Shown: positions 1 to 64,000 of the stretch, piece by piece
How positions within the stretch are numbered: position 1 is the stretch's first letter
How the letters are laid out: every line of letters begins with the position of its first letter
Assembly: GCA_028554795.2 (NCBI GenBank)
Contig: CM068839.1
Coordinates: 46,159,440 to 46,223,439, forward strand
Source: Sinohyriopsis cumingii
Lineage: Eukaryota > Mollusca > Bivalvia > Unionida > Unionidae
DNA: 64,000 nt
Direction of reading: 5' to 3'
Translations under genes and position numbers: made by a program
The notes under the pieces: generated by a model
The model's input: the letters and a program-made list of their open reading frames with translations, nothing else
Databases searched by the model: none
Told to the model about the DNA's origin: nothing

Positions 1-690
1 GTATCATGTGCCACTCACAGTATCATGTACTACATATAGGATCATGTTCCACTTATGTACCACATACAGTATCATGTACCACTCACAGTATCATGTACCA
101 GTCAGTATCATGTACTACTTACAGTAGCATGTACCACATACAGTATCATGTACACTTACAGTATCATGTACCACATACAGGATCATGTACCACTCACAGT
201 ATCATGTACCACATACAGTATCATGTACCACTCACAGCATGTACCACTTACAGTATCATGTACCACTTGCAGTATCATGTACCACTTATAGTATAATGTA
301 CCACTTACATTCTCATGTACCACTCACACTATCATGCACCACATATAGGATCATGTTCCACTTACAGTATCATGTATCACATACAGTATCATATACCACA
401 TACAGTTTCATGTACCTCTCACAGTATCATGTAGAACATACAGTATCATGTGCCACTCACAGTATCATGTACTACATATAGGATCATGTTCCACTCATGT
501 ACCACATACAGTATCATGTACCACTTACAGTATCATGTACCACTCACAGTATCATGTACCACATACAGTATCGTGTACCACTTACAGTATCATGTACCAC
601 TTACAGTATCATGTACCACATACAGTTTCATGTACCTCTCACAGTATCATGTACCACATACAGGATCATGTACCACTCACAGTACTTTTG
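1..690. repeat. 19-bp minisatellite
   Basis: Degenerate tandem array of a 19-bp unit (core GTATCATGTACCACTCACA, alternating with CATACA or TTACA ends). It starts before the window and stops near 690. Short ORFs seen in all frames are products of the repeat. Confidence 0.95.
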
Positions 691-1440
691 GTACTCTTAG
701 TAACATCCACAAGCAATGCAATGACCTTTCGGCCTTAGTATTAAACTTATTATTTGAAAGTCATTTTTTTGTCTGATTCATAATTGATGCATCTAATATT
801 AACTTTGTCAATACTTTACTGCCAGTGGGTACACTCTAAGTTTATTTAGTTCAATAACACTCGGTGCATCAAATATTAAATATGTCAATACTTTACTGCC
901 GGTGATGGACTCTAAGTTTAATTAATTCAATAAGTTCGGAAGGCTTCAAACCTGAATTAAGTGTTTTGTCCTACAAACAATTCAGTCTTAAATTTTGTGA
1001 GTTTAGTTTGGATCAAAGAAGATTACCATGTTACGGTATTAGTTTCTTTTTCTTTCTTGCTGTATTCAAATATAAACCAAATATGTTCACATCTTTCCAT
1101 GTAAGTGGTCAAAAGCAAATGAAATTTATTCAAATGCCTAATTTTCCTTGTTGAGATTACTGTAGATGTATACCTAACTATTGTTTGTCTTGATTGGTTT
1201 GTTATAGTACTTTCAACACGTTATTGACTATTTCGTGCAAAAAAATGGGAGCTATGTTCCTTAGGAACACTGATACAGTGAAACAGTTATTGAACCAAGA
1301 ACCCTTGAAATATGAATCTGAGACAATATTAACTAATCTAACCCGTGTCCATCATATCATTGTAAGAGTTCTTATTCAATAAATTCACAATCATACCATC
1401 TTTTTTCCTGGCATGTATGATTAAATTTTCCCCATTGTAA
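691..1440. other. AT-rich gene-free stretch
   Basis: No convincing ORF or RNA gene. A short direct repeat around 'ATCAAATATTAA..GTCAATACTTTACTGCC' type sequence occurs twice (about 790-830 and 865-900). Confidence 0.5.
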
Positions 1441-1735
1441 ATGCCTCATCGTTTGAAATAATGTATCAGTTAGGGATATTTATAGTTTTTATTTACTTGA
1501 TAGTAAATGCCCCTTGATTAGAAATGATGTACCAGTTTGGGATATTTATAGTTTTTATTTACTTGATAGTAAACGTCCCTTGATTAGAAATTATGTATCA
1601 GTTGGGGATATTTATATTTTTATTTACTTGATACTAAATGTCCCTTGATTAGAAATGATGTATCAGTTAGGGATATTTATAATTTTATTTACTTGATAGT
1701 AAATGTCCCTTTATTAGAAATGATGTATCAGTTGA
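1441..1735. repeat. 66-bp tandem repeat
   Basis: About 4.5 copies of a 66-bp unit marked by GGGATATTTATAG and ACTTGATAGTAAATG. Copies differ by a few substitutions. Confidence 0.9.
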
Positions 1736-1740
1736 CTCAT

Positions 1741-2180
1741 ATACACTGGGAAGAAGTATTATTTTGCACCTGAAATATTTCTGAAATTATTATATGCAAT
1801 GCCATTTGTTGTAAAAGAATTATAAAATGACAAGAGCTGTAAAATTTTTATTAAATGCTTAGTGTTGTAAAAGTTTATTAAATGCATAGTGTTGTAAAAC
1901 ATTCATTGTTGAAGTCAGACTTCATTGTTGAAAATAGATTTTATTGATTCTTGGATAGGATAAAACCAATTCCAGCATTTTGTTAACATTTTATTAAAAG
2001 ATCTTTTTGACATAAGGTTCTGTGATAATTTCATATAAGTATTTTTTCTTAATGTCCTTTAATATAGCAGTTGTAACTTTCTTAATAAAATGTGTCATTT
2101 TTATAATAATGTTGATATCATTCACATTTTCACCTCATTTTAAATTTTCTCCTGTCCTTAAAATCAACACCATACAGCAT
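1741..2180. other. AT-rich gene-free stretch
   Basis: No gene seen. It has a few short internal duplications (AGTGTTGTAAAA twice near 1860-1900) and leads into the 41-bp satellite. Confidence 0.5.
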
Positions 2181-3690
2181 ACAGTATGGAGCATGTTCTT
2201 CAATTCAACATGAAACAATACACAATATGGAATATGTCCTTCCATTCCACACCAAACAACACACAGTATGGAGTATGTCCTTCAATTAGGGGCCCCGAGT
2301 GGCCGAGTGGTCTAAAGCGCTCTTCGTTACGGATCACTGCCATCTCACCTCTGTCTGCGGCGGTTTGAGTCTAAGATTCAGCCAATGTGGGCATGTGAGA
2401 AAGCCTGCCAGTAGCTTCTCGTGGGTCGGTGGTTCTTTCCGGGGTTTTCCGGGTTCTTCCTCCACCATTAATACTGGCCGCCATGTATAGCCTATCGTGC
2501 TGAAAAATGGCGTTAAACCCCACAACAATAACAATAACAATAACAATGTCCTTCAATTCCACACCAAACAACACACAGTATGGAGTATGTCCTTCAATTC
2601 CACACCAAACAACACACAGTATGGAGTATGTCCTTCAATTCCACACCAAACAACACACAGTATGGAGTATGTCCTTCAATTCCACACCAAACAACACACA
2701 GTATGGAGTATGTCCTTCAATTCCACACCAAACAACACACAATATGGAATATGTCCTTCAATTCCACACCAAACAACACACAGTATGGAGTATGTCCTTC
2801 AATTCCACACCAAACAACACACAGTATGGAGTATGTCCTTCAATTCCACACCAAACAACACACAGTATGGAGTATGTCCTTCAATTCAACACCAAATAAC
2901 ACACAATATGGAGTATGTCCTTCAATTCCACACCAAACAACAAACAGTATGGAGCATGCTCTTAACTTCAACACCAAACAACACACAATATGGAGTATGT
3001 CCTTCAATTCCACACCAAACAACACACAAAATGGAGAGTGTCGTTCAATTCCACACCATACAACACACAGTATGGAGTTTGTCCTTCAATTCCACACCAA
3101 ACAACACACAAAATGGAGAGTGTCGTTCAGTTCCAAACCATACAACACACAGTATGGAGAGTGTCATTCAATTCCACACCATACAACACACAGTATGGAG
3201 CATGTTCTGAGCTTCAACACCAAACAACACATAATAGGGAGTATGTCCTTCAATTCCACACCAAACAACACACAAAATGGAGAGTATCATTCAATTCCAC
3301 ACCATACAACACACAGTATGGAGTATGTCCATCAATTCAACACCAAACAACACACAGTGTGGAGAGTGTCGTTCAATTCCACACCATACAACACACAGTA
3401 TGGAGTTTGTCCTTCAATTCCACACCAAACAACACACAGTATGGTGTATGTCCTTCAATTCCACACCAAACAACACACAGTATGGAGTATGTCCTTCAAT
3501 TCCACACCATACAACACACAGTATGGAGTATGTCCTTCAATTTCACACCAAACAACACACAGTATGGAATATGTCCTTCAATTCCACACCATACAACACA
3601 CAGTATGGAGCATGCTCTTAACTTCAACACCAAACAACACACAATATGGAGCATGTCGTTCGAATCAGCATGAAACAACATACAATATAG
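2180..3690. repeat. 41-bp satellite, open in several frames
   Basis: About 30 copies of a 41-bp unit (markers ATGGAGTATGTCCTTCAATT and CACACCAAACAACACACAGT), interrupted by a SINE at 2289-2546. Because 41 is not a multiple of 3 and the unit contains no stop in any plus-strand frame, it gives overlapping ORFs of up to 396 codons with a 41-residue peptide period. No promoter, non-repetitive domain or splice context supports coding. I treat it as a satellite. Confidence 0.93.
2289..2546 (+). mobile_element. tRNA-derived SINE, family A, copy 1
   Basis: The head resembles a tRNA with a Pol III A box (GGCCGAGTGGTCTAAAGC) and B box (GGTTTGAGTCTAAGA). The body contains CTGGCCGCCATGTATAGCC and GAAAAATGGCGTTAAAC, and the tail is (AACAAT)n. 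It lies inside the 41-bp satellite and is flanked by GTCCTTCAATT on both sides. That could be a target duplication, but the satellite itself contains the same word. This is the most complete of the five family-A copies. Confidence 0.9.
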
Positions 3691-3699
3691 ATAATGTCC

Positions 3700-5440
3700 T
3701 TCACTCTGGACACTCAGTTGGCATAGCAATACTATCCAGTATGTTGGACACACCATTGACATATCACTAATATCCTTTATGACACTCCGTTGACATAGGA
3801 ATAATATTCAGTATGACACTCCACTGACATAGCAATAATATCCAGTATGACACTACACTGACATAGCAATAATATCTAGTATGTTAGACACTCCACTGAC
3901 ATAGTAATAATATCTTGTATGACACTACACTGACATAGCAATAATATCTAGTGTTAGACACTACATTGACGTAGCAACAATATCCAGTTTGTTGGACACT
4001 CCATTGACATAGCAATAATATTCACTATGTTGGACACCCCTTCCACGTTGCAAAAAATATCCTGTATGTTAAACACTCTGTTGACACCCAGTAATATCCA
4101 GTATGTTGGATGCTCCATTGACAAGGCAAAAATATCCAGTATGTTGGACATTACACTGACATGGCATAACTATTCAGTATGTTGGACACTGTTGACACAA
4201 CAATATCCAGTATATTAGAAGCTCCAATTACATGGCAATAGTATCCAGTATGTTGGACACTACATTGACATGACAATGATATCCAGTATGTTGGACACTA
4301 CATTGACATGACAATGATATCCAGTATGTTGGACACTCTGTTGACACACAATAATATCAAGTATATTAGACACTCCATTGACATGGCAATAATATCCAGT
4401 ATGTCAGACACTCTGTTGACACACAATAATATCAAGTATGTTAGACACTACATTGACATGACAATGATATCCAGTATGTTGGACAAAATAATACCATGTA
4501 TGTCAGACACTCCATTGACATGGCAATAATATCCATCATGTTGGACACTCCATTGATATAACAGTAATATCAAGTATATTGGACACCATAGACACACAAT
4601 AATATCCAGTATGTTGGACACTCCATTGACATGCCATAATATCCAGTATGTTAGACACTCCATTGATTTAGCAATAAAGACCAGCATGATGGGCACTCCA
4701 TTGAGTTAGCAATAATATCAAGTATATTGGATACTGTTGACATGCAGTAATATCCAGTATATTCAACACTGTAGACACACAATAATATCCAGTATGTTGG
4801 ACACTACTGACATAACAATAATAACCAGTATGTTGGACACTCCATTGGCATAGCAATAATATCCAGTATGTTAGACACTCCATTAATTTAGCAATACAAA
4901 CCAGTATGATGGACACTCCATTGATTTAACAATAATGTCAAGTATACTGGATACTGTTGACATGCAATAATATCCAGTATATTCAACACCGTAGACACAC
5001 AATAATATCAAGTGTGTTGGACATTATCTTGACATGCAATACTATCCAGTATGTTAGACACTCCATTTACATGACAATAATATCCAGTATGATGGAAACT
5101 CCATTCATTTAGAAATAATATCAAGTATATTGGACACTCTGTTGACACAATAATATTAATTATGTTGGATACTTCAGTGACATAGCAGTAATATCCAGTA
5201 TGTTGGACACTGCTGACCTACAATAATATCCAGTATGTTAGACACTCCATTGACATAGCAGTAATATCCAGTATGTTGGGCACTACATTGACATAGCAAA
5301 AATATCCAGTATGTTTGACACAGTGTTGACATAGCAGTAATATCCAGTATGTTGGACACTGTTGACATGCAGTAATATCCAGTATGTTAGACACTCCATT
5401 GACATGGCAGTAATATCCAGTATGTTGGACACTGTCACAA
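3700..5440. repeat. 38-39-bp satellite
   Basis: Long degenerate array with unit markers AATATCCAGTATGTTGGACA and CTCCATTGACATAGCAATA. It is about 1.7 kb and roughly 40 units with length variants. No gene. Confidence 0.93.
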
Positions 5441-5639
5441 TAATGCAGGTTCAGAAAAGATAAATTTTTATAGTGACGAACAAATTCAATATGATCTTTG
5501 AGCAGAAACACCTTCCAATCTTTAATTAGTGCAAAGATAAACACAAATGACTCTTGCATCTACCACTGAACTAATGGCAGTGGCAGATACTGCTTCTAAT
5601 CAAGAAAATGTTCCACAATCCAATGGATTTTAATATGGA

Positions 5640-6600
5640 AACTGAGAAAATGTCTATATGGTTGTGAATATTTGAGTGTGGGCACACATGCATATCTGTG
5701 AGGTGATAGTATTGGACAGAGTTGTGTCTATATGGCTGTGAATATCTGAGTGTGGGAATGTGTGTACGTGTGGTAACAGCATTGGACAATGCTAAATAAT
5801 TATGTGGTTGTGAATATTTGAGTCAGTACACACATGTATGTGTGTGGTAACATCATTGGACAATGCTAAATGTTATGTGGTTGTGAATATTTGAGTGGGT
5901 ACACGTGTATATGTGGCAACAGCATTGGACAATGCTAAATGTTTATGTGGTTGTGAATATTTGAGTGGGTACACATGTGCATGTGTGTGGTAACAGCATT
6001 GGACAATGTTAAATGTTTATGTGGTTGTGAATATTTGAGTGGTGGGTACATGTGTATATATGTGGTCACAGTATTAGACAATGCTAAATGTTTATATGGT
6101 TGTGAATATTTGAGTGGCTACACACATGTATGTGTGTGGTAACAGCATTGGACAATGCTAAATGTTTATGTGGTTGTGAATATTTGAGTGGGTACACACA
6201 TGTATGTGTGTGGTAACAGCATTGGACAATGCTAAATATTTATGTGGTTGTGAATATTTTAGTGGGCACACATGTGTATGTGTGTGGTAACAGCACTTAA
6301 CAATGCTAAATGCTTATGTGGTTGTGAATATTTGAGTGGTGGGTACATATGTAGGTGTGGCAACAGTATTGGACAATGCTAAATGTTTATGTGGTTGTGA
6401 ATATTTGAGTGGTGGGTACATATGTATGTGTGTAGTGACAGTATTGGAAAAATGTTTATGTGGTTGTGAATATTTGAGTGGGTACACATGTTTATGTGTG
6501 TTGTCATAGTATTGGACAATGCTAAATGTCTATGTGGTTGTGATTATTTGAGTGGGTACACGTGTGTATGTGTGGTGACAGTATTGGACAATGCTAAGTC
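5640..6600. repeat. Approx. 70-bp tandem repeat
   Basis: About 13 copies containing GTGGTTGTGAATATTTGAGT, a variable GT/AC stretch, and CATTGGACAATGCTAAATG. The unit length varies because of the internal TG/CA microsatellite. Confidence 0.92.
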
Positions 6601-6839
6601 TACCATTTTTTGTATTTGTAAATGTGCTGAATGCTTCAACACAAAGGGAAAATCAGATCTGAATTTCCAGTAATTTTCTAATGGCTAATATGAAAGGATA
6701 ACTTCCTCTCATTTGGACAACATCACTTTTTTGCATCATGTGCACTGACCCCCCATGGAATCTCAAAACACACTTTTTGAGTCCCCCCGAAACCCCCAAG
6801 AGTAAAAGACATTAAATCTCATCTATGTCATTAAAAATA

Positions 6840-7230
6840 ACACAATTAAGGTAATATTGTATTACATTATACCAGACAGTGAAGTGAATGGAAAGTAATA
6901 TTGTATTACCTTATACCAGACAGTAAAGTGAGGAGAAAGTAATATTGTATTACATTATAACAGTAAAGTGAAGTGAATGGAAAGTAATATTGTATTACAT
7001 TGTACCAGACAGTACAGTGAATAGAAAGTAATTACATCATGCCAAAAAGTAACGTAAATGGAAAGTAATATTGTATTATGCCAGATATTAAAGTGAATGG
7101 AAAATAATATTGTATTACATTATAACAGACAGTAAAGTGAATAGAAAGTAATATTGTATTACATTATACCAGAGAGTAAAGTGAATGGAAAGTAATATTG
7201 TATTACATTATACCAGACAGTAAAGTGAAG
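6840..7230. repeat. Approx. 44-bp tandem repeat
   Basis: Eight or nine degenerate copies with markers AAAGTAATATTGTATTACAT and CCAGACAGTAAAGTGAATGG. Confidence 0.9.
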
Positions 7231-7239
7231 TCATGTTGA

Positions 7240-8985
7240 TATTTTGATGTCTAGATGGCTTAAAAATGAAATTGGTTTGATTCTGACCTCCATTAAGGCT
7301 ATATGATTTCATTGGTGGCCATATTGAAAATTTTTTTGCTTCTCCTCCTGGATAGATGGTCATATTGACATAGGTATTTCACCAAAAGTCTTATGAGATA
7401 AGAATTATTTATTTCATTCTGCATAGTCCATATATCTAAAGGTTATCTTTATTATGATGTTTAGTTGGTGACAAGTGAAAATTGTGCCAGTCATATCTCT
7501 AATATGGCCACAACAACAGCCATCTTGAAAATCCTATTATTATTATTGCTCATAAATCAAAAGTTATGTAGACACGGAGTATTCACCTGAAAACTTCTTA
7601 AGAAATATAATTGGTCCTAAATGAAAATGGCACCAATTTGACCTTAAATATGGCTGTCATGGTGGCCATCTTTTATTTTGTATTGCCTCTCCTGCTGAAT
7701 GGATGACTATATCAGCAAGGGGTTTTCATCAAAAGAATTCTTATGATATTAGCTGGTCCAAAATGAAAAATGTGCCAATCAGAAATCTAATATATCTGCA
7801 CCAGGGGGTGATCACCAGTTATTATGTACTTAGAATGACATATGTAAGGTGAAGTTGTTTGCATTTAAAACATCCACACTGGAGAGAATGTTGGCATACC
7901 TCTATGCCACTTTGATGTAATGTGGCTGACATTTCTTTGGATATTGTACTTTTTGATAATATAAATGATCTAAGCATACTGCTAACTAAAATGACTGCTC
8001 CCTTGTGCTCCAAAAATCAGCGTGAATTAGTCTAAAGTACACTATCTTTAGCAGCTATTAAAATAGGGAAAATGAATTTTGCCAGACTAAACAATACCTG
8101 CTTCTCAAAGTGCAATCAATGAATTACCAAATATACAAATGTAAAAAAGTTATCGCCTCTTTTTTTTCATACAATTTACCTCTGAAGTTCAGGAGGTGAA
8201 AATGACCAAGGGGAGCTAGCACTTTTTTGAAAGGTGCACATCTGGAGTAAGGCCAAGCTGTATACTCTATAACCCATACTACACCTATCATACACCAAAA
8301 AGAGGGATTTGAAGGTTCTTTGAACTATACCTATGATATACAAGGTCTTTTTAAATAGCCACTACCACGTCTTAATGGTCCTAAATGAGACCAATGCCAA
8401 TCTGACCTCTAGTACTGCTACCATAATGGCCACATTGAAAATAAATTTGTTGGTTGTCCTCCTGACTGAATGGACATTACCAAAATACTTCTTATGATAT
8501 AGTTGGTCTAAAATGAAAATGGGGTTGATATTGCATCCAATAGGGTCGTTACAATAGCCATCTTAAAAATCTTGATGTCGCTACTCCTCACGAATAAATG
8601 GTCATATCAACATAGGATTTTCACAGAAGACTTACTTTTGGCATGTTTAGTTGTCACTTAATTAAAATGATGCTGAACTTACGTCCAATATGGTTGAAGC
8701 GGCAAATATCTTGACATTCTTTTTATTTCTCGACGACTTCAGCACTTGCAGTTGAATAAAATAAGAAACGAACTTATCTTGGACTCCTGTAAATTCTTTC
8801 TGACCAGTAGAGCATAGGCTCGTCGATAAACTTGAATTTATACTGTGCTTTGCCGTAGTTTAATCGTGAGCTTTTTGTTGTTGTTGTTCTACTCCAGTGA
8901 GCCGGATGTGTGTGCCATCATTTGTACGCAAATGAAAGCGTTTCCTGTGATACATTATTGAAGGAAAAGAAAATAGCAAGAGTTT
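7240..8985. other. Gene-free region with diverged long repeats
   Basis: No gene supported. Between about 7280-7770 and 8370-8720 a roughly 190-bp unit recurs in diverged form (words such as 'GGCCATATTGAAAA', 'GGTCATATCAACATAGG', 'TCTTATGA(G/T)AT'), so this looks like an old tandem or dispersed repeat. Confidence 0.55.
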
Positions 8986-9084
8986 TGCTACAATAGAGAA
9001 CAGCATGGTCCAGTACAATCCACTGAGTTCAGCATGCTCCAGTGTGTAGTTCTGAGGTCACCCTGGTCCAGTGTGCTGTTTGGA

Positions 9085-9525
9085 GGTAAATATGGTCCTG
9101 TGTGTAGCATGGTTTTATGCATAGCATGAATTATTCCACTCTGTGTGTAGCATGGTTTTATGCATAGCATGAATTATTCCACTCTTGTGTAGCATGGTTT
9201 TATGTATAGCACTCAATTATTCCACTCTTGTGTAGCATGGTTTTATGTATAGCACTGAATTATTCCACTCTTGTGTAGCATGGTTTTATGCATAGCATGA
9301 ATTATTCCACTCTGTGTGTAGCATGGTTTTATGTATGGCACTGAATTATTCCACTCTTGTGTAGCATGGTTTTATGTATAGCATGAATTATTCCACTCTT
9401 GTGTAGCATGGTTTTATGCATAGCATGAATTATTCCACTCTTGTGTAGCATGGTTTTATGCATAGCATGAATTATTCCACTCTTGTGTAGCATGGTTTTA
9501 TGCATAGCATGAATTATTCCACTCT
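9085..9525. repeat. Approx. 42-45-bp tandem repeat
   Basis: Ten copies with markers GTGTAGCATGGTTTTATGCA and TAGCATGAATTATTCCACTC. Copies differ by 1-3 bases and small indels. Confidence 0.94.
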
Positions 9526-9639
9526 ACAAATAACATTTCTACTCTGCAACTTTGTAATGAACATGCTACTTCATCACTTTTCGAAAACGATCTTAATGCT
9601 TTTTTGTGATTTTGATTTGTGATGTGATTTTGATTTTTT

Positions 9640-9935
9640 AACGTAGCTTTAACAATTTTTCAGTCATATCGCTACGATGCCTGCAATGTGCCAGTTTATA
9701 GTGATGTCTAGCACTGGGGCATCATGCCGCAGACATGTAGCATGATGTCCCACCCAGTCACATTATCCTGACACCAGGCCGACCAGTCCTAACACTAACC
9801 TCTTAATGCTGAGCGCCAAGCGAGGCAGCTGTTAGTACCATTTTTATAAGTCTTTGGTATGACTCGGCCGGGGATCGAACCCACGACCTCCCGCATCCGA
9901 GGCGGACGCTCTAACCACTAGGCCACCGGAGCGGT
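9640..9935 (-). mobile_element. tRNA-derived SINE, family B, copy 1
   Basis: On the minus strand the 3' end of this interval is a tRNA-like head: A box TGGCCTAGTGGTTAGAGCG and B box GGGTTCGATCC, followed by a body with GGCATGATGCCCCAG. The same sequence recurs at 13,180, 23,168 and 27,563. It reads as a tRNA gene over about 70 bp, but the shared non-tRNA body makes it a SINE. Confidence 0.9.
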
Positions 9936-10411
9936 TAAATGCTTTTTTAATATAGTTGAAATGAACCGAAGTTAATTTTTTATTTCGAGTCAGAGATGTA
10001 AAGGACTTTAGAAAAACTCATACTAAATTCATTTGATGAACCAGTGTGTCTTCGCAATGACAACTTTTCATGAATGTGATTGTAATTATGTCACTAATAG
10101 TTGATGCAGAACATGCATGCAACGCAGTGGTGCAAGTGGAGTTTAATCCCTTCCGGTACGGTGTTTACTGCCAGACCCAGTCTTTCTGATACGGTCGTAC
10201 CGGCTAAAAATGTCTTAACTGTACGGCGTACCAGACTGTACTGGTTTATTTGTACCAATGATGTTATGGAGACGTTTCTAGAGACAGAATGACATAAAGT
10301 TACCAAAATATTAAATTTCATAGAGAATAATGGACGGTATATTAGTCCCTTTAAAAACAAGACCAAAAACGAAGGAGTTTCCAGAGCTGTTTATTTCTTC
10401 ATAAACGTTTC

Positions 10412-10900
10412 TTACAGCCTAATAAATATTGTATTATTCTCACATTGACACAGCCTGATAAATATTGTATTATTCTGACACCCTGATAAATATTTTATTA
10501 TTCTGACAGCCTGATAAATATTTTATTATTCTGACAGCCTGATAAATATTGTATTATTCTGACAGCCTAATAAATATTGTATTATTCTGACAGCCTGATA
10601 AATATTGTATTATTCTGACAGCCTGATAAATATTGTATTATTCTGACAGCCTGATAAATATTGTATTATTCTGACAGCCTGATAAATATTGTATTATTCT
10701 GACAGCCTGATAAATATTGTATTATTCTGACAGCCTGATAAATATTGTATTATTCTCACAGCCTGATAAATATTGTATTATTCTGACAGCCTGATAAATG
10801 TTGTATTATTCTGACAGCCTGATAAATATTGTATTATTCTCACAGCCTGATAAATATTGTATTATTCTCACAGCCTGATAAATATTGTGTTATTCTGACT
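10412..10900. repeat. 28-bp tandem repeat
   Basis: About 17 very similar copies of a 28-bp unit with markers CAGCCTGATAAATATTGTAT and TATTCTGA. The low divergence suggests recent expansion. Confidence 0.95.
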
Positions 10901-12060
10901 ATTAATCAAATGTATATGTGAAAATATTTATCATTTAGACAAAAAGACAAATTATGACACAAACTTCAATGTCATTTCTCAATTACAAGCAAGGCATGTG
11001 TTAGGACGGAATTTTTCAGTAAACTGTAATAAAAACAATTTTATATACTTGTAAAATAAATGTGTACTATTTCAATTAAAAAAATGTGCTTTTGTATGTA
11101 AAATCAAAACAATCATCCACATTGTATAATACTTAAGTTGTCAAATTTAGAACTCTGCAGCAGCGGTGCTGGATAAGCAAATTTCCTTCCGCCGTGTGAA
11201 TCACTAAGGTTTCACGTGTTCTTGGACAGATCTGTCAGATGACGTACAAGAGACCCAGACGGTAGTCGGTAAGAAACGATGAAGCCTCACTTTGAGATTC
11301 TAGCGAAACCCAAGGACTAAGACGTATGACCATATTTGGCAGCGTTCTAAGAAACTGTGTATAATAAGCGAGAATATTTGCTTGGCAAAATTAGTCCGCT
11401 TCGTCAGACTCAAAGAGGCTTGTATCATTATTACAGGTAAGCTTCCGTCTGCGTACAATTTTCTATATAGTATAGGGATTGTTCATGTTAAGATGGTAAA
11501 GTAAGAGTTCATTCTAAGATCGGTACATTTGCAACACTGGATTATTGTAATATTTCTTTACTATTCTTTAATATAATGTATTGGAAAGTTTAATTGTTTG
11601 AAGAATTTATATTTATTTGTAATTATATTATTGATTATTGTAGAAGTCAACGTTCGCTACCAACTTCATACTCAGTTACAATCATTTCAGAAATAAAATA
11701 CTCTTTAAATAATAGAGTTTAGTATTTTGGTATTTTAGATTTATTTAGTAAAATAAATTTATACTAAATGATTGCGGTATTAGTCAGAAATTATAATTGT
11801 AGATTCTTTAGCTATCGTGAATTTATTGATATTTAATTATCTGTATTATATTCTAAAAGGCAAACATTATACAACTGTATGGTGTTGGTAAGTGAAGGAA
11901 TATCGTAGTTTTGTATATATCTCTCATATCCGTAACATAAGTTTATGTAGACTGATATTGGAATGTAATTTTATATGCTGAGAATTTCAATAAAATTAGT
12001 CCGTTTCGTCAGACTCAAAGAGGTCTTGTCTCACTACAGTCTTTCCCTTTGTACCTCTCG
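10901..12060. other. Gene-free AT-rich region with a split duplication
   Basis: No gene supported. A word of about 40 bp containing AAATTAGTCCG and TCGTCAGACTCAAAGAGG occurs at about 11,388-11,435 and again at about 11,991-12,035. Confidence 0.5.
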
Positions 12061-12069
12061 TTTCCCAAT

Positions 12070-12185
12070 ATGTTGTTGTTGTTGTTGTTGTTGTTATTGT
12101 GGGTTTAACGCCATTTTTCAGCACACGATAGGCTATGCATGGAGGCCAGTATTAATTTTGGAGGAAGGACCCGGGAAGAACTACA
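12070..12185 (-). mobile_element. SINE family A fragment, copy 2
   Basis: Reverse-oriented 3' part only. It begins with the reversed tail (TTGTTG repeats), then GTTTAACGCCATTTTTCAGC and GGAGGCCAGTATTAAT, matching the body of copy 1. The head is missing. Confidence 0.85.
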
Positions 12186-12235
12186 GACCCACTTCCTACA
12201 CCGTTATGAGTGACACCTCCTTTATGAGAGCCTGA

Positions 12236-12237
<2 letters not shown>

Positions 12238-12272
<35 letters not shown>
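12238..12272. repeat. (CT)n microsatellite
   Basis: About 16 CT units. The surrounding 12,280-13,180 holds no gene; it contains a short repeat of 'CATACTATCAAACACTTCCT' type near 12,800-12,870. Confidence 0.95.
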
Positions 12273-12276
<4 letters not shown>

Positions 12277-13179
12277 GCAATAGAGCATTGCTAAAAGTTT
12301 ATGAGAGGAACATGATATATGTTATTAATTTGATGGGGAATTAATTATGGAAAACTACTGTTAGAAAGGACAATATGCGATTCTATATTTCCCTGGGCTC
12401 ATTTTATTCGAGAAAAATGTTCAGCAGTTTCGTTTCCACGACGTAAGTTTTTAATTTAATAAGTACTGTATGCGATACAGTTTTACTGATATATTTGATT
12501 ATTTATGAATTATTTTAAATTCATGAATTAAATTAGTCTGAATTTAGTAAAGACGAACAAATGAACGAACGAATGAATGAATGCAAGAATCGACATAGAT
12601 TAGTCTTATGAAATATATATGCTACTTAGATGTAATAAAGAGTAACATGTGGAATAAATTGGCTGTTTTTGCCATTTGCGTAGTCATTCTTCACGAAAAA
12701 CTTTAACAAAGAACGTAATTTTCTCAGCCAAGAAATATCCTTTTCATGAGAAAGTCACCTTATGAAAAAACTCTTTTTCGTGAAGACTTGTCAATGACAT
12801 ACTATCAAACACTTCCTAAAAGTGTTCATACTATCAAACACTTCCTTCATACTATCAAACACTTCCTAAAAATCATCCCTTTTTCTGCTAAAAAGTGTAT
12901 ACACAAGCAAAGCCTTTTAAGACTTGAATAGACTTTCATGAAGCAAAAAAATGTTCTGAAGATTCATCTTTCTCCAAAGTAGCAATCTTCATTTAAAGAA
13001 AATATACTTTAAAAAAAAAAATAATATAAAAAAATTCTGAAGAATAAATTTCGATTGTTTTAACATAGGACCGGTTTAGTGACAGCTTTACGGGATTTTC
13101 GTATTGTTCTGTAAACACCAATATTTTTAGCAAGAAAGAAAACAAAACAGAAACGATCAATAAAAGGTTGAGAGTGAGG

Positions 13180-13464
13180 TGATGTGATTTGGATTTTAAG
13201 GAAGCTTTAACAATTTTTCGGTTATATCGCTACGATATCTGCATTGTGGCAGTTTATAATGATGTCTAGCACTGGGGCATCATGCCGCAGACATGTAGCA
13301 TGATGTCCCACACAATCACATTATCCTGACATCAGGCCGACCGGTCCTAACACTAACTTCTTTATGCTGAACGCCAGTCTTTGGTATGACTCGGCCGGGG
13401 ATTGAACCCACGGCCTCCCGCATCCGAGAGGGACGCTCTAACCACTCGGCCACCGGAGCAGTTG
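13180..13464 (-). mobile_element. SINE family B, copy 2
   Basis: Matches copy 1 over the full length (GGCATCATGCCGCAGACATG, tRNA-like head at the 3' end on the plus strand), with a deletion near the middle of about 20 bp. Confidence 0.88.
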
Positions 13465-13965
13465 AAAGGTTGAGAGGAAAATCACCGCGATCTAGATAAA
13501 CATAATAGGCCTATAGATATGCTGTTACATAAAACAGGACAGCGAAGTCGTAGTTTCGGACCGTGGCTGATTCGGACCAAAATCCAGGCTTATTCAAACC
13601 ATATTATGGGTGTTTCAGACCCTGCGAAATATGATTAAGTTTCGTCTAAGACCTTAAAGGACATTTACACTTCTTTCAAGTATGCTATTTCTAAGTATTG
13701 TCCAGGAAGACTGAGCATTTCAAAGCTGTAGGGAAACAAAACCCGTATTTTACTTGCGATAACGACATCCATTGGCAAACTAATCAACGTATATAATATA
13801 AAAATACGTATCTTACATTGCCAGAGTAATGGAAAAATAGTTGCAAAGTATCTCAAACACCTTTGTGCAGAGATTGAAATTGTTGACTTAAATTTTACGC
13901 GAAACAATACAACTACTATCATTGTAAAAATAGTTCGTACAAACAGGGCACATACAGTAACTTTG

Positions 13966-13968
<3 letters not shown>

Positions 13969-14032
<64 letters not shown>
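13969..14032. repeat. (TA)n microsatellite
   Basis: About 32 TA units. The alternating Ile-Tyr ORFs on both strands are artefacts of it. Confidence 0.97.
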
Positions 14033-14038
<6 letters not shown>

Positions 14039-14298
14039 CATCCAAGTGGTCTCATACAGAGCGAATCAGACACCTGCGAGAGCGTGGCTTGATAGTCCAT
14101 GTTTCTCCCGTTTCTATGGAGACCAAAACTACAATCTCAGTCAGCTGTCAATTTTACGAAATAAATCCATGCTGTTATCAAACCTCGTGAAAACTTACTG
14201 AAAACGTCTGGTCCTAACAAATTGGATAATAATTACTCTGGCTGAGAAATATTTGACACCGCTCGGTCAAGTAAAGACCCCTTGCTTGTATTATATAA

Positions 14299-14299
<1 letters not shown>

Positions 14300-14355
<56 letters not shown>
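14300..14355. repeat. (TA)n microsatellite
   Basis: About 28 TA units. No gene in 14,360-14,970. Confidence 0.97.
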
Positions 14356-14357
<2 letters not shown>

Positions 14358-14970
14358 CTATGCTTATATTGTTTTGTTCTCAATACATTGTCCTATCCGC
14401 TCCACTTTATTTACTTAGTCCAACAGAGCACCACATACCCCAAAAGAAATTTAATACAAAGTAGAAACTTGAGATAAAATGTGTTTATCATAAATTTACC
14501 GTTACCTCTCAAGCTAATCAGTGCTATGTGTATCACCTACGTTGCAGTGAATGGTTTTCTATTGGAAGACAACGTGGAGAGATATTTCGCTCAATTTCCT
14601 TCATAAACACCTTCATATATGGGCAATGATCAGAAAGATAAATGTTGCTAATGATCAGGAACTGAATGAATAAGGAGGTGCCACGAAATTGACACAATCA
14701 TGTACTAAGGTGATTCAAAGTTCCTATACACATGTTTGTTCAAGTTTTATGCTACATGTGGATAAAAGTACTCAACAAGCATTCGTTTGACCAGAATTTT
14801 AATTTCTGTGGAAACAAGTCCACGACAAGGCGTATAGTTCTCAAATATCTGCCTTCGATGTTAATTAGAACACCAAGTTTAGACAATAAACTCAAGGCTG
14901 ATGCATTATGGGTCATTTAGATACTGATTCAATCATATACTTAATAATGAAAGCAAGACACCTGCTGATG

Positions 14971-15290
14971 TGGCGCCGCGGGTAGCCGAGTGGTTCAAGG
15001 ACTCTGTTGATCCAGTGGTCTAATCCTCCCTCCACCTGGCTGAGTGGTCCAAGGCCATGGCTGGTCTAGCATTTACGGATCACTCACACGTCTCTCCACT
15101 ATCCGCGTGGGTTTGAGTCTCGGCTCGGTCATCCTGAGCATGTAAGAAAAGAAACCTTACCAGTAGCTTTAAGTGGGTCAGTGGTTATTCCAAGGATTCT
15201 CTGGGGTCTTCCTCCACCAAATATGCTGGCCGCCATAATAGCCTATCATGTGCTGAAAAATGGTATTAAATCCACACAAAGCTACTGATG
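14971..15290 (+). mobile_element. SINE family A, copy 3 (with duplicated head)
   Basis: Two A-box-like heads in a row (GGTAGCCGAGTGGTTCAAGG near 14,981 and GGCTGAGTGGTCCAAGG near 15,040), then a B box (GGTTTGAGTCTCGG) and the body with CTGGCCGCCATAATAGCC. Either a dimeric insertion or a tandem head duplication. Confidence 0.82.
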
Positions 15291-15339
15291 TCGTGACACC
15301 CTGAAAAATGCACCCACTGTGCGACGCTGAAATCATACT

Positions 15340-15530
15340 TACGTCTGTGTGGGTTCTAGTCTCGGGGTCAGCCAATGTGGGCATGTGAGAAAACGTCCCA
15401 CTAGCATCCCATGGATAGGTGGTTCTTCTCAGGGCTCTCCCGGGTTCTTCCTTCGACTGATATACTGGCCGCCATATATAGCCTATCATGTGCTGAAAAA
15501 TGGCGTTAAACCCACAACAACAAAACCCTA
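15340..15530 (+). mobile_element. SINE family A, copy 4 (5' truncated)
   Basis: Starts within or just before the B-box region (GGTTCTAGTCTCGGGG) and continues to the shared end GAAAAATGGCGTTAAACCC with a CAACAACAAAA tail. It lies about 50 bp after copy 3 in the same direction. Confidence 0.85.
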
Positions 15531-16029
15531 CACCTGGGGAGTAAGTAAAGGACGTACATATTCATACATATGTCCAATCCTGAGGTTCTTGTGTAACTAT
15601 TTCAGACATATAACACCATTAACTGTAAGAGGAGTTATCAGTTGTAATCTTAAATTTCTCAATTTTCCCCCTCAAACTGAGATTTGTCGTTTATATGCTC
15701 ACGACATATTTGAATTTTAGGCAAATTTAAAGATAGGATACAAGATGAAAATTAACTAATTGAAGCTTTAGACAGCCATAAATATTTTTCTTCTTAAAAG
15801 AAGGACCTGAAAAAATTCCTTGAAGTTGAGAAAATCTTTAAACATTTCGGAAACATGAAACAAGAGCATTTAAAAAAGTTAATTCAACATAATGTGACTG
15901 AATTTTAGTCTTTGGCAAGTGCTTAATTTTCATTGACAATTAATGTGTTGCCAAGTTATAAATATATAATGAACACTCATTTTCGAGGGAGAACAATAGA
16001 AATTAATGAAACCGGGCCAAGATTACTAA

Positions 16030-16624
16030 TACACCAGAAACTTTAAAAAGTTCAAAACACAGCTTCTCGTATCACCTTTGAGCACCACAATCAGAACACA
16101 CCTCCCCTTTGCTCTGTACCCTATGCTGGTTATACATTCGATCCAGAATCAAACACAAATTGTTTTCTCTGTGCTACGTTTCACTGGCGGACTCCAGCCC
16201 AACCTACCTATCCGACCTCAACCATGTGTACACACCAGTAAGATACTCACGCTCCTCTTCTGACAATCGTATACTCATTATTCTCACTATGAAACCTAAG
16301 TCATATGGACAACGTTCTTTTGCATACCAGGACCCAGCTACGTGGAACGAATTGCCCACTGAACTTAGACACAAAGAATCAGTGATCTCATTCAAGAGTG
16401 CTCTCAAAACTCACTTATTTCGACTGCAAGAACAAACTTAAAGACCTAATAATGTTTACTACCTTAAATGTTTTCAGCATGTATTCTAATTTCGTAGTGT
16501 TTGTTTTCTTGTAATCATAGCATTATATATGTTCTTTTTAATTATATTTTAGGTGTTGTATAATGTTGTAAAGCGCTTAGAGCTTTTAAAGATTAGGCGC
16601 TATACAAAGTCCTCATTATTGTTA

Positions 16625-16662
<38 letters not shown>

Positions 16663-16665
16663 CAG
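16030..16665 (+). mobile_element. CR1/L2-like LINE 3' fragment
   Basis: Nearly the same sequence as the 3' part of the LINE at 24,840-26,095. It encodes the C-terminal reverse-transcriptase extension (FAYQDPATWNELP, then SALKTHLFRL) in broken frames, followed by a 3' UTR ending GGCGCTATACAAAGTCCTCA and an (ATT)n tail at about 16,620-16,660. The tail type is characteristic of CR1/L2-group elements. The 5' part is absent, as expected for a truncated insertion. Confidence 0.85.
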
Positions 16666-17660
16666 AGTCAGAAAAAATTGTACAAATGGTGTATGCTTAA
16701 ACTCTACATTATTTTTAGATGTACATCTTTTTGGGAGTGTATTATGATGACCTCGATCTTTTTCGTTTGACTGAAGAGAAAGGTCATGTATTCAGTTTCT
16801 ATAGTTACGTAAATCCGTGACATTGTTGCAGGAGAAGGATATATGTATTCAGTTTATAGAAATATGTACAGTCGTGACCCTTCTTCGATTTTAATTTGTA
16901 TAACCTTGATTAAGAGAACACAATTCGTTGAAAAGAAAAAAGACACAATAATTGATAAAATATGTTTATATACCTTATGATATGAATTTAATACAGCTTT
17001 TCCACAAATTTGAGAACAAATATTGTAAACGCTTAATTAGTTTGTTATTCCGACCCCCCTCCCTTATGAGCATCCATGCAAAGCGAACCATTACACGTAT
17101 TCAAGTTGTTTCACTGCAGTGTAATTTGACAAAGAAACATAAAATCAAGGGTTATCTACATGTAGTCGAAAAGCATCTTAAAATATGAAAATAACTATTC
17201 GAACATTTTGATCTACGCTTAATAAACAAATGTCATTATTTTGGATCAAGATATTTTGCTTTGGAAGACTTCTACCTCCTCAATAAAATAAGGATAAGCG
17301 TGGAAGTATGCTAACCATTCAATGAATTCGGGAACATATAAATGTAGCTGAGTTTCTTTGTTACATTAATTTAAAAATAAGACAAAAGTAATTAATTTCA
17401 ATCATCTTCATTTTACTCCCCAGTTTATATATATATATATATATATCCTTATTTCTTCTTTCTGTCTGCATGTATGATTCTCTGCACGTATATATATACG
17501 TCTTTCGATTAGAAAGGAAGTGAAAGAATATCCTATAGTCTGAAAACGAGAACTAAATTAGTATTTGGATAAATAGCTTGGGATTGTTCCCTTGTTTCAG
17601 TGAAATGGAATCCAACCGTATTCAAATGAAGCCACGCACCCGACCCGGACAAGAAGAAAT
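16666..17660. other. Gene-free AT-rich region
   Basis: No gene supported; contains a short (TA)n at 17,425-17,446. It lies 3' of the TRIM gene and may hold its 3' UTR, but no clear signal was fixed. Confidence 0.4.
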
Positions 17661-17667
17661 GAAGATG

Positions 17668-19851
17668 TCAGGTCTCATGATGTGATCCGATCAGTCTATT
17701 AGACGAAAATATGAGCTGGAACAAATGTAAAAAACTTTTCCAGTCTGAGTTATTAAATTCGCGAACCACCATAACGTTCCTGTCCACTGAAACACGGTTA
17801 GGACGAACAATGGTACAACTGAGTGGTAAAATATTTTCCTGTAGCATATTCCCTAACTCGTCCAGGATGCTAATTTTGCTTTCCGCTTCAAAGCAAAGAA
17901 AAAGCAAACCTTTGTCTGCACTTATACTCGATACACAACGCGTAATTGGACGGGTCCATAAAATGTCACCAGATTTTTTAATGCAGACGATAGCAGATTC
18001 TGCGCCAATGATTAATCTCTTTCCGTCTGACGTTGACGCCATGGCATTCGGTCCCCTGACCATCTGTTTCGTGTTACTGCTGATAATGGTTTTAACCTTG
18101 GTAGGGCGAATTTTCTGTGCATTCAGTGGGATGAAATTACTATGCGGATTATACTCGTGCTTGATGGTTATTAGGTCAATACAGTCGACCATTAGGTCCG
18201 TGGTGTGGGTCAGCGAAAATTGATCTTGATACGTGATCCGTCCAAACCTGTCTTCTAGCGCGGATGTACGCATATGACAAATTGCTGAGTATGGCTTGTC
18301 CGTTTCTATCCGATATAATATGCTCAAAGTTGGCGCTGTGGACACGACTGTCAGGAATCGAATATTGTGGTTAACAATGACATTGGAAGACTCTTTAATG
18401 GCACACAATCTCCAAGGACATTTTAATGCTATCCCCTGCACAAATTCATTCTCTAGAGTAAATTTCTGGATCGTGCTTTCATTAATCATGATGATGTGCG
18501 AATTGGAAATGACAAGGTCACTGCATGACAGCTCAAAAGATGTTAACTGCTCAAGGCCTTTCAAATGCTGTTGAAGATCAGTGACAGCTTTCGATGTGTC
18601 GCGAATGGTCAGATCACCAACTACCACACGATGAGAATTTCGATTCTTATTGGGTGAAGGCAAAACAGAATGGGTCACTGACTTTCGTACTGTCTTTAAT
18701 GTTGGGGATATAGCGTGCTGAACACCAATTCCTTGCGTAACCGGTTGAGGAGTGTCTTTACTGATGGATCCGGAAGATCTCTGACTTTTGTCGTCCTTTT
18801 TGATAGACTTCGACGAGGGACGGGGACGTTTTGGACTTACTGATCCATCGTTAATAGTGGACGTCCTTACCTTTGTATTAGCTTTGATATATGTCAACCG
18901 ACGTGGTGATACGGATGAGTATGTACGATCGTCCCGTTTGATGAAGACAGGAAGCTGTTCAAAGGCGATAAAGTTGAAAAATTGCTCATTTACCTCTGCA
19001 GAGATTGGAAAAGGTCTCAGTTCTATTGCGTTCAGAGATTGTTCAAAATTGTTGACCTCTTTTTCCAATGGTGTCCACAAAGACAAAATATCTCCAGTTC
19101 CATCATACGAGTCATTCGACTTTGTCCGAAGTGCATCTTCCACATGACTTCTCGTTTTAGCAATAAGGGTCTTTGTGGTTGTGAGATGCTCCAGCTCAGA
19201 AGCAGGCATTTTTGTTGCCTCAACAACCTCTTGTTTGGCTTCTTTTAATTTCGCTTTCACCGCTTTGCTAAATCGTGTGAACTGCTTTTCCACTTCCACA
19301 ATTTGTCTAATCAGTTCTTCAGCATGGACATTTGTCATTTTAGAATCCAAAATCCTCCGAATTCTTTCTTCTTGTTGATTTAGCTGTCCAAGAAGTTCTT
19401 TTATTTGAAGTTTAACCTCCATCAGTGAGTCTTGAATTGTTCCACATGAACACGGATCCTTCGTGTGATTTTCAATTACACAATCTGCGCATAGAATTTC
19501 CCTGTGATGAAAGCAGAAATACTCTTTGAATTTACCGATATGCATGTTGCACATTGCTGTGCGCTGATACTGCTCTATGGTATGCAGCTGGAGAACACTA
19601 AACGCGTCCACTGGAAATTCCCGAGACCAGTTATCCGGTACATCAGGAATGTGATGTTTCGTTCTACATACTGGACAATCGAAAATTCCATCCACTCTGT
19701 CAGTGAGAGCAATTTTGATAACACGATCTAAACAGTCCGAACAGAATGAATGATCACAAGAAAGTTTCCTTGGATCTTTCAAATGTCCAAGGTGAATTGG
19801 ACAACGGAAATGTTCCGCTATATTTTTCACATTCCTTATTGACTGTGACAT
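17668..19851 (-). CDS. TRIM-type RING/B-box protein
   Basis: Intact 727-codon single-exon ORF, the only convincing host gene here. Residues 17-62 form a RING-type zinc site (C17, H20, C32, H34, C37, C40, C59, C62). The first pair is C-x2-H where RINGs usually have C-x2-C. A B-box-like cluster follows at about 108-150 (CNMH, then CADC and ENH, with CSCG), then a long charged helical region at about 150-230 that fits the TRIM coiled coil. A Ser/Lys-rich linker (about 315-400) precedes a C-terminal half without obvious motif, where related invertebrate proteins carry an NHL/beta-propeller-like region. By family it would be an E3 ubiquitin ligase of the cytoplasm, often linked to innate immunity. 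The start is the first ATG before the RING. The substrate is unknown. Confidence 0.9.
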   Translation of the reverse strand: MSQSIRNVKNIAEHFRCPIHLGHLKDPRKLSCDHSFCSDCLDRVIKIALTDRVDGIFDCPVCRTKHHIPDVPDNWSREFPVDAFSVLQLHTIEQYQRTAMCNMHIGKFKEYFCFHHREILCADCVIENHTKDPCSCGTIQDSLMEVKLQIKELLGQLNQQEERIRRILDSKMTNVHAEELIRQIVEVEKQFTRFSKAVKAKLKEAKQEVVEATKMPASELEHLTTTKTLIAKTRSHVEDALRTKSNDSYDGTGDILSLWTPLEKEVNNFEQSLNAIELRPFPISAEVNEQFFNFIAFEQLPVFIKRDDRTYSSVSPRRLTYIKANTKVRTSTINDGSVSPKRPRPSSKSIKKDDKSQRSSGSISKDTPQPVTQGIGVQHAISPTLKTVRKSVTHSVLPSPNKNRNSHRVVVGDLTIRDTSKAVTDLQQHLKGLEQLTSFELSCSDLVISNSHIIMINESTIQKFTLENEFVQGIALKCPWRLCAIKESSNVIVNHNIRFLTVVSTAPTLSILYRIETDKPYSAICHMRTSALEDRFGRITYQDQFSLTHTTDLMVDCIDLITIKHEYNPHSNFIPLNAQKIRPTKVKTIISSNTKQMVRGPNAMASTSDGKRLIIGAESAIVCIKKSGDILWTRPITRCVSSISADKGLLFLCFEAESKISILDELGNMLQENILPLSCTIVRPNRVSVDRNVMVVREFNNSDWKSFLHLFQLIFSSNRLIGSHHET

Positions 19852-20458
19852 TTTGAAGTATGAATCGATCTCTATTCAGATCACTTGATTAATTTCTTAT
19901 ACTTGATTCACTTGAATAGATGTAAAGAGATTCCACTGTAAAAACGTATACATTAAGTTCCCATCACAAACAGAATCACCTCTAAAGTTAACATATGTTA
20001 GTTAGTACAGGAAGATTTCTGAAACAATTTACTATTAACTCAACGAAGTCAAGGATAAAATTAAAACTGCTGATTACGATTCAGTTAAATATGTTTTCAG
20101 CTGTACTTTCCGTCTTCCCACGTAAACATCTTACATAGGAAGAACAAAACTAGTCTTCAGTTTAGAACTGGACTGAAATGACTTGATAAGACGGCATGTA
20201 ATGATATATACATGTACGACTTTTCCCATGGCTCTACAGGTAAACAAACAGTACTTGTATGAATCATTTGGACTTATCGGTACTAATCAGTCTTTGTTTT
20301 ATGGCATTCATTAGCTTCTCTTTCTATCTGGTAAATGACCATGACAAAACATTGTCTACATTCACTCAGTAATGGCGTCGCGTGAAAGTGATCCTTTGGT
20401 ATTTATTTACTTAGCCTACCTGCATTGAAATTTGAATTTTAATTACACACACTGTATT
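19852..20458. other. Upstream region of the TRIM gene
   Basis: Holds no ORF of note. The promoter and 5' UTR of the minus-strand TRIM gene should lie here, but I see no unambiguous TATA box. Confidence 0.4.
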
Positions 20459-20459
20459 G

Positions 20460-20896
20460 GAGGAGAGGGAGTAGAACACAGGCCCCCCGATGTGCTGCCT
20501 TGATCACAGGTGCCCTAGTGTACTGACTAGCTCGCATATACCCCGATGTACTGCCTAGATCACATGGAACCCAATGTAGTGCCTCGGTTATACCGCCCCC
20601 CCCCCCATGTAATACCAAGATCACACAGTCCCCATTGTACCACCCATACCTCACGACCCCACATGTACTGCCTAGATCACACGGACCCCATGTACAGCCT
20701 CCTAGATCGCACGGACATCGATGTACTGCCTGGATCACGGATCCCAATGTACTGCCTAGATCTTATGGACTCCGATGTACTGCTTACATCTCATGGCCCC
20801 ATGTACTACCTAGACCACATAGACCCCGTGCACCGCCTAGATCACACGGACCCCGTGCACTGCCTAGATCACACGGACCCCATGCACTGCCTAGAT

Positions 20897-20897
<1 letters not shown>
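20460..20897. repeat. Approx. 27-30-bp tandem repeat
   Basis: Degenerate array with markers CATGTACTGCCTAGATCACA and CGGACCCC, about 15 units, ending in the (AT)n tract. Short ORFs in both strands are repeat products. Confidence 0.9.

Positions 20898-20962
<65 letters not shown>
20898..20962. repeat. (AT)n microsatellite
   Basis: About 32 AT units, directly abutting the 27-30-bp array. Confidence 0.97.
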
Positions 20963-20965
<3 letters not shown>

Positions 20966-21274
20966 ACTTGAATTTAGCGTATAAATTAATTTGATACATT
21001 ACAAGATAATTAGTATAAATTAAGTAATCATAATATAATTTAAATAATTACCCTGCGATATTTTCTTAGTTGCTTTGGAGTTTTGCTCTGGTTAATGCGA
21101 GTCGTTTGAGTGAACAGCTACTTTAGCCTGAACTTATATGCGGTCCTCATGTCATTAAATATATTATACATATATCCCTTTTCAAGACAATTCCCTCTCG
21201 CTCGTTTTTGTTAATTGGGACGAGCATTTTATGGTTCAATAAGTAAACCTAAGGCTCTTGGTCTAAGTAAAAAT

Positions 21275-21275
<1 letters not shown>

Positions 21276-21329
<54 letters not shown>
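21276..21329. repeat. (TC)n(AC)n compound microsatellite
   Basis: About 16 TC units followed by about 10 AC units. Confidence 0.97.
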
Positions 21330-22490
21330 TTAAAGTTTCAAAGGGTGGAGTTATCCGAAGGATGGTGATGATATATGTCACTTGGAATATTGATATATTA
21401 ACGTAAATGTGTAAAGTATAAAACTAATTTTGCTAAAAATCTTTCAACATGTTGAGTTAATCTCAGAAATTATAATTCATGCTTCATTTATATTTTCTAC
21501 GTGATGATAATTGCAACACATAACACACCTGTCACAACCATAGTATGATATCAACATATTAAATTTATTTATGATCCTATGTGATATCATCACCAGTTGC
21601 CAAACTTAACTGGTCGTTCATTTATTGGGAATGGACTAGATGGTCCGCAACATTTATGTAGGTAATTAAAAATATCTAAAGGGAATATTACATTAGTTAT
21701 TAATATATAACGAGGAGTATGACTGAATATTTTATAAATTATTTGCATATTATTGATTCTTTAAATAACACAGGTGTCTGAAGGGATATCAAAACTAAAG
21801 AAGCAAAATACCAATAATTTCTGTTCTGATTTTACTGGCATTTCAAAGAATTGTATTTATGTGTTAGTCACCCGGACACTAACATTCATGTCACGGGTAT
21901 ATGGGTACCTTGTTGTAGGGGTGTATCTAACAGAAGCGCACCCAAACCCATCTCCTACTCCCCGACCATCTGCCTACTTCTGAACCGCCTTTCGCCTAGA
22001 GCAAAGTTATTTTCCTGTTAGATGTTTATAAGTATGTCTTGACAAGATTTAAAATGCAGGAACTTGTGTGTGTGTGTGTGGGTGGGGGGGGGGGAAGTGT
22101 CCTTCAGTCCAACCGTAGATTCCGTCTCACAGACTCCTCACCTACTTGTTTGATATCCCCTTAGCGATATTTCTGGATCCTCTCCTTTAAGTATAACATA
22201 TTCAGCGTATTCCAAAGTTTCATAGAAAATGTACGTGTTTGTAAATAATACAGTGCCACTAATAACGATGCGTTGACTGTTTCTCGTTACCGTTTTAAGG
22301 AGTGTTTTTTTTTTTGGGGGGGGGTGTTCGGCACATCGACACATTGAAGGTGCATTGCATACCATCGTATTCGAACCGGGCTTATCAGAAAGTTGAACTG
22401 AACCAACACACAAATAAAATTCTTTCTTTTCTTTCTTTCTGTCTCTCTATCTTTCATTAACCGTCTCCCTGCGTTTCATTTTTGCTAAAA
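21330..22490. other. Gene-free region
   Basis: No supported gene. Contains short G-runs (22,081-22,094 and 22,315-22,324) and (GT)n at 22,065-22,080. The tRNA-like word near 22,360-22,400 is too degenerate to call. Confidence 0.4.
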
Positions 22491-22496
22491 TATATT

Positions 22497-22745
22497 AGGG
22501 GCCCCAGATGGTCGAGTAGTATATCGCCTTTACATATCATCATGGACGTCACATATATTGGCACGAGTTCGAGCCTCGACTCGACCAGAGTGTGTATACA
22601 AGAAAGCATGCCAATATCTTTACATGCGTTGGTGGTTTCTCCCGGTGTCATCCTTTTTTATTCCTCCACCAGCTATAGTGACCATAGTGTATAGGTTATC
22701 CTCCCTATCACGTGTTGAAAATGGTGTAAAAACGCACAAAACTAT
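22497..22745 (+). mobile_element. SINE family A, copy 5 (diverged)
   Basis: Begins GGGGCCCCAGATGGTCGAGT, as in copy 1, has a B box (GTTCGAGCCTCGAC), and ends near GTTGAAAATGGTGTAAAAAC. It is more diverged than the other copies, so probably older. Confidence 0.8.
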
Positions 22746-22932
22746 AGCATATTTAAAACGGTGATCACAAAAACGACAATCTTAACGATAACAACGTGAA
22801 CAATGCTAACTATAAAGGTTTGTTATTTTCATGCAAGTAATAGAATAGTTGAATAAGCAATATTAGTAGCCATAATACTTGTAACTGTAGCTGTAGTTAT
22901 TTTTACTGCATGGCGGCATGTGAACTTTTAAT

Positions 22933-22939
<7 letters not shown>

Positions 22940-23018
<79 letters not shown>
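22940..23018. repeat. (AT)n(GT)n compound microsatellite
   Basis: About 30 AT units followed by about 10 GT units. Confidence 0.97.
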
Positions 23019-23167
23019 TTACATGTTTTTTTAATTAATTATTTAATTAATTTGATGGGCCATGGTTGGAAGTATATTACTGTACATTAAAACATATTTT
23101 AACAAGGGCCTTATACAGTTGTCATTTGACTGTTTAGTGGAACAAGGTCCTTATACAGTTGTTGTTG

Positions 23168-23447
23168 ACCGCTCCGATGGCCTGGTGGTTCGAGCGTCCG
23201 CCCCGGATGAGGAAGGTCGTGGGCTCGATCCCCGGCCGAGTCATACCAAAGACTTACAAAACTGGAACCAGGCGCTCAGCATTAAGAGGTTAGTGTTAGG
23301 TCTGGTAGGCCTGGTGTCAGGATAATGCGACTGGGTGGGACATGATGCTACATGTCTGCGGCATGATGCCCCAGTTCTAGACATCACTTTATACTGCCAC
23401 ACTGTTGACATCATAGCGATATGCTACGTAAACTGCGTTAAAAATCG
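23168..23447 (+). mobile_element. SINE family B, copy 3
   Basis: Plus-strand copy. Head GACCGCTCCGATGGCCTGG with A box and a clear B box (GGGCTCGATCC), body with GGCATGATGCCCCAGTTC, followed by a (CA)n tract at 23,452-23,488. Oriented opposite to the other three copies. Confidence 0.9.
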
Positions 23448-23450
23448 AAA

Positions 23451-23493
<43 letters not shown>

Positions 23494-23499
23494 TGCTAG

Positions 23500-23680
23500 C
23501 AGAACAAGGGCCTTATACAGGTGTAGTTTGACTGTCTAGTGGAACAAAGGTCTTATACAGTTGTTGTTTGAATGTCTAGACTCTAGTGGAACAAGGGTCT
23601 TATACAAGTGTTGTTTGACTGTCTAGCAGAACAAGGGCCTTATACACGTGTTGTTTGACTGTCTAGTCGAACAAGGGCGT
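23500..23680. repeat. Short tandem repeat, about 55-60 bp
   Basis: Three to four copies with markers GGAACAAGGGTCTTATACA and GTTTGACTGTCTAG. Two more units sit before the SINE at 23,098-23,165, so the SINE-B copy landed inside this repeat. Confidence 0.85.
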
Positions 23681-23859
23681 CGTCATACAGTCCAATAGAT
23701 CTGCGGTTGAAAAATTCGATTGGTATGTTTGCTGATTCTGTGTCAGCCAGCGGGAAAATATTGCAAAAGCGAAATCGTCTTCAGCGTTTCTAGCTGGAAT
23801 TAGAAAATAAATGTATGAATAAGCTGGCAAAGAGTAAAATCGAATGTACAATAAGCTCA

Positions 23860-24770
23860 AAACGTATGTGAGATATCTCTCATGAGAATTCATAAACATG
23901 TGCAATATGCACACAACATATCTTAGATATCTCTCATAAGAATACATAAACATGAACAATAAGCACACAAAATGTGAGATCTTTCTTACAAGAACACAAA
24001 ATGTGTGAGATCTTTCTTACAAGAATGTATAAGAAGCTTACATAATACGTTTGATCTACTACACAAGAATGTACATTAAGAGAACAAAACGTGTAATCTA
24101 TCTCATGTACATTAAGAACACAAAACGTGTGTGATCTCTCTCATGTACATTACGAACACAAAACGTGTGACCTTTCTCGCAAGAAAAAAGTACATTAAGA
24201 ACACAAAAAATGTGTGATCTGTCTCTCACAAGAAGACAAACATGAACAGTAAGCACAAAACTGTGTGGGACTTCTCTCTCAGAAGAATACGTAAACATGT
24301 ACAATAAGTGCACAAAATATGTGACAGCTCTCACAAAAATTATATAATGATCACTAAATACGCGTGCGCTCGCATTATATTGTACAATGTGCAACACAAG
24401 GTGATATCTCTCACAAGAAGACAAACATGTACAATAAACACGCAAAATATGTGCGATTTGTCAAACAAGAAAACCTACACATGTACAATAGTCACACGAT
24501 ATATGTGTGATCTCTCACAAGAATCTACAATAAGCACACACAATATGTGCGATTTGTCAAACAAGAAAACCTACACATGTACAATAGTCACACGATATAT
24601 GTTATCTCTCACAAGAATCTACAATAAGCACACAACATATGTGCGATTTGTCAAACATGAAAACCTACACATGTACAATAGTCACACGATATATGTGTGA
24701 TCTCTCACAAGAATCTACAATAAGCAGACACATTATATGTGAGATCTCTCTCACTGCAATACATAACGAG
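23860..24770. repeat. Complex tandem repeat (long unit of about 95 bp in its 3' half)
   Basis: Degenerate array built from words such as TGTGTGATCTCTCACAAGAA and CTACAATAAGCACAC. At 24,440-24,720 a longer unit including AACCTACACATGTACAATAG repeats about three times with little divergence. Confidence 0.85.
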
Positions 24771-24839
24771 GGGATATAAATTTGCAGGTTGAAGAGTTAA
24801 AAAGTATTTTCTAACAGATGATTCCGTATTAATACTTCA

Positions 24840-26095
24840 CCGTCTCCAACATGTATTTGGCATTTATGGTACAGCCTTAATGTTGTTCAAGTCCTGCTTG
24901 TTCAACAGGACACACATTGTGTCTGAAAAGGGAATATACTGCAGCCCAGTTAATCTATGTTGTGGTGTTCCACATGGGTGTGTTCTTGGAACTGTTATCT
25001 TCATTCTATACACTCAGCCGCTCTCAAGTGTCATAGATCATCATCCAGTGTCTCACCAATTGTACGCTGATGACTCCCAAATATATAAATCTAGCCACCC
25101 AACTCAGGGTGTAGAGAGGTGCATTTCTGATGTGAAATCATGGATGACATGTAACAAGCTACAGATGAATGGTGATAAAACTGAGGCCATTCTGATCGCA
25201 ACACAAAGACTTTCTCAGTCACATCCTTTACCTCAAACAATATATTTCAGTAACACCAACATTAAATTCACACAGTCAGTACGAAACCTAGGTGTCACTC
25301 TGGACAGTACTCTCGCGTTGCACCAACATGTCATGAACATATGCAAGGCTGCATATATTGAGCTGGGACGCATCACCTCCATTCGCAAATATCTTTCGGT
25401 TGATGCCACTAAAACACGTGTGTGTTCATTAGTACTTTCAAGACTGGACTATTGTAACTCAGTTATGTCTGGTTCATCTCAATATCTACTTCAGAAACTT
25501 CAAAAAGTTCAAAGCACAGCTGCTCGGATCACACTTTGAGTACCACGATCAGAGCACACCTCCACGCTGCTCTGTACCTTACCCTGGCTATACATTCGAT
25601 CCAGAATCAAACACACAATTTGTTCTCTGTGCTACGTTTCATTGACGGACTCCAGTCCAACCTACCTATCCGACCTCACTCATGTGTACACACGAGCAAG
25701 ATACTTACGCTCCTCTTCTGACAATCGTATGCACATTATTCCCACTATGAAAACGAAGTCATATGGACAACGTTCTTTTGCATACCAGGGCCCAGCAACG
25801 TGGAATGAATTGCCCATTGAACTTAGACACAAAGACACAGTGACCCAATTCAAGAGTCCTCTTAAAACTCACTTATTTCGACTGCAAGCACAAACTTAAG
25901 GACATAATAATGTTCCCTACCTTAAATATTTACAGCATGTTTTTATGTTTTCTAATTTCATGGTGTTTTTGTTCTGCAAAAATATCATTATATATGTTTT
26001 TAATGATATAGGTGTTGTCTAATCTTGTAAAGGGCATAGAGCTTCTTAAGATTAGGCGCTATACAAAGTCCTCATTATTATTATTATTATCTAAG
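24840..26095 (+). mobile_element. CR1/L2-like LINE, 3' half with RT
   Basis: Non-LTR retrotransposon remnant. The frame at 24,880-25,539 reads part of a reverse transcriptase, including GVPHGCVLGTVIF, the catalytic YADD box (QLYADDSQIY), and WMTCNKLQMN..DKTE. A frame change near 25,536 leads to the C-terminal segment at 25,642-25,899 (FAYQGPATWNELP). The 3' UTR ends GGCGCTATACAAAGTCCTCA plus an (ATT)n tail at about 26,080-26,093. It lacks the endonuclease and N-terminal RT, and is frameshifted, so it is dead. These motifs fit the CR1/L2/Rex group rather than RTE or L1. Confidence 0.88.
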
Positions 26096-26127
26096 GTAAT
26101 ATTACATACTGCCTAATTCTTACATCC

Positions 26128-26130
<3 letters not shown>

Positions 26131-26170
<40 letters not shown>
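26131..26170. repeat. (CT)n microsatellite
   Basis: About 20 CT units 3' of the LINE. Confidence 0.97.
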
Positions 26171-26173
<3 letters not shown>

Positions 26174-26389
26174 ATCATTCAATGTACAACAAAAGAAACC
26201 TTTGTGAATCACAAAATCCATGAAATTTGTTTTGACAATGATGACTGGCCAGACGATGGATTGTAACAGACAGCCACAAGATGCAAGGTCGAAGTGTAAA
26301 TTAACTTTCCCGTCTCACAAATCTCACCATAAATTTCAATATTGGCAAGGGCAGAATAAAGCGAGTGGACGGTGGTAGAAGAATAACTT

Positions 26390-26830
26390 TGCATGTAGTA
26401 ATTTTGCAAGAGGTAACTTGCAGTGATTTTATGAGAGCTAACTTTGCATGCAGTGATTTTGCGAGAGCTAACTTTGCATGCATTGATTTTGCGAGAGCTA
26501 ACTTTGCATGCAGTGATTTTACAAGAGCTAGCTTTGCATGCAGTGATTTTGCGAGAGCTAACTTTGCATGCAGTGATTTTGCGAGAGCTAACTTTGCATG
26601 CAGTGATTTTACAAGAGCTAGCTTTGCATGTATTGACTTTGCAAGAGCTATATTTGCATGCAGTTATTGCATGTATTGACTTTGCAAGAGCTAACCTTGG
26701 ATGCAGTAATTGTTCAAGAGCTAACCTTGCATGCAGTAATTTTGCGAGCGCTAACTTTGTATGCAGTGATTTGTGATTTTGCAAGGGTTAGCATAGCATG
26801 CTGTAATTTTTTGAGAGTCAGCTATCATGT
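26390..26830. repeat. 30-bp repeat that reads as pentapeptide repeats
   Basis: About 13 copies of a 30-bp unit (GCTAACTTTGCATGCAGTGA plus TTTTGCGAGA). In the plus frame at 26,365-26,679 each unit reads as two five-residue steps, ANFAC and SDFAR, the A(D/N)Fxx spacing of pentapeptide-repeat proteins. There is no start context, no non-repetitive flanking domain, and the minus strand is also open (191 codons). I annotate it as a minisatellite whose translation happens to fit that motif. Confidence 0.85.
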
Positions 26831-26899
26831 TGTGATATTCAGAGAGTTAAACACCTTGATGTCGATTGAAGTACCATCAATATTCTTTGGCTTGTTAAA

Positions 26900-27560
26900 A
26901 AAATCATTTTGAGAGAGAGAGATGCTTTTATTCAGTGTTTTAAGATGTCAGCAATTGTGTGTTAAGATTTTTAAGAGGAACTCTCTTGTATTCATTAAAA
27001 TGAACTGATTTATTTGTAAGAAATAAATTAATCATACATCCGCCTTTGTTTGTACCCCCTTACCATTTATAAAACGAAAACCAAATGAGATAAAAGATGC
27101 ACAGAACTTAGTCACTTCATTTATTGATTTATAATTTCACACCAGGTGGGATCTGAACACCTTATCCTCTTGTGTTTCATTCCAAACGGAAGTTTTCAGT
27201 GTTAAAGGCGACCCTGTTCGCCAGTCATTTCCAGTTCCTTGACAAGTCCATTTTCAGAGAAGGCGTGTATGCTTGATTCCATGTGAACGTACATAGAAGG
27301 AAAATACTGTGTCATCTGATTTCGATATGTACAAGGTCTAATAAAGCAAAATAAAAGAATGACAACTACATATTTGCCTTTCACGTGGATTTAACAAGCG
27401 GTGTAATTTCAATGTACATGTGTACATAGGGATATTACTCCTAACTCTCTACATCATGGTAGTTTGCAGAATTATAGGACAGTTAGCAAATAGGATGAAC
27501 AACGTCACAATGTTGTCTCAGGAAATCATCACGCCCATAGTGCACGTGTGTGTCTGTTTT
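26900..27560. other. Gene-free region
   Basis: No supported gene or repeat between the 30-bp array and the next SINE. Confidence 0.4.
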
Positions 27561-27562
27561 AG

Positions 27563-27862
27563 ATTTTTTAACGTAGCTTTAACAATTTTTCATATCGCTA
27601 CGATGCCTGCAATGTGGCAGCTTACATTTATGTCTAGTGCTGGGGTAACGTGCCGCAGACATGTAGCGTGATGTCCCACCCAGTCACATTATCTTGACAC
27701 CAGGCCGACCAATACTAACACTAACCTCTTAATGCTGAGCGCCAAGCGTGGCAGCTATTAGTACCATTTTTAGGTTTTTGGTATGACTTTGTCCGGGTTC
27801 GAACCCGCGATCTCCAGCATCCGGGTTGGACGCTCTAGCCACTAGGCAACCGGAAAGGTCTC
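27563..27862 (-). mobile_element. SINE family B, copy 4
   Basis: Full-length minus-strand copy matching 9,640-9,935, with more substitutions in the tRNA-like head (CGGGTTCGAACCCGCG B-box region). Confidence 0.88.
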
Positions 27863-27869
27863 ATAGTGT

Positions 27870-29360
27870 GCATTACATGACGCTGTGTTAGTATGGAATG
27901 TCCGTGAATGCCAGTGTTAGTAAAGAATGCCCGTGAATGCCAGTGTTAATATGGAATGTCCGTGAATGCCAGAGTTAGTATGGAATATCCCTGAATGCCA
28001 GTTTTAGAATGGAATGTCCGTGAATGCCAGTGTTAGTATGGAATGTCCGTGAATGCCAGTGTTAATATGGAATGTCCGTGAATGCCAGTGTTAGTATGGA
28101 ATGTCCGTTACTGCCAGTGTTAATATGGAATGTCCGTGAATGCCAGTGTTAATATGGAATGTCCGTGAAGTGTTAATATGGAATGTCCGTGAAGTGTTAG
28201 TATGGAATGTCCGTGAATGCCAGTGTTAGTAAGGAATGTCCGTGAATGCCAATGTTAGCACGGAATGTCCGTGAATGCCAGTGTTAATATGGAATGTCCG
28301 TTACTGCTAGTGTTAATATGGAATGTCCGTGAATGCCAGTGTTAATATGGAATGTTCGTGAAGTGTTAGGATGGAATGTCTGTGAATATCAGTGTTAGTA
28401 TGGAATGTCCGTGAATGCCAGTGTTAGTATGGGATGTCCGTGAATGCCAGTGTTAGTATGGGGTGTCCGTGAATGCCAGTGTTAGTATGGAATGTCCGTG
28501 AATGCCAGTGTTAGTATGGAATGTTGGGGAATGCCAGTGTTAATATGGAATGTTCGTGAATGCCAGTGCTAGTATGGAATGTCCGTGAATGCCAGTGTTA
28601 ATATGGAATGTCCGTGAATGCCAGTATTAATATGGAATGTCCCTGAATGCCAGTATTAATATGGAATGTCCGTGAATGCCAGTGTTAGTATGGAATGTCC
28701 GTGAATGCCAGTGTTAGTAAGGAATGTCCGTGAATGCCAATGTTAGTACGGAATGTCCGTGAATGCCAGTGTTAATACGGAATATCCGTGAATGCCAGTG
28801 TTAGTATGGAATGTCCGTGAATGCCAGTGTTAATATGGAATGTCCTTGAATGCAAGTGTTAATATGGAATGTCCGTGAATGCCAGTGTTAGTATGGAATA
28901 TCCGTGAATGCCAGTGTTAGTATGGAATGTCCGTGAATGCCAGTGTTAATATGGAATGTCCCTGAATGCCAGTGTTAATATGGAATGTCCGTGAATGCCA
29001 GTGTTAGTATGGAATGTCCGTGAATGCCAGTGTTAGTAGGGAATGTCCGTGAATGCCAGTGTTAGTATGGAATGTCCGTGAATGCAAATGTTAGTATGGA
29101 ATGTCCGTGAATGCCAGTGTTAATATAGAATGTCCGTGAATGCAATTGTTAGTATGGAATGTCCGTGAATGCCAGTGTTCATATGGAATGTCCGTGAATG
29201 CCAGTGTTAGTATGGAATGTCCGTGAATGCCAGTTTTAGTATGGAATGTCTGTGAATGCCAGTGTTAGTATGGAATGTCCGTGAATACCATTGTTATTAT
29301 GGAATGTCCGTGAATGTCATTGTTAGTATGGAATGTCCGTGAATGCCAGTTTTAATGTTT
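27870..29360. repeat. 29-bp satellite
   Basis: About 50 copies of a 29-bp unit (TATGGAATGTCCGTGAATGC plus CAGTGTTAG). A few units are shortened to about 19 bp (…CGTGAAGTGTTA). Stops in all frames. Confidence 0.95.
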
Positions 29361-30530
29361 TTAATTTTACCAACCAACACTGTTAATAAACCAATTTTAT
29401 TACACAAAATAAATATGAACAATTATTAATGTTATTAAAGACATTAACATTTTATGTTATTAAACAAAATTTATCCAATAGTTGTTGTCGCGGGGCCTGT
29501 AAAAGGTGTGGGGCTCATCGGCCGGTGCCCACTCTGCCTATTTGATAATACAGCACTGTGTTTGTGGTGGTGCGGGGTGGTGAAAACAAACGTGGAGGCA
29601 TATTCAGACCATAATATGATGAAATAAATATGTCGTGACATGTTTTGCAAGCCTGATGAGGCAACTAATTCATTATGTTCCTGAACAAACGCTTCCATTT
29701 TCTTCTCAAATGAATCTTCCAAACCGGCGTCATCTTATACAAATCATTGCAGTACCCAATTTTTCGAAATAATAGTTGATACATTAAAAGATAATTAATT
29801 TTAGCAAGCAATTATTATCTTTCCATTTTAATCTCTATTTTCGAAGGGGTAGGGTTCGTATTCGAAATGGTAATTTTATCCTTTAGCGCTAACCCTGCGT
29901 ATTAGAATATTGTTGTTTAAAATATGTTTCTAGCGCATTTATGTTTATTTTGTGATCTTTCTTTCCCCTGGCTGTTCTATGATGAAATATGTATTTCCTG
30001 TTGATTTGAATACGTATTGGTAGTCATAGTAACCTGACTGGTTTAATTGTTTTTTGCTATATGTTTATTGACATTACCACATCAGAAATTAAAGAAACAG
30101 ATGTTTGTGGTAGTTTTAACATTTTTCATGAGACTAATACATTTAAGGCATGATTCTGAAATGTAGATGTAACATCATGTATTAGACTTGCATGTTTTTC
30201 TTGTTCAAACTTACTTTGATTTATAACTTTCGTCACTTGAAACTTTGTTAAAATTTCGTTCACTTTCAGACGAAGGTGGTGGTTAAACATTTGGTTGATA
30301 AAATTATTGCTTTTGTCTCGTCAATGTCTGCTAAATGTATCAGCTGGTTATTCCGTTATCCTTATTAATATCCATAAACATTTTTTATTACAGAGATTGT
30401 ATAAAAGTATTTCTTCAGAAATGATAAGATATATAGGCTAACGTCAGATCTTTCCGTTCTGGGTTTTGATGGATGAACAGTAATTCCAACATGAAGAAAT
30501 ATGTTTAATGTAACTTTGTCTTGACCAGTG
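29361..30530. other. Gene-free AT-rich region
   Basis: No supported gene. The 83-codon minus ORF at 29,471-29,722 has no recognisable domain and I do not call it. Confidence 0.4.
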
Positions 30531-30534
30531 ACTG

Positions 30535-31190
30535 TTATGACAGTTTTTACGTAGCTGTTGTGTCGTTACCTCCCTTATGTCACTGTTGCGTCGTGACCAT
30601 CCTTTACGTGGCTGTTGCTTCATGACCATCATTACGTGACTGTAGATTCATGACCATCATTAAGTTACTGTTGAGTCACGACCATCCTTAACGTGACTGT
30701 AGCTTCATGACCATAATTACGTCACTGTTGCTTCATGACCATCATTATGTAATTGCTATTTTCACGACTATCCTTTACGTGGCTGTTGCGTAATGACCAT
30801 CCTTAACGTAAACGGTGCATTTTGACCATCCCTTACGTGACTGTTGCGTTATGAACATCCTTAATGGGACTGTTGAATCACGACCATCCATTACGTCAAT
30901 GTAGCGTCATGACCATTTTTACCTGACTGTTGCGTCATGACCATCCATTACGTGACTGTTGCGTCGTGACCATCATTACGTGACTATTGCATCATGACCA
31001 TCCTTAATGTGACTGTTGCGTCGTGACCATCATTACGTGACTGTTGCTTCATGACCATCCATTACGTGACTGTTGCGTCATGGCCATCCGTAACGTGACT
31101 GTTGCGTTATGACCTTCCTTACTTGACTGTTGCGCCATGACCATCCTTAACGTGACTGTTGCGTCATGACCATCCTTATGTAACTGTTAA
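30535..31190. repeat. 29-bp satellite (second type)
   Basis: About 22 degenerate copies, with markers CGTGACTGTTGCGTCATGAC and CATCCTTAA. Unrelated in sequence to the 29-bp array at 27.9 kb. Confidence 0.92.
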
Positions 31191-31669
31191 CATAGCTTAT
31201 TATAGTGATTAAGAAATTATTAAGACTGACAAAATATACTATTCCAAAACAATCTTATCAACACAGCTAGTCTTACAGTTTTTGTTTTGAAGATTGCTAC
31301 GAAACTTGGTATCTGTTACCGCAATCATGAAAAGATGGGCACGCCGATCAATCACTGTGAAACTCTAATATCCTTTTTCTACTTATAACTGAATGATGTA
31401 TATGGCACATTGTTTAAGCACAGCTAGTGTCAACTTCTGTGACGCTTCTTCCACATGTTCATCACATGAAGACGTGCGTATTAATTACTATGCTCCGGTG
31501 AATTGTTCAAGATTTAGTACTCTTTCAGCCTTACTGCTGGAAACTACTAGTCTTGTCGTTATTCGCAATAGTGTTATTGCCGTTTAGGTCTGATACCTGT
31601 AAGTCGCCAATTTCACATTTATTTTCAATGGAGCAAGTACTATAGCTGATTTCATGCATGGATACTTGT

Positions 31670-31965
31670 GGGCAAATCTCCTCGGACGGATAAATTTCAG
31701 GAAGGGTCATGGGCAAATCTCCTCGGACTGATAAATTTCAGCAAGGGTCAGGGGCAAATCTCCTTGGACTGATAAATTTCAGGAAGGGTCATGGGCAAAT
31801 CTCCTCAGACTGATAAATTTCAGGAAGGGTCATGGGCAAATCTCCTCGGACTGATAATTTCAGGAAGGGTCATGGGCAAATCTCCTCGGACTGATAATTT
31901 CAGGAAGGGTCATGGGCAAATCTTCTCAGACTGATACAGTTTAGTAAGTGTCATGGGCAAATCTA
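31670..31965. repeat. 41-bp tandem repeat
   Basis: Seven copies with markers GGTCATGGGCAAATCTCCTC and GGACTGATAAATTTCAGGAA. The last unit grades into unique sequence. Confidence 0.93.
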
Positions 31966-33051
31966 GGTTGTTTTCAAGCAATACATTTGAAAATAGTCTG
32001 GACTGGACCAGTAGTCACAGTTCTATTTAACTCTGCTCAAATTCTTATAGTAGTGAGAGCATTGGTGGAATTCGCTATAGGTAGTACCCTCAGGGCCGTA
32101 CAAAGCGATCACGGGCCCTGGGGTAAGAAATACCGGGGCCTCTCCTAGTTCTTGTTCAAACAAAATTTTAGTAGGAGACATTCCAAATATAACTAATATT
32201 CTATCTTGCAAACATTTGGAACCTTCCCGAATGAAATTTTTCATTAGGTAATATTTTTTTTTTAGGAAAAGATAACTGTGATCTGGGGTTAAGCAGAGGA
32301 ATAGACAATCTTATTTATCTATATATTATTATTTCGTGCTGTAAGACCTTAGCAGAATCAGTTGTATTATTGTTGTGTTCAGTACTTCGTTTGGATTAGA
32401 ATTTGTTTATTCTTATTATTTCATTCAATTGATTCTTCTCTAGAAATAAAGGTGCTCAAAAATAACATTCTTTAAAATAGAAACTTGGATTTATAGTGAA
32501 ATACAAATAAGGATATATTTTTGGATAGTACAATTCAACACAAGACTGATGGCACATCACTACGAGACAGACCGCCACATGCACATCAACACTTCCAGCG
32601 TTGGATTTATTTTTGAATACCACTTAAATTTGTTCAGAACATTAATCTCGAGGACTTGTTTTAGAAATTCCAGGATTATTTGGGATTTAATTTGCATATC
32701 GTAAGTTATGTTCATATTTTTCACTTTGTATTGCAGGAAAATAAATTATTTGTTGAATTTGACAAGACTTGTTGGTTCGCACTCTTTTCTATTACGCAGT
32801 TTAACACAATAGAATTATGACAGTGTGTCTTCCTTAATCAAAAATAAAACCATGCTTGGAACATCGAAAAGATGCAAATGCTTTTCTGAAAATGAAGCTT
32901 AGCTCTAATGTTAACTATTTTGCAATATCCCATAACGACTTGTACTGACTATAATAGGCATATTTTGTAGGATCGCCTATGTTACGTCACTAAATCTGTA
33001 ACGAGTTATCAAATATCTGTTGTCTGAACATAGTTCGAAAACAGCTTATGT
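31966..33051. other. Gene-free left flank of the Polinton
   Basis: AT-rich, no gene supported. It ends at the Polinton target duplication. Confidence 0.5.
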
Positions 33052-33057
33052 CACCCA
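33052..33057. repeat. Left 6-bp target site duplication
   Basis: CACCCA directly before the first base of the left TIR. Confidence 0.93.
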
Positions 33058-33588
33058 AGTAGTATAAGGGGTGAGATTAGCGACAATGGGAATTAGCATT
33101 AAAAACACCCCCTGGGTAAGATTAGCGACAATGGAAATTTAACATTAACCACCCTGGGTAAGATTAGCGACAATGGAAATTTAACATGGGCAAAAAGCCC
33201 TGGGTAAGATTAGCGACAATGGAATTTAACATTGGAGAAAGGAAAAAAAAAGGAAATATTGAGATTAGCGACAAAGGCATTCGAACAATGGAAAAAAAAA
33301 ATATCGATTCTAGGGACAAAGGCAATTGAACATGGGGAATAGAGTTTGGGTCTGTCTAGGGACAAGGGGAATTGAACATGGGAATAGAGTTTGGGTTTGT
33401 CTAGGGACAAAGGGGAATTGAACATGTTAGAAAAAAAAACTACTTTAGGGACAAGGGGAATTGAACATGGGATTTTTTTTTTTTAAATTTTTTTTTTTTA
33501 ATTTAAATTTAAATTTAAAAAAGGGGTAGGCAATTGAAAAGTCATTCTCTTTTCGAGAAATATGGGTGGCCCTGAAAAGGGCCTTTGG
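33058..33588 (+). repeat. Polinton left terminal inverted repeat
   Basis: Pairs with 50,815-51,316 in reverse complement, with small indels mainly in the A/T runs near 33,470-33,525. Built from two sets of direct subrepeats: outer units carrying GATTAGCGACAATGG (about five) and inner units carrying TAGGGACAA and GGAATTGAACATG (about five). Its inner edge is the histone-type stem-loop at 33,563-33,588. Confidence 0.95.
33563..33588 (-). terminator. Histone-type 3' stem-loop, site 1
   Basis: On the minus strand: GGCCCTTTTCAGGGCC, a 6-bp stem with a 4-base TTTC loop, flanked 5' by CCAAA and 3' by ACCCA. Metazoan replication-dependent histone mRNAs end in a stem-loop GGYYCTTTTCAGRRCC with these flanks. 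It lies about 80 nt after the stop codon of the leftmost gene (33,668-33,997). A purine-rich CGAAAAGAGAATGA lies 12 nt beyond, in the position of the histone downstream element. Confidence 0.85.
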
Positions 33589-33667
33589 TTTTTCTTCTTC
33601 TTCTTCTTCTGCTTCTAATTTCTTCTTTTTCTCCACCAACTTCTTATTTTCTCTCCTACACTCTTTT

Positions 33668-33997
33668 TCATCTTTTTTTTTTCTCCTCCTCTTCTTTCTT
33701 CTTCTCTTCCTCCTCTTCTTTCTTCCTCTTCTCATTTTCTTCTTCTTTTTCAATTTTTTCATTCCATTTTCGTATTCTTATCCTTTCCTCTTCATCCTCC
33801 TTCTCCTCCTTTATCTCCTTCATGACACCATTTATTATGTCCTTTACTTTTCTTAAGTTATTAATTTCCATCTTTAGTCGATGGGGACTATAGGAATAGT
33901 GGTCTTCATTGAGTCTCACTAACATCTGCTCCATTATTCCTACATTGTCTAAAACGTCTTGTAATTTTTGCATTTTGTCAAGGTGGTTCGAAGCCAT
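33668..33997 (-). CDS. Charged coiled-coil protein, paralogue 1
   Basis: 109 codons. N-terminal helix (about 1-60, KMQKLQDVLDNVGIMEQMLV) followed by a Lys/Glu-rich coiled coil. Function unknown. Start is the ATG at 33,997, 40 nt downstream of a TATA-like element (34,035-34,047). A shared upstream module lies at 34,050-34,146. Transcription runs outward into the left TIR, where the histone-type stem-loop lies. It is one of three tandem genes of the same design (with 35,153 and 36,073). The Lys/Glu tail is encoded by A/G-rich repeats, so its length and exact stop may be affected by slippage. Confidence 0.7.
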   Translation of the reverse strand: MASNHLDKMQKLQDVLDNVGIMEQMLVRLNEDHYSYSPHRLKMEINNLRKVKDIINGVMKEIKEEKEDEEERIRIRKWNEKIEKEEENEKRKKEEEEEKKKEEEEKKKR

Positions 33998-34049
33998 CTT
34001 CTTTGTAGAATGGTTTGAACGACGAATACTGTGGGTTCTTATATGAAAA

Positions 34050-34146
34050 GCGCGGACGTGAAGGAAAACATCCCCCTAAGACATAAAATTGATCTTACCT
34101 AGATCATGACCAAACAACGCGCGAACGTGAAGGAAAACATCCCCTA
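34050..34146 (-). promoter_or_regulatory. Shared upstream module, copy 1
   Basis: On the minus strand contains GGATGTTTTCCTTCACGT then CCGCGC, immediately upstream of the TATA-like element. A second copy of the same word lies at 34,119-34,146, joined by a segment containing TGATCTAGGTAAGATCA. The same 95-bp module precedes paralogue 2, and its core precedes paralogue 3. Confidence 0.75.
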
Positions 34147-34159
34147 CTTTTCTCATTTC

Positions 34160-34935
34160 ATATAATATACTATCCACATAAGTGAAGCAACAATAAACAA
34201 AATCCATAATCTACTATCCACACAATCGTACGTGAGCGGTTACAAAAGCCAAACTATACTCTCCACATACGCTAAGAAACAATAAACAAAATCCATAATC
34301 TACTATCCACACAATCGTACGTGAGCGGTTACAAAACCCAAACTATACTCTCCACATACGCTAAGAAACAATAAACAAAATCCATAATCTACTATCCACA
34401 CAATCGTACGTGAGCGGTTACAAAAGCCAAACTATACTCTCCACATACGCTAAGAAACAATAAACAAAATCCATAATCTACTATCCACACAATCGTACGT
34501 GAGCGGTTACAAAACCCAAACTATACTCTCCACATACGCTAAGAAACAATAAACAAAATCCATAATCTACTATCCACACAATCGTACGTGAGCGGTTACA
34601 AAAGCCAAACTATACTCTCCACATACGCTAAGAAACAATAAACAAAATCCATAATCTACTATCCACACAATCGTACGTGAGCGGTTACAAAACCCAAACT
34701 ATACTCTCCACATACGCTAAGAAACAATAAACAAAATCCATAATCTACTATCCACACAATCGTACGTGAGCGGTTACAAAACCCAAACTATACTCTCCAC
34801 ATACGCTAAGAAACAATAAACAAAATCCATAATCTACTATCCACACAATCGTACGTGAGCGGTTACAAAAGCCAAACTATACTCTCCACATACGCTAAGA
34901 AACCATAAACAAAATCCATAATCTACTATCCACAC
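34160..34935. repeat. 89-bp tandem array inside the Polinton
   Basis: About 8.7 near-identical copies of an 89-bp unit (markers AATCGTACGTGAGCGGTTAC and CACATACGCTAAGAAACAAT). Copies alternate between AAAAGCC and AAAACCC at one position, so the array grew partly as 178-bp dimers. A solitary diverged unit lies near 35,775-35,905. It sits between two paralogous genes. It may be a replication or enhancer element or just expansion; no coding. Confidence 0.93.
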
Positions 34936-35027
34936 AAACTTACGTGAGCAGTTACAAACACAAACACACAAACACATCCACTCGCACTATGAAAAAAGAG
35001 TTAGTGTTTATATTCACACTACTCTAC

Positions 35028-35032
<5 letters not shown>

Positions 35033-35068
<36 letters not shown>
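35033..35068. repeat. (CA)n microsatellite
   Basis: About 18 CA units, 3' of paralogue 2. The equivalent place 3' of paralogue 3 (35,970-35,980) has only a few CA units. Confidence 0.95.
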
Positions 35069-35069
<1 letters not shown>

Positions 35070-35101
35070 GCAAATTGATGGTTATTTCTTTTCTAGAGTA
35101 T

Positions 35102-35127
35102 TGGGTAGCCCTGAAAAGGGCTGTTTT
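35102..35127 (-). terminator. Histone-type 3' stem-loop, site 2
   Basis: Minus strand AGCCCTTTTCAGGGCT (35,107-35,122), 5' flank AAAAC, 3' flank ACCCA, then CTAGAAAAGAAATAACC as a purine-rich downstream element. It lies about 30 nt after the stop of the gene at 35,153-35,551. The outer stem pair is A-T instead of G-C, which weakens the match relative to sites 1, 4 and 5. Confidence 0.8.
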
Positions 35128-35152
35128 TTTTTGGAACTTCATGGACACCTGG

Positions 35153-35551
35153 TTAATGGTGGCACCTTCCAGGCCTGGCGCCACATACACATCTTGTTCC
35201 CCAGTTGCTTTTTACTTTTTTGGGGGAGAGAGCAGAGGCAGGATATGTGGCTTCAGAATCCCAATTTTCGGTTTCTGGGATTCTGAAATTTCTTCTTCTT
35301 TTCTCCTTTTCCTCCTCCTCTTCTTTGTATCTTCTCTCCTCCTCTTCTTTGTATCTTCTCTCCTCTTCTTTGTATCTTCTTTCCTCCTCTTCTTTGTATC
35401 TTCTCTCCTCCTCTTCTTTATTTCTTCTTTCCTCCTCCTTTCTCCTCCTTCCTTCTTCCACAATGGCCTCCGCGGCCAGTTCGTTCAACAGGCGCCTGGC
35501 ATATTCCAGATGCACATGAAGTTCCAACAGTTTCGCCAGTCTCGTGTTCAT
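35153..35551 (-). CDS. Charged coiled-coil protein, paralogue 2
   Basis: About 132 codons from the ATG at 35,551 (open upstream only from a TTG). The N-terminal helix RLAKLLELHVHLEYARRLL resembles paralogue 3 (KLAKLNEAYVNLHRVRHSL). A Glu/Arg/Lys repeat region (KEEEERRY, seven-residue steps) follows, then a Cys-containing tail. Function unknown. TATA-like TAGTATAAATT lies at 35,602-35,610 and the shared upstream module at 35,614-35,707. A histone-type stem-loop follows the stop. Confidence 0.7.
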   Translation of the reverse strand: MNTRLAKLLELHVHLEYARRLLNELAAEAIVEEGRRRKEEERRNKEEEERRYKEEEERRYKEEERRYKEEEERRYKEEEEEKEKRRRNFRIPETENWDSEATYPASALSPKKVKSNWGTRCVCGARPGRCHH

Positions 35552-35613
35552 TCTGGTGTTGATCAATCAACAAGGGTAGCTGGACTGCCGAACGAGTTTC
35601 AATTTATACTAAA

Positions 35614-35707
35614 ACTGCGGACGCGAAGGAAAACATCCCCCTAAAAAACATAAAATTGATCTTACCTAGATCATGACCAAAAAACAACGCGCGGACCTAA
35701 AAGAAAC
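35614..35707 (-). promoter_or_regulatory. Shared upstream module, copy 2
   Basis: Same order as copy 1: GGATGTTTTCCTTCGCGT, TGATCTAGGTAAGATCA, then a second, weaker GCGCGTTGTT side. It lies directly upstream of a TATA-like element. Confidence 0.75.
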
Positions 35708-36011
35708 ACTCACTCACTTTTTTTATACTACCCATTCCTATTCTAAAATTTTTTTTCATTAATCACTCCAATATACTATTCACATACGCAAAGCAATCCA
35801 ATCACCCCCCCCCCAATCTACTCTCCCCACACCTCAAACAGCCAAAAAAACATGATCTTAATCTACTATCCACACCAACGTACGTGAGATGTTACAAACA
35901 CAAACACACAAACACATACCCTCACACTATAAAAAAGAGTTAGTGTTTATATTCACACTACTCTACCTACACACATTGGCAAATTGATGGTTATTTCTTT
36001 TCTAGAGTATT

Positions 36012-36037
36012 GGGGTAGCCCTGAAAAGGGCTGTTTT
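36012..36037 (-). terminator. Histone-type 3' stem-loop, site 3
   Basis: Minus strand AGCCCTTTTCAGGGCT (36,017-36,032) with 5' AAAAC and 3' ACCCC, then CTAGAAAAGAAATAACC. About 40 nt after the stop of the gene at 36,073-36,435. Confidence 0.8.
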
Positions 36038-36072
36038 TTGTGTTTTGTTTTTTTGTTTGCTATGGCAATCTT

Positions 36073-36435
36073 TTAGTTTCTAAGAATGCGATGTCCTCTG
36101 AGGATAGACTTTCTGGCGATAGGTCTGCTTCTTCGGAAAGAGAAGAACTCTTTGGTGTCGATACGACAATCGACAAAGCCTCTCTCAGGTTCAGGTTCCT
36201 GCTGCTGTTGCTGCTGCTGTTGTTGTTGTTGTTGCTGCTGTCTCTGAAGTCTGTACTTCTCTGTCCATTCTTCTTTCTCCCTGTTCACTTCTTCTCTGAA
36301 GAGTTCTTCTATCAAGTCTTCAGTGACTTTTAGCATTCTCACATTCTCTATCTCTTCTGGCTTCGGTATCAGACTGTGTCTGACCCTATGCAAATTCACA
36401 TAGGCTTCGTTTAGCTTAGCTAGTTTGGAGCACAT
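36073..36435 (-). CDS. Gln-rich coiled-coil protein, paralogue 3
   Basis: About 120 codons from the ATG at 36,435 (an upstream TTG extends the frame by eight codons). A helical N-terminus like paralogue 2 is followed by 15 consecutive Gln, then a basic tail (FFSFRRSRPIARK). Function unknown. The upstream core GGATAATTTCCTTCACGT lies at 36,500-36,530 with a weak TATA-like TTTAAG. A histone-type stem-loop follows the stop. Gln-rich plus coiled coil suggests a regulatory or scaffold role, which is only inference. Confidence 0.7.
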   Translation of the reverse strand: MCSKLAKLNEAYVNLHRVRHSLIPKPEEIENVRMLKVTEDLIEELFREEVNREKEEWTEKYRLQRQQQQQQQQQQQQQQEPEPERGFVDCRIDTKEFFSFRRSRPIARKSILRGHRILRN

Positions 36436-36499
36436 CTTCGTAGGAGGATGAGTCGACAATGGATGGTTAGACTGGAAACAACCCGGTTCTTAAAGTCAA

Positions 36500-36530
36500 A
36501 GCGCGGACGTGAAGGAAATTATCCCTCTAC
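36500..36530 (-). promoter_or_regulatory. Shared upstream module, core copy 3
   Basis: Minus strand GGATAATTTCCTTCACGT followed by CCGCGC, as in copies 1 and 2, but without the second half of the module. Confidence 0.7.
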
Positions 36531-36653
36531 GGTTTTCGAGCCGCAATGTTCAATGAGTGTCATGAGAGGGATAGTAAGAAGTCAAAGAGCATGAATCAAA
36601 CATTCTTATAGCCAAACAAATCAGAAAGGCATTTTTTTCAAAACACATCATTT

Positions 36654-36659
36654 TTTATT
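36654..36659 (-). terminator. AATAAA polyadenylation signal of the capsid gene block
   Basis: AATAAA on the minus strand about 215 nt after the stop of the gene at 36,876. It is a plausible 3' end of the structural gene block, and contrasts with the stem-loop-ended small genes. Confidence 0.5.
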
Positions 36660-36875
36660 CAAAAATCACTTAACACTAACCAACAACTCTAACATTTTTT
36701 AACAATAATCCAACAATATAACATCAAACATTTTTTTCAATTTACACTCTACTGTAAACAGGGTTGGCAACGTTGTGAATGAAATTGTGATTTCCACTGT
36801 TGCAAGTCATTGAGTCATGGATGGACACTACGTTTCCTAGCTTAAGACAACAAAATAAGCATACTAGTCACAAAA

Positions 36876-37358
36876 TCAACGATTTACTTTCTCATCGTTT
36901 CTAGAAAAATCACGATCAAAATAAGTCACTAAATGTTCTTTTGCTGATAATAAGTGATCAATTTCGATCTCGACTTTCTCTTTGAATTTGTCAAAGAGGG
37001 TTTTGATGTAATGGATGTCTCGAGTCGTTAATGGATGACAGAAATGTTCAAGCAAGTCTTTATACCACCAACGTAACACGTCTTTTTTAAACAGACTCCA
37101 AGCTTCGTCCAGATATTCGTTGAATTTTTCTTCTTGACTGATGTTTTGACATCCATAGTAATCATGCTTCATCCATGTCGTAATTGTGTCTGCCAGGTAT
37201 GTAGCACAGTAGGAGACCAATTGCTGTTCTTGTTCTGGACATCTCAACTTGATCACGATGTCCTTTTCGTCTTTGTGTTGGGATTCTCCTTCCACGGTCT
37301 CCTCACATTCCATCTTCAAAGCTTCTCCACTAGGTAAAGAGGGATAACAGTCTTCCAT
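36876..37358 (-). CDS. Unknown acidic protein downstream of the major capsid gene
   Basis: 160 codons from a clear ATG. Acidic N-terminus, then a helical region with Trp/Cys-containing segment (VLRWWYKDLLEHFCHPL). Starts 5 nt after the major capsid stop, so it is likely expressed with it. I do not recognise the family. Confidence 0.75.
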   Translation of the reverse strand: MEDCYPSLPSGEALKMECEETVEGESQHKDEKDIVIKLRCPEQEQQLVSYCATYLADTITTWMKHDYYGCQNISQEEKFNEYLDEAWSLFKKDVLRWWYKDLLEHFCHPLTTRDIHYIKTLFDKFKEKVEIEIDHLLSAKEHLVTYFDRDFSRNDEKVNR

Positions 37359-37363
37359 AGCTT

Positions 37364-38674
37364 CTAGTAATCTAGAATGACTTCTCTCAAACTGTTGATT
37401 TCTATGGTATTATCGAATTCTGCATACAGGATGACGTTCACTGTCTCGTCCAGTGGCTTTGCAAACTGAAGTTCCACACGAATCTGGCCAGATTTTATAG
37501 GGTGGAAATGTCCCTCGTCGCTGCCTTGGTCTGGAGTGAAATCGAAAGCCCACAAAGCGTACCCTCCTGCATAATCCTCGTACGTAATGCCGTGACTGGT
37601 GTTGGTTCCTAACTGTCCCGTGGCTTCGTACAGCGACAAGTACGACCTCAAGTAATTCTTCTTGTCAAAGTTAGGTTCGAAAGGTCGGGTACACAAGGTC
37701 TTGCCATCGCGACTGACTTCGATCTTGGACACGTCAAAGTGTTGAAAGTAGAAAGGATTTTTAGCGATAGCTCCGTTGAAGGCTGTATTCTCGACCATAC
37801 CAACAATCAAACGTTTGGGTAACTGTCCTTGGAACAGATGATCTTCAATCATGGATCGCTGTCCCCTAGGAATGGTAAAGGTTTTCACTTCTACGCGTCG
37901 GATCGGATACTTGGCGGTCGTTCTGCTCAACGTCTGACTGATGTCGTTTCCCACTTTAGGTAACACTTCCACACGGCGTACGTATAGTCTGGCTTCTTGG
38001 ATTTTGGTTTTGTAATTATCGTCACTATCAGCTATTAAATGGAAAGCGGCACTGCTCCGATTCAGTCTCAGGCGGACATCCACCCCGTTCAGCAAATATT
38101 TTTCTTGCAACCACATGTCCAAATGCAAACGATCCATCAGTTCTAAACTGTGTCCGTCTTTGATTCTGTCTCTTCGTTCTACAAATCCCGCATTGTGGTC
38201 TTTGGCTGTATCAGTTTTGAATGTTTCAAATTCGCCTGCATCGTCAGCTTCCCATACCACACAGGCATTGAGATGAGTGTTCTTGACGTCTATTCCGTAC
38301 GTCAAGAGATTTTCCAGGTACGCTCGATAAGGGTAAGTATCCATGCTGCTACTGACTAGTTTGTTATTCAAGTACAAGTCCACTCCGCTAAACAAGGAAT
38401 GCATAAAATTGTTGACGGGAGCTACTGGCTCAGTATCTATAGCATTTCCATCCTTATCTTGAACTTTGACTTTCAAGTACAAGTAACTGCTATTCAAATC
38501 GATGTAATCTTCGGGCTGTCCTTTGATTTCAAACTCGATGGCAGCGGAATCGATCAATGAGGAGACGGGATGAAATTCCACCCATTGGGATTCTTGCATC
38601 GTCATCATGGTGGGTGGCATGGCAAACAGATCCAGTTCCGTCTTGGAACAGGCGCAAGACTCTCGGTGCATCAT
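37364..38674 (-). CDS. Major capsid protein (double jelly-roll)
   Basis: Intact, 436 codons. It matches the conserved Polinton family found in animal genomes as F54H12.2-like proteins: ELDLF..PP near the start (14-22), YIDLNSSYLYLKVKV (about 56-72), NNFMHSLFSGVDLYLNNKLV (about 87-108), YPYRAYLENLL (about 114-125), LNGVDVRLRL, and IPRGQRSMIEDHLFQGQLPKRL..G (about 265-295). This length suits two jelly-roll domains. In the virion model of Polintons it forms the icosahedral shell in the nucleus or factory. It is followed closely by the unknown gene at 36,876 and preceded by the pVI-like gene. Confidence 0.93.
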   Translation of the reverse strand: MMHRESCACSKTELDLFAMPPTMMTMQESQWVEFHPVSSLIDSAAIEFEIKGQPEDYIDLNSSYLYLKVKVQDKDGNAIDTEPVAPVNNFMHSLFSGVDLYLNNKLVSSSMDTYPYRAYLENLLTYGIDVKNTHLNACVVWEADDAGEFETFKTDTAKDHNAGFVERRDRIKDGHSLELMDRLHLDMWLQEKYLLNGVDVRLRLNRSSAAFHLIADSDDNYKTKIQEARLYVRRVEVLPKVGNDISQTLSRTTAKYPIRRVEVKTFTIPRGQRSMIEDHLFQGQLPKRLIVGMVENTAFNGAIAKNPFYFQHFDVSKIEVSRDGKTLCTRPFEPNFDKKNYLRSYLSLYEATGQLGTNTSHGITYEDYAGGYALWAFDFTPDQGSDEGHFHPIKSGQIRVELQFAKPLDETVNVILYAEFDNTIEINSLREVILDY

Positions 38675-38692
38675 TTTTTTTGTTGCTGTGTC

Positions 38693-39109
38693 TCAATAAT
38701 CGAAAACGTCTAAGTCTCGAACGGTTCTTCTTTTCTTTGCCTTTCTAGCTTGAAGTCTGGTGAAAGGGTGTTTTCTTCGTCGTCTCTTTCTGCCTTGTCC
38801 TTGCTGAATGCCTGACTCGGTAGCGTGCAGGGCATTTATAGGTGTTTCGCGTCGGCCCAAAAGGTCTTTGCCTGTTTGCAGCAAGACATTTCTGCCTGCC
38901 CTCATGAAGGCTTCTTTAGGGTTTTGTTTGTCGATGATGACATTTTGGAGAAATTCTTTGCCTTGCGTCAGTGCCGCATCTTTCAAGGCGTGCAATCCGC
39001 GTGTCACCATCGGTTTCAACACCGGGGCCACCGAACGAAAGGCCGATTTTAACATATCTCCTAAACCGTGTCCTCGCTGTCGAGCAACCCCTCGGTACAC
39101 TGGATACAT
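38693..39109 (-). CDS. Small basic virion protein, pVI/core-like
   Basis: 138 codons. Begins MYPVYRGVARQRGHGLGDML, then an amphipathic Lys/Ala-rich stretch (SAFRSVAPVLKPMVTRGLHA), and ends with a strongly basic segment (GRKRRRRKHPF). Polintons and adenoviruses place a protein of this kind near the capsid genes; the second element here has one with the same GLG..(F)R..P plan at 60,956. It lies between penton and major capsid genes with gaps of 3 and 18 nt. The family link is inference from layout and motif. Confidence 0.75.
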   Translation of the reverse strand: MYPVYRGVARQRGHGLGDMLKSAFRSVAPVLKPMVTRGLHALKDAALTQGKEFLQNVIIDKQNPKEAFMRAGRNVLLQTGKDLLGRRETPINALHATESGIQQGQGRKRRRRKHPFTRLQARKAKKRRTVRDLDVFDY

Positions 39110-39112
39110 GAC

Positions 39113-40026
39113 TTACGAGTCGTGAGAGAACCGTTTTCGAAAATGGAGTTTCACCGTGACTTTTCCTTTGGTGAATGGAATATTTTGTCCCAAATCTCCT
39201 TTTATAGCAATGTTGACCGTGTCCAAATACGACTTGCTGACAGGCAAATAATGAGGATGTACAAATTCCCGGTGGACGTGGTAAGTGTTTCCACCTTCCT
39301 GGTCACTGGTTGTGGTACTATCCACTTTGAAAGGAATGACACGCAGTAACGGCACAGAGGTGTGTCCCACCACGTTATACTCCACCACATCGGAATACAC
39401 GAACATCAAATTCAGTCCTTGGTTCAGTTCTACAGGGAATCGAAAAAACTTGTAAAATTCCGTATTGCTGTTGATCTTCGGTTTAAAATTTGGAGCCATT
39501 TTTGTGTCTCCACCTAAAATATCAAACAAGTCACGATTAAAACTGATGGACAACGTTTGGGTATCCTGAAATTTCATCAGTAAGCGACGAGCCACTTTAT
39601 GGTACTCCAGGGTGACACTTTTTTGACTCTGTTCAGGGCTTTGCCAAAGGCTAACTCGAACCTGGAAGTAATGGTGTCCACCAAATGTTGACCACCAAAA
39701 TAAAACCCTGCCGGAATTTTCAAGGTGTAGATATTGAAGGGTGAATTGTTGGATGGTCTTGTGTCCCCTGAGAACCCGATGTCATTCATGACTTCTTGTA
39801 ACTGTTGGTTCAGGATTTCGACCTCAAAAGTGTTTTGCTTTTCAGTGATGTTTTGGATTTGTGTAGGGTGAATCATTTCTACCAAAGCCACTTCCCAATG
39901 GGCTTCGTGATCTAACTGGATGGCCTGAGGTAATTTGGCCGTGTAACAGCACAACGTGTTGTTGGGGAACACCTCCATGGAACTGTCACTGGGTAAGGTC
40001 AAGTAAAATTGGTTTTGGTGACTCAT
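39113..40026 (-). pseudogene. Penton-like minor capsid protein, one frameshift
   Basis: Two frames form one conserved Polinton protein. The first (40,026 to about 39,620) begins with FYLTLPSDSSMEVFPNNTL, EVALVEMIHP and IPAGFYFGGQHLVDTI. The second (about 39,620 to 39,113) continues with LSISFNRDLFDILGG, LNLMFVYSDVVEY, VPLLRVIP and GKVTVKLHFRK. The break is in a run of six A (39,619-39,624), where one base appears to be missing. This is the single jelly-roll minor capsid/penton family by layout. The ATG at 40,026 overlaps the stop of the upstream gene by 4 nt (ATGA). Confidence 0.85.
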
Positions 40027-40442
40027 AATTCCAGAGTTCTGTGGCTGTCCGAGGGGTTACTGGACGTCAGAGGTGTGTCTCCGCCCAAAATGAGGTTCTG
40101 GTTGTGATTGTTGTTGGAGTGGTGACTGGCACTGGCACTGGACACAAGGTTCCCGTGGTTCCCGTTCGAGGAGAATTTCAGGGAGGGATTGGGAAGCAGG
40201 TAACCGATGCAACTGCTCAATAAAATGGTCCACAATTGTTTGTCTCCTTGTTGCAAACTCAAATTGGCGATGGCTGCCCCGATGACACAATACACCAGGA
40301 AGATTTGGCAGAAAAAGACGATTTGCGTTTTAGGCACACGTTCTCCACACCACACCCACAAGGGTTGTTTTCGTAAATCTTGCACAGAAGAACTAGGTGA
40401 TGGAGGAGTGGTCGACGTAGCTGCTTCTGTGTGAAAGGGCAT
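40023..40442 (-). CDS. Two-helix membrane protein
   Basis: About 139 codons from the ATG at 40,442 (an upstream GTG adds three residues). Two hydrophobic segments (VFFCQIFLVYCVIGAAIANL and LWTILLSSCIGYLLPNP) separated by a short loop, followed by an Asn/Ser/His-rich tail. A small membrane protein of this type recurs in animal Polintons as I recall; no function is assigned. Its stop overlaps the start of the penton gene. Confidence 0.75.
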   Translation of the reverse strand: MPFHTEAATSTTPPSPSSSVQDLRKQPLWVWCGERVPKTQIVFFCQIFLVYCVIGAAIANLSLQQGDKQLWTILLSSCIGYLLPNPSLKFSSNGNHGNLVSSASASHHSNNNHNQNLILGGDTPLTSSNPSDSHRTLEL

Positions 40443-40447
40443 GATGG

Positions 40448-41557
40448 TCACTTCTTTTTATAGTCGATGACTTGCGAAGCGTCGATCCAAGAATCAAAAC
40501 TGGGTGGATATCCTTTCCAACGTACTTTGACTTCTTTGACACGTCGTTTGCCCACTTTACGGGTTCTGCGTTCGAGAATGCTTTCGATGTCGTACACGTC
40601 GTCTTCTTTTTTGGTGACACGTTGTAACTCGGGCAAATAAAACGTTCCTTTGAGCACTTCTCCGTTCATGTCTTCCAATTTATAGACGGCAGGATGACGG
40701 CCATGCACTCGTCCAGTGACGCGAAACAATTCGGTCGTCCAGTTAGGTAAGTAACCTTTGTCGAAAGTGCGTTTGGTTTTGCCAATGCGCACCCAATCTC
40801 CTACGGCCAACTCTCCACTTTTCTTGGGGACAGCCCTCGTCGGGGACGTACCAAACAGACGCTCAAACACCAGCACTTCGTTCTCGGGAGTCACGTCTTG
40901 CGGGGCACGTCCGATGCTTCGATGGTAAGATTGGTTGTACGCTTGCACCAGGTGCGGTAAGATGTCGATGTACTTCAGAGTGTGGTGATGCGTAAAATAT
41001 TTCCACATGCGTTCTTTCAAAGTGCGTTGAAAACGTTCCACGATGCTGGCTTTGGTTTCGGGATTCTCGGTGGTAAAAAAATGAATGTCACGTTTCTTTA
41101 ATTCTTTTTGGAAAGCTTGGTTCAGAAATTCGGTGCCTTTGTCCGTTTGCCATCGAAGAGGGTGACGACCGCTTTGTTTCAGCACTCGTTGCAGGGCTCG
41201 CACTAACTCGCTGATCGATTTGGAAGTCAAGGGCACGACCCAGGCAAATTTGGAAAAGTCGTCGATGACACAAAACAAATATTTGTAGCCACGATTGTAG
41301 CTAGCCAAATGAGAGACATCGGCTAAATCGGCTTGCCATTGATGATCGATGCCTTCCACTCGGGTGCGACTTCTGGCAAACTTGCGTCGAATGGGTTTGT
41401 GTAAAGTGTAGATAGCTTGTTCTTGTAACCATCGTTGCACTTGAGGTAAACGGAGACTTTTCAGTCGCGTTTTGGCAGCACGATACAATTTTTGAACTCC
41501 TGCGTAACCTGCAGGATGGGAGGGATCGTAGTAAATGCTGGCTAAGACTTTTTCCAT
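40448..41557 (-). CDS. Retroviral-type integrase with chromodomain
   Basis: Intact, 369 codons. The catalytic core has D77 (WQADL), D139 (WQTDKGTEF) and E174 (SIVERF), giving the canonical D,D(35)E spacing. The N-terminal region (YYDPSHPAGYAGVQKLYRAA) is of the Polinton type, not a classic HHCC finger. The C-terminus (about 320-366: YDIESILERR, VKWKGY-like VRWKGYPPSFDSWI) is a chromodomain, which may guide target choice. It makes the 6-bp staggered insertion seen at the ends of this element. Both terminal repeats are intact, so the gene was presumably active at insertion. Confidence 0.97.
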   Translation of the reverse strand: MEKVLASIYYDPSHPAGYAGVQKLYRAAKTRLKSLRLPQVQRWLQEQAIYTLHKPIRRKFARSRTRVEGIDHQWQADLADVSHLASYNRGYKYLFCVIDDFSKFAWVVPLTSKSISELVRALQRVLKQSGRHPLRWQTDKGTEFLNQAFQKELKKRDIHFFTTENPETKASIVERFQRTLKERMWKYFTHHHTLKYIDILPHLVQAYNQSYHRSIGRAPQDVTPENEVLVFERLFGTSPTRAVPKKSGELAVGDWVRIGKTKRTFDKGYLPNWTTELFRVTGRVHGRHPAVYKLEDMNGEVLKGTFYLPELQRVTKKEDDVYDIESILERRTRKVGKRRVKEVKVRWKGYPPSFDSWIDASQVIDYKKK

Positions 41558-41578
41558 TTTTTTGTGTTGGTTGGTGTG

Positions 41579-42220
41579 TTAATAAGACACCCACTCTTGG
41601 AGGATGCTACTCTTTTTCTCTTGGGGTATTTTCTTGGATTGCAGTGCTTTGCGTGTGCGACCGGCAATAGGTGTTGAAGAGGAGGATGTCTGAGCGGGGG
41701 ATATCGGTTCTTGTTTCACTTCTGTCTTCACTTCTGTCTTCACTTTCTTTTTCTCTTGTGATGAAGAAGGGGTGGCCATCATCTTTTTAATCCATCCAAT
41801 TCTGGAGGTAGGTGGTGTTGTTAACTTGCGTACTTTTTCTGGTGGAGTTTGAAACCCTTCTTCTTCTTCTCCTTTTTCTGTCTTGGTCACTGGTAGTGGT
41901 GGTACTGGTACTGGTACTGGTACTGGTGATGGTGCTGGACTTTTCATCAAGATCTTAAAATCTTTCAGAGTGGGTAGAGCTGTTTCGTCTAAAGCTTTCT
42001 GGTGAAAGAGTTGCAGTCGTTGCAAGAGTTGACCGTACTTTTCCGATTTTTCTGTTTCGGACAAATCTTGGCGATCCATCAAGGACTGCAATTCGTGTTG
42101 TAACTGGGACATTTCGCCCAAATGGGGATTGGGAGGTAAATGCCGGGTGCGTTGTTCTTGCCACCGATGGTATTCCATCCATCGTTTGTAAGGCACTAAA
42201 GCTAGTTTTCGTCCTTCCAT
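41579..42220 (-). CDS. Conserved Polinton protein of unknown function
   Basis: 213 codons. N-terminal pattern KLALVPYKRWMEYHRW, then NPHL..MSQLQHEL and EKSEKYGQLLQRLQ, a Pro/Val linker (about 105-120), and a basic Ser/Lys-rich C-terminus ending LQEWVSY. This N-terminal arrangement is common next to the integrase in animal Polintons. A virion or DNA-associated role is guesswork. TATA-like AGATAAAAAGG lies about 50 nt upstream of the ATG. Confidence 0.75.
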   Translation of the reverse strand: MEGRKLALVPYKRWMEYHRWQEQRTRHLPPNPHLGEMSQLQHELQSLMDRQDLSETEKSEKYGQLLQRLQLFHQKALDETALPTLKDFKILMKSPAPSPVPVPVPVPPLPVTKTEKGEEEEGFQTPPEKVRKLTTPPTSRIGWIKKMMATPSSSQEKKKVKTEVKTEVKQEPISPAQTSSSSTPIAGRTRKALQSKKIPQEKKSSILQEWVSY

Positions 42221-42269
42221 GGGGTTGTCAAGGGTCGATTCTGAAATCTTGGGGCTTCCGAGGGCCTTT

Positions 42270-42656
42270 TTATCTTGTTCCCACCAGTCCTCCCAACATG
42301 GTTCCCAAGACTCCTTTCAGTAAGGGGCATAACAAGAGAGGTAAAATGCCTCTATGTTGGACCAACATCTTCTTTTTTTGACGATTCGGAATTTTCTTTT
42401 GAACCATTTGGCGAAGAACGTGACGATGTTTGTTTAAGCATTGTTTCTGGTGTTTGGACAAAGGGATCGTGCCTTTCAAGACGTTCAAACAACATTCGCA
42501 CACGGTATCGATGACCTCTTTGGAGGCCGATTGAATGAGTTTTTTTCGTAGAGGTGGAGAAGCTTTGGACAGGACAGATAACATGTCCCCATGTTTGATT
42601 AAACGTGGTGGTAGTCCTTTTCTTTTCTTTCCTTGGGGTTTTCTGGAGGGTGACAT
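42270..42656 (-). CDS. Small conserved basic protein, pX-like (paralogue A)
   Basis: 128 codons from the ATG at 42,656. The longer open frame would start at 42,737, but a TATA box (AGTATAAAAAAGG, minus strand, about 42,711-42,723) lies inside it, so the shorter start is preferred. Features: LIKHGDMLSVLSKA, TVCECCLNVLKGTIPLS (Cys-rich), KKKMLVQHRGILPLLLCPLL near the end. The C-terminal RGILPLLxxPLL resembles the hydrophobic end of adenovirus core protein X. The product at 42,716 has the same plan, so the two are probably paralogues. Confidence 0.75.
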   Translation of the reverse strand: MSPSRKPQGKKRKGLPPRLIKHGDMLSVLSKASPPLRKKLIQSASKEVIDTVCECCLNVLKGTIPLSKHQKQCLNKHRHVLRQMVQKKIPNRQKKKMLVQHRGILPLLLCPLLKGVLGTMLGGLVGTR

Positions 42657-42715
42657 CTTTGAGTCTTCAGGAGCACCAAAAAAACACTGATACCCTACTT
42701 GGTCACACACCTTTT

Positions 42716-43638
42716 TTATACTGGAACGCGTCGCCACTGATTGTCTTTACGTCGTATCAATTTGAGGACAGGCATGACACGTCGTGCAGGGGTACGTAAC
42801 GGACTAAATCGAGCCAGTTCTTGCTTGGACAAATCCAGTAAACTTTGTAACATGCCCGATCTTTCTTGGACTTTGATTTTGGGAGAAGGTACTTTGTGAG
42901 CAGCAGCCACTGCCACTAAATTGGAGGGTCCTACCACTGGGGAAGTAATTCTTGGTGTGATCAACGTCTCCAAGTACTCTTCAGTTCTTGGTGTCATCAA
43001 CGGAGAAGTGGATGAACGTGAGGCTGCCGGAGATGCGGTCACCGCCGTGGCAGGTCGTGGTTTGCGAGTGTAAAGTTGCGACCTGGACGAAGTGCCTCTC
43101 TTGCGACTAGTTTTCTTCTGTGGACTTTTCTTTTTCTGGGGACTTTTTCTCTGTTTCTTTTTCTGGGGGCTTCTTTTCTTTTTCTGGGGTGGTGTCTGGT
43201 CAGAGGAGGGTCCCGCCACTGGAGAAGTTCTTCTTGGGGACCTGGTCTTTTTCTTCTTCTTGGGGCTTCGTTGGACATTTTTCTTGGGGAGAAGTTTGGG
43301 GGCATTAGGATCCCATCTTAAGAGAGAGCGAATGATGACCCCTCCTAGAGTACCGCTCCCTCCAGGTTTCAAAATGATTTGTTTTTTGGTTTGAGTGTCG
43401 ATGCGGGGATCGGCCAGTTTGACCAAAGCGACTTTGTTTCGATCGAAAAAGCGTTTGGTTTGATGAGGAATCTGAATGATTCCTTGGAGTAATTGACGTG
43501 CCGTCACCGTGAACCATCGTAAGACTTCTTTGAGACTAGCTTCTAAGACACGAGCTCGTATTTGTGGATTTTTTCTCGACTGATGCCATACAAGGCACGA
43601 ATCAATTTGACGGGAAGATGCGACTGAAGGGACGTCAT
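42716..43638 (-). pseudogene. SPKK-rich basic protein (paralogue B), one frameshift
   Basis: Start ATG at 43,638 (MTSLQSHLPVKLIRALYGIS) with a TATA box CTATAAAAA about 45 nt upstream. The frame is lost at a run of six A (43,569-43,574) and continues in another frame with LRWFTVTARQLLQGII, KVALVKLADPRIDTQTKKQI, then ILKPGGSGTLGG. The middle is a long Ser-Pro-Lys-Lys region (about 90-170) typical of DNA-binding histone-like tails. The C-terminus is unique and basic. One A appears missing; the run matches GA6, a known slippage-prone word. A core protein role is likely but inferred. Confidence 0.75.
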
Positions 43639-43691
43639 GTTGACGCTGTGTGAGACAGACGAAAAAGGGTCTGAGGTTTTTATAGATTTTT

Positions 43692-44435
43692 TTATGTGGA
43701 GTGAAATGAAGTCGAGGACGGAGACGTGTACAGTACAGGCCCTCCGTCTTGGCACCAGTGGTGAAAGAAGTGGGTACGAAATTGCAAATCCTCGGGGGTC
43801 GTAGGTTTCAAATCGACGAGTAAATAGGCGTGTGGAGTTTGAGTGGCATCGTCGTACGCCTGAGTCAGCCAAGGCGTTCCTAATTGTTTGGCTAAGACTT
43901 ACACTTGCGATTTATCTCGAGAGCTTTTAAACAAGACCACGTAATGCGCATTGAGACTGATGGTGCGATGGGCTTTACTTTGTTGAAACAAATTTTGAGT
44001 GATGTAAACGACACTGGCATTACGGTGATGCCCTTTGCGCGTGAACCACAGTTTAATTTCTTCTTCGTCTTCTCCTAACATGTCGTCAAAAATGACCAAA
44101 TGGGTTAGACGGGAGTCAGAGACGATGCCGTCGTCTTCTTTAGGAATGCCTTCCACAAACACGATGGAATCGCCTTGACTTTCTCGCAAGAGGCTGTACG
44201 CCGATTGCCACTCTTTGTAACACCACACGATCCTTTGAGGTGGCCGATCGATCAAATGATGTTTATGTTCGATCAAACGTTTGACGAATTCGGTTTTGCC
44301 TGAACCGCTAGGTCCAGCAATGAGCATGTTAAAGGGATGGCGAAGATACAAAGCCTCCCAACTGGCACGATCTAAGTGTTCGTCGATGACTTTGACAGTA
44401 GAGGAAGAGGGAGCAGAGACAGTAGAGGTAGCCAT
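43692..44435 (-). pseudogene. Packaging ATPase (FtsK/HerA/A32 type), one internal stop
   Basis: 247 codons from ATG at 44,435 to TAA at 43,692, with one TAA at 43,899-43,901 (codon 179). Walker A GPSGSGKT at 41-48, Walker B LVIFDD at about 113-118, and the YITQN sensor-like segment (about 150). After the stop the same frame carries LAKQLGTPWL and AYLLVDLKP, the normal end of this family, so the stop is a true break. TATA box TATATAAA lies at 44,484-44,491. Genome packaging into capsids is the family role. Confidence 0.92.
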
Positions 44436-44507
44436 AGTGTGAGAAATGTCACTTGTGACACGAAAACAAACAAGACAAGAGTTTATATACATTTTTTCAG
44501 AACACGT

Positions 44508-44513
44508 TTATTG
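44508..44513 (-). terminator. AATAAA polyadenylation signal
   Basis: Overlaps the stop of the preceding small ORF, downstream of the polymerase gene. It is a candidate 3' end of the PolB transcript. Confidence 0.5.
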
Positions 44514-44868
44514 AATGTTCCAAACATGAATACGAAAGACAAAAATACATAAAAGCCAAAGGTTTAAGTATAAGGATAAAAGGCACATGATAACCATTAA
44601 CGTGGAATAAACACAAATGTCTGTACAACATGTTTTGGGTAATGTTCTAACCAGTTCTATAGTAGGGGGTAAGGTCACACAAGTGTCCTCCCGAAAGGGT
44701 CTTTCAGGCCTGTCCACGACAGTCCCGTCCTGGGTGACGGGTTCTTCTGGCACCGTCACTAACACAGGTTGAAAAGTCGCAAGGCTCACAGTCGCATTCC
44801 ACTTCAGAAGCCCCACACTTGAATTGTGCCTGTCTAAACTTGTTTTGTGTTTCTCTGAAAGTATTCAT
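44508..44868 (-). CDS. Small gene between ATPase and polymerase (frame uncertain)
   Basis: Two overlapping readings. From the ATG at 44,868, 54 codons of Cys-rich sequence (KCGASEVECDCEPCDF) end at 44,704. In another frame, 44,816-44,508 reads 102 codons with a C-terminal membrane segment (LMVIMCLLSLYLNLWLLCIF) but no ATG, only GTG. The second frame stays open up to 44,864 and contains NSSVG and NATVS glycosylation-type sites. A splice or frameshift could join them; I cannot tell. The stop codon at 44,508 lies inside AATAAA. Confidence 0.45.
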
Positions 44869-44900
44869 CTTGTTCGCTCGGTCTTGGTAGTCACAATGAA

Positions 44901-47900
44901 CTATCGATCTTGCCTAGGGTTTCTTTTTATATACAGACCAATACCGACGTGTCCATACGGTAAGGTGAAATGATTGGGAAGTCGCACTCGCTTCTGGTAC
45001 ACGATTTGATAGACTTTTTCCAAGGGTCGACTGACGATGTGGTGAGTGGGTAAACGTACAATTTTGTTCGGTTGATAGGTGGTCACTTTAAAGTTTGCAT
45101 CCTCTCCCGATTGCAAGGCTTCTTTCAATACCCCAAAGTTCACCACACGACTGGTACGATAATTCAGAGTCAATCCTTTCACTTTACACGTCGTGTGCAA
45201 TTCTCCTTGTGGGTCCCGGTATTCGTAGCCGTAATTTTTGGGACCACCACTGACGAAACTTAGAATCTTGTCGTCGGGATGTTCGTCTGTCCAGGCTCCT
45301 AAACGGTCTCCTTCGATGTCAGGGTGCTGTTGACTCGGGTGATGGATGTAAATGCAACTGTCCGTGTCAAAGTACAGGACACGTTCCCCTAACAGTTCTA
45401 AAGCTTCGTACAATTTTAAGCGAGCATGAGCTGTCACGTAAGCCGCAATGATGACATTTCCAAAGGGGTCGTCTTGTACAAAGTCCAGATCTTCTTCGTA
45501 ATTGACCAAGATCAAATCCTCGCGAACGACGTCCACGTGTTTCATGTATTTGGTTTTGTCGTGAATCATCTGAAAGTAGCGGGAAGGTTCTGTCAAATAT
45601 TCCGTCTTGGGTAAACACGGTCGTTGTGCCATTTTACCCCACAAGCAATTTAACATCACTTTGGCAAACGAGCGCCTGCCTTCGTTTTTCTCGATGTGGT
45701 CTAAAGAGATGCCTTCTTGTTCATAGCATTTCTCTTTGAATGTCTTTTCGTCTTCGGAAGTGTGACACCAGGAAGGATAGCCGCTGGCTACTTGCTTCAG
45801 TTTCAAAAAGGCATCCACGTAGTCGGCGAAAATGCCTTTCTGACTGGGGTCACCCTTGTGGTATTGTTGTGTCTTGGGAAAGTGGGAAATTTTGTACACT
45901 TCTAACAGTTGGTATCCCATGTCCAGAGCTTTGAACAATTCTACGCTGATCCAGGTTCCCGTCAAGGCACGTTCTTCCTGGGTGTGCTGACAAGGTTGGT
46001 CTTGGTTGCACGTTTCGGCACAAGTACGGCACAATGGAAACATCAGTTTGCCTTGAAAATGGTGAGTTAAGACGGGATGGTATAGGTTCGTGGGAGGCAA
46101 AACTTTACACTTGATCAAGCCTTCGTATTGTCGAATGTTTTTCAGGTCGATGTGTTCCGTGAACAATTGTGGGTGCCCTGCATTAAAGGGACAATATTTG
46201 CACACTAAAGGTACAGCGAACACACGTCCAAGTATTTGATTTGTTCTCCTTTCTCTTCGTCGGCTTGGTACAGCAAACAGGTGGCATTGGTCCTTCCTCC
46301 GTACAAACTATCCCTCGGGTTTAGGGGGTCCATCAACTTGTAACTTTCCACGGCACGTTTAAACTCGGGATCGGTTTTCATACGGTGATCGTACTCGTGT
46401 TCCCACATTTCCACCACTTGGTATCCTTGCTGTTCTAACTTTAGGCGTCGCTGACAAGTGTCCTGGTACAAGTCTTCCATGGTTCGTTGTAAAAACTGAT
46501 TTTTAGTGCTACGATCAGGGTAACAGACGGGACATCCGTGAAATAAGCAACCGTTAAACTCGTACACGATCTTGGGGTTTTCTAAGTCCCAGCCATCGAC
46601 CGAATACGTTCCGATGGTCTTTTCGCCTCCTCCGTTGCGGGCATGCTAAATCCATTTGTCTTCCTTGTCGCACAAGTAATGTAACCAACGTAGGGCTTTG
46701 ACCGAGTATTGACGTTTGACATAGTTGGTCGTTTGAGGACTGATGACAGCCACGGTGTTTTCAGGCATGAATCGTTGTCGATACACTAAGGAACACGCTT
46801 TGGCAATGGTGCAAGCTTCTTTCAAAGGATCGACCCCTCCGTGTTCCATGAACAGTTCTCGAAATTTTCCACAGCAACGCCGTAAAATGTCCACGTCAGA
46901 ACGACAATACTTTAGCATTTCTTCCTGAAAGTCGAAAGGGTCGGAGGCGTGAGTCTGGTACCAAGCGTAGAAAGCTTCTCGTTGTTCGGAACGCATGTTG
47001 TCGGGGTCGTAATAGTGAGCCTCAGGCAAATGGGGTAGAACGGCGTGTTGATTGGCTTCCGTATTGAAAAAGTGAGGAAAATAACCTTTAGCCATTTCTG
47101 TCATTCCAAACGTTTTAGGCATTCGACTCAAAGGCATGGCCAAGTAACTCATCGAATCTTTAAACTGCACTTGTCCCACTTGCATGAAAATGATTTTGGC
47201 TCCGTTCAAAGTGACTTTAGGACGTTCGGTGCTATGTTCCGTATAGTACCTCAAAAGAAACTGACGATGACAATCTCCGTAACGTTCGATGTCCTCTTGG
47301 CTCCACGTCTTGTCGATGGGATCTAAGACCCATTGGGCAAAATCGGCTAACGTGTTCGGTCCTCGAAAGATTTTTTCACGCCCTCCCGGAATCTTGCTGC
47401 AGTGAGGGCAATGACTGAAGATAGGTTCTTGAATGCACTTCTCGCACGCTCGATGAGCCACGCAGAAATTAGGAATGTGAATGCCAGTCTCTTGCATGCA
47501 TTCGAAATCGAAAAAGATGAAATTGCCTTTCTTCTTGTGACCGTCCCCTTTTTCTGGTGGTGGTTGGTATTTTTGCACGTAGCATTGGTGTTCCAAGTCC
47601 ACGATGTGGTGACAAATGTGACATTTTTTCTTTCCTGAACATACATGTGCCTTGGTATTATTGGTACGTAGGCCTTTTCGACACGTAGGGCACAATCTCA
47701 GCAGTTGACAAGCACATTTCTGCTGTGAACCTTGCGTCTTCAGATGTTGTTGGTAACAGGCAGGGCTGACAAACGTGCGCAGTCAAGCAGGACAATGTAC
47801 TCTTTCTTGTCCTTCGCTCAGACAGGGTAGAGAGGCCAAACATCCTGGGCATTTCCATCCGCAATGTTTGTGTTGCTCTCGATTGTTATAGCCATAGTCA

Positions 47901-48931
47901 CATTTCTCACAGTAATAACTGTATCCCAGGAATCCAGTGATAGTGGTAATGGTATCGAAATGGTCATCGTGATAATAGACATGAATGTATTTTCCGTCCT
48001 TAAAGTCTTTCCCTCGAAACAACAGAGGTCCGCGCATTTCTTGAGGGTGCACTTTCAAGGTGTAGAGTGGAGCTAGGACATCTTGCAATTTCTGCATCTC
48101 AGGAATGCCACAGGGTGTGTCTTTGGACAGTCCGGCTTGTTGTAACAGGAGTTCTGCTTCGTTTCGTTGTTTGGCTCGGTCGGATCGTTGAATAGTTTTC
48201 CAGGCTCTTTTCCATTCTACCGTGTCGTTCTTGTTGGCATAGGTTCGTCCCACCACGATGGCTCGGGCTAAACACACCTGGTCTTGAGAATTGTGAATTT
48301 GGACGAGACTCTTTTTGGTGTTGCGAAGGTCGTTCACCAATAACACCTTATTGCGTTGTCCGGTCCCTTGAGGAGGAGAGACGTGGGCCATTTTCAGTGT
48401 GGCTTTACCATCGGTGATGTCAAACTGGTCATTAGATTGTTGTACGTGTTGAATCTTGTCCATGACTTTGGAAGGGGTTAGTTCTGCGGGTCTGCTAAAC
48501 TCGATCCAAACAGGGGATTTCAAGCTGTCGTGATCTATGGATAGTGTCAAGCGATCGTCTTCTTTGGGTTGACATTGTCGCTTGAGTGCGGTGAGCAAAG
48601 AATCCCACATCTCGGTGATAAACCCTTCTGCTTTCTCCAATGGTACGTCGGACTTGAAATCTTTAAACTTCACTGTGTAGGTGTAAGCCGTGGTTCTAAA
48701 TTTTCTAGAGGAGCGCTTTTTCGTCTCTCGAATGGAATAGTACTTTTCAGGGTTGACTAAGAGTGGTGAACTTTGTTTAGAGGGTTCGGATTCTGGTTCA
48801 CTCATGTCCTCTTCAAAATCACTGGCATGAATTTGTGCCAAGACTTCAGCTCTGGTACGAGGCGATAGATCACGTTTCTGCCTGTTACTTTCTTCTTCTT
48901 CTTTCTTCTCGAATGAATAGGATCGTTTCAT
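44901..48931 (-). pseudogene. Protein-primed family B DNA polymerase, three breaks
   Basis: One gene of about 1,340 codons in four open pieces. Piece 1 (48,931-47,783) carries an N-terminal domain and a Cys-rich finger (CEKCDYGY, CGWKCPGC). Piece 2 (47,782-46,646) has exonuclease motif I (IFFDFECM), Cys/His clusters and exonuclease III (YCRSDVDIL). Piece 3 ends at polymerase motif A (YLDVCSLY). Piece 4 (46,223-44,901) has LNCLWGK (motif B) and YFDTDS (motif C, about 45,349-45,375). Breaks: TGA at 47,783-47,785, TAG at 46,646-46,648, both in frame, and a one-base loss at CC 46,210-46,211 exactly at motif A. This is the replicative polymerase of Polintons. TATA box at 48,980-48,985. Confidence 0.95.
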
Positions 48932-48979
48932 CTTGAGTGCAAAACGTCAAATGACTCAAGTTTAAACACCATAGACTAA

Positions 48980-49010
48980 TTTATAGTCATGGCAGACCAG
49001 CGTATATAAA
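48980..49010. promoter_or_regulatory. Back-to-back divergent TATA boxes (PolB / CCHC gene)
   Basis: Minus-strand TATAAA at 48,980-48,985 and plus-strand TATATAAA at 49,003-49,010, only about 20 bp apart. Each is about 50-60 nt from the ATG it serves (48,931 and 49,066). Confidence 0.75.
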
Positions 49011-49065
49011 AGGGTGTGTGTCTTGTCCTTTCACTATTCATTTCACTCTCAAGCCGAGCACAACG

Positions 49066-49497
49066 ATGGAAGAGACTAACCAAATCGAACGTTTCGTCAG
49101 AGCTTTGCGTGGGGTCATTAGAAAATTCTCTTCAGACTAGCCCACGGACTACTCTCCTTCCTTTCGAGATAAAAGTCAATATACTTGCTATATCTGTCAG
49201 AAGAAAGGGCATTGGTCTTCAGAGTGTCCAGACCGTCAAAAAAGAACAAAAACAGGGGCTAGAAAAGACAAAAGTCAAGATACCTGTTATTATTGTCAAG
49301 AAAAAGGACATTGGTCTCCAGATTGCCCAAAAAAGAAACAAGAGGAGTCGGAAGAAAAGAGGGATTCTTCAGAAGAAGAGAGAGATTCTTCAGAGGAAGA
49401 AAGCAGACAGGTGAAGAAAAGAAGAAGGGAAGAAAGTGAGGAGGAAGAGGAGGAAAAGACTGTGACGGTGAAGAAATTAAAAAAAAAGAGAGAGTAA
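49066..49497 (+). pseudogene. CCHC zinc-knuckle protein, internal TAG
   Basis: A plus-strand frame from ATG 49,066 to TAA 49,495-49,497, 143 codons, with one TAG at 49,138-49,140 after codon 24. Two perfect C-x2-C-x4-H-x4-C knuckles (49,186-49,227: C Y I C..GHW..C; 49,285-49,326: C Y Y C..GHW..C) precede an acidic-basic tail. No Met after the TAG. Knuckles of this kind bind single-stranded nucleic acid, as in retroviral nucleocapsids. It has a strong TATA at 49,003. Whether the TAG is a mutation, readthrough signal or part of an intron is open. The usual ORF lists miss the knuckles because they have no start codon. Confidence 0.75.
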
Positions 49498-49710
49498 AAA
49501 AAGAAACAGAAGAAGTGAATGTAATTTATAAAGTGTTCTGTTGTGAATTGTGAATTGGACTGTAACTATGGAGAAAAGAATACATTAATTATATAAGGTA
49601 AGTGTCTTTGAGTTTTGATTTTAAAATAAGAAGCTACACTCACGCACTCATACACAGACATGTACTATAAGGGTAAAATGTTTTTTTGTTGTTGTTGATT
49701 TTTGAGTTAT

Positions 49711-49787
49711 TGGCAAATTGAAAGGCTATCTCTTTTCGAGAAATGTGGGTGGCCCTGAAAAGGGCCTTTTTTGGTGTAGGAGTGAGT
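49711..49787 (-). terminator. Histone-type 3' stem-loop, site 4, with downstream element
   Basis: Minus strand GGCCCTTTTCAGGGCC at 49,751-49,766 with 5' AAAAA and 3' ACCCA, followed by CGAAAAGAGATAGCC. It lies 22 nt after the stop of the gene at 49,788. Confidence 0.85.
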
Positions 49788-50345
49788 TTAAGCAATCAAC
49801 TTTAACTGTCTTAAGCCTTTGCCACGGCCGAGGCCTACTTCTGATGATGATGATTGGGTTGAAATCACTAAGGGTGGTACGATAGGCTTAGTCACAGGGT
49901 TGGCGTGTTTAGCTCGGGAAGGTCGTATTCTCTTCGGTCGTGATAAAGAAGTCTGATATATTTGTTTCAGACTTCTTAACTCCGCTAAAATGTCCAACAG
50001 TACCGTAGCCGTTTGATTTTCACCCTCTTGTTTCTTTGCTGCTACTTCTTCTTGTTGTTGTTTTTGTCTTACCTCTTCTTGTTGCTGTTGCTGTTGCTGT
50101 CGGAGAAAAGCTTGTTCCGCTTCCTTTTGTCGTTGCATAAATTTCTCCAATTCTTCTTTCTGTCTCTGTCTAAAATTCTCCACTTGCGGTAATGAAGAAT
50201 GAGACGAAGGTTCCGGAACAAATTCTTGCGAGGTAAGAAAATCCACAAAATCCCAATGTACCTCTTCTGAAAGTAAGTCCGGGTTCCCTTGGGCGGTCTC
50301 CACTGCTGGTGCACCCCAATGGATCGTTTTCTGAGTTTCCGTCAT
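49788..50345 (-). CDS. Gln/Glu-rich coiled-coil protein
   Basis: 185 codons. N-terminal acidic/aromatic part (HWDFVDFLTSQEFVPE), a Gln/Glu coiled coil (about 60-105, with QQQQQQQ), a short helix (LLDILAELRSLKQIYQ), and a basic C-terminus (RPKRIRPSRAK, GLGRGKGLRQLK). Function unknown; the shape suits a regulatory DNA- or RNA-binding protein. TATA box CTATATAG at 50,394-50,399 and a histone-type stem-loop after the stop. Overall plan resembles the three tandem genes at the left end. Confidence 0.75.
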   Translation of the reverse strand: MTETQKTIHWGAPAVETAQGNPDLLSEEVHWDFVDFLTSQEFVPEPSSHSSLPQVENFRQRQKEELEKFMQRQKEAEQAFLRQQQQQQQEEVRQKQQQEEVAAKKQEGENQTATVLLDILAELRSLKQIYQTSLSRPKRIRPSRAKHANPVTKPIVPPLVISTQSSSSEVGLGRGKGLRQLKLIA

Positions 50346-50393
50346 GTTGAATCACTGTCGCATAGATTGACAGCACACAGGCGCTAGCGAATC

Positions 50394-50520
50394 TATATAG
50401 ACCACATGACGTCACAGACTGCTCTCTTCGGATTGGATGCGGACTGACTGAATTTTGTAACGCGTGTTCGGATTGGTGAATGAACTCAATCCGTTTCAAT
50501 CCTTCCTCTACCTATAAATA
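50394..50520. promoter_or_regulatory. Divergent promoter with CRE and ATTGG boxes
   Basis: Minus TATA at 50,394-50,399 and plus TATAAATA at 50,513-50,520. Between them are a CRE palindrome TGACGTCA (50,407-50,414) and two copies of TTCGGATTGG (ending 50,436 and 50,476; ATTGG is the reverse of CCAAT). CCAAT and TATA are frequent in animal histone promoters. Confidence 0.65.
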
Positions 50521-50564
50521 AGCGCAGTTCACTGCATTGATTCACCTGTTCTCGTCGCCTCACG

Positions 50565-50795
50565 ATGTGGACCACAGCTGAATCATCCAGCCTTGTGTCT
50601 TGAATGATGTTTAGGACGGACATGCTCATGTATGTCCGGTCCAAGTGGACTGTTGTTGATAGGACAGATACTAGTCTATGGATGAGAAGAGTTTACATAG
50701 AAAGACAAGGATGCCTCAAGAGGGTACTTGTGTATGGACCTGCAGTTAGAAGGAGTTTAAGAAGAAGAAGATGTGACAGATGCCGTCTATGTTAA
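50565..50795 (+). pseudogene. Small basic protein gene, internal TGA
   Basis: ATG at 50,565 opens 12 codons (MWTTAESSSLVS) to TGA 50,601-50,603. The same frame reopens directly with ATG 50,604 and runs 63 codons to 50,795, ending in an Arg-rich Cys tail (VRRSLRRRRCDRCRLC). A TATA box lies 45 nt upstream, and the histone-type stem-loop in the right TIR starts 20 nt after the stop. So the transcript of about 300 nt is well delimited. It may be one broken gene or a short upstream ORF before a real 63-codon gene. No family recognised. Confidence 0.6.
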
Positions 50796-50814
50796 TATTA
50801 ATATTAACATAAAT

Positions 50815-50840
50815 CCAAAGGCCCTTTTCAGGGCCACCCA
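50815..50840 (+). terminator. Histone-type 3' stem-loop, site 5 (in right TIR)
   Basis: Plus strand GGCCCTTTTCAGGGCC at 50,820-50,835, 5' flank CCAAA, 3' flank ACCCA, then CGAAAACAGATAGCC. It is the mirror of site 1, facing outward. Sites 1 and 5 therefore give matching ends to genes transcribed towards each terminus. Confidence 0.85.
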
Positions 50841-51316
50841 CATTTCTCGAAAACAGATAGCCTTTCGATTGCCTACCCCTTTATAAAAATTTAAAAAAAA
50901 AAAAATCCCATGTTCAATTCCCCTTGTCCCTAAAGTAGTTTTTTTTCTAACATGTTCAATTCCCCTTTGTCCCTAGATAAACCCAAACTCTATTCCCATG
51001 TTCAATTCCCCTTGTCCCTAGACAGACCCAAACTCTATTCCCCATGTTCAATTGCCTTTGTCCCTAGAATCGATATTTTTTTTTCCATTGTTCGAATGCC
51101 TTTGTCGCTAATCTCAATATTTCCTTTTTTTCCTTTCTCCAATGTTAAATTCCATTGTCGCTAATCTTACCCAGGGTTTTTTGCCCATGTTAAATTTCCA
51201 TTGTCGCTAATCTTACCCAGGGTGGTTAATGTTAAATTTCCATTGTCGCTAATCTTACCCAGGGGGTGTTTTTAATGCTAATTCCCATTGTCGCTAATCT
51301 CACCTCTTATACTACT
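50815..51316 (-). repeat. Polinton right terminal inverted repeat
   Basis: Reverse complement of 33,058-33,588, slightly shorter because of A/T-run indels. Ends ACTACT, then the 6-bp duplication. Confidence 0.95.
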
Positions 51317-51322
51317 CACCCA
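51317..51322. repeat. Right 6-bp target site duplication
   Basis: CACCCA directly after the last base of the right TIR. Confidence 0.93.
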
Positions 51323-51339
51323 TTTGTTCTTTTACGCTA

Positions 51340-51790
51340 TCTAAAGAATCATTGTCATACATTATATAATAAAACCTTGTTACATATTATCTAAAAACCA
51401 TTGTGACACGACACGTTATCTAAGGAATCTTGTTACACGTTAAATTAGAAACCTTGCTATACATTATATAAAAAAATCTTGTTACACATTATCTAAAAAC
51501 CCTTGTGACACGTTATCTAAGGAATCTTGTTACACGTTAAATGAGAAACCTTGCTATACATTATATAAAAAAATCTTGTTACACATTATCTAAAAACCCT
51601 TGTGACACGTTATCTAAGGAATCTTGTTACACGTTAAATGAGAAACCTTGCTATACATTATATAAAAAAATCTTGTTACACATTATCTAAAAACCCTTGT
51701 GACACGTTATCTAAGGAATCTTGTTACGCGTTAAATGAGAAACCTTGCTATACATTATATAAAAATCTTTGTTATGTAAAACACTTGTTA
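51340..51790. repeat. Approx. 98-bp tandem repeat
   Basis: Four copies with markers GAAACCTTGCTATACATTAT and GACACGTTATCTAAGGAATC. Each unit is itself made of diverged CTTGTTACACATTATCTAAA-type subunits, related to the next array. Confidence 0.9.
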
Positions 51791-52890
51791 TACGTTATAT
51801 ATAAACCCTTGTTATACAATATACAATGGACCCTTGTTGTACAATATACAATAAACCCTTGTTATACAATATACAATAAACCCTTGTTGTACAATATACA
51901 ATAAACCCTTGTTATACAATATACAATAAACCCTTGTTAGACTTTATACAAAAAACCCTTGTTATATATTATACAGTAAACCCTTGTTATACATTATACA
52001 ACAAACTCGTGTTATACAATACACAATAAACCCTTGTTATACAATACACAATAAACCCTTTTTATACAATATACAATAAACCCTTGTTATAAAATATACA
52101 ATAAACCCTTGTTATACAATATACAATAAACAATTGTTATACAATATACAATATACCCTTGTTATAAAATATACAATAAACCCTTGTTATACAATATACA
52201 ATAAGCAATTGTTATACAATATACAATATACCCTTGTTATACACTATACAATGGACCCTTGTTGTACAATATACAATAAACCCTTGTTATACAATATACA
52301 ATAAACCCTTGTTAGACTTTATACAAAAAACCCTTGTTATATATTATACAGTAAACCCTTGTTATACATTATACAACAAACTCGTGTTATACAATACACA
52401 ATAAACCCTTGTTATACAATATACAATAAACCCTTGTTATACAATATACAATAAACCCTTGTTATAAAATATACAATAAACCCTTGTTATACAATATACA
52501 ATAAACCCTTGTTATACAATATACAATAAACCCTTGTTATACAATATACAATAAACCATTGTTATACAATATACAATAAACATTTGTTATACAATATACA
52601 ATAAACACTTGTTATACAATATACAATAAACCCTTGTTAGACATTATACAAAAAGCCTTTGTTATATATTATACAGTATACCCTTGTTATACATTATATA
52701 ACAAACTCATGTTATACAATATACAATAAACCCTTGTTATATTATATACAATAAACCCTTGTTATACAATATACAATAAACCCTTGGTATACAATATACA
52801 ATAAACCATTGTTATACAATATACAACAAACTCTTGTTATACAATATACAATAAACACTTGTCATACAATATACAATAAACCCTTATTTT
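51790..52890. repeat. 25-bp satellite
   Basis: About 43 copies with markers AAACCCTTGTTATACAATAT and ACAAT. Longer blocks (for example around 51,830-52,020 and 52,250-52,420) look duplicated as units. Confidence 0.95.
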
Positions 52891-52899
52891 AATGCAACT

Positions 52900-53450
52900 C
52901 GCTAACTGCATTCTACATAATGAATAATAAAAAAAGATAAAAAATTATCATATTAATGACTATCTTGTCATTATATACGATTTGTATGGACCTCAAATAA
53001 TTTACAAAAAGGAATACTGTTACTGTAAAATTTGAAAATACAATCGGATATATCACGAAGTACACATACAAATTATTATGCACATATATTATGTTGAGTT
53101 TAATTTTTTCCCCTCTTCATTCATCAGTGCCCATGCATGAGCTATATCTTTTCGAATTAACATTTCAGCATTTTCCATTGCCTGAAATTTATTTCCTCTG
53201 TTTCCCTCACAACTAGTATCATGCACATGAACTGGAGTTGAAAATCCACTATTAGTAAAGAAGATCTTGTATTTAGAAAGAAAGTAGGTAAGCGTGACTA
53301 ATAGTTAAGTGAGTTATTATGTAGAAAGTGCCCGGAATCTATACTTTTTAACAGAAGTAACATAAAAGAGTGAAAATAAACAAGCTTTGTAAAATTCAAA
53401 ATTTTTTTGATTCTCTTGAAAACAAAAGTGAAAATGAAAAACAAACTTAG
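52900..53450. other. Gene-free AT-rich region
   Basis: No gene supported. Base composition changes near 53,450, where CpG becomes common, possibly the left limit of the second element. Confidence 0.4.
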
Positions 53451-53689
53451 CGGTAGTAAAAGACGACTTGGAGGTGCATTGACTCTTCTGGGTACAGCAC
53501 CTTGTTACCCCATGACTTATTCTAATTTTGTGGTGTGCGCCGGCGGAGGGACTTTTCTGAGATAACCTATATGGTTGCCTCCCGAGAGAACTAAAATTTG
53601 TCGCTCGCGACTTTTTCGATTGTTGACTCTATTTTTACTGCAAACAATTCAATTGCTGGTCTTTTTTGTATCAGCACAAGCTATTAAGG

Positions 53690-54076
53690 CTATGTATCTG
53701 CGTACAATGTCGCCGGAAGTTTCGTTATTTTTATTTCCGCCAACATGGTCTCTGACTCAGTTGTGGTAATTATTTTATTATCGATGGCCGTGATTACAGC
53801 TTGGCACTTGTACTGAGGATACTTTGTGTCGCCGCGAGAATTTCCGGATAGACACGTGTTCGTTTGTGCGTGGTAATACAATTATTCTGCCAGCGCAGCC
53901 TCTCCATATGTAGCTATAGATATAGCTCCGACCGCAAATCCGATATGTATGTTTACGTGTATAAGAGGGATTATTAACGCCTTAGTGTCATAGATATTCG
54001 TTGACAAGCGGCATAAAATCGCCATCGATGCTAACACGTCCTCTCCCTTTTTTTCGTCAACCGCCACCAGCCACAT
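53690..54076 (-). pseudogene. Candidate ORF with one in-frame TAA
   Basis: ATG at 54,076 opens 64 codons with a hydrophobic segment (LIIPLIHVNIHIGFAVGAIS) to TAA at 53,882-53,884; the same frame then continues for 63 codons. CpG content is like the second element. No family recognised. It could be a leftmost gene of that element, or two exons of a host gene, or chance. Confidence 0.3.
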
Positions 54077-54092
54077 TTTTCAGATCTATCCC

Positions 54093-54338
54093 AGCAGCAG
54101 GGGGGGGGGGGGCGAATCGGACATTTTGTCCAAACGTCATTTGGTTTAATTAATACTTTCTGCACTCAGCGGATCCGGTGTCGTCAGCGCCCGGTAAAAA
54201 AAAACGACGTCGTCGTCGGGGGGATCGTCCAAACGTCATTTGGTTTAATTAATACCTTCTGCGCGCCGATCCCAGCGTTGTCAGCGTCGGGTAAAAAAGC
54301 GCGACGACCGCGTCGATGTCATCGCCCCCCCTGCTGCT
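54093..54338. repeat. CpG-rich 99-bp duplication bracketed by a G/C inverted repeat
   Basis: AGCAGCAGGGGGGG (54,093-54,106, in a run of 13 G) pairs with CCCCCCCTGCTGCT (54,325-54,338). Between them are two 99-bp direct repeats sharing GTCCAAACGTCATTTGGTTT and AATTAATAC at 54,128 and 54,227. It lies immediately 3' of the leftmost structural gene of the second element, so it may be a terminal or replication structure. Confidence 0.8.
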
Positions 54339-54348
54339 AAGGGGCTAT

Positions 54349-55671
54349 TTACAATGATCTTACAAACAGAGTGATCACTAACTCCTCCTCTTGTAGATCA
54401 ATTAGGTTATTTGACTGATCGGTAAGTTTAAAATTAATTCTTGTTAAAAACCGATTATGGCATCGCATATAGACCGGATTAATCGGACTCTCAACGATTA
54501 AAAATCCCGGAGGGGCTGTTGGTGAAAATGAATAAAGGATATACCCCTGTTGAGCCTGATTTGATTGCTTGGTATTCACCTGGTAACTCCCTTCGATAAC
54601 ATCACACACTAGATTGATTGCTATCACAGACGTAATATTTACATTGTATGGAGCAATATGCCTACCATCCTCTCCGTTATCGTGTCTGAGGATAGTTGAT
54701 GGGGCGAGAAAATCATTAAGAGATTTTCTTAGTTCTGGTGCGTTGTATCCTGGAAACTTGAAATCGGGTAAATTGGCTTCTGTGATATTATACTCGGTTA
54801 GGAATTTTTGTTTATTATCATCGCTGTTAGCAGATATTGTCTTAACGATTCGTTCATTAATATATTCCATGTCTGATATAAGTTGATTTAACACCTCAAC
54901 GTGTTTTCGTGCTTTTGTTTTCCGTAGCTGTTCTAGTTGTGATCGGTAATTACGATTAATCTCGGCAAACGTACCAGTGATATCATTTAAACTAACTGTG
55001 ACCACGGCGGATGATTCAGGAGTTTCCTTATACGGAAAATACCATTGCATGGTATTCCTGTTTTGAAATATAAACCTACTGGGTAATAACGTGCTTTTTA
55101 TAATAGACAAATCATCTCGATAACTGGGATTAATTTCATGATACGATTGCGCATTCGTGTGCAAGTCCGCGGGGATTTCATGAGGTGGATTCTTAGGCCA
55201 TCCTAGTATGGTTCTTATTGAACTGTTATAAATATCAACCATATACCCCGGTGTGCTTATTTCAATCGTCGACGATAACGTCGGTTCATGAACCGTAATA
55301 GCGATTTTTGATTCTTTTCCTGTGATCGATTTTATCCTGCGTTGAAATTCTTTATTGATTTGTTCTATTTGGTATGACCCAGTTGGTATTGTAACCTCCT
55401 TCCAGTCTGGGGTCCCATCGGGTTTATTTGTCCATGCAAAAACCAGCGAGTTATTAGGTTGTTGTCCGTTAAATGCTTCCGCTCGGATATTAGGCCAACT
55501 GTGATATACTCGCAATTTTGCCAGCGCTATTTCCTTCACTGGAACCGGTGATGGGAAGTTCACACTGAATTCGGGTTTCGTTGACGTTATCGATATCATA
55601 CTTGTTTGTACCGGAGTGGTGTTCTCCGCGATCCGTTGAAGTAATTGAAACCCTTCGGGGTTCAGCGACAT
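54349..55671 (-). CDS. Minor capsid/penton-like protein of element 2
   Basis: Intact, 440 codons. It has VKEIALAKLRVYHSWPNI near the N-terminus, IPTGSYQIEQINKEFQRRI (about 96-115), a helical insert (about 240-300: QLEQLRKTKARKHVEVLN), and the end segment LTRINFKLTDQSNNLIDLQE then ELVITLFVR. The GSYQIEQIN and LTDQ..NLIDL patterns parallel penton-type proteins of Polinton relatives. The function is inferred. Upstream motif GTGTTTAATTTTG (plus strand, 55,693) overlaps the end of the next gene. Confidence 0.75.
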   Translation of the reverse strand: MSLNPEGFQLLQRIAENTTPVQTSMISITSTKPEFSVNFPSPVPVKEIALAKLRVYHSWPNIRAEAFNGQQPNNSLVFAWTNKPDGTPDWKEVTIPTGSYQIEQINKEFQRRIKSITGKESKIAITVHEPTLSSTIEISTPGYMVDIYNSSIRTILGWPKNPPHEIPADLHTNAQSYHEINPSYRDDLSIIKSTLLPSRFIFQNRNTMQWYFPYKETPESSAVVTVSLNDITGTFAEINRNYRSQLEQLRKTKARKHVEVLNQLISDMEYINERIVKTISANSDDNKQKFLTEYNITEANLPDFKFPGYNAPELRKSLNDFLAPSTILRHDNGEDGRHIAPYNVNITSVIAINLVCDVIEGSYQVNTKQSNQAQQGYILYSFSPTAPPGFLIVESPINPVYMRCHNRFLTRINFKLTDQSNNLIDLQEEELVITLFVRSL

Positions 55672-55696
55672 TATTATTATTCGTTGTTTTTAGTGT

Positions 55697-56260
55697 TTAA
55701 TTTTGACACCGAATATTAACAACCTGCTTGTTTTCAGGAGAATGTTTTAAGCCATTGAAGTGGTTTCCGGCTTCCAGTTGAAAATTTTCGATTTTTGACA
55801 TCGCGGAGCCATACAACTGGACCATCGTGGAGAATTCAACATCGGATATGAACGAATTATCAATCGACAACGAGATCAACCCGGATAATTTCGAGTACGC
55901 GTCGGATACTATTTGATGTTTTACTATATACTCGTTGAGTTTTTTCTGAGAACACGATGATATCTTTCTAGTGATTGCGTTGGCGACTCCAGCAATTGTT
56001 GTTGCCGCGGAGATAGCGATTGGAACGGCGATCGGGGCTATCATGGTCACCGTGGATAAAATGACACCGGTACCGGCTACTATACCGGACACCGAGTACA
56101 CGGCCAAGTCGATGGCGGTTATTTTACGACGGTATTTTTTTATTTTTGCGCGGTATTGTTCGGAAAGCGTTTTTAAGCTCGCGGAGAATTCTTTTGCGGT
56201 ATCGAATCGATATTGATGTGACGTCGGTGATACCTCTGATTCAATTACCCTGGTGGTCAT
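55697..56260 (-). CDS. Coiled-coil membrane protein of element 2
   Basis: 187 codons. A helical N-terminal third, then a long hydrophobic stretch (IDLAVYSVSGIVAGTGVILS, with VTMIAPIAVPIAISAATTIA), then a helical C-terminus. The two-helix hairpin between coiled coils suggests membrane insertion. No family recognised. It lies between the minor capsid gene and the fibre gene. Confidence 0.75.
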   Translation of the reverse strand: MTTRVIESEVSPTSHQYRFDTAKEFSASLKTLSEQYRAKIKKYRRKITAIDLAVYSVSGIVAGTGVILSTVTMIAPIAVPIAISAATTIAGVANAITRKISSCSQKKLNEYIVKHQIVSDAYSKLSGLISLSIDNSFISDVEFSTMVQLYGSAMSKIENFQLEAGNHFNGLKHSPENKQVVNIRCQN

Positions 56261-56288
56261 TTTATTTTAAAAGAGCTAGTGTTTTCAA

Positions 56289-58483
56289 TTACTCACTTAG
56301 ATCCACCACAAATTCCACATACCATGTGATGTTTGCCCTAAATAGACTGCTATCAACGGCTCTAATTATAAACCGTTCGGTTGCATTCTTGTCAACGATT
56401 GTTGATATTGTATTGTTAAACCCGGATGAACTCGGCGATGATATATTAAACTGCATCGCCGAAATCAATGTCAATCGATAAATGCCCTTAACAATTGCGG
56501 TGATATTTACTACATTATGCGTAGGAGTCCAATCGAATGATCCGTGTTGAACCGTGTATACGCTATTGCCGATGCTCCCATGAGGTGTTTTCATTTTTTC
56601 GAGTTGCTCTGTCATTCTAGGTAGTCTGTCTTTAATCGCTGTAACATCAGTTTTGATCGTTCCTATTTCCTGTGTATACGCGTCTATATTATTCTTGTTC
56701 GCTGTAACCTTAGTAATGAGTGTATTTATTTCCCCTCCATACGCGTCTACATTTTTTTTGTTCGCTGCAACCTTAGTAATGAGTGTACTTATTTCCCCTC
56801 CATACGCGTCTACATTTTTTTTGTTCGCTGCAACCTTAGTAATGAGTGTATTTATTTCCTGTGTATTCTCGGTTATACTTTTTTTGTTCGCTGTAACCTT
56901 AGTAATGAGTGTATTTATTTCCTGTGTATTCTCGGTTATACTTTTTTTGTTCGCTGCAACATCAGTTTTGATCGTTCCTATTTCCCCTGTATGCGCGTCT
57001 ATATTCCTTTTGTTCGCTGCAACATCAGTTTTGACTGTTTCTATTTCCCCTGTATGCGCGTCTATATTTCTTTTGTTCGCTGCAACATCAGTTTTGACTG
57101 TTTCTATTTCCCCTGTATGCGCGTCTATATTTCTTTTGTTCGCTGCAACATCAGTTTTGACTGTTTCTATTCTCCATCCATGCTCGTCTATATTATTCTT
57201 GTTCGCTACAATATCAGTTTTGATCGTTCCTATTCTCTGTTCATGCACGTCTATACTTTTTTTGTTCGCTACAATATCAGTTTTGATCGTTCCTATTTCC
57301 CCTGTATGCGCGTCTATATTCCTTTTGTTCGCTGCAACATCAGTTTTGATCGTTCCTATTTCCCCTGTATGCGCGTCTATACTTTTTTTGTTCGCTGCAA
57401 CATCAGTTTTGATTGTTTTTATTTCCCCTCCATACGCGTCTATACTTTTTTTGTTCGCTGCAGCATCAGTTTTGATTGTTTTTATTTCCCCTGTATTCGC
57501 GTCTATACTTTTTTTGTTCGTTGCAACATCAGTTTTGATTGTTTTTTTTTCCTGTGTATGCCCGTCTACATTTTTTTGTTCGCTGCAACATCAGTTTTGA
57601 TCGTTCCAATTTCCCCTCCATACGCGTCTATATTCCCTTTGTTCGCTGCAACATCAGTTTTGATTGTTCTTATTTCCCCTCTATACGCGTCTTTACTTTT
57701 TTTGTTCGCTGCAACATCAGTTTTGATTGTTCTTATTTCCCCTCCATACGCGTCTACATTTTTTTTGTTCGCTTCAACATCAGTTTTGATTGTTTTTATT
57801 TCCTGTCCATTCGCGTCTACATTATTCTTGTTCGCTGCAACATCAGCTTTGATTGTTTTTATTTCCTGTCCATACGCAGTGATATCATTTATAGTTGTTG
57901 TACTCTCATCCAGCTTGGTATTTTTTTTACCAAAGAATTTATCAAAGTTGTCATCGATCCTGTTAACATTTTTTCGTAACGTATAAAATTGGCCCGACAG
58001 CGTTGTAAACTCCGAAATAGTATTTTTTATTGTTGTAATATTCGGTTCGGTTACCGCCGGGGTCCCAAAAAAACTAGCGGCAGTGAGTTGTATATCGGTG
58101 ACAGATTTTTTCACCTCGGTGACAGATTTTTTCACCTGCGTGTCAAGTTCGGTCACCGATCTATCTAACCTTGTAAAACCGTCTCGGATTAATGTTATCG
58201 TCGATAGATGTTCGCCTGGTTTAAGTCGTCCGTCGCTGGTATACAGCGCGATAGCGTTCTCGGCGGCATCACGCTGTCGTGTTAAAACGTCATCCAGCGA
58301 CACATTACTGGATTTCAATTTACCCTGGCGGTCTTGAAATACAACTATTTCACGTGGGTCAACACTGGTTAGGTTCAACGTATCGGCGATTTCATCCACG
58401 ATTAGTTTTTTTATGTCATCGGTGGCGGGCGTTTCCGTGGATTCTTTCAGCGCCAAAATAGGTCGTCCCCAAATATCAATCAT
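56289..58483 (-). pseudogene. Long repeat fibre protein, one frameshift
   Basis: Two frames form one protein of about 730 residues. The N-terminus (58,483: MIDIWGRPILAL) is globular with an early coiled coil. Then comes a region of about 18 repeats of 23 residues (pattern EIxTIKTDVAANKxxIDAYG), encoded by 69-bp DNA repeats at 56,640-57,890. The C-terminus (about 56,290-56,610) is unique, beta-rich and ends TWYVEFVVDLSE, plausible as a head domain. The break is a run of seven A (57,571-57,577) where neighbouring units have eight. The shape matches trimeric viral attachment fibres, inference only. Long plus-strand ORFs here are shadows. Confidence 0.85.
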
Positions 58484-58508
58484 CGTTATTGTAAAAAAAA
58501 CGGTGTTT

Positions 58509-58925
58509 TTAATTAACCCGCCGGGCCTCTACGACCCCACTAGTGTATTCGTTTACAACCACATGAGGTGGTTTCCGCGATGATGAAATCGCCGCGAGTA
58601 CGTTCAATACCTCACGGCCACATATCGGTGGGTCACTTAATCGCTGTGTTGGCAGCGTGGAATAAAAAACCGGGGCTGAACACGCCCGGATATACCGCAT
58701 GAACTCGTTCGGCGGGGCTAACCCGTATGAATCAAAATAGACGATCGCACGCGGATCAATCGCGTATGCAACCCAATGAGTTCCCGCTCCGGAGGACCCA
58801 TCGAGGTTAATTATGCCGGTTTCAGTATTCCTTGGTGCCGCCGGTAATTGATCCCTCATAAAAACACCTCTGAAGTTTTTTATCGCTAACGCGTCGGCGG
58901 CGTCTATTAAATCAAAATTAGACAT
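58509..58925 (-). CDS. Adenain-like cysteine protease (C5 family)
   Basis: 138 residues from the ATG at 58,925. Upstream in-frame ATGs lie in the neighbour's repeat and are less likely. Catalytic residues fit: His50 (THWVAY), Asp65 (YFDSYG), Gln94 and Cys102 (PICG). The start NFDLIDAADALAIKNFRGVF matches the adenain N-terminus (…IKNFRGVFMRDQLP). Shorter than adenovirus protease (about 205), as in Polinton relatives. It would process virion precursors. Overlapping of its upstream frame with the gene at 58,934 is slight. Confidence 0.9.
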   Translation of the reverse strand: MSNFDLIDAADALAIKNFRGVFMRDQLPAAPRNTETGIINLDGSSGAGTHWVAYAIDPRAIVYFDSYGLAPPNEFMRYIRACSAPVFYSTLPTQRLSDPPICGREVLNVLAAISSSRKPPHVVVNEYTSGVVEARRVN

Positions 58926-58933
58926 AGGAGTCA

Positions 58934-59407
58934 TTAAACGGTTCCCGGTAGTCTTAGACCCTTTCCCGAGTACCATGAATACGGGGTTCCCGGTAGTCTT
59001 AGACCCTTTCCGGCCACGGATCGTTTTTTTTTATAGCCTTTCCCGGTTGCCTTCTTCAATGCCATCCCCGCCGCGGTACCAACGGCTCCTAACGCCGCCG
59101 CCTTAGCCACTGCTGGTGCGGCCGCGGCAATCAACGCTGGAATCGCAGCTAACAGCGGAAATATCCCACCGGTCTTTTCCATGTTTTTGATTGCTGCGGC
59201 TGAGAAAGTTATTTGAATACCCTTTTTATTCTTCATCGCATCATTGAAATGTTTTATTTGACGCGCCGTCAACGATATCTTATGATTACCACCTGCCATC
59301 TGTGACGGCTTCAGCGTTATTGTGGTTCCGCATTGTTTAGCCGACTTTGATCGTAATTTCTTGACTTGACCATCGGTCAACTCTACACTGACAACACTAT
59401 ACGACAT
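58934..59407 (-). CDS. pX-like virion protein with GG-Leu-Pro motif
   Basis: 157 codons. Two repeats of LT..Q-type helical segments (LTDGQVKKL, LTARQIKHF) lead to a hydrophobic stretch (GGIFPLLAAIPALIAAAAPA) and an Ala-rich helix, then a basic KKKR. It ends with a duplicated GKGLRLPG. The GGxxPLL and GxGLxLPG signatures recur in membrane-active virion proteins of adenovirus- and Polinton-like viruses. The duplicated end corresponds to a 33-bp repeat in the DNA at 58,938-59,010. Confidence 0.85.
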   Translation of the reverse strand: MSYSVVSVELTDGQVKKLRSKSAKQCGTTITLKPSQMAGGNHKISLTARQIKHFNDAMKNKKGIQITFSAAAIKNMEKTGGIFPLLAAIPALIAAAAPAVAKAAALGAVGTAAGMALKKATGKGYKKKRSVAGKGLRLPGTPYSWYSGKGLRLPGTV

Positions 59408-59435
59408 TTTATTGTAAACGCGTTTGTGTTTTCAA

Positions 59436-60863
59436 TTACATGTTTTCCACTGGCGCATCAACGATTCTCATTCGTCCACCAACACCTTCTAGCAGCATTG
59501 ATTTATCGCTGAGAATGACAGCAACCGCTCTATAATCGGCACCACCCGGGGCTATACGAGCTCGGAAGTGTATATCAACGACGGATTGTCTCGTTAAATC
59601 AAGATGTTCCAACGAAAAATAATAAATCGGATACAGGTTTTTAAAATCAAGTTGTGATATTTGCAAACCAGTGTCGACGTTTTGATCACGACCCATATAT
59701 GACAGCAATCGATGATACACACGTGCGATATGGTTGTCGCCGTAATTAAGCTGTATATCCTCGGATGGTTCCTGTTGTCCGTTTATTCTCAGCGAAACAT
59801 CCCTGACTCCTAATTGATCAAATATCATATGGCTGCGTTCTTGATTATTCAATCGATCCCTATTTTGTAGCGCTATGAATATATGACGCGGGGCTGAAAC
59901 ACCCTGTTTTGATGCCAAGTGCCATGTAAATGTATCAGCGACATTATCCTCTTTAGCATCAGTTGTTACCGCTAGCCAACTCAACAACGATTTTCCCCCC
60001 TGTTCCATAAATGATAACAATCGTGCTTCCGTGGTAACTGATGTAGTCAACACCGGCATCCACAATGCTATTTTAGTTAAAACGACTTTACCGTTATCGA
60101 CGCCAGCAGCACGCCATATTGCATTGTTATCATCGCCCCTTCGCGTTAGCGCGATTGTATGCTTAGCCCCATAGATAACTTTTCTGACATTTCTACAAAA
60201 TCCGAATATGTGATGGAGTGGAATCGCGCATGAAAACTGTCGGCGTTGTCCTTGCAATGTTGCTATTCGTGTTGCAAATCCCATATTGTAATTATCGTTA
60301 ATACTTTTCATAACAGTGAAATCGGCGCCTGGTCTTGCCCTGCGGTCTGGGTTAGCTGCTTCAGCCTGTGGGTCAACTGCGGTATCTCTTTCCGCCAGCA
60401 CGTTAATGTACTGAAGATGATCAGCGTTATTAGTGGTATCCTTCGCGAACATTATAGATGGGCCCGCCGATCTTGTATAATCATCCGAGTATCTCGCTAA
60501 CCCAATTATCGTCGTTGCAACATCAACCTCGCGTTCTATTGATTCAATTTCTCGCCCGTCAATAAGATATCTGGCACTCTCAAATAACGCCATGATATCG
60601 TTGTTGACGAAGCCAACTCGAACACGAGGGTCATTTGCGTATGGTGTATTAGCGGCAACATTTGTCACGAGTTCTCCCTCAATTTCGATAAACGCTTCAC
60701 ACGGCAAAAAGTATTTACTGGTATCTTGGACTTGAAGTTCAATTCGCGATCGTAGGTCGGCTTGTGGTGGTTGATAGGAATAAAATTGATAATCACGGAC
60801 AGAATCATCCCTGCGCACTGGGGCATCCATATCAAACGCGGGATCAGCGGTTCGCGCAAACAT
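59436..60863 (-). CDS. Major capsid protein of element 2 (double jelly-roll type)
   Basis: Intact, 475 codons from ATG 60,863 (an upstream ATG at 60,878 adds five residues but lies inside the upstream promoter-like motif). Signature segments: YFLPCEAFIEIEGEL (about 54-68), IPLHHIFGFCRNVRKVIYGA (about 225-245), ALWMPVLTTSVTTEARLL, LYPIYYFSLEHLDLTRQSV and VILSDKSMLLEGVGG near the end. The pattern IPLHHIFGF..IYG and LYPI..(Q)SVVDI is one I associate with a capsid family in cnidarian and arthropod virus-like elements, different from the Polinton family at 37,364. The fold is inferred, not shown. Confidence 0.8.
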   Translation of the reverse strand: MFARTADPAFDMDAPVRRDDSVRDYQFYSYQPPQADLRSRIELQVQDTSKYFLPCEAFIEIEGELVTNVAANTPYANDPRVRVGFVNNDIMALFESARYLIDGREIESIEREVDVATTIIGLARYSDDYTRSAGPSIMFAKDTTNNADHLQYINVLAERDTAVDPQAEAANPDRRARPGADFTVMKSINDNYNMGFATRIATLQGQRRQFSCAIPLHHIFGFCRNVRKVIYGAKHTIALTRRGDDNNAIWRAAGVDNGKVVLTKIALWMPVLTTSVTTEARLLSFMEQGGKSLLSWLAVTTDAKEDNVADTFTWHLASKQGVSAPRHIFIALQNRDRLNNQERSHMIFDQLGVRDVSLRINGQQEPSEDIQLNYGDNHIARVYHRLLSYMGRDQNVDTGLQISQLDFKNLYPIYYFSLEHLDLTRQSVVDIHFRARIAPGGADYRAVAVILSDKSMLLEGVGGRMRIVDAPVENM

Positions 60864-60955
60864 TTTATTATTTATCATGTTGATGTTTTCAATTGCAATT
60901 CATCAACGTCGCTTTCGTCGTAAATTCTTTGAATTCTGTTTAAGACCACTTCCCG

Positions 60956-61384
60956 CTATTTCATGAGCGCGTTGGTTGCCGCATCGGCGGATGGCTGAGC
61001 CGCCAATGGCGAAGCCATCGTCGCTAGTTTTTCTTCCACGGCGTTATTTATTACCCTGCTAACATTTGCAGGCATCACTGTCGTTGATGGCATCACCGGT
61101 GGTTTCTGTTTTCTTTTTCTCACCAACGACATTAGTTTGTCCTTTGCTGCAGAAAAAGCCTTTCCGGCAACATCTCCAACAGCGCTGATTCCCTTATCAT
61201 GAATAACATCAATAGCCTTCATTCCTAATTGTTTGGCTAACGGCGCCACTTTTGGAGCCATTCTTGTAAATAACCCCGCAATGGTGCTACCGAGACCATC
61301 TCCATAGTACGCGCGGTAAACAGGCAATCGCGAGTTTACCACGTAGACGAGTACTGGTTTATCATGGTTGTAATGTATGATCAT
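60956..61384 (-). CDS. pVI-like virion protein of element 2
   Basis: 142 codons from ATG 61,384 (MIIHYNHDKPVLVYVV). The frame is open further upstream to 61,420, but that stretch is the promoter-like motif, so the downstream start is chosen. Core RAYYGDGLGSTIAGLFTRMA, then APLAKQLGMKAIDV, a basic KRKQK and an Ala/Pro tail. The GLG..(F)R..P plan matches the Polinton's product at 38,693, so both elements carry a protein of this type. Confidence 0.75.
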   Translation of the reverse strand: MIIHYNHDKPVLVYVVNSRLPVYRAYYGDGLGSTIAGLFTRMAPKVAPLAKQLGMKAIDVIHDKGISAVGDVAGKAFSAAKDKLMSLVRKRKQKPPVMPSTTVMPANVSRVINNAVEEKLATMASPLAAQPSADAATNALMK

Positions 61385-61412
61385 CTTTATTATAAAAACA
61401 CCAGTTTTCCAA

Positions 61413-62378
61413 TTAATCATCCACGAGTTCGTCTATGAGCGTTCGATATGCATTAATGTCCATGATACCGCCTGCAAATAACCGCTTGCAAATATCAGCG
61501 GCCTCATTGATTATTTCCGGAGAGTTATTTCCGGCTCGTTTTCCTCCGATTAGTACTTCCAGCCGTGATATATCACTGAGAACACTATTAGGACAAGCGT
61601 TTTCAACCACACCACTGTATCCTTTTCCTTTTTTTGGTTTTGCACTTCTAACCTCATCGAGGAATACTTTGTAATCGGGATCACCACGTGGTACCGCATT
61701 CTCATGTTTACTCGCTAAATACACCATTCTTGTCCAATCCTTTATATCCCTTACATTTTCCTCGTAACCGCTATTGATATGCTTCTTATCTCGTGTGCTC
61801 TTAGCAAAATTTGTGACAGTAAAATCAACTAATTCTTCCCTGCTGAGGCCTCTAATTTTATCTATTGTGTCCTTTTTAAGTACATTACGGGGTATATTCC
61901 CCCCTTTCTCTTTTTTTTCCTGTATTTCTTCCGGTATTTCTTCCGGTATTTCTTCTTCTGGTTCTCTTGCGGTAGCACCTAGTTCTTCTTCTTCGGCCAT
62001 TGTAACATAAGGTTCTTGTGGGTCCATTATAGCGAGTGGTGGTGGCCTCCGTGTTGTAGCAACCGCTATTTTCGCAGGAAGTGTTTCTAAAGACCTTTTT
62101 GTTTGTTCGGTCCGAGCCGCTATCTTTTCAAGTACGCCAAGCAGTGACGCCTTTTTCTTTCTTTCTTCGTCGGGAATATCCCCGTATATCGCTGTTTTCA
62201 CATCCTTGGTTGCACTCGTTATCGGAGCAAAGAGTTGTTCACTTCCAACAGTAAAATCAGTTTGTAGTTGCTGCCGCGTTTGAAGTTGTTCTCGGACCCT
62301 GTCTCGTAACGGTATGAACTTTTTAAGCGCCGCTAGCCGCTCTCTGGCTAGCCGAGTAGTAAGTGATTCGCCTACCAT
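61413..62378 (-). CDS. Conserved protein with RLEVLIGGKRAGN motif
   Basis: 321 codons. Helical N-terminal half (LARERLAALKKF..), acidic middle (EEEELGATAREPEEEIPEE), then a C-terminal segment SRLEVLIGGKRAGNNSPEI followed by EAADICKRLFAGGIM. I recall this C-terminal pattern in uncharacterised proteins of Polinton-like elements. Role unknown; a virion scaffold is a guess. Confidence 0.75.
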   Translation of the reverse strand: MVGESLTTRLARERLAALKKFIPLRDRVREQLQTRQQLQTDFTVGSEQLFAPITSATKDVKTAIYGDIPDEERKKKASLLGVLEKIAARTEQTKRSLETLPAKIAVATTRRPPPLAIMDPQEPYVTMAEEEELGATAREPEEEIPEEIPEEIQEKKEKGGNIPRNVLKKDTIDKIRGLSREELVDFTVTNFAKSTRDKKHINSGYEENVRDIKDWTRMVYLASKHENAVPRGDPDYKVFLDEVRSAKPKKGKGYSGVVENACPNSVLSDISRLEVLIGGKRAGNNSPEIINEAADICKRLFAGGIMDINAYRTLIDELVDD

Positions 62379-62400
62379 TATTGCAATTGCTCCGCAATTT

Positions 62401-62814
62401 CTAATTTCCCGCCGAGTGTGGCGGGGGGGATATGTATACCATCGGGGGCTCCACGGAGTTTTCGTCTATAATCCTTCTAATGTTTTTGATCTTACTAGAA
62501 ATCTCCCGGCGTCGTTCATAAACACGTCCAAGTTTTTTTCGTATTATTTCAACGGCAGTGAATAGTCCAATGAATGCATTTACGTCATTGTGGTACAAGT
62601 TTTCATTAATCGTATGTTGTAATCGTTTTATAAAAAAGTACTCGCGGGCCAGGGTAAAACGCCCCCGTTTCGATTGTTCGTTAATAATCTCATAATCGGA
62701 TAATATTTTTTCGCTGTTGAGACCATCAGATAATTCAATTCCTTGATTTTTTAATTTTGAAATCTCGGTTAATATATTATTGATGTCTTCGATATTCATA
62801 TTCTTATAAAACAT
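62401..62814 (-). CDS. Unknown helical protein of element 2
   Basis: 137 codons, mostly helical, charged. The second Met (residue 6) is an alternative start. The preceding region (62,820-62,900) is an AT-rich gap of about 120 nt. No family recognised. Confidence 0.65.
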   Translation of the reverse strand: MFYKNMNIEDINNILTEISKLKNQGIELSDGLNSEKILSDYEIINEQSKRGRFTLAREYFFIKRLQHTINENLYHNDVNAFIGLFTAVEIIRKKLGRVYERRREISSKIKNIRRIIDENSVEPPMVYISPPPHSAGN

Positions 62815-62935
62815 CTTATTTTTAAATAAAAAAAATTATTTTACAAAATGAACCCCGCGCAGTGTGTTATTTATTACTATAGATAGTATTTAAACATAAA
62901 AGAGGTATTACAGACAATTCGTCATGGTGACCTTG

Positions 62936-63439
62936 TCACTCGCTGATATTTGTGTACGAAAATCGAATTCTGTGTCCGGTCCTTTTCGAGATCGCTGTTT
63001 GATATACTCGTTCTGCTACTTTTCGTATTGAGGCGATACAAATGTCAAAGTATCTACTGGCTTCATTCATCGACTGAAAAGTTTTTTCTTCGTGAGTTGT
63101 TGTATCAAACGAGTTGACGCTCTTTGCTTTTTTTGCGTGCTTCCCTGTTTTACCTTTTTTGACATTCTGACTTTGAGTAATGGACTGTAGGTTTATAAGA
63201 GAATTATTTAGACGATCAGAATCAATGTGATCAATAACGAAACCATTCTCGATTGGCCCCTTAAACGTTTCATATACCACCCTGTGAACAAAATACTTCT
63301 TCTTTCCGGCACCAAATGTCAAATACCCCTGATTATTTACGGTACCAACCGGCTTCTTCAGTCTGCGGTTTCTAACAACGCCGTCGCGAGATGCCTCGTA
63401 ATTAACGAGCACAGGATGCGGCTGAAAATCTTGGTCCAT
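62936..63439 (-). CDS. HNH endonuclease with NUMOD-type domains
   Basis: 167 codons. N-terminal NYEASRDGVVRNRRLKK and NNQGYLTFGAGKKKYFVHRV, then FVIDHIDSDRLNNSLINLQS, the HNH_3 signature (H, N, N residues), then a C-terminal NUMOD1-like helix (FQSMNEASRYFDICIASIRK). This composition is typical of phage and giant-virus HNH homing-type enzymes. Its presence in an animal genome element argues for viral origin. Catalytic His and Asn are present. Confidence 0.88.
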   Translation of the reverse strand: MDQDFQPHPVLVNYEASRDGVVRNRRLKKPVGTVNNQGYLTFGAGKKKYFVHRVVYETFKGPIENGFVIDHIDSDRLNNSLINLQSITQSQNVKKGKTGKHAKKAKSVNSFDTTTHEEKTFQSMNEASRYFDICIASIRKVAERVYQTAISKRTGHRIRFSYTNISE

Positions 63440-63452
63440 TTGTATAATAATA

Positions 63453-63788
63453 CTACTTGTCTAATTCATTATTTGGTTTAATTATAAATCTTTCAATGTA
63501 GTCTTGAGGAGTTTTGATGATTTTGTCCTTGACGGAGTCAGCGGTGGGGTCAATGACGGCGTTTTTAATTCGTTTGTCATAATAGCGTTTTAGTTCCCTG
63601 TATCGTTTGCCGCCACAATTGATACATAATTGTGATTTACCACGCACCCCAACGTGGCAAACCAAGCACGGGAGGGGGCCAAGAGAACCATTACGAACGC
63701 TTTGTAAATGATACCCGCAGAATTCACCTCTACATGATTTATTGCACGGGGTTGTCGACCCAATCATCAACCATTTGCAGTGATTCAT
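63453..63788 (-). CDS. Cys-rich zinc-binding protein
   Basis: 111 codons. Three Cys clusters in the first 60 residues: CKWLMIGSTTPCNKSCRGEFC, then PCLVCHVG, then LCINCGGKRYRELKR. At least two zinc sites seem possible. The C-terminus is helical. DNA- or RNA-binding role is likely but not shown. Its start lies 39 nt from the divergent plus-strand ORF. Confidence 0.75.
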   Translation of the reverse strand: MNHCKWLMIGSTTPCNKSCRGEFCGYHLQSVRNGSLGPLPCLVCHVGVRGKSQLCINCGGKRYRELKRYYDKRIKNAVIDPTADSVKDKIIKTPQDYIERFIIKPNNELDK

Positions 63789-63827
63789 TATACTATATTC
63801 TTTTATTTAAATACTTGTTTTAATTAT

Positions 63828-64000
63828 ATGGAGGAGGAGTTCAAGAAACTAGCAGCAATTAAGCCCTGGAAAAATATTAAATTCAATCTCGATAGAGTCC
63901 TCAAGGACACACCAAAAGCGTTGATAAACGATAGAACCCTGTTAAATAAAATACGCGATTGTATCAATGAATTCAAGCGTGATGGTGCATCTCATAGTTG
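63828..64000 (+). CDS. Divergent ORF, 3' truncated by window end
   Basis: ATG at 63,828 opens at least 57 codons (MEEEFKKLAAIKPWKNIKF) with no stop before the end. Helical and charged, no family recognisable from this part. It faces away from the minus-strand block, so a replication gene is possible. Confidence 0.6.
   Translation, partial: MEEEFKKLAAIKPWKNIKFNLDRVLKDTPKALINDRTLLNKIRDCINEFKRDGASHS

Follow-up and report, generated by a model that had tools for sequence, protein, structure and literature searches.

The 64,000-nucleotide stretch of Sinohyriopsis cumingii DNA that was analysed (hereafter the window) contains a Polinton/Maverick element of 18,259 bp at positions 33058-51316, recognized by its terminal inverted repeats (TIRs), its target duplication and its Polinton genes. 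The sequence AGTAGTATAAG.. starts the TIR at either end of the element, and a 6-bp target duplication, CACCCA, flanks it at 33052-33057 and 51317-51322. The left TIR (33058-33592, plus strand), which includes internal tandem repeats, and the right TIR (50811-51316, minus strand) are defined by the inverted repeats I1-I5 (79-100%). Pfam matches were obtained for PF03175 in two open reading frames (ORFs), PF00665 together with PF00385, and PF04665, and the element encodes PolB, an integrase with a chromodomain, and an A32-type ATPase. The TIR, the 6-bp target duplication, PolB, the rve integrase with its chromodomain and the A32-type ATPase are shared with the Polinton/Maverick elements of animals; the histone-type 3' signals described below are a feature of the window element, and a literature search gave no report of such signals in Polinton/Maverick elements. 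The main gene cluster (36876-48931, minus strand) comprises a capsid-like ORF, the integrase, the ATPase, PolB, which is divided among ORFs in this copy, and others, and it is devoid of histone-type stem-loops. Regarding the double-jelly-roll capsid protein, the ORF at 37364-38674 showed no Pfam capsid match, and its size fits that of a capsid protein; likewise, no Pfam match to an adenovirus-like protease was found in the subset of Polinton ORFs scanned. Among the 120 integrase matches listed, the relatives that bear names belong to oysters (Saccostrea, Ostrea) and amphioxus.

The element also carries five small genes, four on the minus strand and one on the plus strand. These are g1 (33668-33997, minus strand; 109 residues, Lys/Glu-rich), g2 (35153-35551, minus strand; 132 residues from the first ATG, with Glu/Arg-rich repeats), g3 (36073-36435, minus strand; 120 residues from the first ATG, with poly-Gln), g4 (49788-50345, minus strand; 185 residues, Gln/Glu-rich), and g5 (50604-50795, plus strand; Arg-rich), which has 63 residues in the window copy and mostly 76-78 in the related ORFs. 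None of the five products gave a Pfam histone match, and therefore they are not histones. The homologue search returned 20 homologues of g4, with a top identity of 87%, and no candidate for g5. Estimates of dN/dS were 0.04-0.09 in the four of six g1-related ORFs with a finite estimate (dS >1), and 0.05-0.21 in 30 of 40 ORFs for g5 (finite dS >0.6). The dS of g5 is often >1, whereas that of g4 is 0.02-0.2, and recombination or exchange between TIRs may be the cause of this regional similarity. Neither the integrase nor the capsid-like protein nor g4 had relatives in the viral contigs searched.

The first-pass annotation of this DNA had placed a stem-loop downstream of the stop codon of each of these genes, in the sense direction, and all five were confirmed exactly. 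The core CCCTTTTCAGGG is found at 33570-33581, 35109-35120, 36019-36030 and 49753-49764 on the minus strand, and at 50822-50833 on the plus strand; with one mismatch allowed, 0.24 occurrences were expected versus the five present, a number reached in none of 100 shuffles. Sites 1, 4 and 5 have the form GGCCCTTTTCAGGGCC, and sites 2 and 3 the form AGCCCTTTTCAGGGCT. When compared with RF00032, the Rfam covariance model of the histone stem-loop (cut-off 34 bits), site 1 with its flanks (33563-33588, minus strand) scored 40.8 bits, site 2 (35102-35127, minus strand) 31.0 bits (E 3.1e-5), site 3 (36012-36037, minus strand) 29.3 bits (E 1.3e-4), site 4 (49746-49771, minus strand) 41.8 bits, and site 5 (50815-50840, plus strand) 40.0 bits; all five thus match, with E values from 3e-9 to 1.3e-4, three of them above 34 bits and sites 2 and 3 below. 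No further RF00032 match was detected in 33-64 kb, which covers a second virus-like element of related kind at the same host locus (54.3-63.8 kb, with a double-jelly-roll capsid protein); unlike the Polinton, this element is without a histone-type stem-loop according to both the core search and RF00032. The same Rfam scan of 33-64 kb also returned one unrelated family, a chance match far under its own cut-off. Folded alone, each stem-loop shows a 6-bp stem and a 4-nt loop, with -9.0 to -11.4 kcal/mol and z values of -2.3 to -3.0. The stems begin 84, 30, 40, 21 and 24 nt past the stops of g1 to g5, so that the range of 20-80 nt given previously was nearly right, with an upper end that has to be moved to 84 nt. 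Since the five sites have approx. 60 bp in common (families D6 and D8), and sites 1 and 5 lie at the inner margin of the two TIR arms (33508-33592/50811-50895, 79%), they should be counted as related copies and not as independent finds.

A second signal, overlooked in the first-pass annotation, is a downstream element, GAAAAG (GAAAAC at site 5), that begins 13-14 nt past each stem. The rest of the spacer together with this element is CTCGAAAAGAGA at site 1 (33543-33562, minus strand) and CTAGAAAAGAAA at site 2 (35085-35101, minus strand); at site 3 it is CTAGAAAAGAAAT (35993-36011, minus strand), with a spacer one nucleotide longer than the others, and it is CTCGAAAAGAGAT at site 4 (49726-49745, minus strand) and, in this copy, CTCGAAAACAGAT at site 5 (50841-50860, plus strand). 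The loop and the element at the spacing of site 3 have 3,959 matches in the genome, versus one for the reversed pattern. The downstream element of sites 1 and 4 could also self-pair as a 4-bp hairpin.

The histone genes of the host, which had been proposed for comparison, carry the same stem, GGCCCT:AGGGCC, and a like element in H3, H4, H2A and H2B. These genes (H3 in 30 of 30 fetched, from near-identical tandem loci; H4 in 29 of 30; H2A and H2B in one repeat unit, L094) end in GGCCCTTTT(T/C/A)AGGGCC, followed by GAAAAG 13 nt on (14 in H2A). The 16-nt stem-loop of H2B is identical to that of three of the five Polinton sites, and CTAGAAAAGA is present at the same distance as in the Polinton. 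H2A has a TTTA loop and an element one nucleotide further away; among the host histone flanks, that of H2A is the most similar to the Polinton module, and its likeness to sites 2 and 3 continues for 20 nt once the downstream element has ended (shuffling, 1 in 2001, over 20 comparisons), with no extra similarity to sites 1 and 5 (p 0.25 and 0.45, by shuffling). Past the stem, the host genes show ACACA, ACAAA or ATACA, and ACCCA occurs in none of the four genes read. The base pair by which sites 1, 4 and 5 depart from the usual signal had been regarded as compensated, and hence as a sign of selection on the fold; this argument has to be abandoned, because the host core histone genes share the identical stem.

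Exact copies of the two stem-loop forms are abundant in the genome (13,559 and 19,306, i.e., 32,865), with none for the reversed controls. In viral contigs, GGCYCTTTTCAGRGCCACC gave no matches, and a looser stem-loop pattern gave one, judged by eye to be a coincidence within coding sequence. The suggestion that other Polinton copies of the same host be examined was followed at unselected sites, that is, sites not used for fetching their locus, and the stem-loop proved present and conserved: it is retained at 58 of 60 of them, and at 54 of 56 after removing four sites whose element came also via another site. All six stem pairs are kept in 49 of these 58 sites, standard pairs fill 339 of 348 pair cells, and the downstream element is at a single distance in 57. 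At site 2, the element reads GAAAAG or GAAAGG in all 14 unselected copies, with no change in its distance; at site 4 the stem-loop is absent in two of 17 copies (L013 and L027). For site 5, column identity is 0.96-1.0 across the stem-loop and 0.975 across the element, against 0.77 for the intervening spacer; compared with the site-4 form of the window, the 27 unselected loci differ at 8 of 702 positions of the stem-loop and element, and at 58 of 270 positions of the spacer. The stem-loop and the downstream element are, then, preferentially conserved at unselected sites. A neutral expectation derived from the dS of g5 (P from 1e-8 to 1e-15, at 22 of 27 loci) was set aside and only the contrast inside the region was used, because the spacer too changes less than the synonymous sites of g5. 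The ACCC(A) flank noted earlier holds in part: ACCCA is present at four of the five window sites, site 3 having ACCCC, but it is not conserved elsewhere, being found in 31 of the 58 unselected sites (5/27 at site 5, where AGCCA accounts for 17, 12/15 at site 4, 13/14 at site 2, and 1/2 at site 1).

The main cluster has an AATAAA poly(A) signal at 36654-36659 (minus strand), 217 nt past its last ORF and followed by a GT-rich stretch; AATAAA is present in 54 of the 56 copies read, out of 107 flank matches. Neither AATAAA nor ATTAAA occurs within 150 nt past any of the five small-gene stops; within 700 nt, one is found for g1 at 166 nt (ATTAAA), for g5 at 573 nt and for g3 at 651 nt, and none for g2 and g4.

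That the small genes of this Polinton carry histone-type 3' signals, the central claim of the first-pass annotation, is supported by the Rfam matches, the downstream element and the host stem, and is further backed by the exact genome copies and the preferential conservation. From these sequence features we infer, with a probability of roughly 0.86, that the mRNAs of the five genes bearing the module owe their 3' ends to cleavage by the SLBP/U7 histone pathway of the host. The genes would be transcribed in the host as pre-mRNAs with a host-type processing signal, in which the stem-loop would serve SLBP and the downstream element U7 snRNA; the host machinery would cleave between both, just past the stem-loop, to yield mRNAs that terminate with the stem-loop and lack poly(A). 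The main cluster, devoted to replication and the capsid, would use its ordinary AATAAA, and therefore the element would possess two 3'-end systems.

In differentiated cells, polyadenylation is possible for some histone mRNAs. The stem-loop could serve SLBP in stability or translation, with no U7 cleavage and with polyadenylation further on or read-through, as the ATTAAA past the g1 stop might suggest; however, conservation of the downstream element is close to that of the stem, its distance is nearly invariant, and no AATAAA or ATTAAA occurs within 550 nt of the g2-g5 stops, which makes this explanation improbable. It is still less likely that a histone 3' fragment spread, after a single capture, with the TIRs and gene duplications and is functionless: the kinship of the five sites and the amplification by thousands would fit such hitch-hiking, but the 27 unselected site-5 copies differ from the window's site-4 form mainly in the spacer and much less in the stem-loop and element, and no standard poly(A) signal lies close to any of the five genes. 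Equally slight are the odds that the hairpin functions as DNA at the Polinton ends (for protein-primed replication, packaging, or as an integrase site) with a superficial likeness to histone signals, since, despite the position of sites 1 and 5 in the TIR arms, sites 2-4 are not part of the TIRs, every site stands in sense right after a stop, the downstream element follows on the 3' side and matches host histone genes as the stem does, and a DNA cruciform has no need of a conserved TTTC loop.

Processing by the host histone pathway, the reading we prefer, has its closest counterpart in the replication-dependent histone mRNAs of metazoans, whose 3' ends are formed by the SLBP/U7 pathway (PMC7614891, PMC5011920). 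These have in common with the Polinton sites a 6-bp stem, a UUUC loop, an A-rich 5' flank, a purine-rich downstream element at a near-fixed distance, and short open frames with no AATAAA near. In contrast, the Polinton carriers are small genes of a mobile element and not histones, sites 2 and 3 have an A-U outer pair, and there are five sites per 18-kb Polinton, in many elements. The frameshift RNA of SARS-CoV-2 has also been reported to be bound by host SLBP (PMC12166091), and is thus, like the transcripts proposed here, a viral RNA reported as SLBP-bound; its role is in frameshifting and not in mRNA 3'-end formation, and the section cited does not mention a downstream element.

The module was probably captured from a host core histone gene and then copied to the five genes, and expression of these genes may be limited to S phase. 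The broader proposal, that a mobile-element lineage captured a host core-histone 3' module for five genes and that part of its expression follows the S-phase histone pathway, is given slightly less than an even chance. If true, a virus-like element using the histone signal would be an exception, and part of Polinton expression would be tied to S phase, offering a simple way to test at what times animal Polintons are active. Poly(A)-selected RNA-seq would miss these transcripts, and Polinton activity may have stayed hidden; moreover, approx. 33,000 exact stem-loop copies may compete with the host histone mRNAs for SLBP and U7.

Regarding these host factors, RF00066 detected no U7 snRNA in the host genome. 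The U7 pattern TCTTTTN{0,10}AATTTGTCTAG had 18 genome matches versus 32 in the reversed control, none convincing among the 18 of 18 read; TCTTTTCN{0,8}TTTNTCTAG had 306 versus 302, none convincing among the four of 306 read. A domain search of the host genome for SLBP, in which exons were searched singly, found nothing. The usual GGCTCT form of the stem has 155 exact genome copies, and most of the 100 places listed are in tandem arrays approx. 4.26 kb apart on C8, C61 and C370; should these arrays prove to be histone genes, GGCCCT would be just one of the forms in the host.

The small genes g1 to g4 (minus strand) and g5 (plus strand) belong to a Polinton located at 33058-51316 (18,259 bp), which has terminal inverted repeats (TIRs), a 6-bp target duplication (CACCCA), and genes for a rve/chromodomain integrase, an A32-type ATPase and PolB, the latter split over ORFs in the window copy. 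The first-pass annotation placed a histone-type stem-loop shortly 3' of the stop of each small gene. This was confirmed for sites 1 to 5 (33563-33588, 35102-35127, 36012-36037 and 49746-49771, minus; 50815-50840, plus), which lie 84, 30, 40, 21 and 24 nt from the respective stops, all in the sense orientation. The CCCTTTTCAGGG hairpin is exact at the five sites, versus 0.24 occurrences expected from shuffling with one mismatch allowed, and the Rfam histone 3' UTR stem-loop model (RF00032) matches all of them; sites 4, 1 and 5 score 41.8, 40.8 and 40.0 bits, above the cut-off of 34, while sites 2 and 3 score below it (31.0 and 29.3), and no other match to this model was detected within 33-64 kb. 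Approximately 60 bp are common to the five sites, and each stem is followed by a GAAAAG-like downstream element. From these sequences, it is probable (roughly 0.86) that the five mRNAs are processed by the SLBP/U7 histone pathway of the host.

In the histone pathway, SLBP binds the stem-loop, the downstream element pairs with the U7 snRNA, and cleavage past the stem-loop is made by the complex, which includes CPSF73; the SLBP level rises before S phase (PMC7614891). In a cnidarian, the stem-loop and the downstream element are presented as hallmarks of replication-dependent histones (PMC5011920). Given this known pathway, the five Polinton mRNAs would end at the stem-loop without a poly(A) tail, and cleavage by the host machinery, SLBP binding and restriction of the five genes to S phase are predicted. 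Searches of the host genome for U7 (RNA model and patterns) and SLBP (domain search, exons taken singly) gave no convincing candidate among the hits inspected; a true absence is unlikely, since the host histone genes carry stem-loops and downstream elements. No report of a histone-type stem-loop in a Polinton was found among the open-literature papers listed, at the level of title and start of abstract, a scope outside which most subscription papers fall. A SARS-CoV-2 RNA was reported to be bound by SLBP in frameshifting (PMC12166091), so that viral use of SLBP is not new as such; the novelty is a new kind of user for a known RNA signal.

Exact copies of GGCCCTTTTCAGGGCCACCCA and AGCCCTTTTCAGGGCTACCC number 13,559 and 19,306 in the 2.9-Gb genome, and the reversed patterns of both forms have no match. 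These counts, together with the presence of two AGCCC sites per element, suggest that Polintons of this lineage number in the thousands. Loci carrying the signal were sampled from the Rfam matches (30 of 75) and from the pattern matches (30 of 13,559), and all 60 correspond to the Polinton lineage of the window. To avoid counting the sites through which a locus had been sampled, conservation was scored at its other sites; this covered sites 1, 2, 4 and 5, and rows of sites 1 and 2 were left out if the gene match started over 40 bases into the gene. In this check of other copies in the host, which the annotation had proposed, the stem-loop is kept at 58 of 60 such sites (27/27 for site 5, 15/17 for site 4, 14/14 for site 2 and 2/2 for site 1), the exceptions being site 4 in loci L013 and L027; the figure is 54 of 56 without L035, L036, L040 and L041, which represent two elements sampled through both sites. 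Among these 58 stem-loops, all six pairs are intact in 49, and standard pairs occupy 339 of 348 cells; 40 have G-C as their outer pair, 13 have A-U and one has G-U, while this pair is broken in four. The spacing to GAAAAG or GAAAGG is the same in 57 of them.

Across the 24 distinct rows of site 5, column identity is 0.958/0.972 for the stem arms, 1.0 for the loop, 0.773 for the spacer and 0.975 for the downstream element; at site 4 (15 rows) it is 0.913/0.978 for the arms, 0.808 for the spacer and 0.987 for the element, and at site 2 (14 rows) 0.952/0.952, 0.896 (loop), 0.867 (spacer) and 0.935 (element). The signal stands out clearly against the spacer at sites 5 and 4, but at site 2 the contrast is small. 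When the 27 site-5 rows were compared with the site-4 form of the window, the stem-loop and element showed 8/702 differences and the spacer 58/270 (8/650 and 58/250 for the 25 rows without twins). A histone-type signal predicts such a pattern, in which two conserved blocks are separated by a spacer that varies in sequence but not in length. Of the motif originally described, the stem-loop is conserved among copies, whereas the ACCCA flank falls inside the variable spacer.

A tandem host histone repeat with a unit of approx. 8.3 kb was located with PF00125, for which 150 of the 662 candidates were scored and 30 loci were sampled, and H3, H4, H2A and H2B were compared. The 3' ends are ..GGCCCTTTTTAGGGCC-ACACAAATGT-CTAGAAAAGAGC for H3 (30/30 loci), ..GGCCCTTTTTAGGGCC-ACAAAAAGAA-CTAGAAAAGATA for H4 (29/30) and, in one unit (L094), ..GGCCCTTTTCAGGGCC-ATACATATCT-CTAGAAAAGATG for H2B and ..GGCCCTTTTAAGGGCC-ACACAATTAAT-CCCGAAAAGGAAT for H2A; those of the Polinton are GGCCCTTTTCAGGGCC-ACCCACATTT-CTCGAAAAGAGA at site 4 and AGCCCTTTTCAGGGCT-ACCCAATACT-CTAGAAAAGAAA at site 2. 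Thus, the comparison with host genes that the annotation called for shows that the Polinton carries the stem of these host core histone genes and not the Rfam consensus GGCUCU, with a similar downstream element whose distance differs by one nt at most. Of the usual form, GGCTCT, the genome has 155 exact copies, mostly within 4.26-kb tandem arrays; these arrays and the unconserved ACCCA flank count against the pathway reading and slightly reduce our confidence in it. The usual GGCTCTTTTNAGAGCCAC stem-loops recur approx. 4.26 kb apart on host contigs C8 (71.02-71.21 Mb), C61 and C370, perhaps as another host histone array.

At sites 2 and 3, similarity to the H2A flank continues for another 20 nt beyond the element (a level reached in 1 of 2001 by shuffling, among 20 comparisons made), which hints that the module may have been captured from an H2A-type gene. 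In the same 20 comparisons site 4 is weakly similar to H2A, H4 and H2B (p 0.014, 0.029 and 0.040), and shuffling revealed no such likeness to host histone flanks for sites 1 and 5. A TCAA(0-2 nt)TTTG-like motif, perhaps an extended U7 pairing, is seen past the element in host H2A, H2B and H4 (L094, L061-L090) and at sites 2-4. Sites 1 and 5 each lie at the inner edge of a TIR arm, and may therefore have been duplicated along with the arms.

The main gene cluster of the Polinton (36876-48931) lacks the stem-loop and shows an AATAAA 217 nt past its final ORF; this signal is present in 54 of the 56 copies read, out of 107 genome matches to its flanks, which is mild evidence because the copies are closely related. 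The histone stem-loop is likewise missing from a second virus-like element (54349-63788), whose minus-strand genes include a double-jelly-roll capsid gene (59436-60878), a weak adenovirus-protease-like match (58509-58976, E 0.012) and an HNH endonuclease (62936-63439).

The g5 gene is under purifying selection, with dN/dS of 0.05-0.21 in 30 of 40 ORFs, those with finite dS > 0.6. Selection is weaker on g4: of 25 ORFs, 21 have a dN/dS of 0.26-0.59 and three, nearly identical to one another, have 0.70-1.22, and the range is 0.28-1.22 over the ORFs with dS < 0.05. Among the 60 sampled loci, dS is much lower in g4 (0.02-0.2) than in the adjoining g5 (often > 1), as if element subfamilies exchanged segments by recombination; for this reason, the saturated g5 dS was left out as a neutral yardstick. 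A homologue search with g5 (50604-50795) gave no candidate; its product is small and Arg-rich with a Cys-rich end, and could conceivably be a DNA-condensing core protein.

Other features were observed in the window. A motif around GCGCGGACGTGAAGGAAAACATCCCC (plus strand, repeat family D9), possibly a common promoter for the stem-loop genes, is found upstream of g1, g2 and g3 (34039-34088, 34108-34157, 35604-35653 and 36490-36539), and a tandem repeat with an 89-bp period (family D1) lies between g1 and g2 (34077-35088). Read by eye, a zinc-knuckle-like frame on the plus strand (49066-49496), interrupted by a stop in the window copy, converges on g4. A tRNA-like match (RF00005, 35.5 bits) is located at 9860-9932 on the minus strand.
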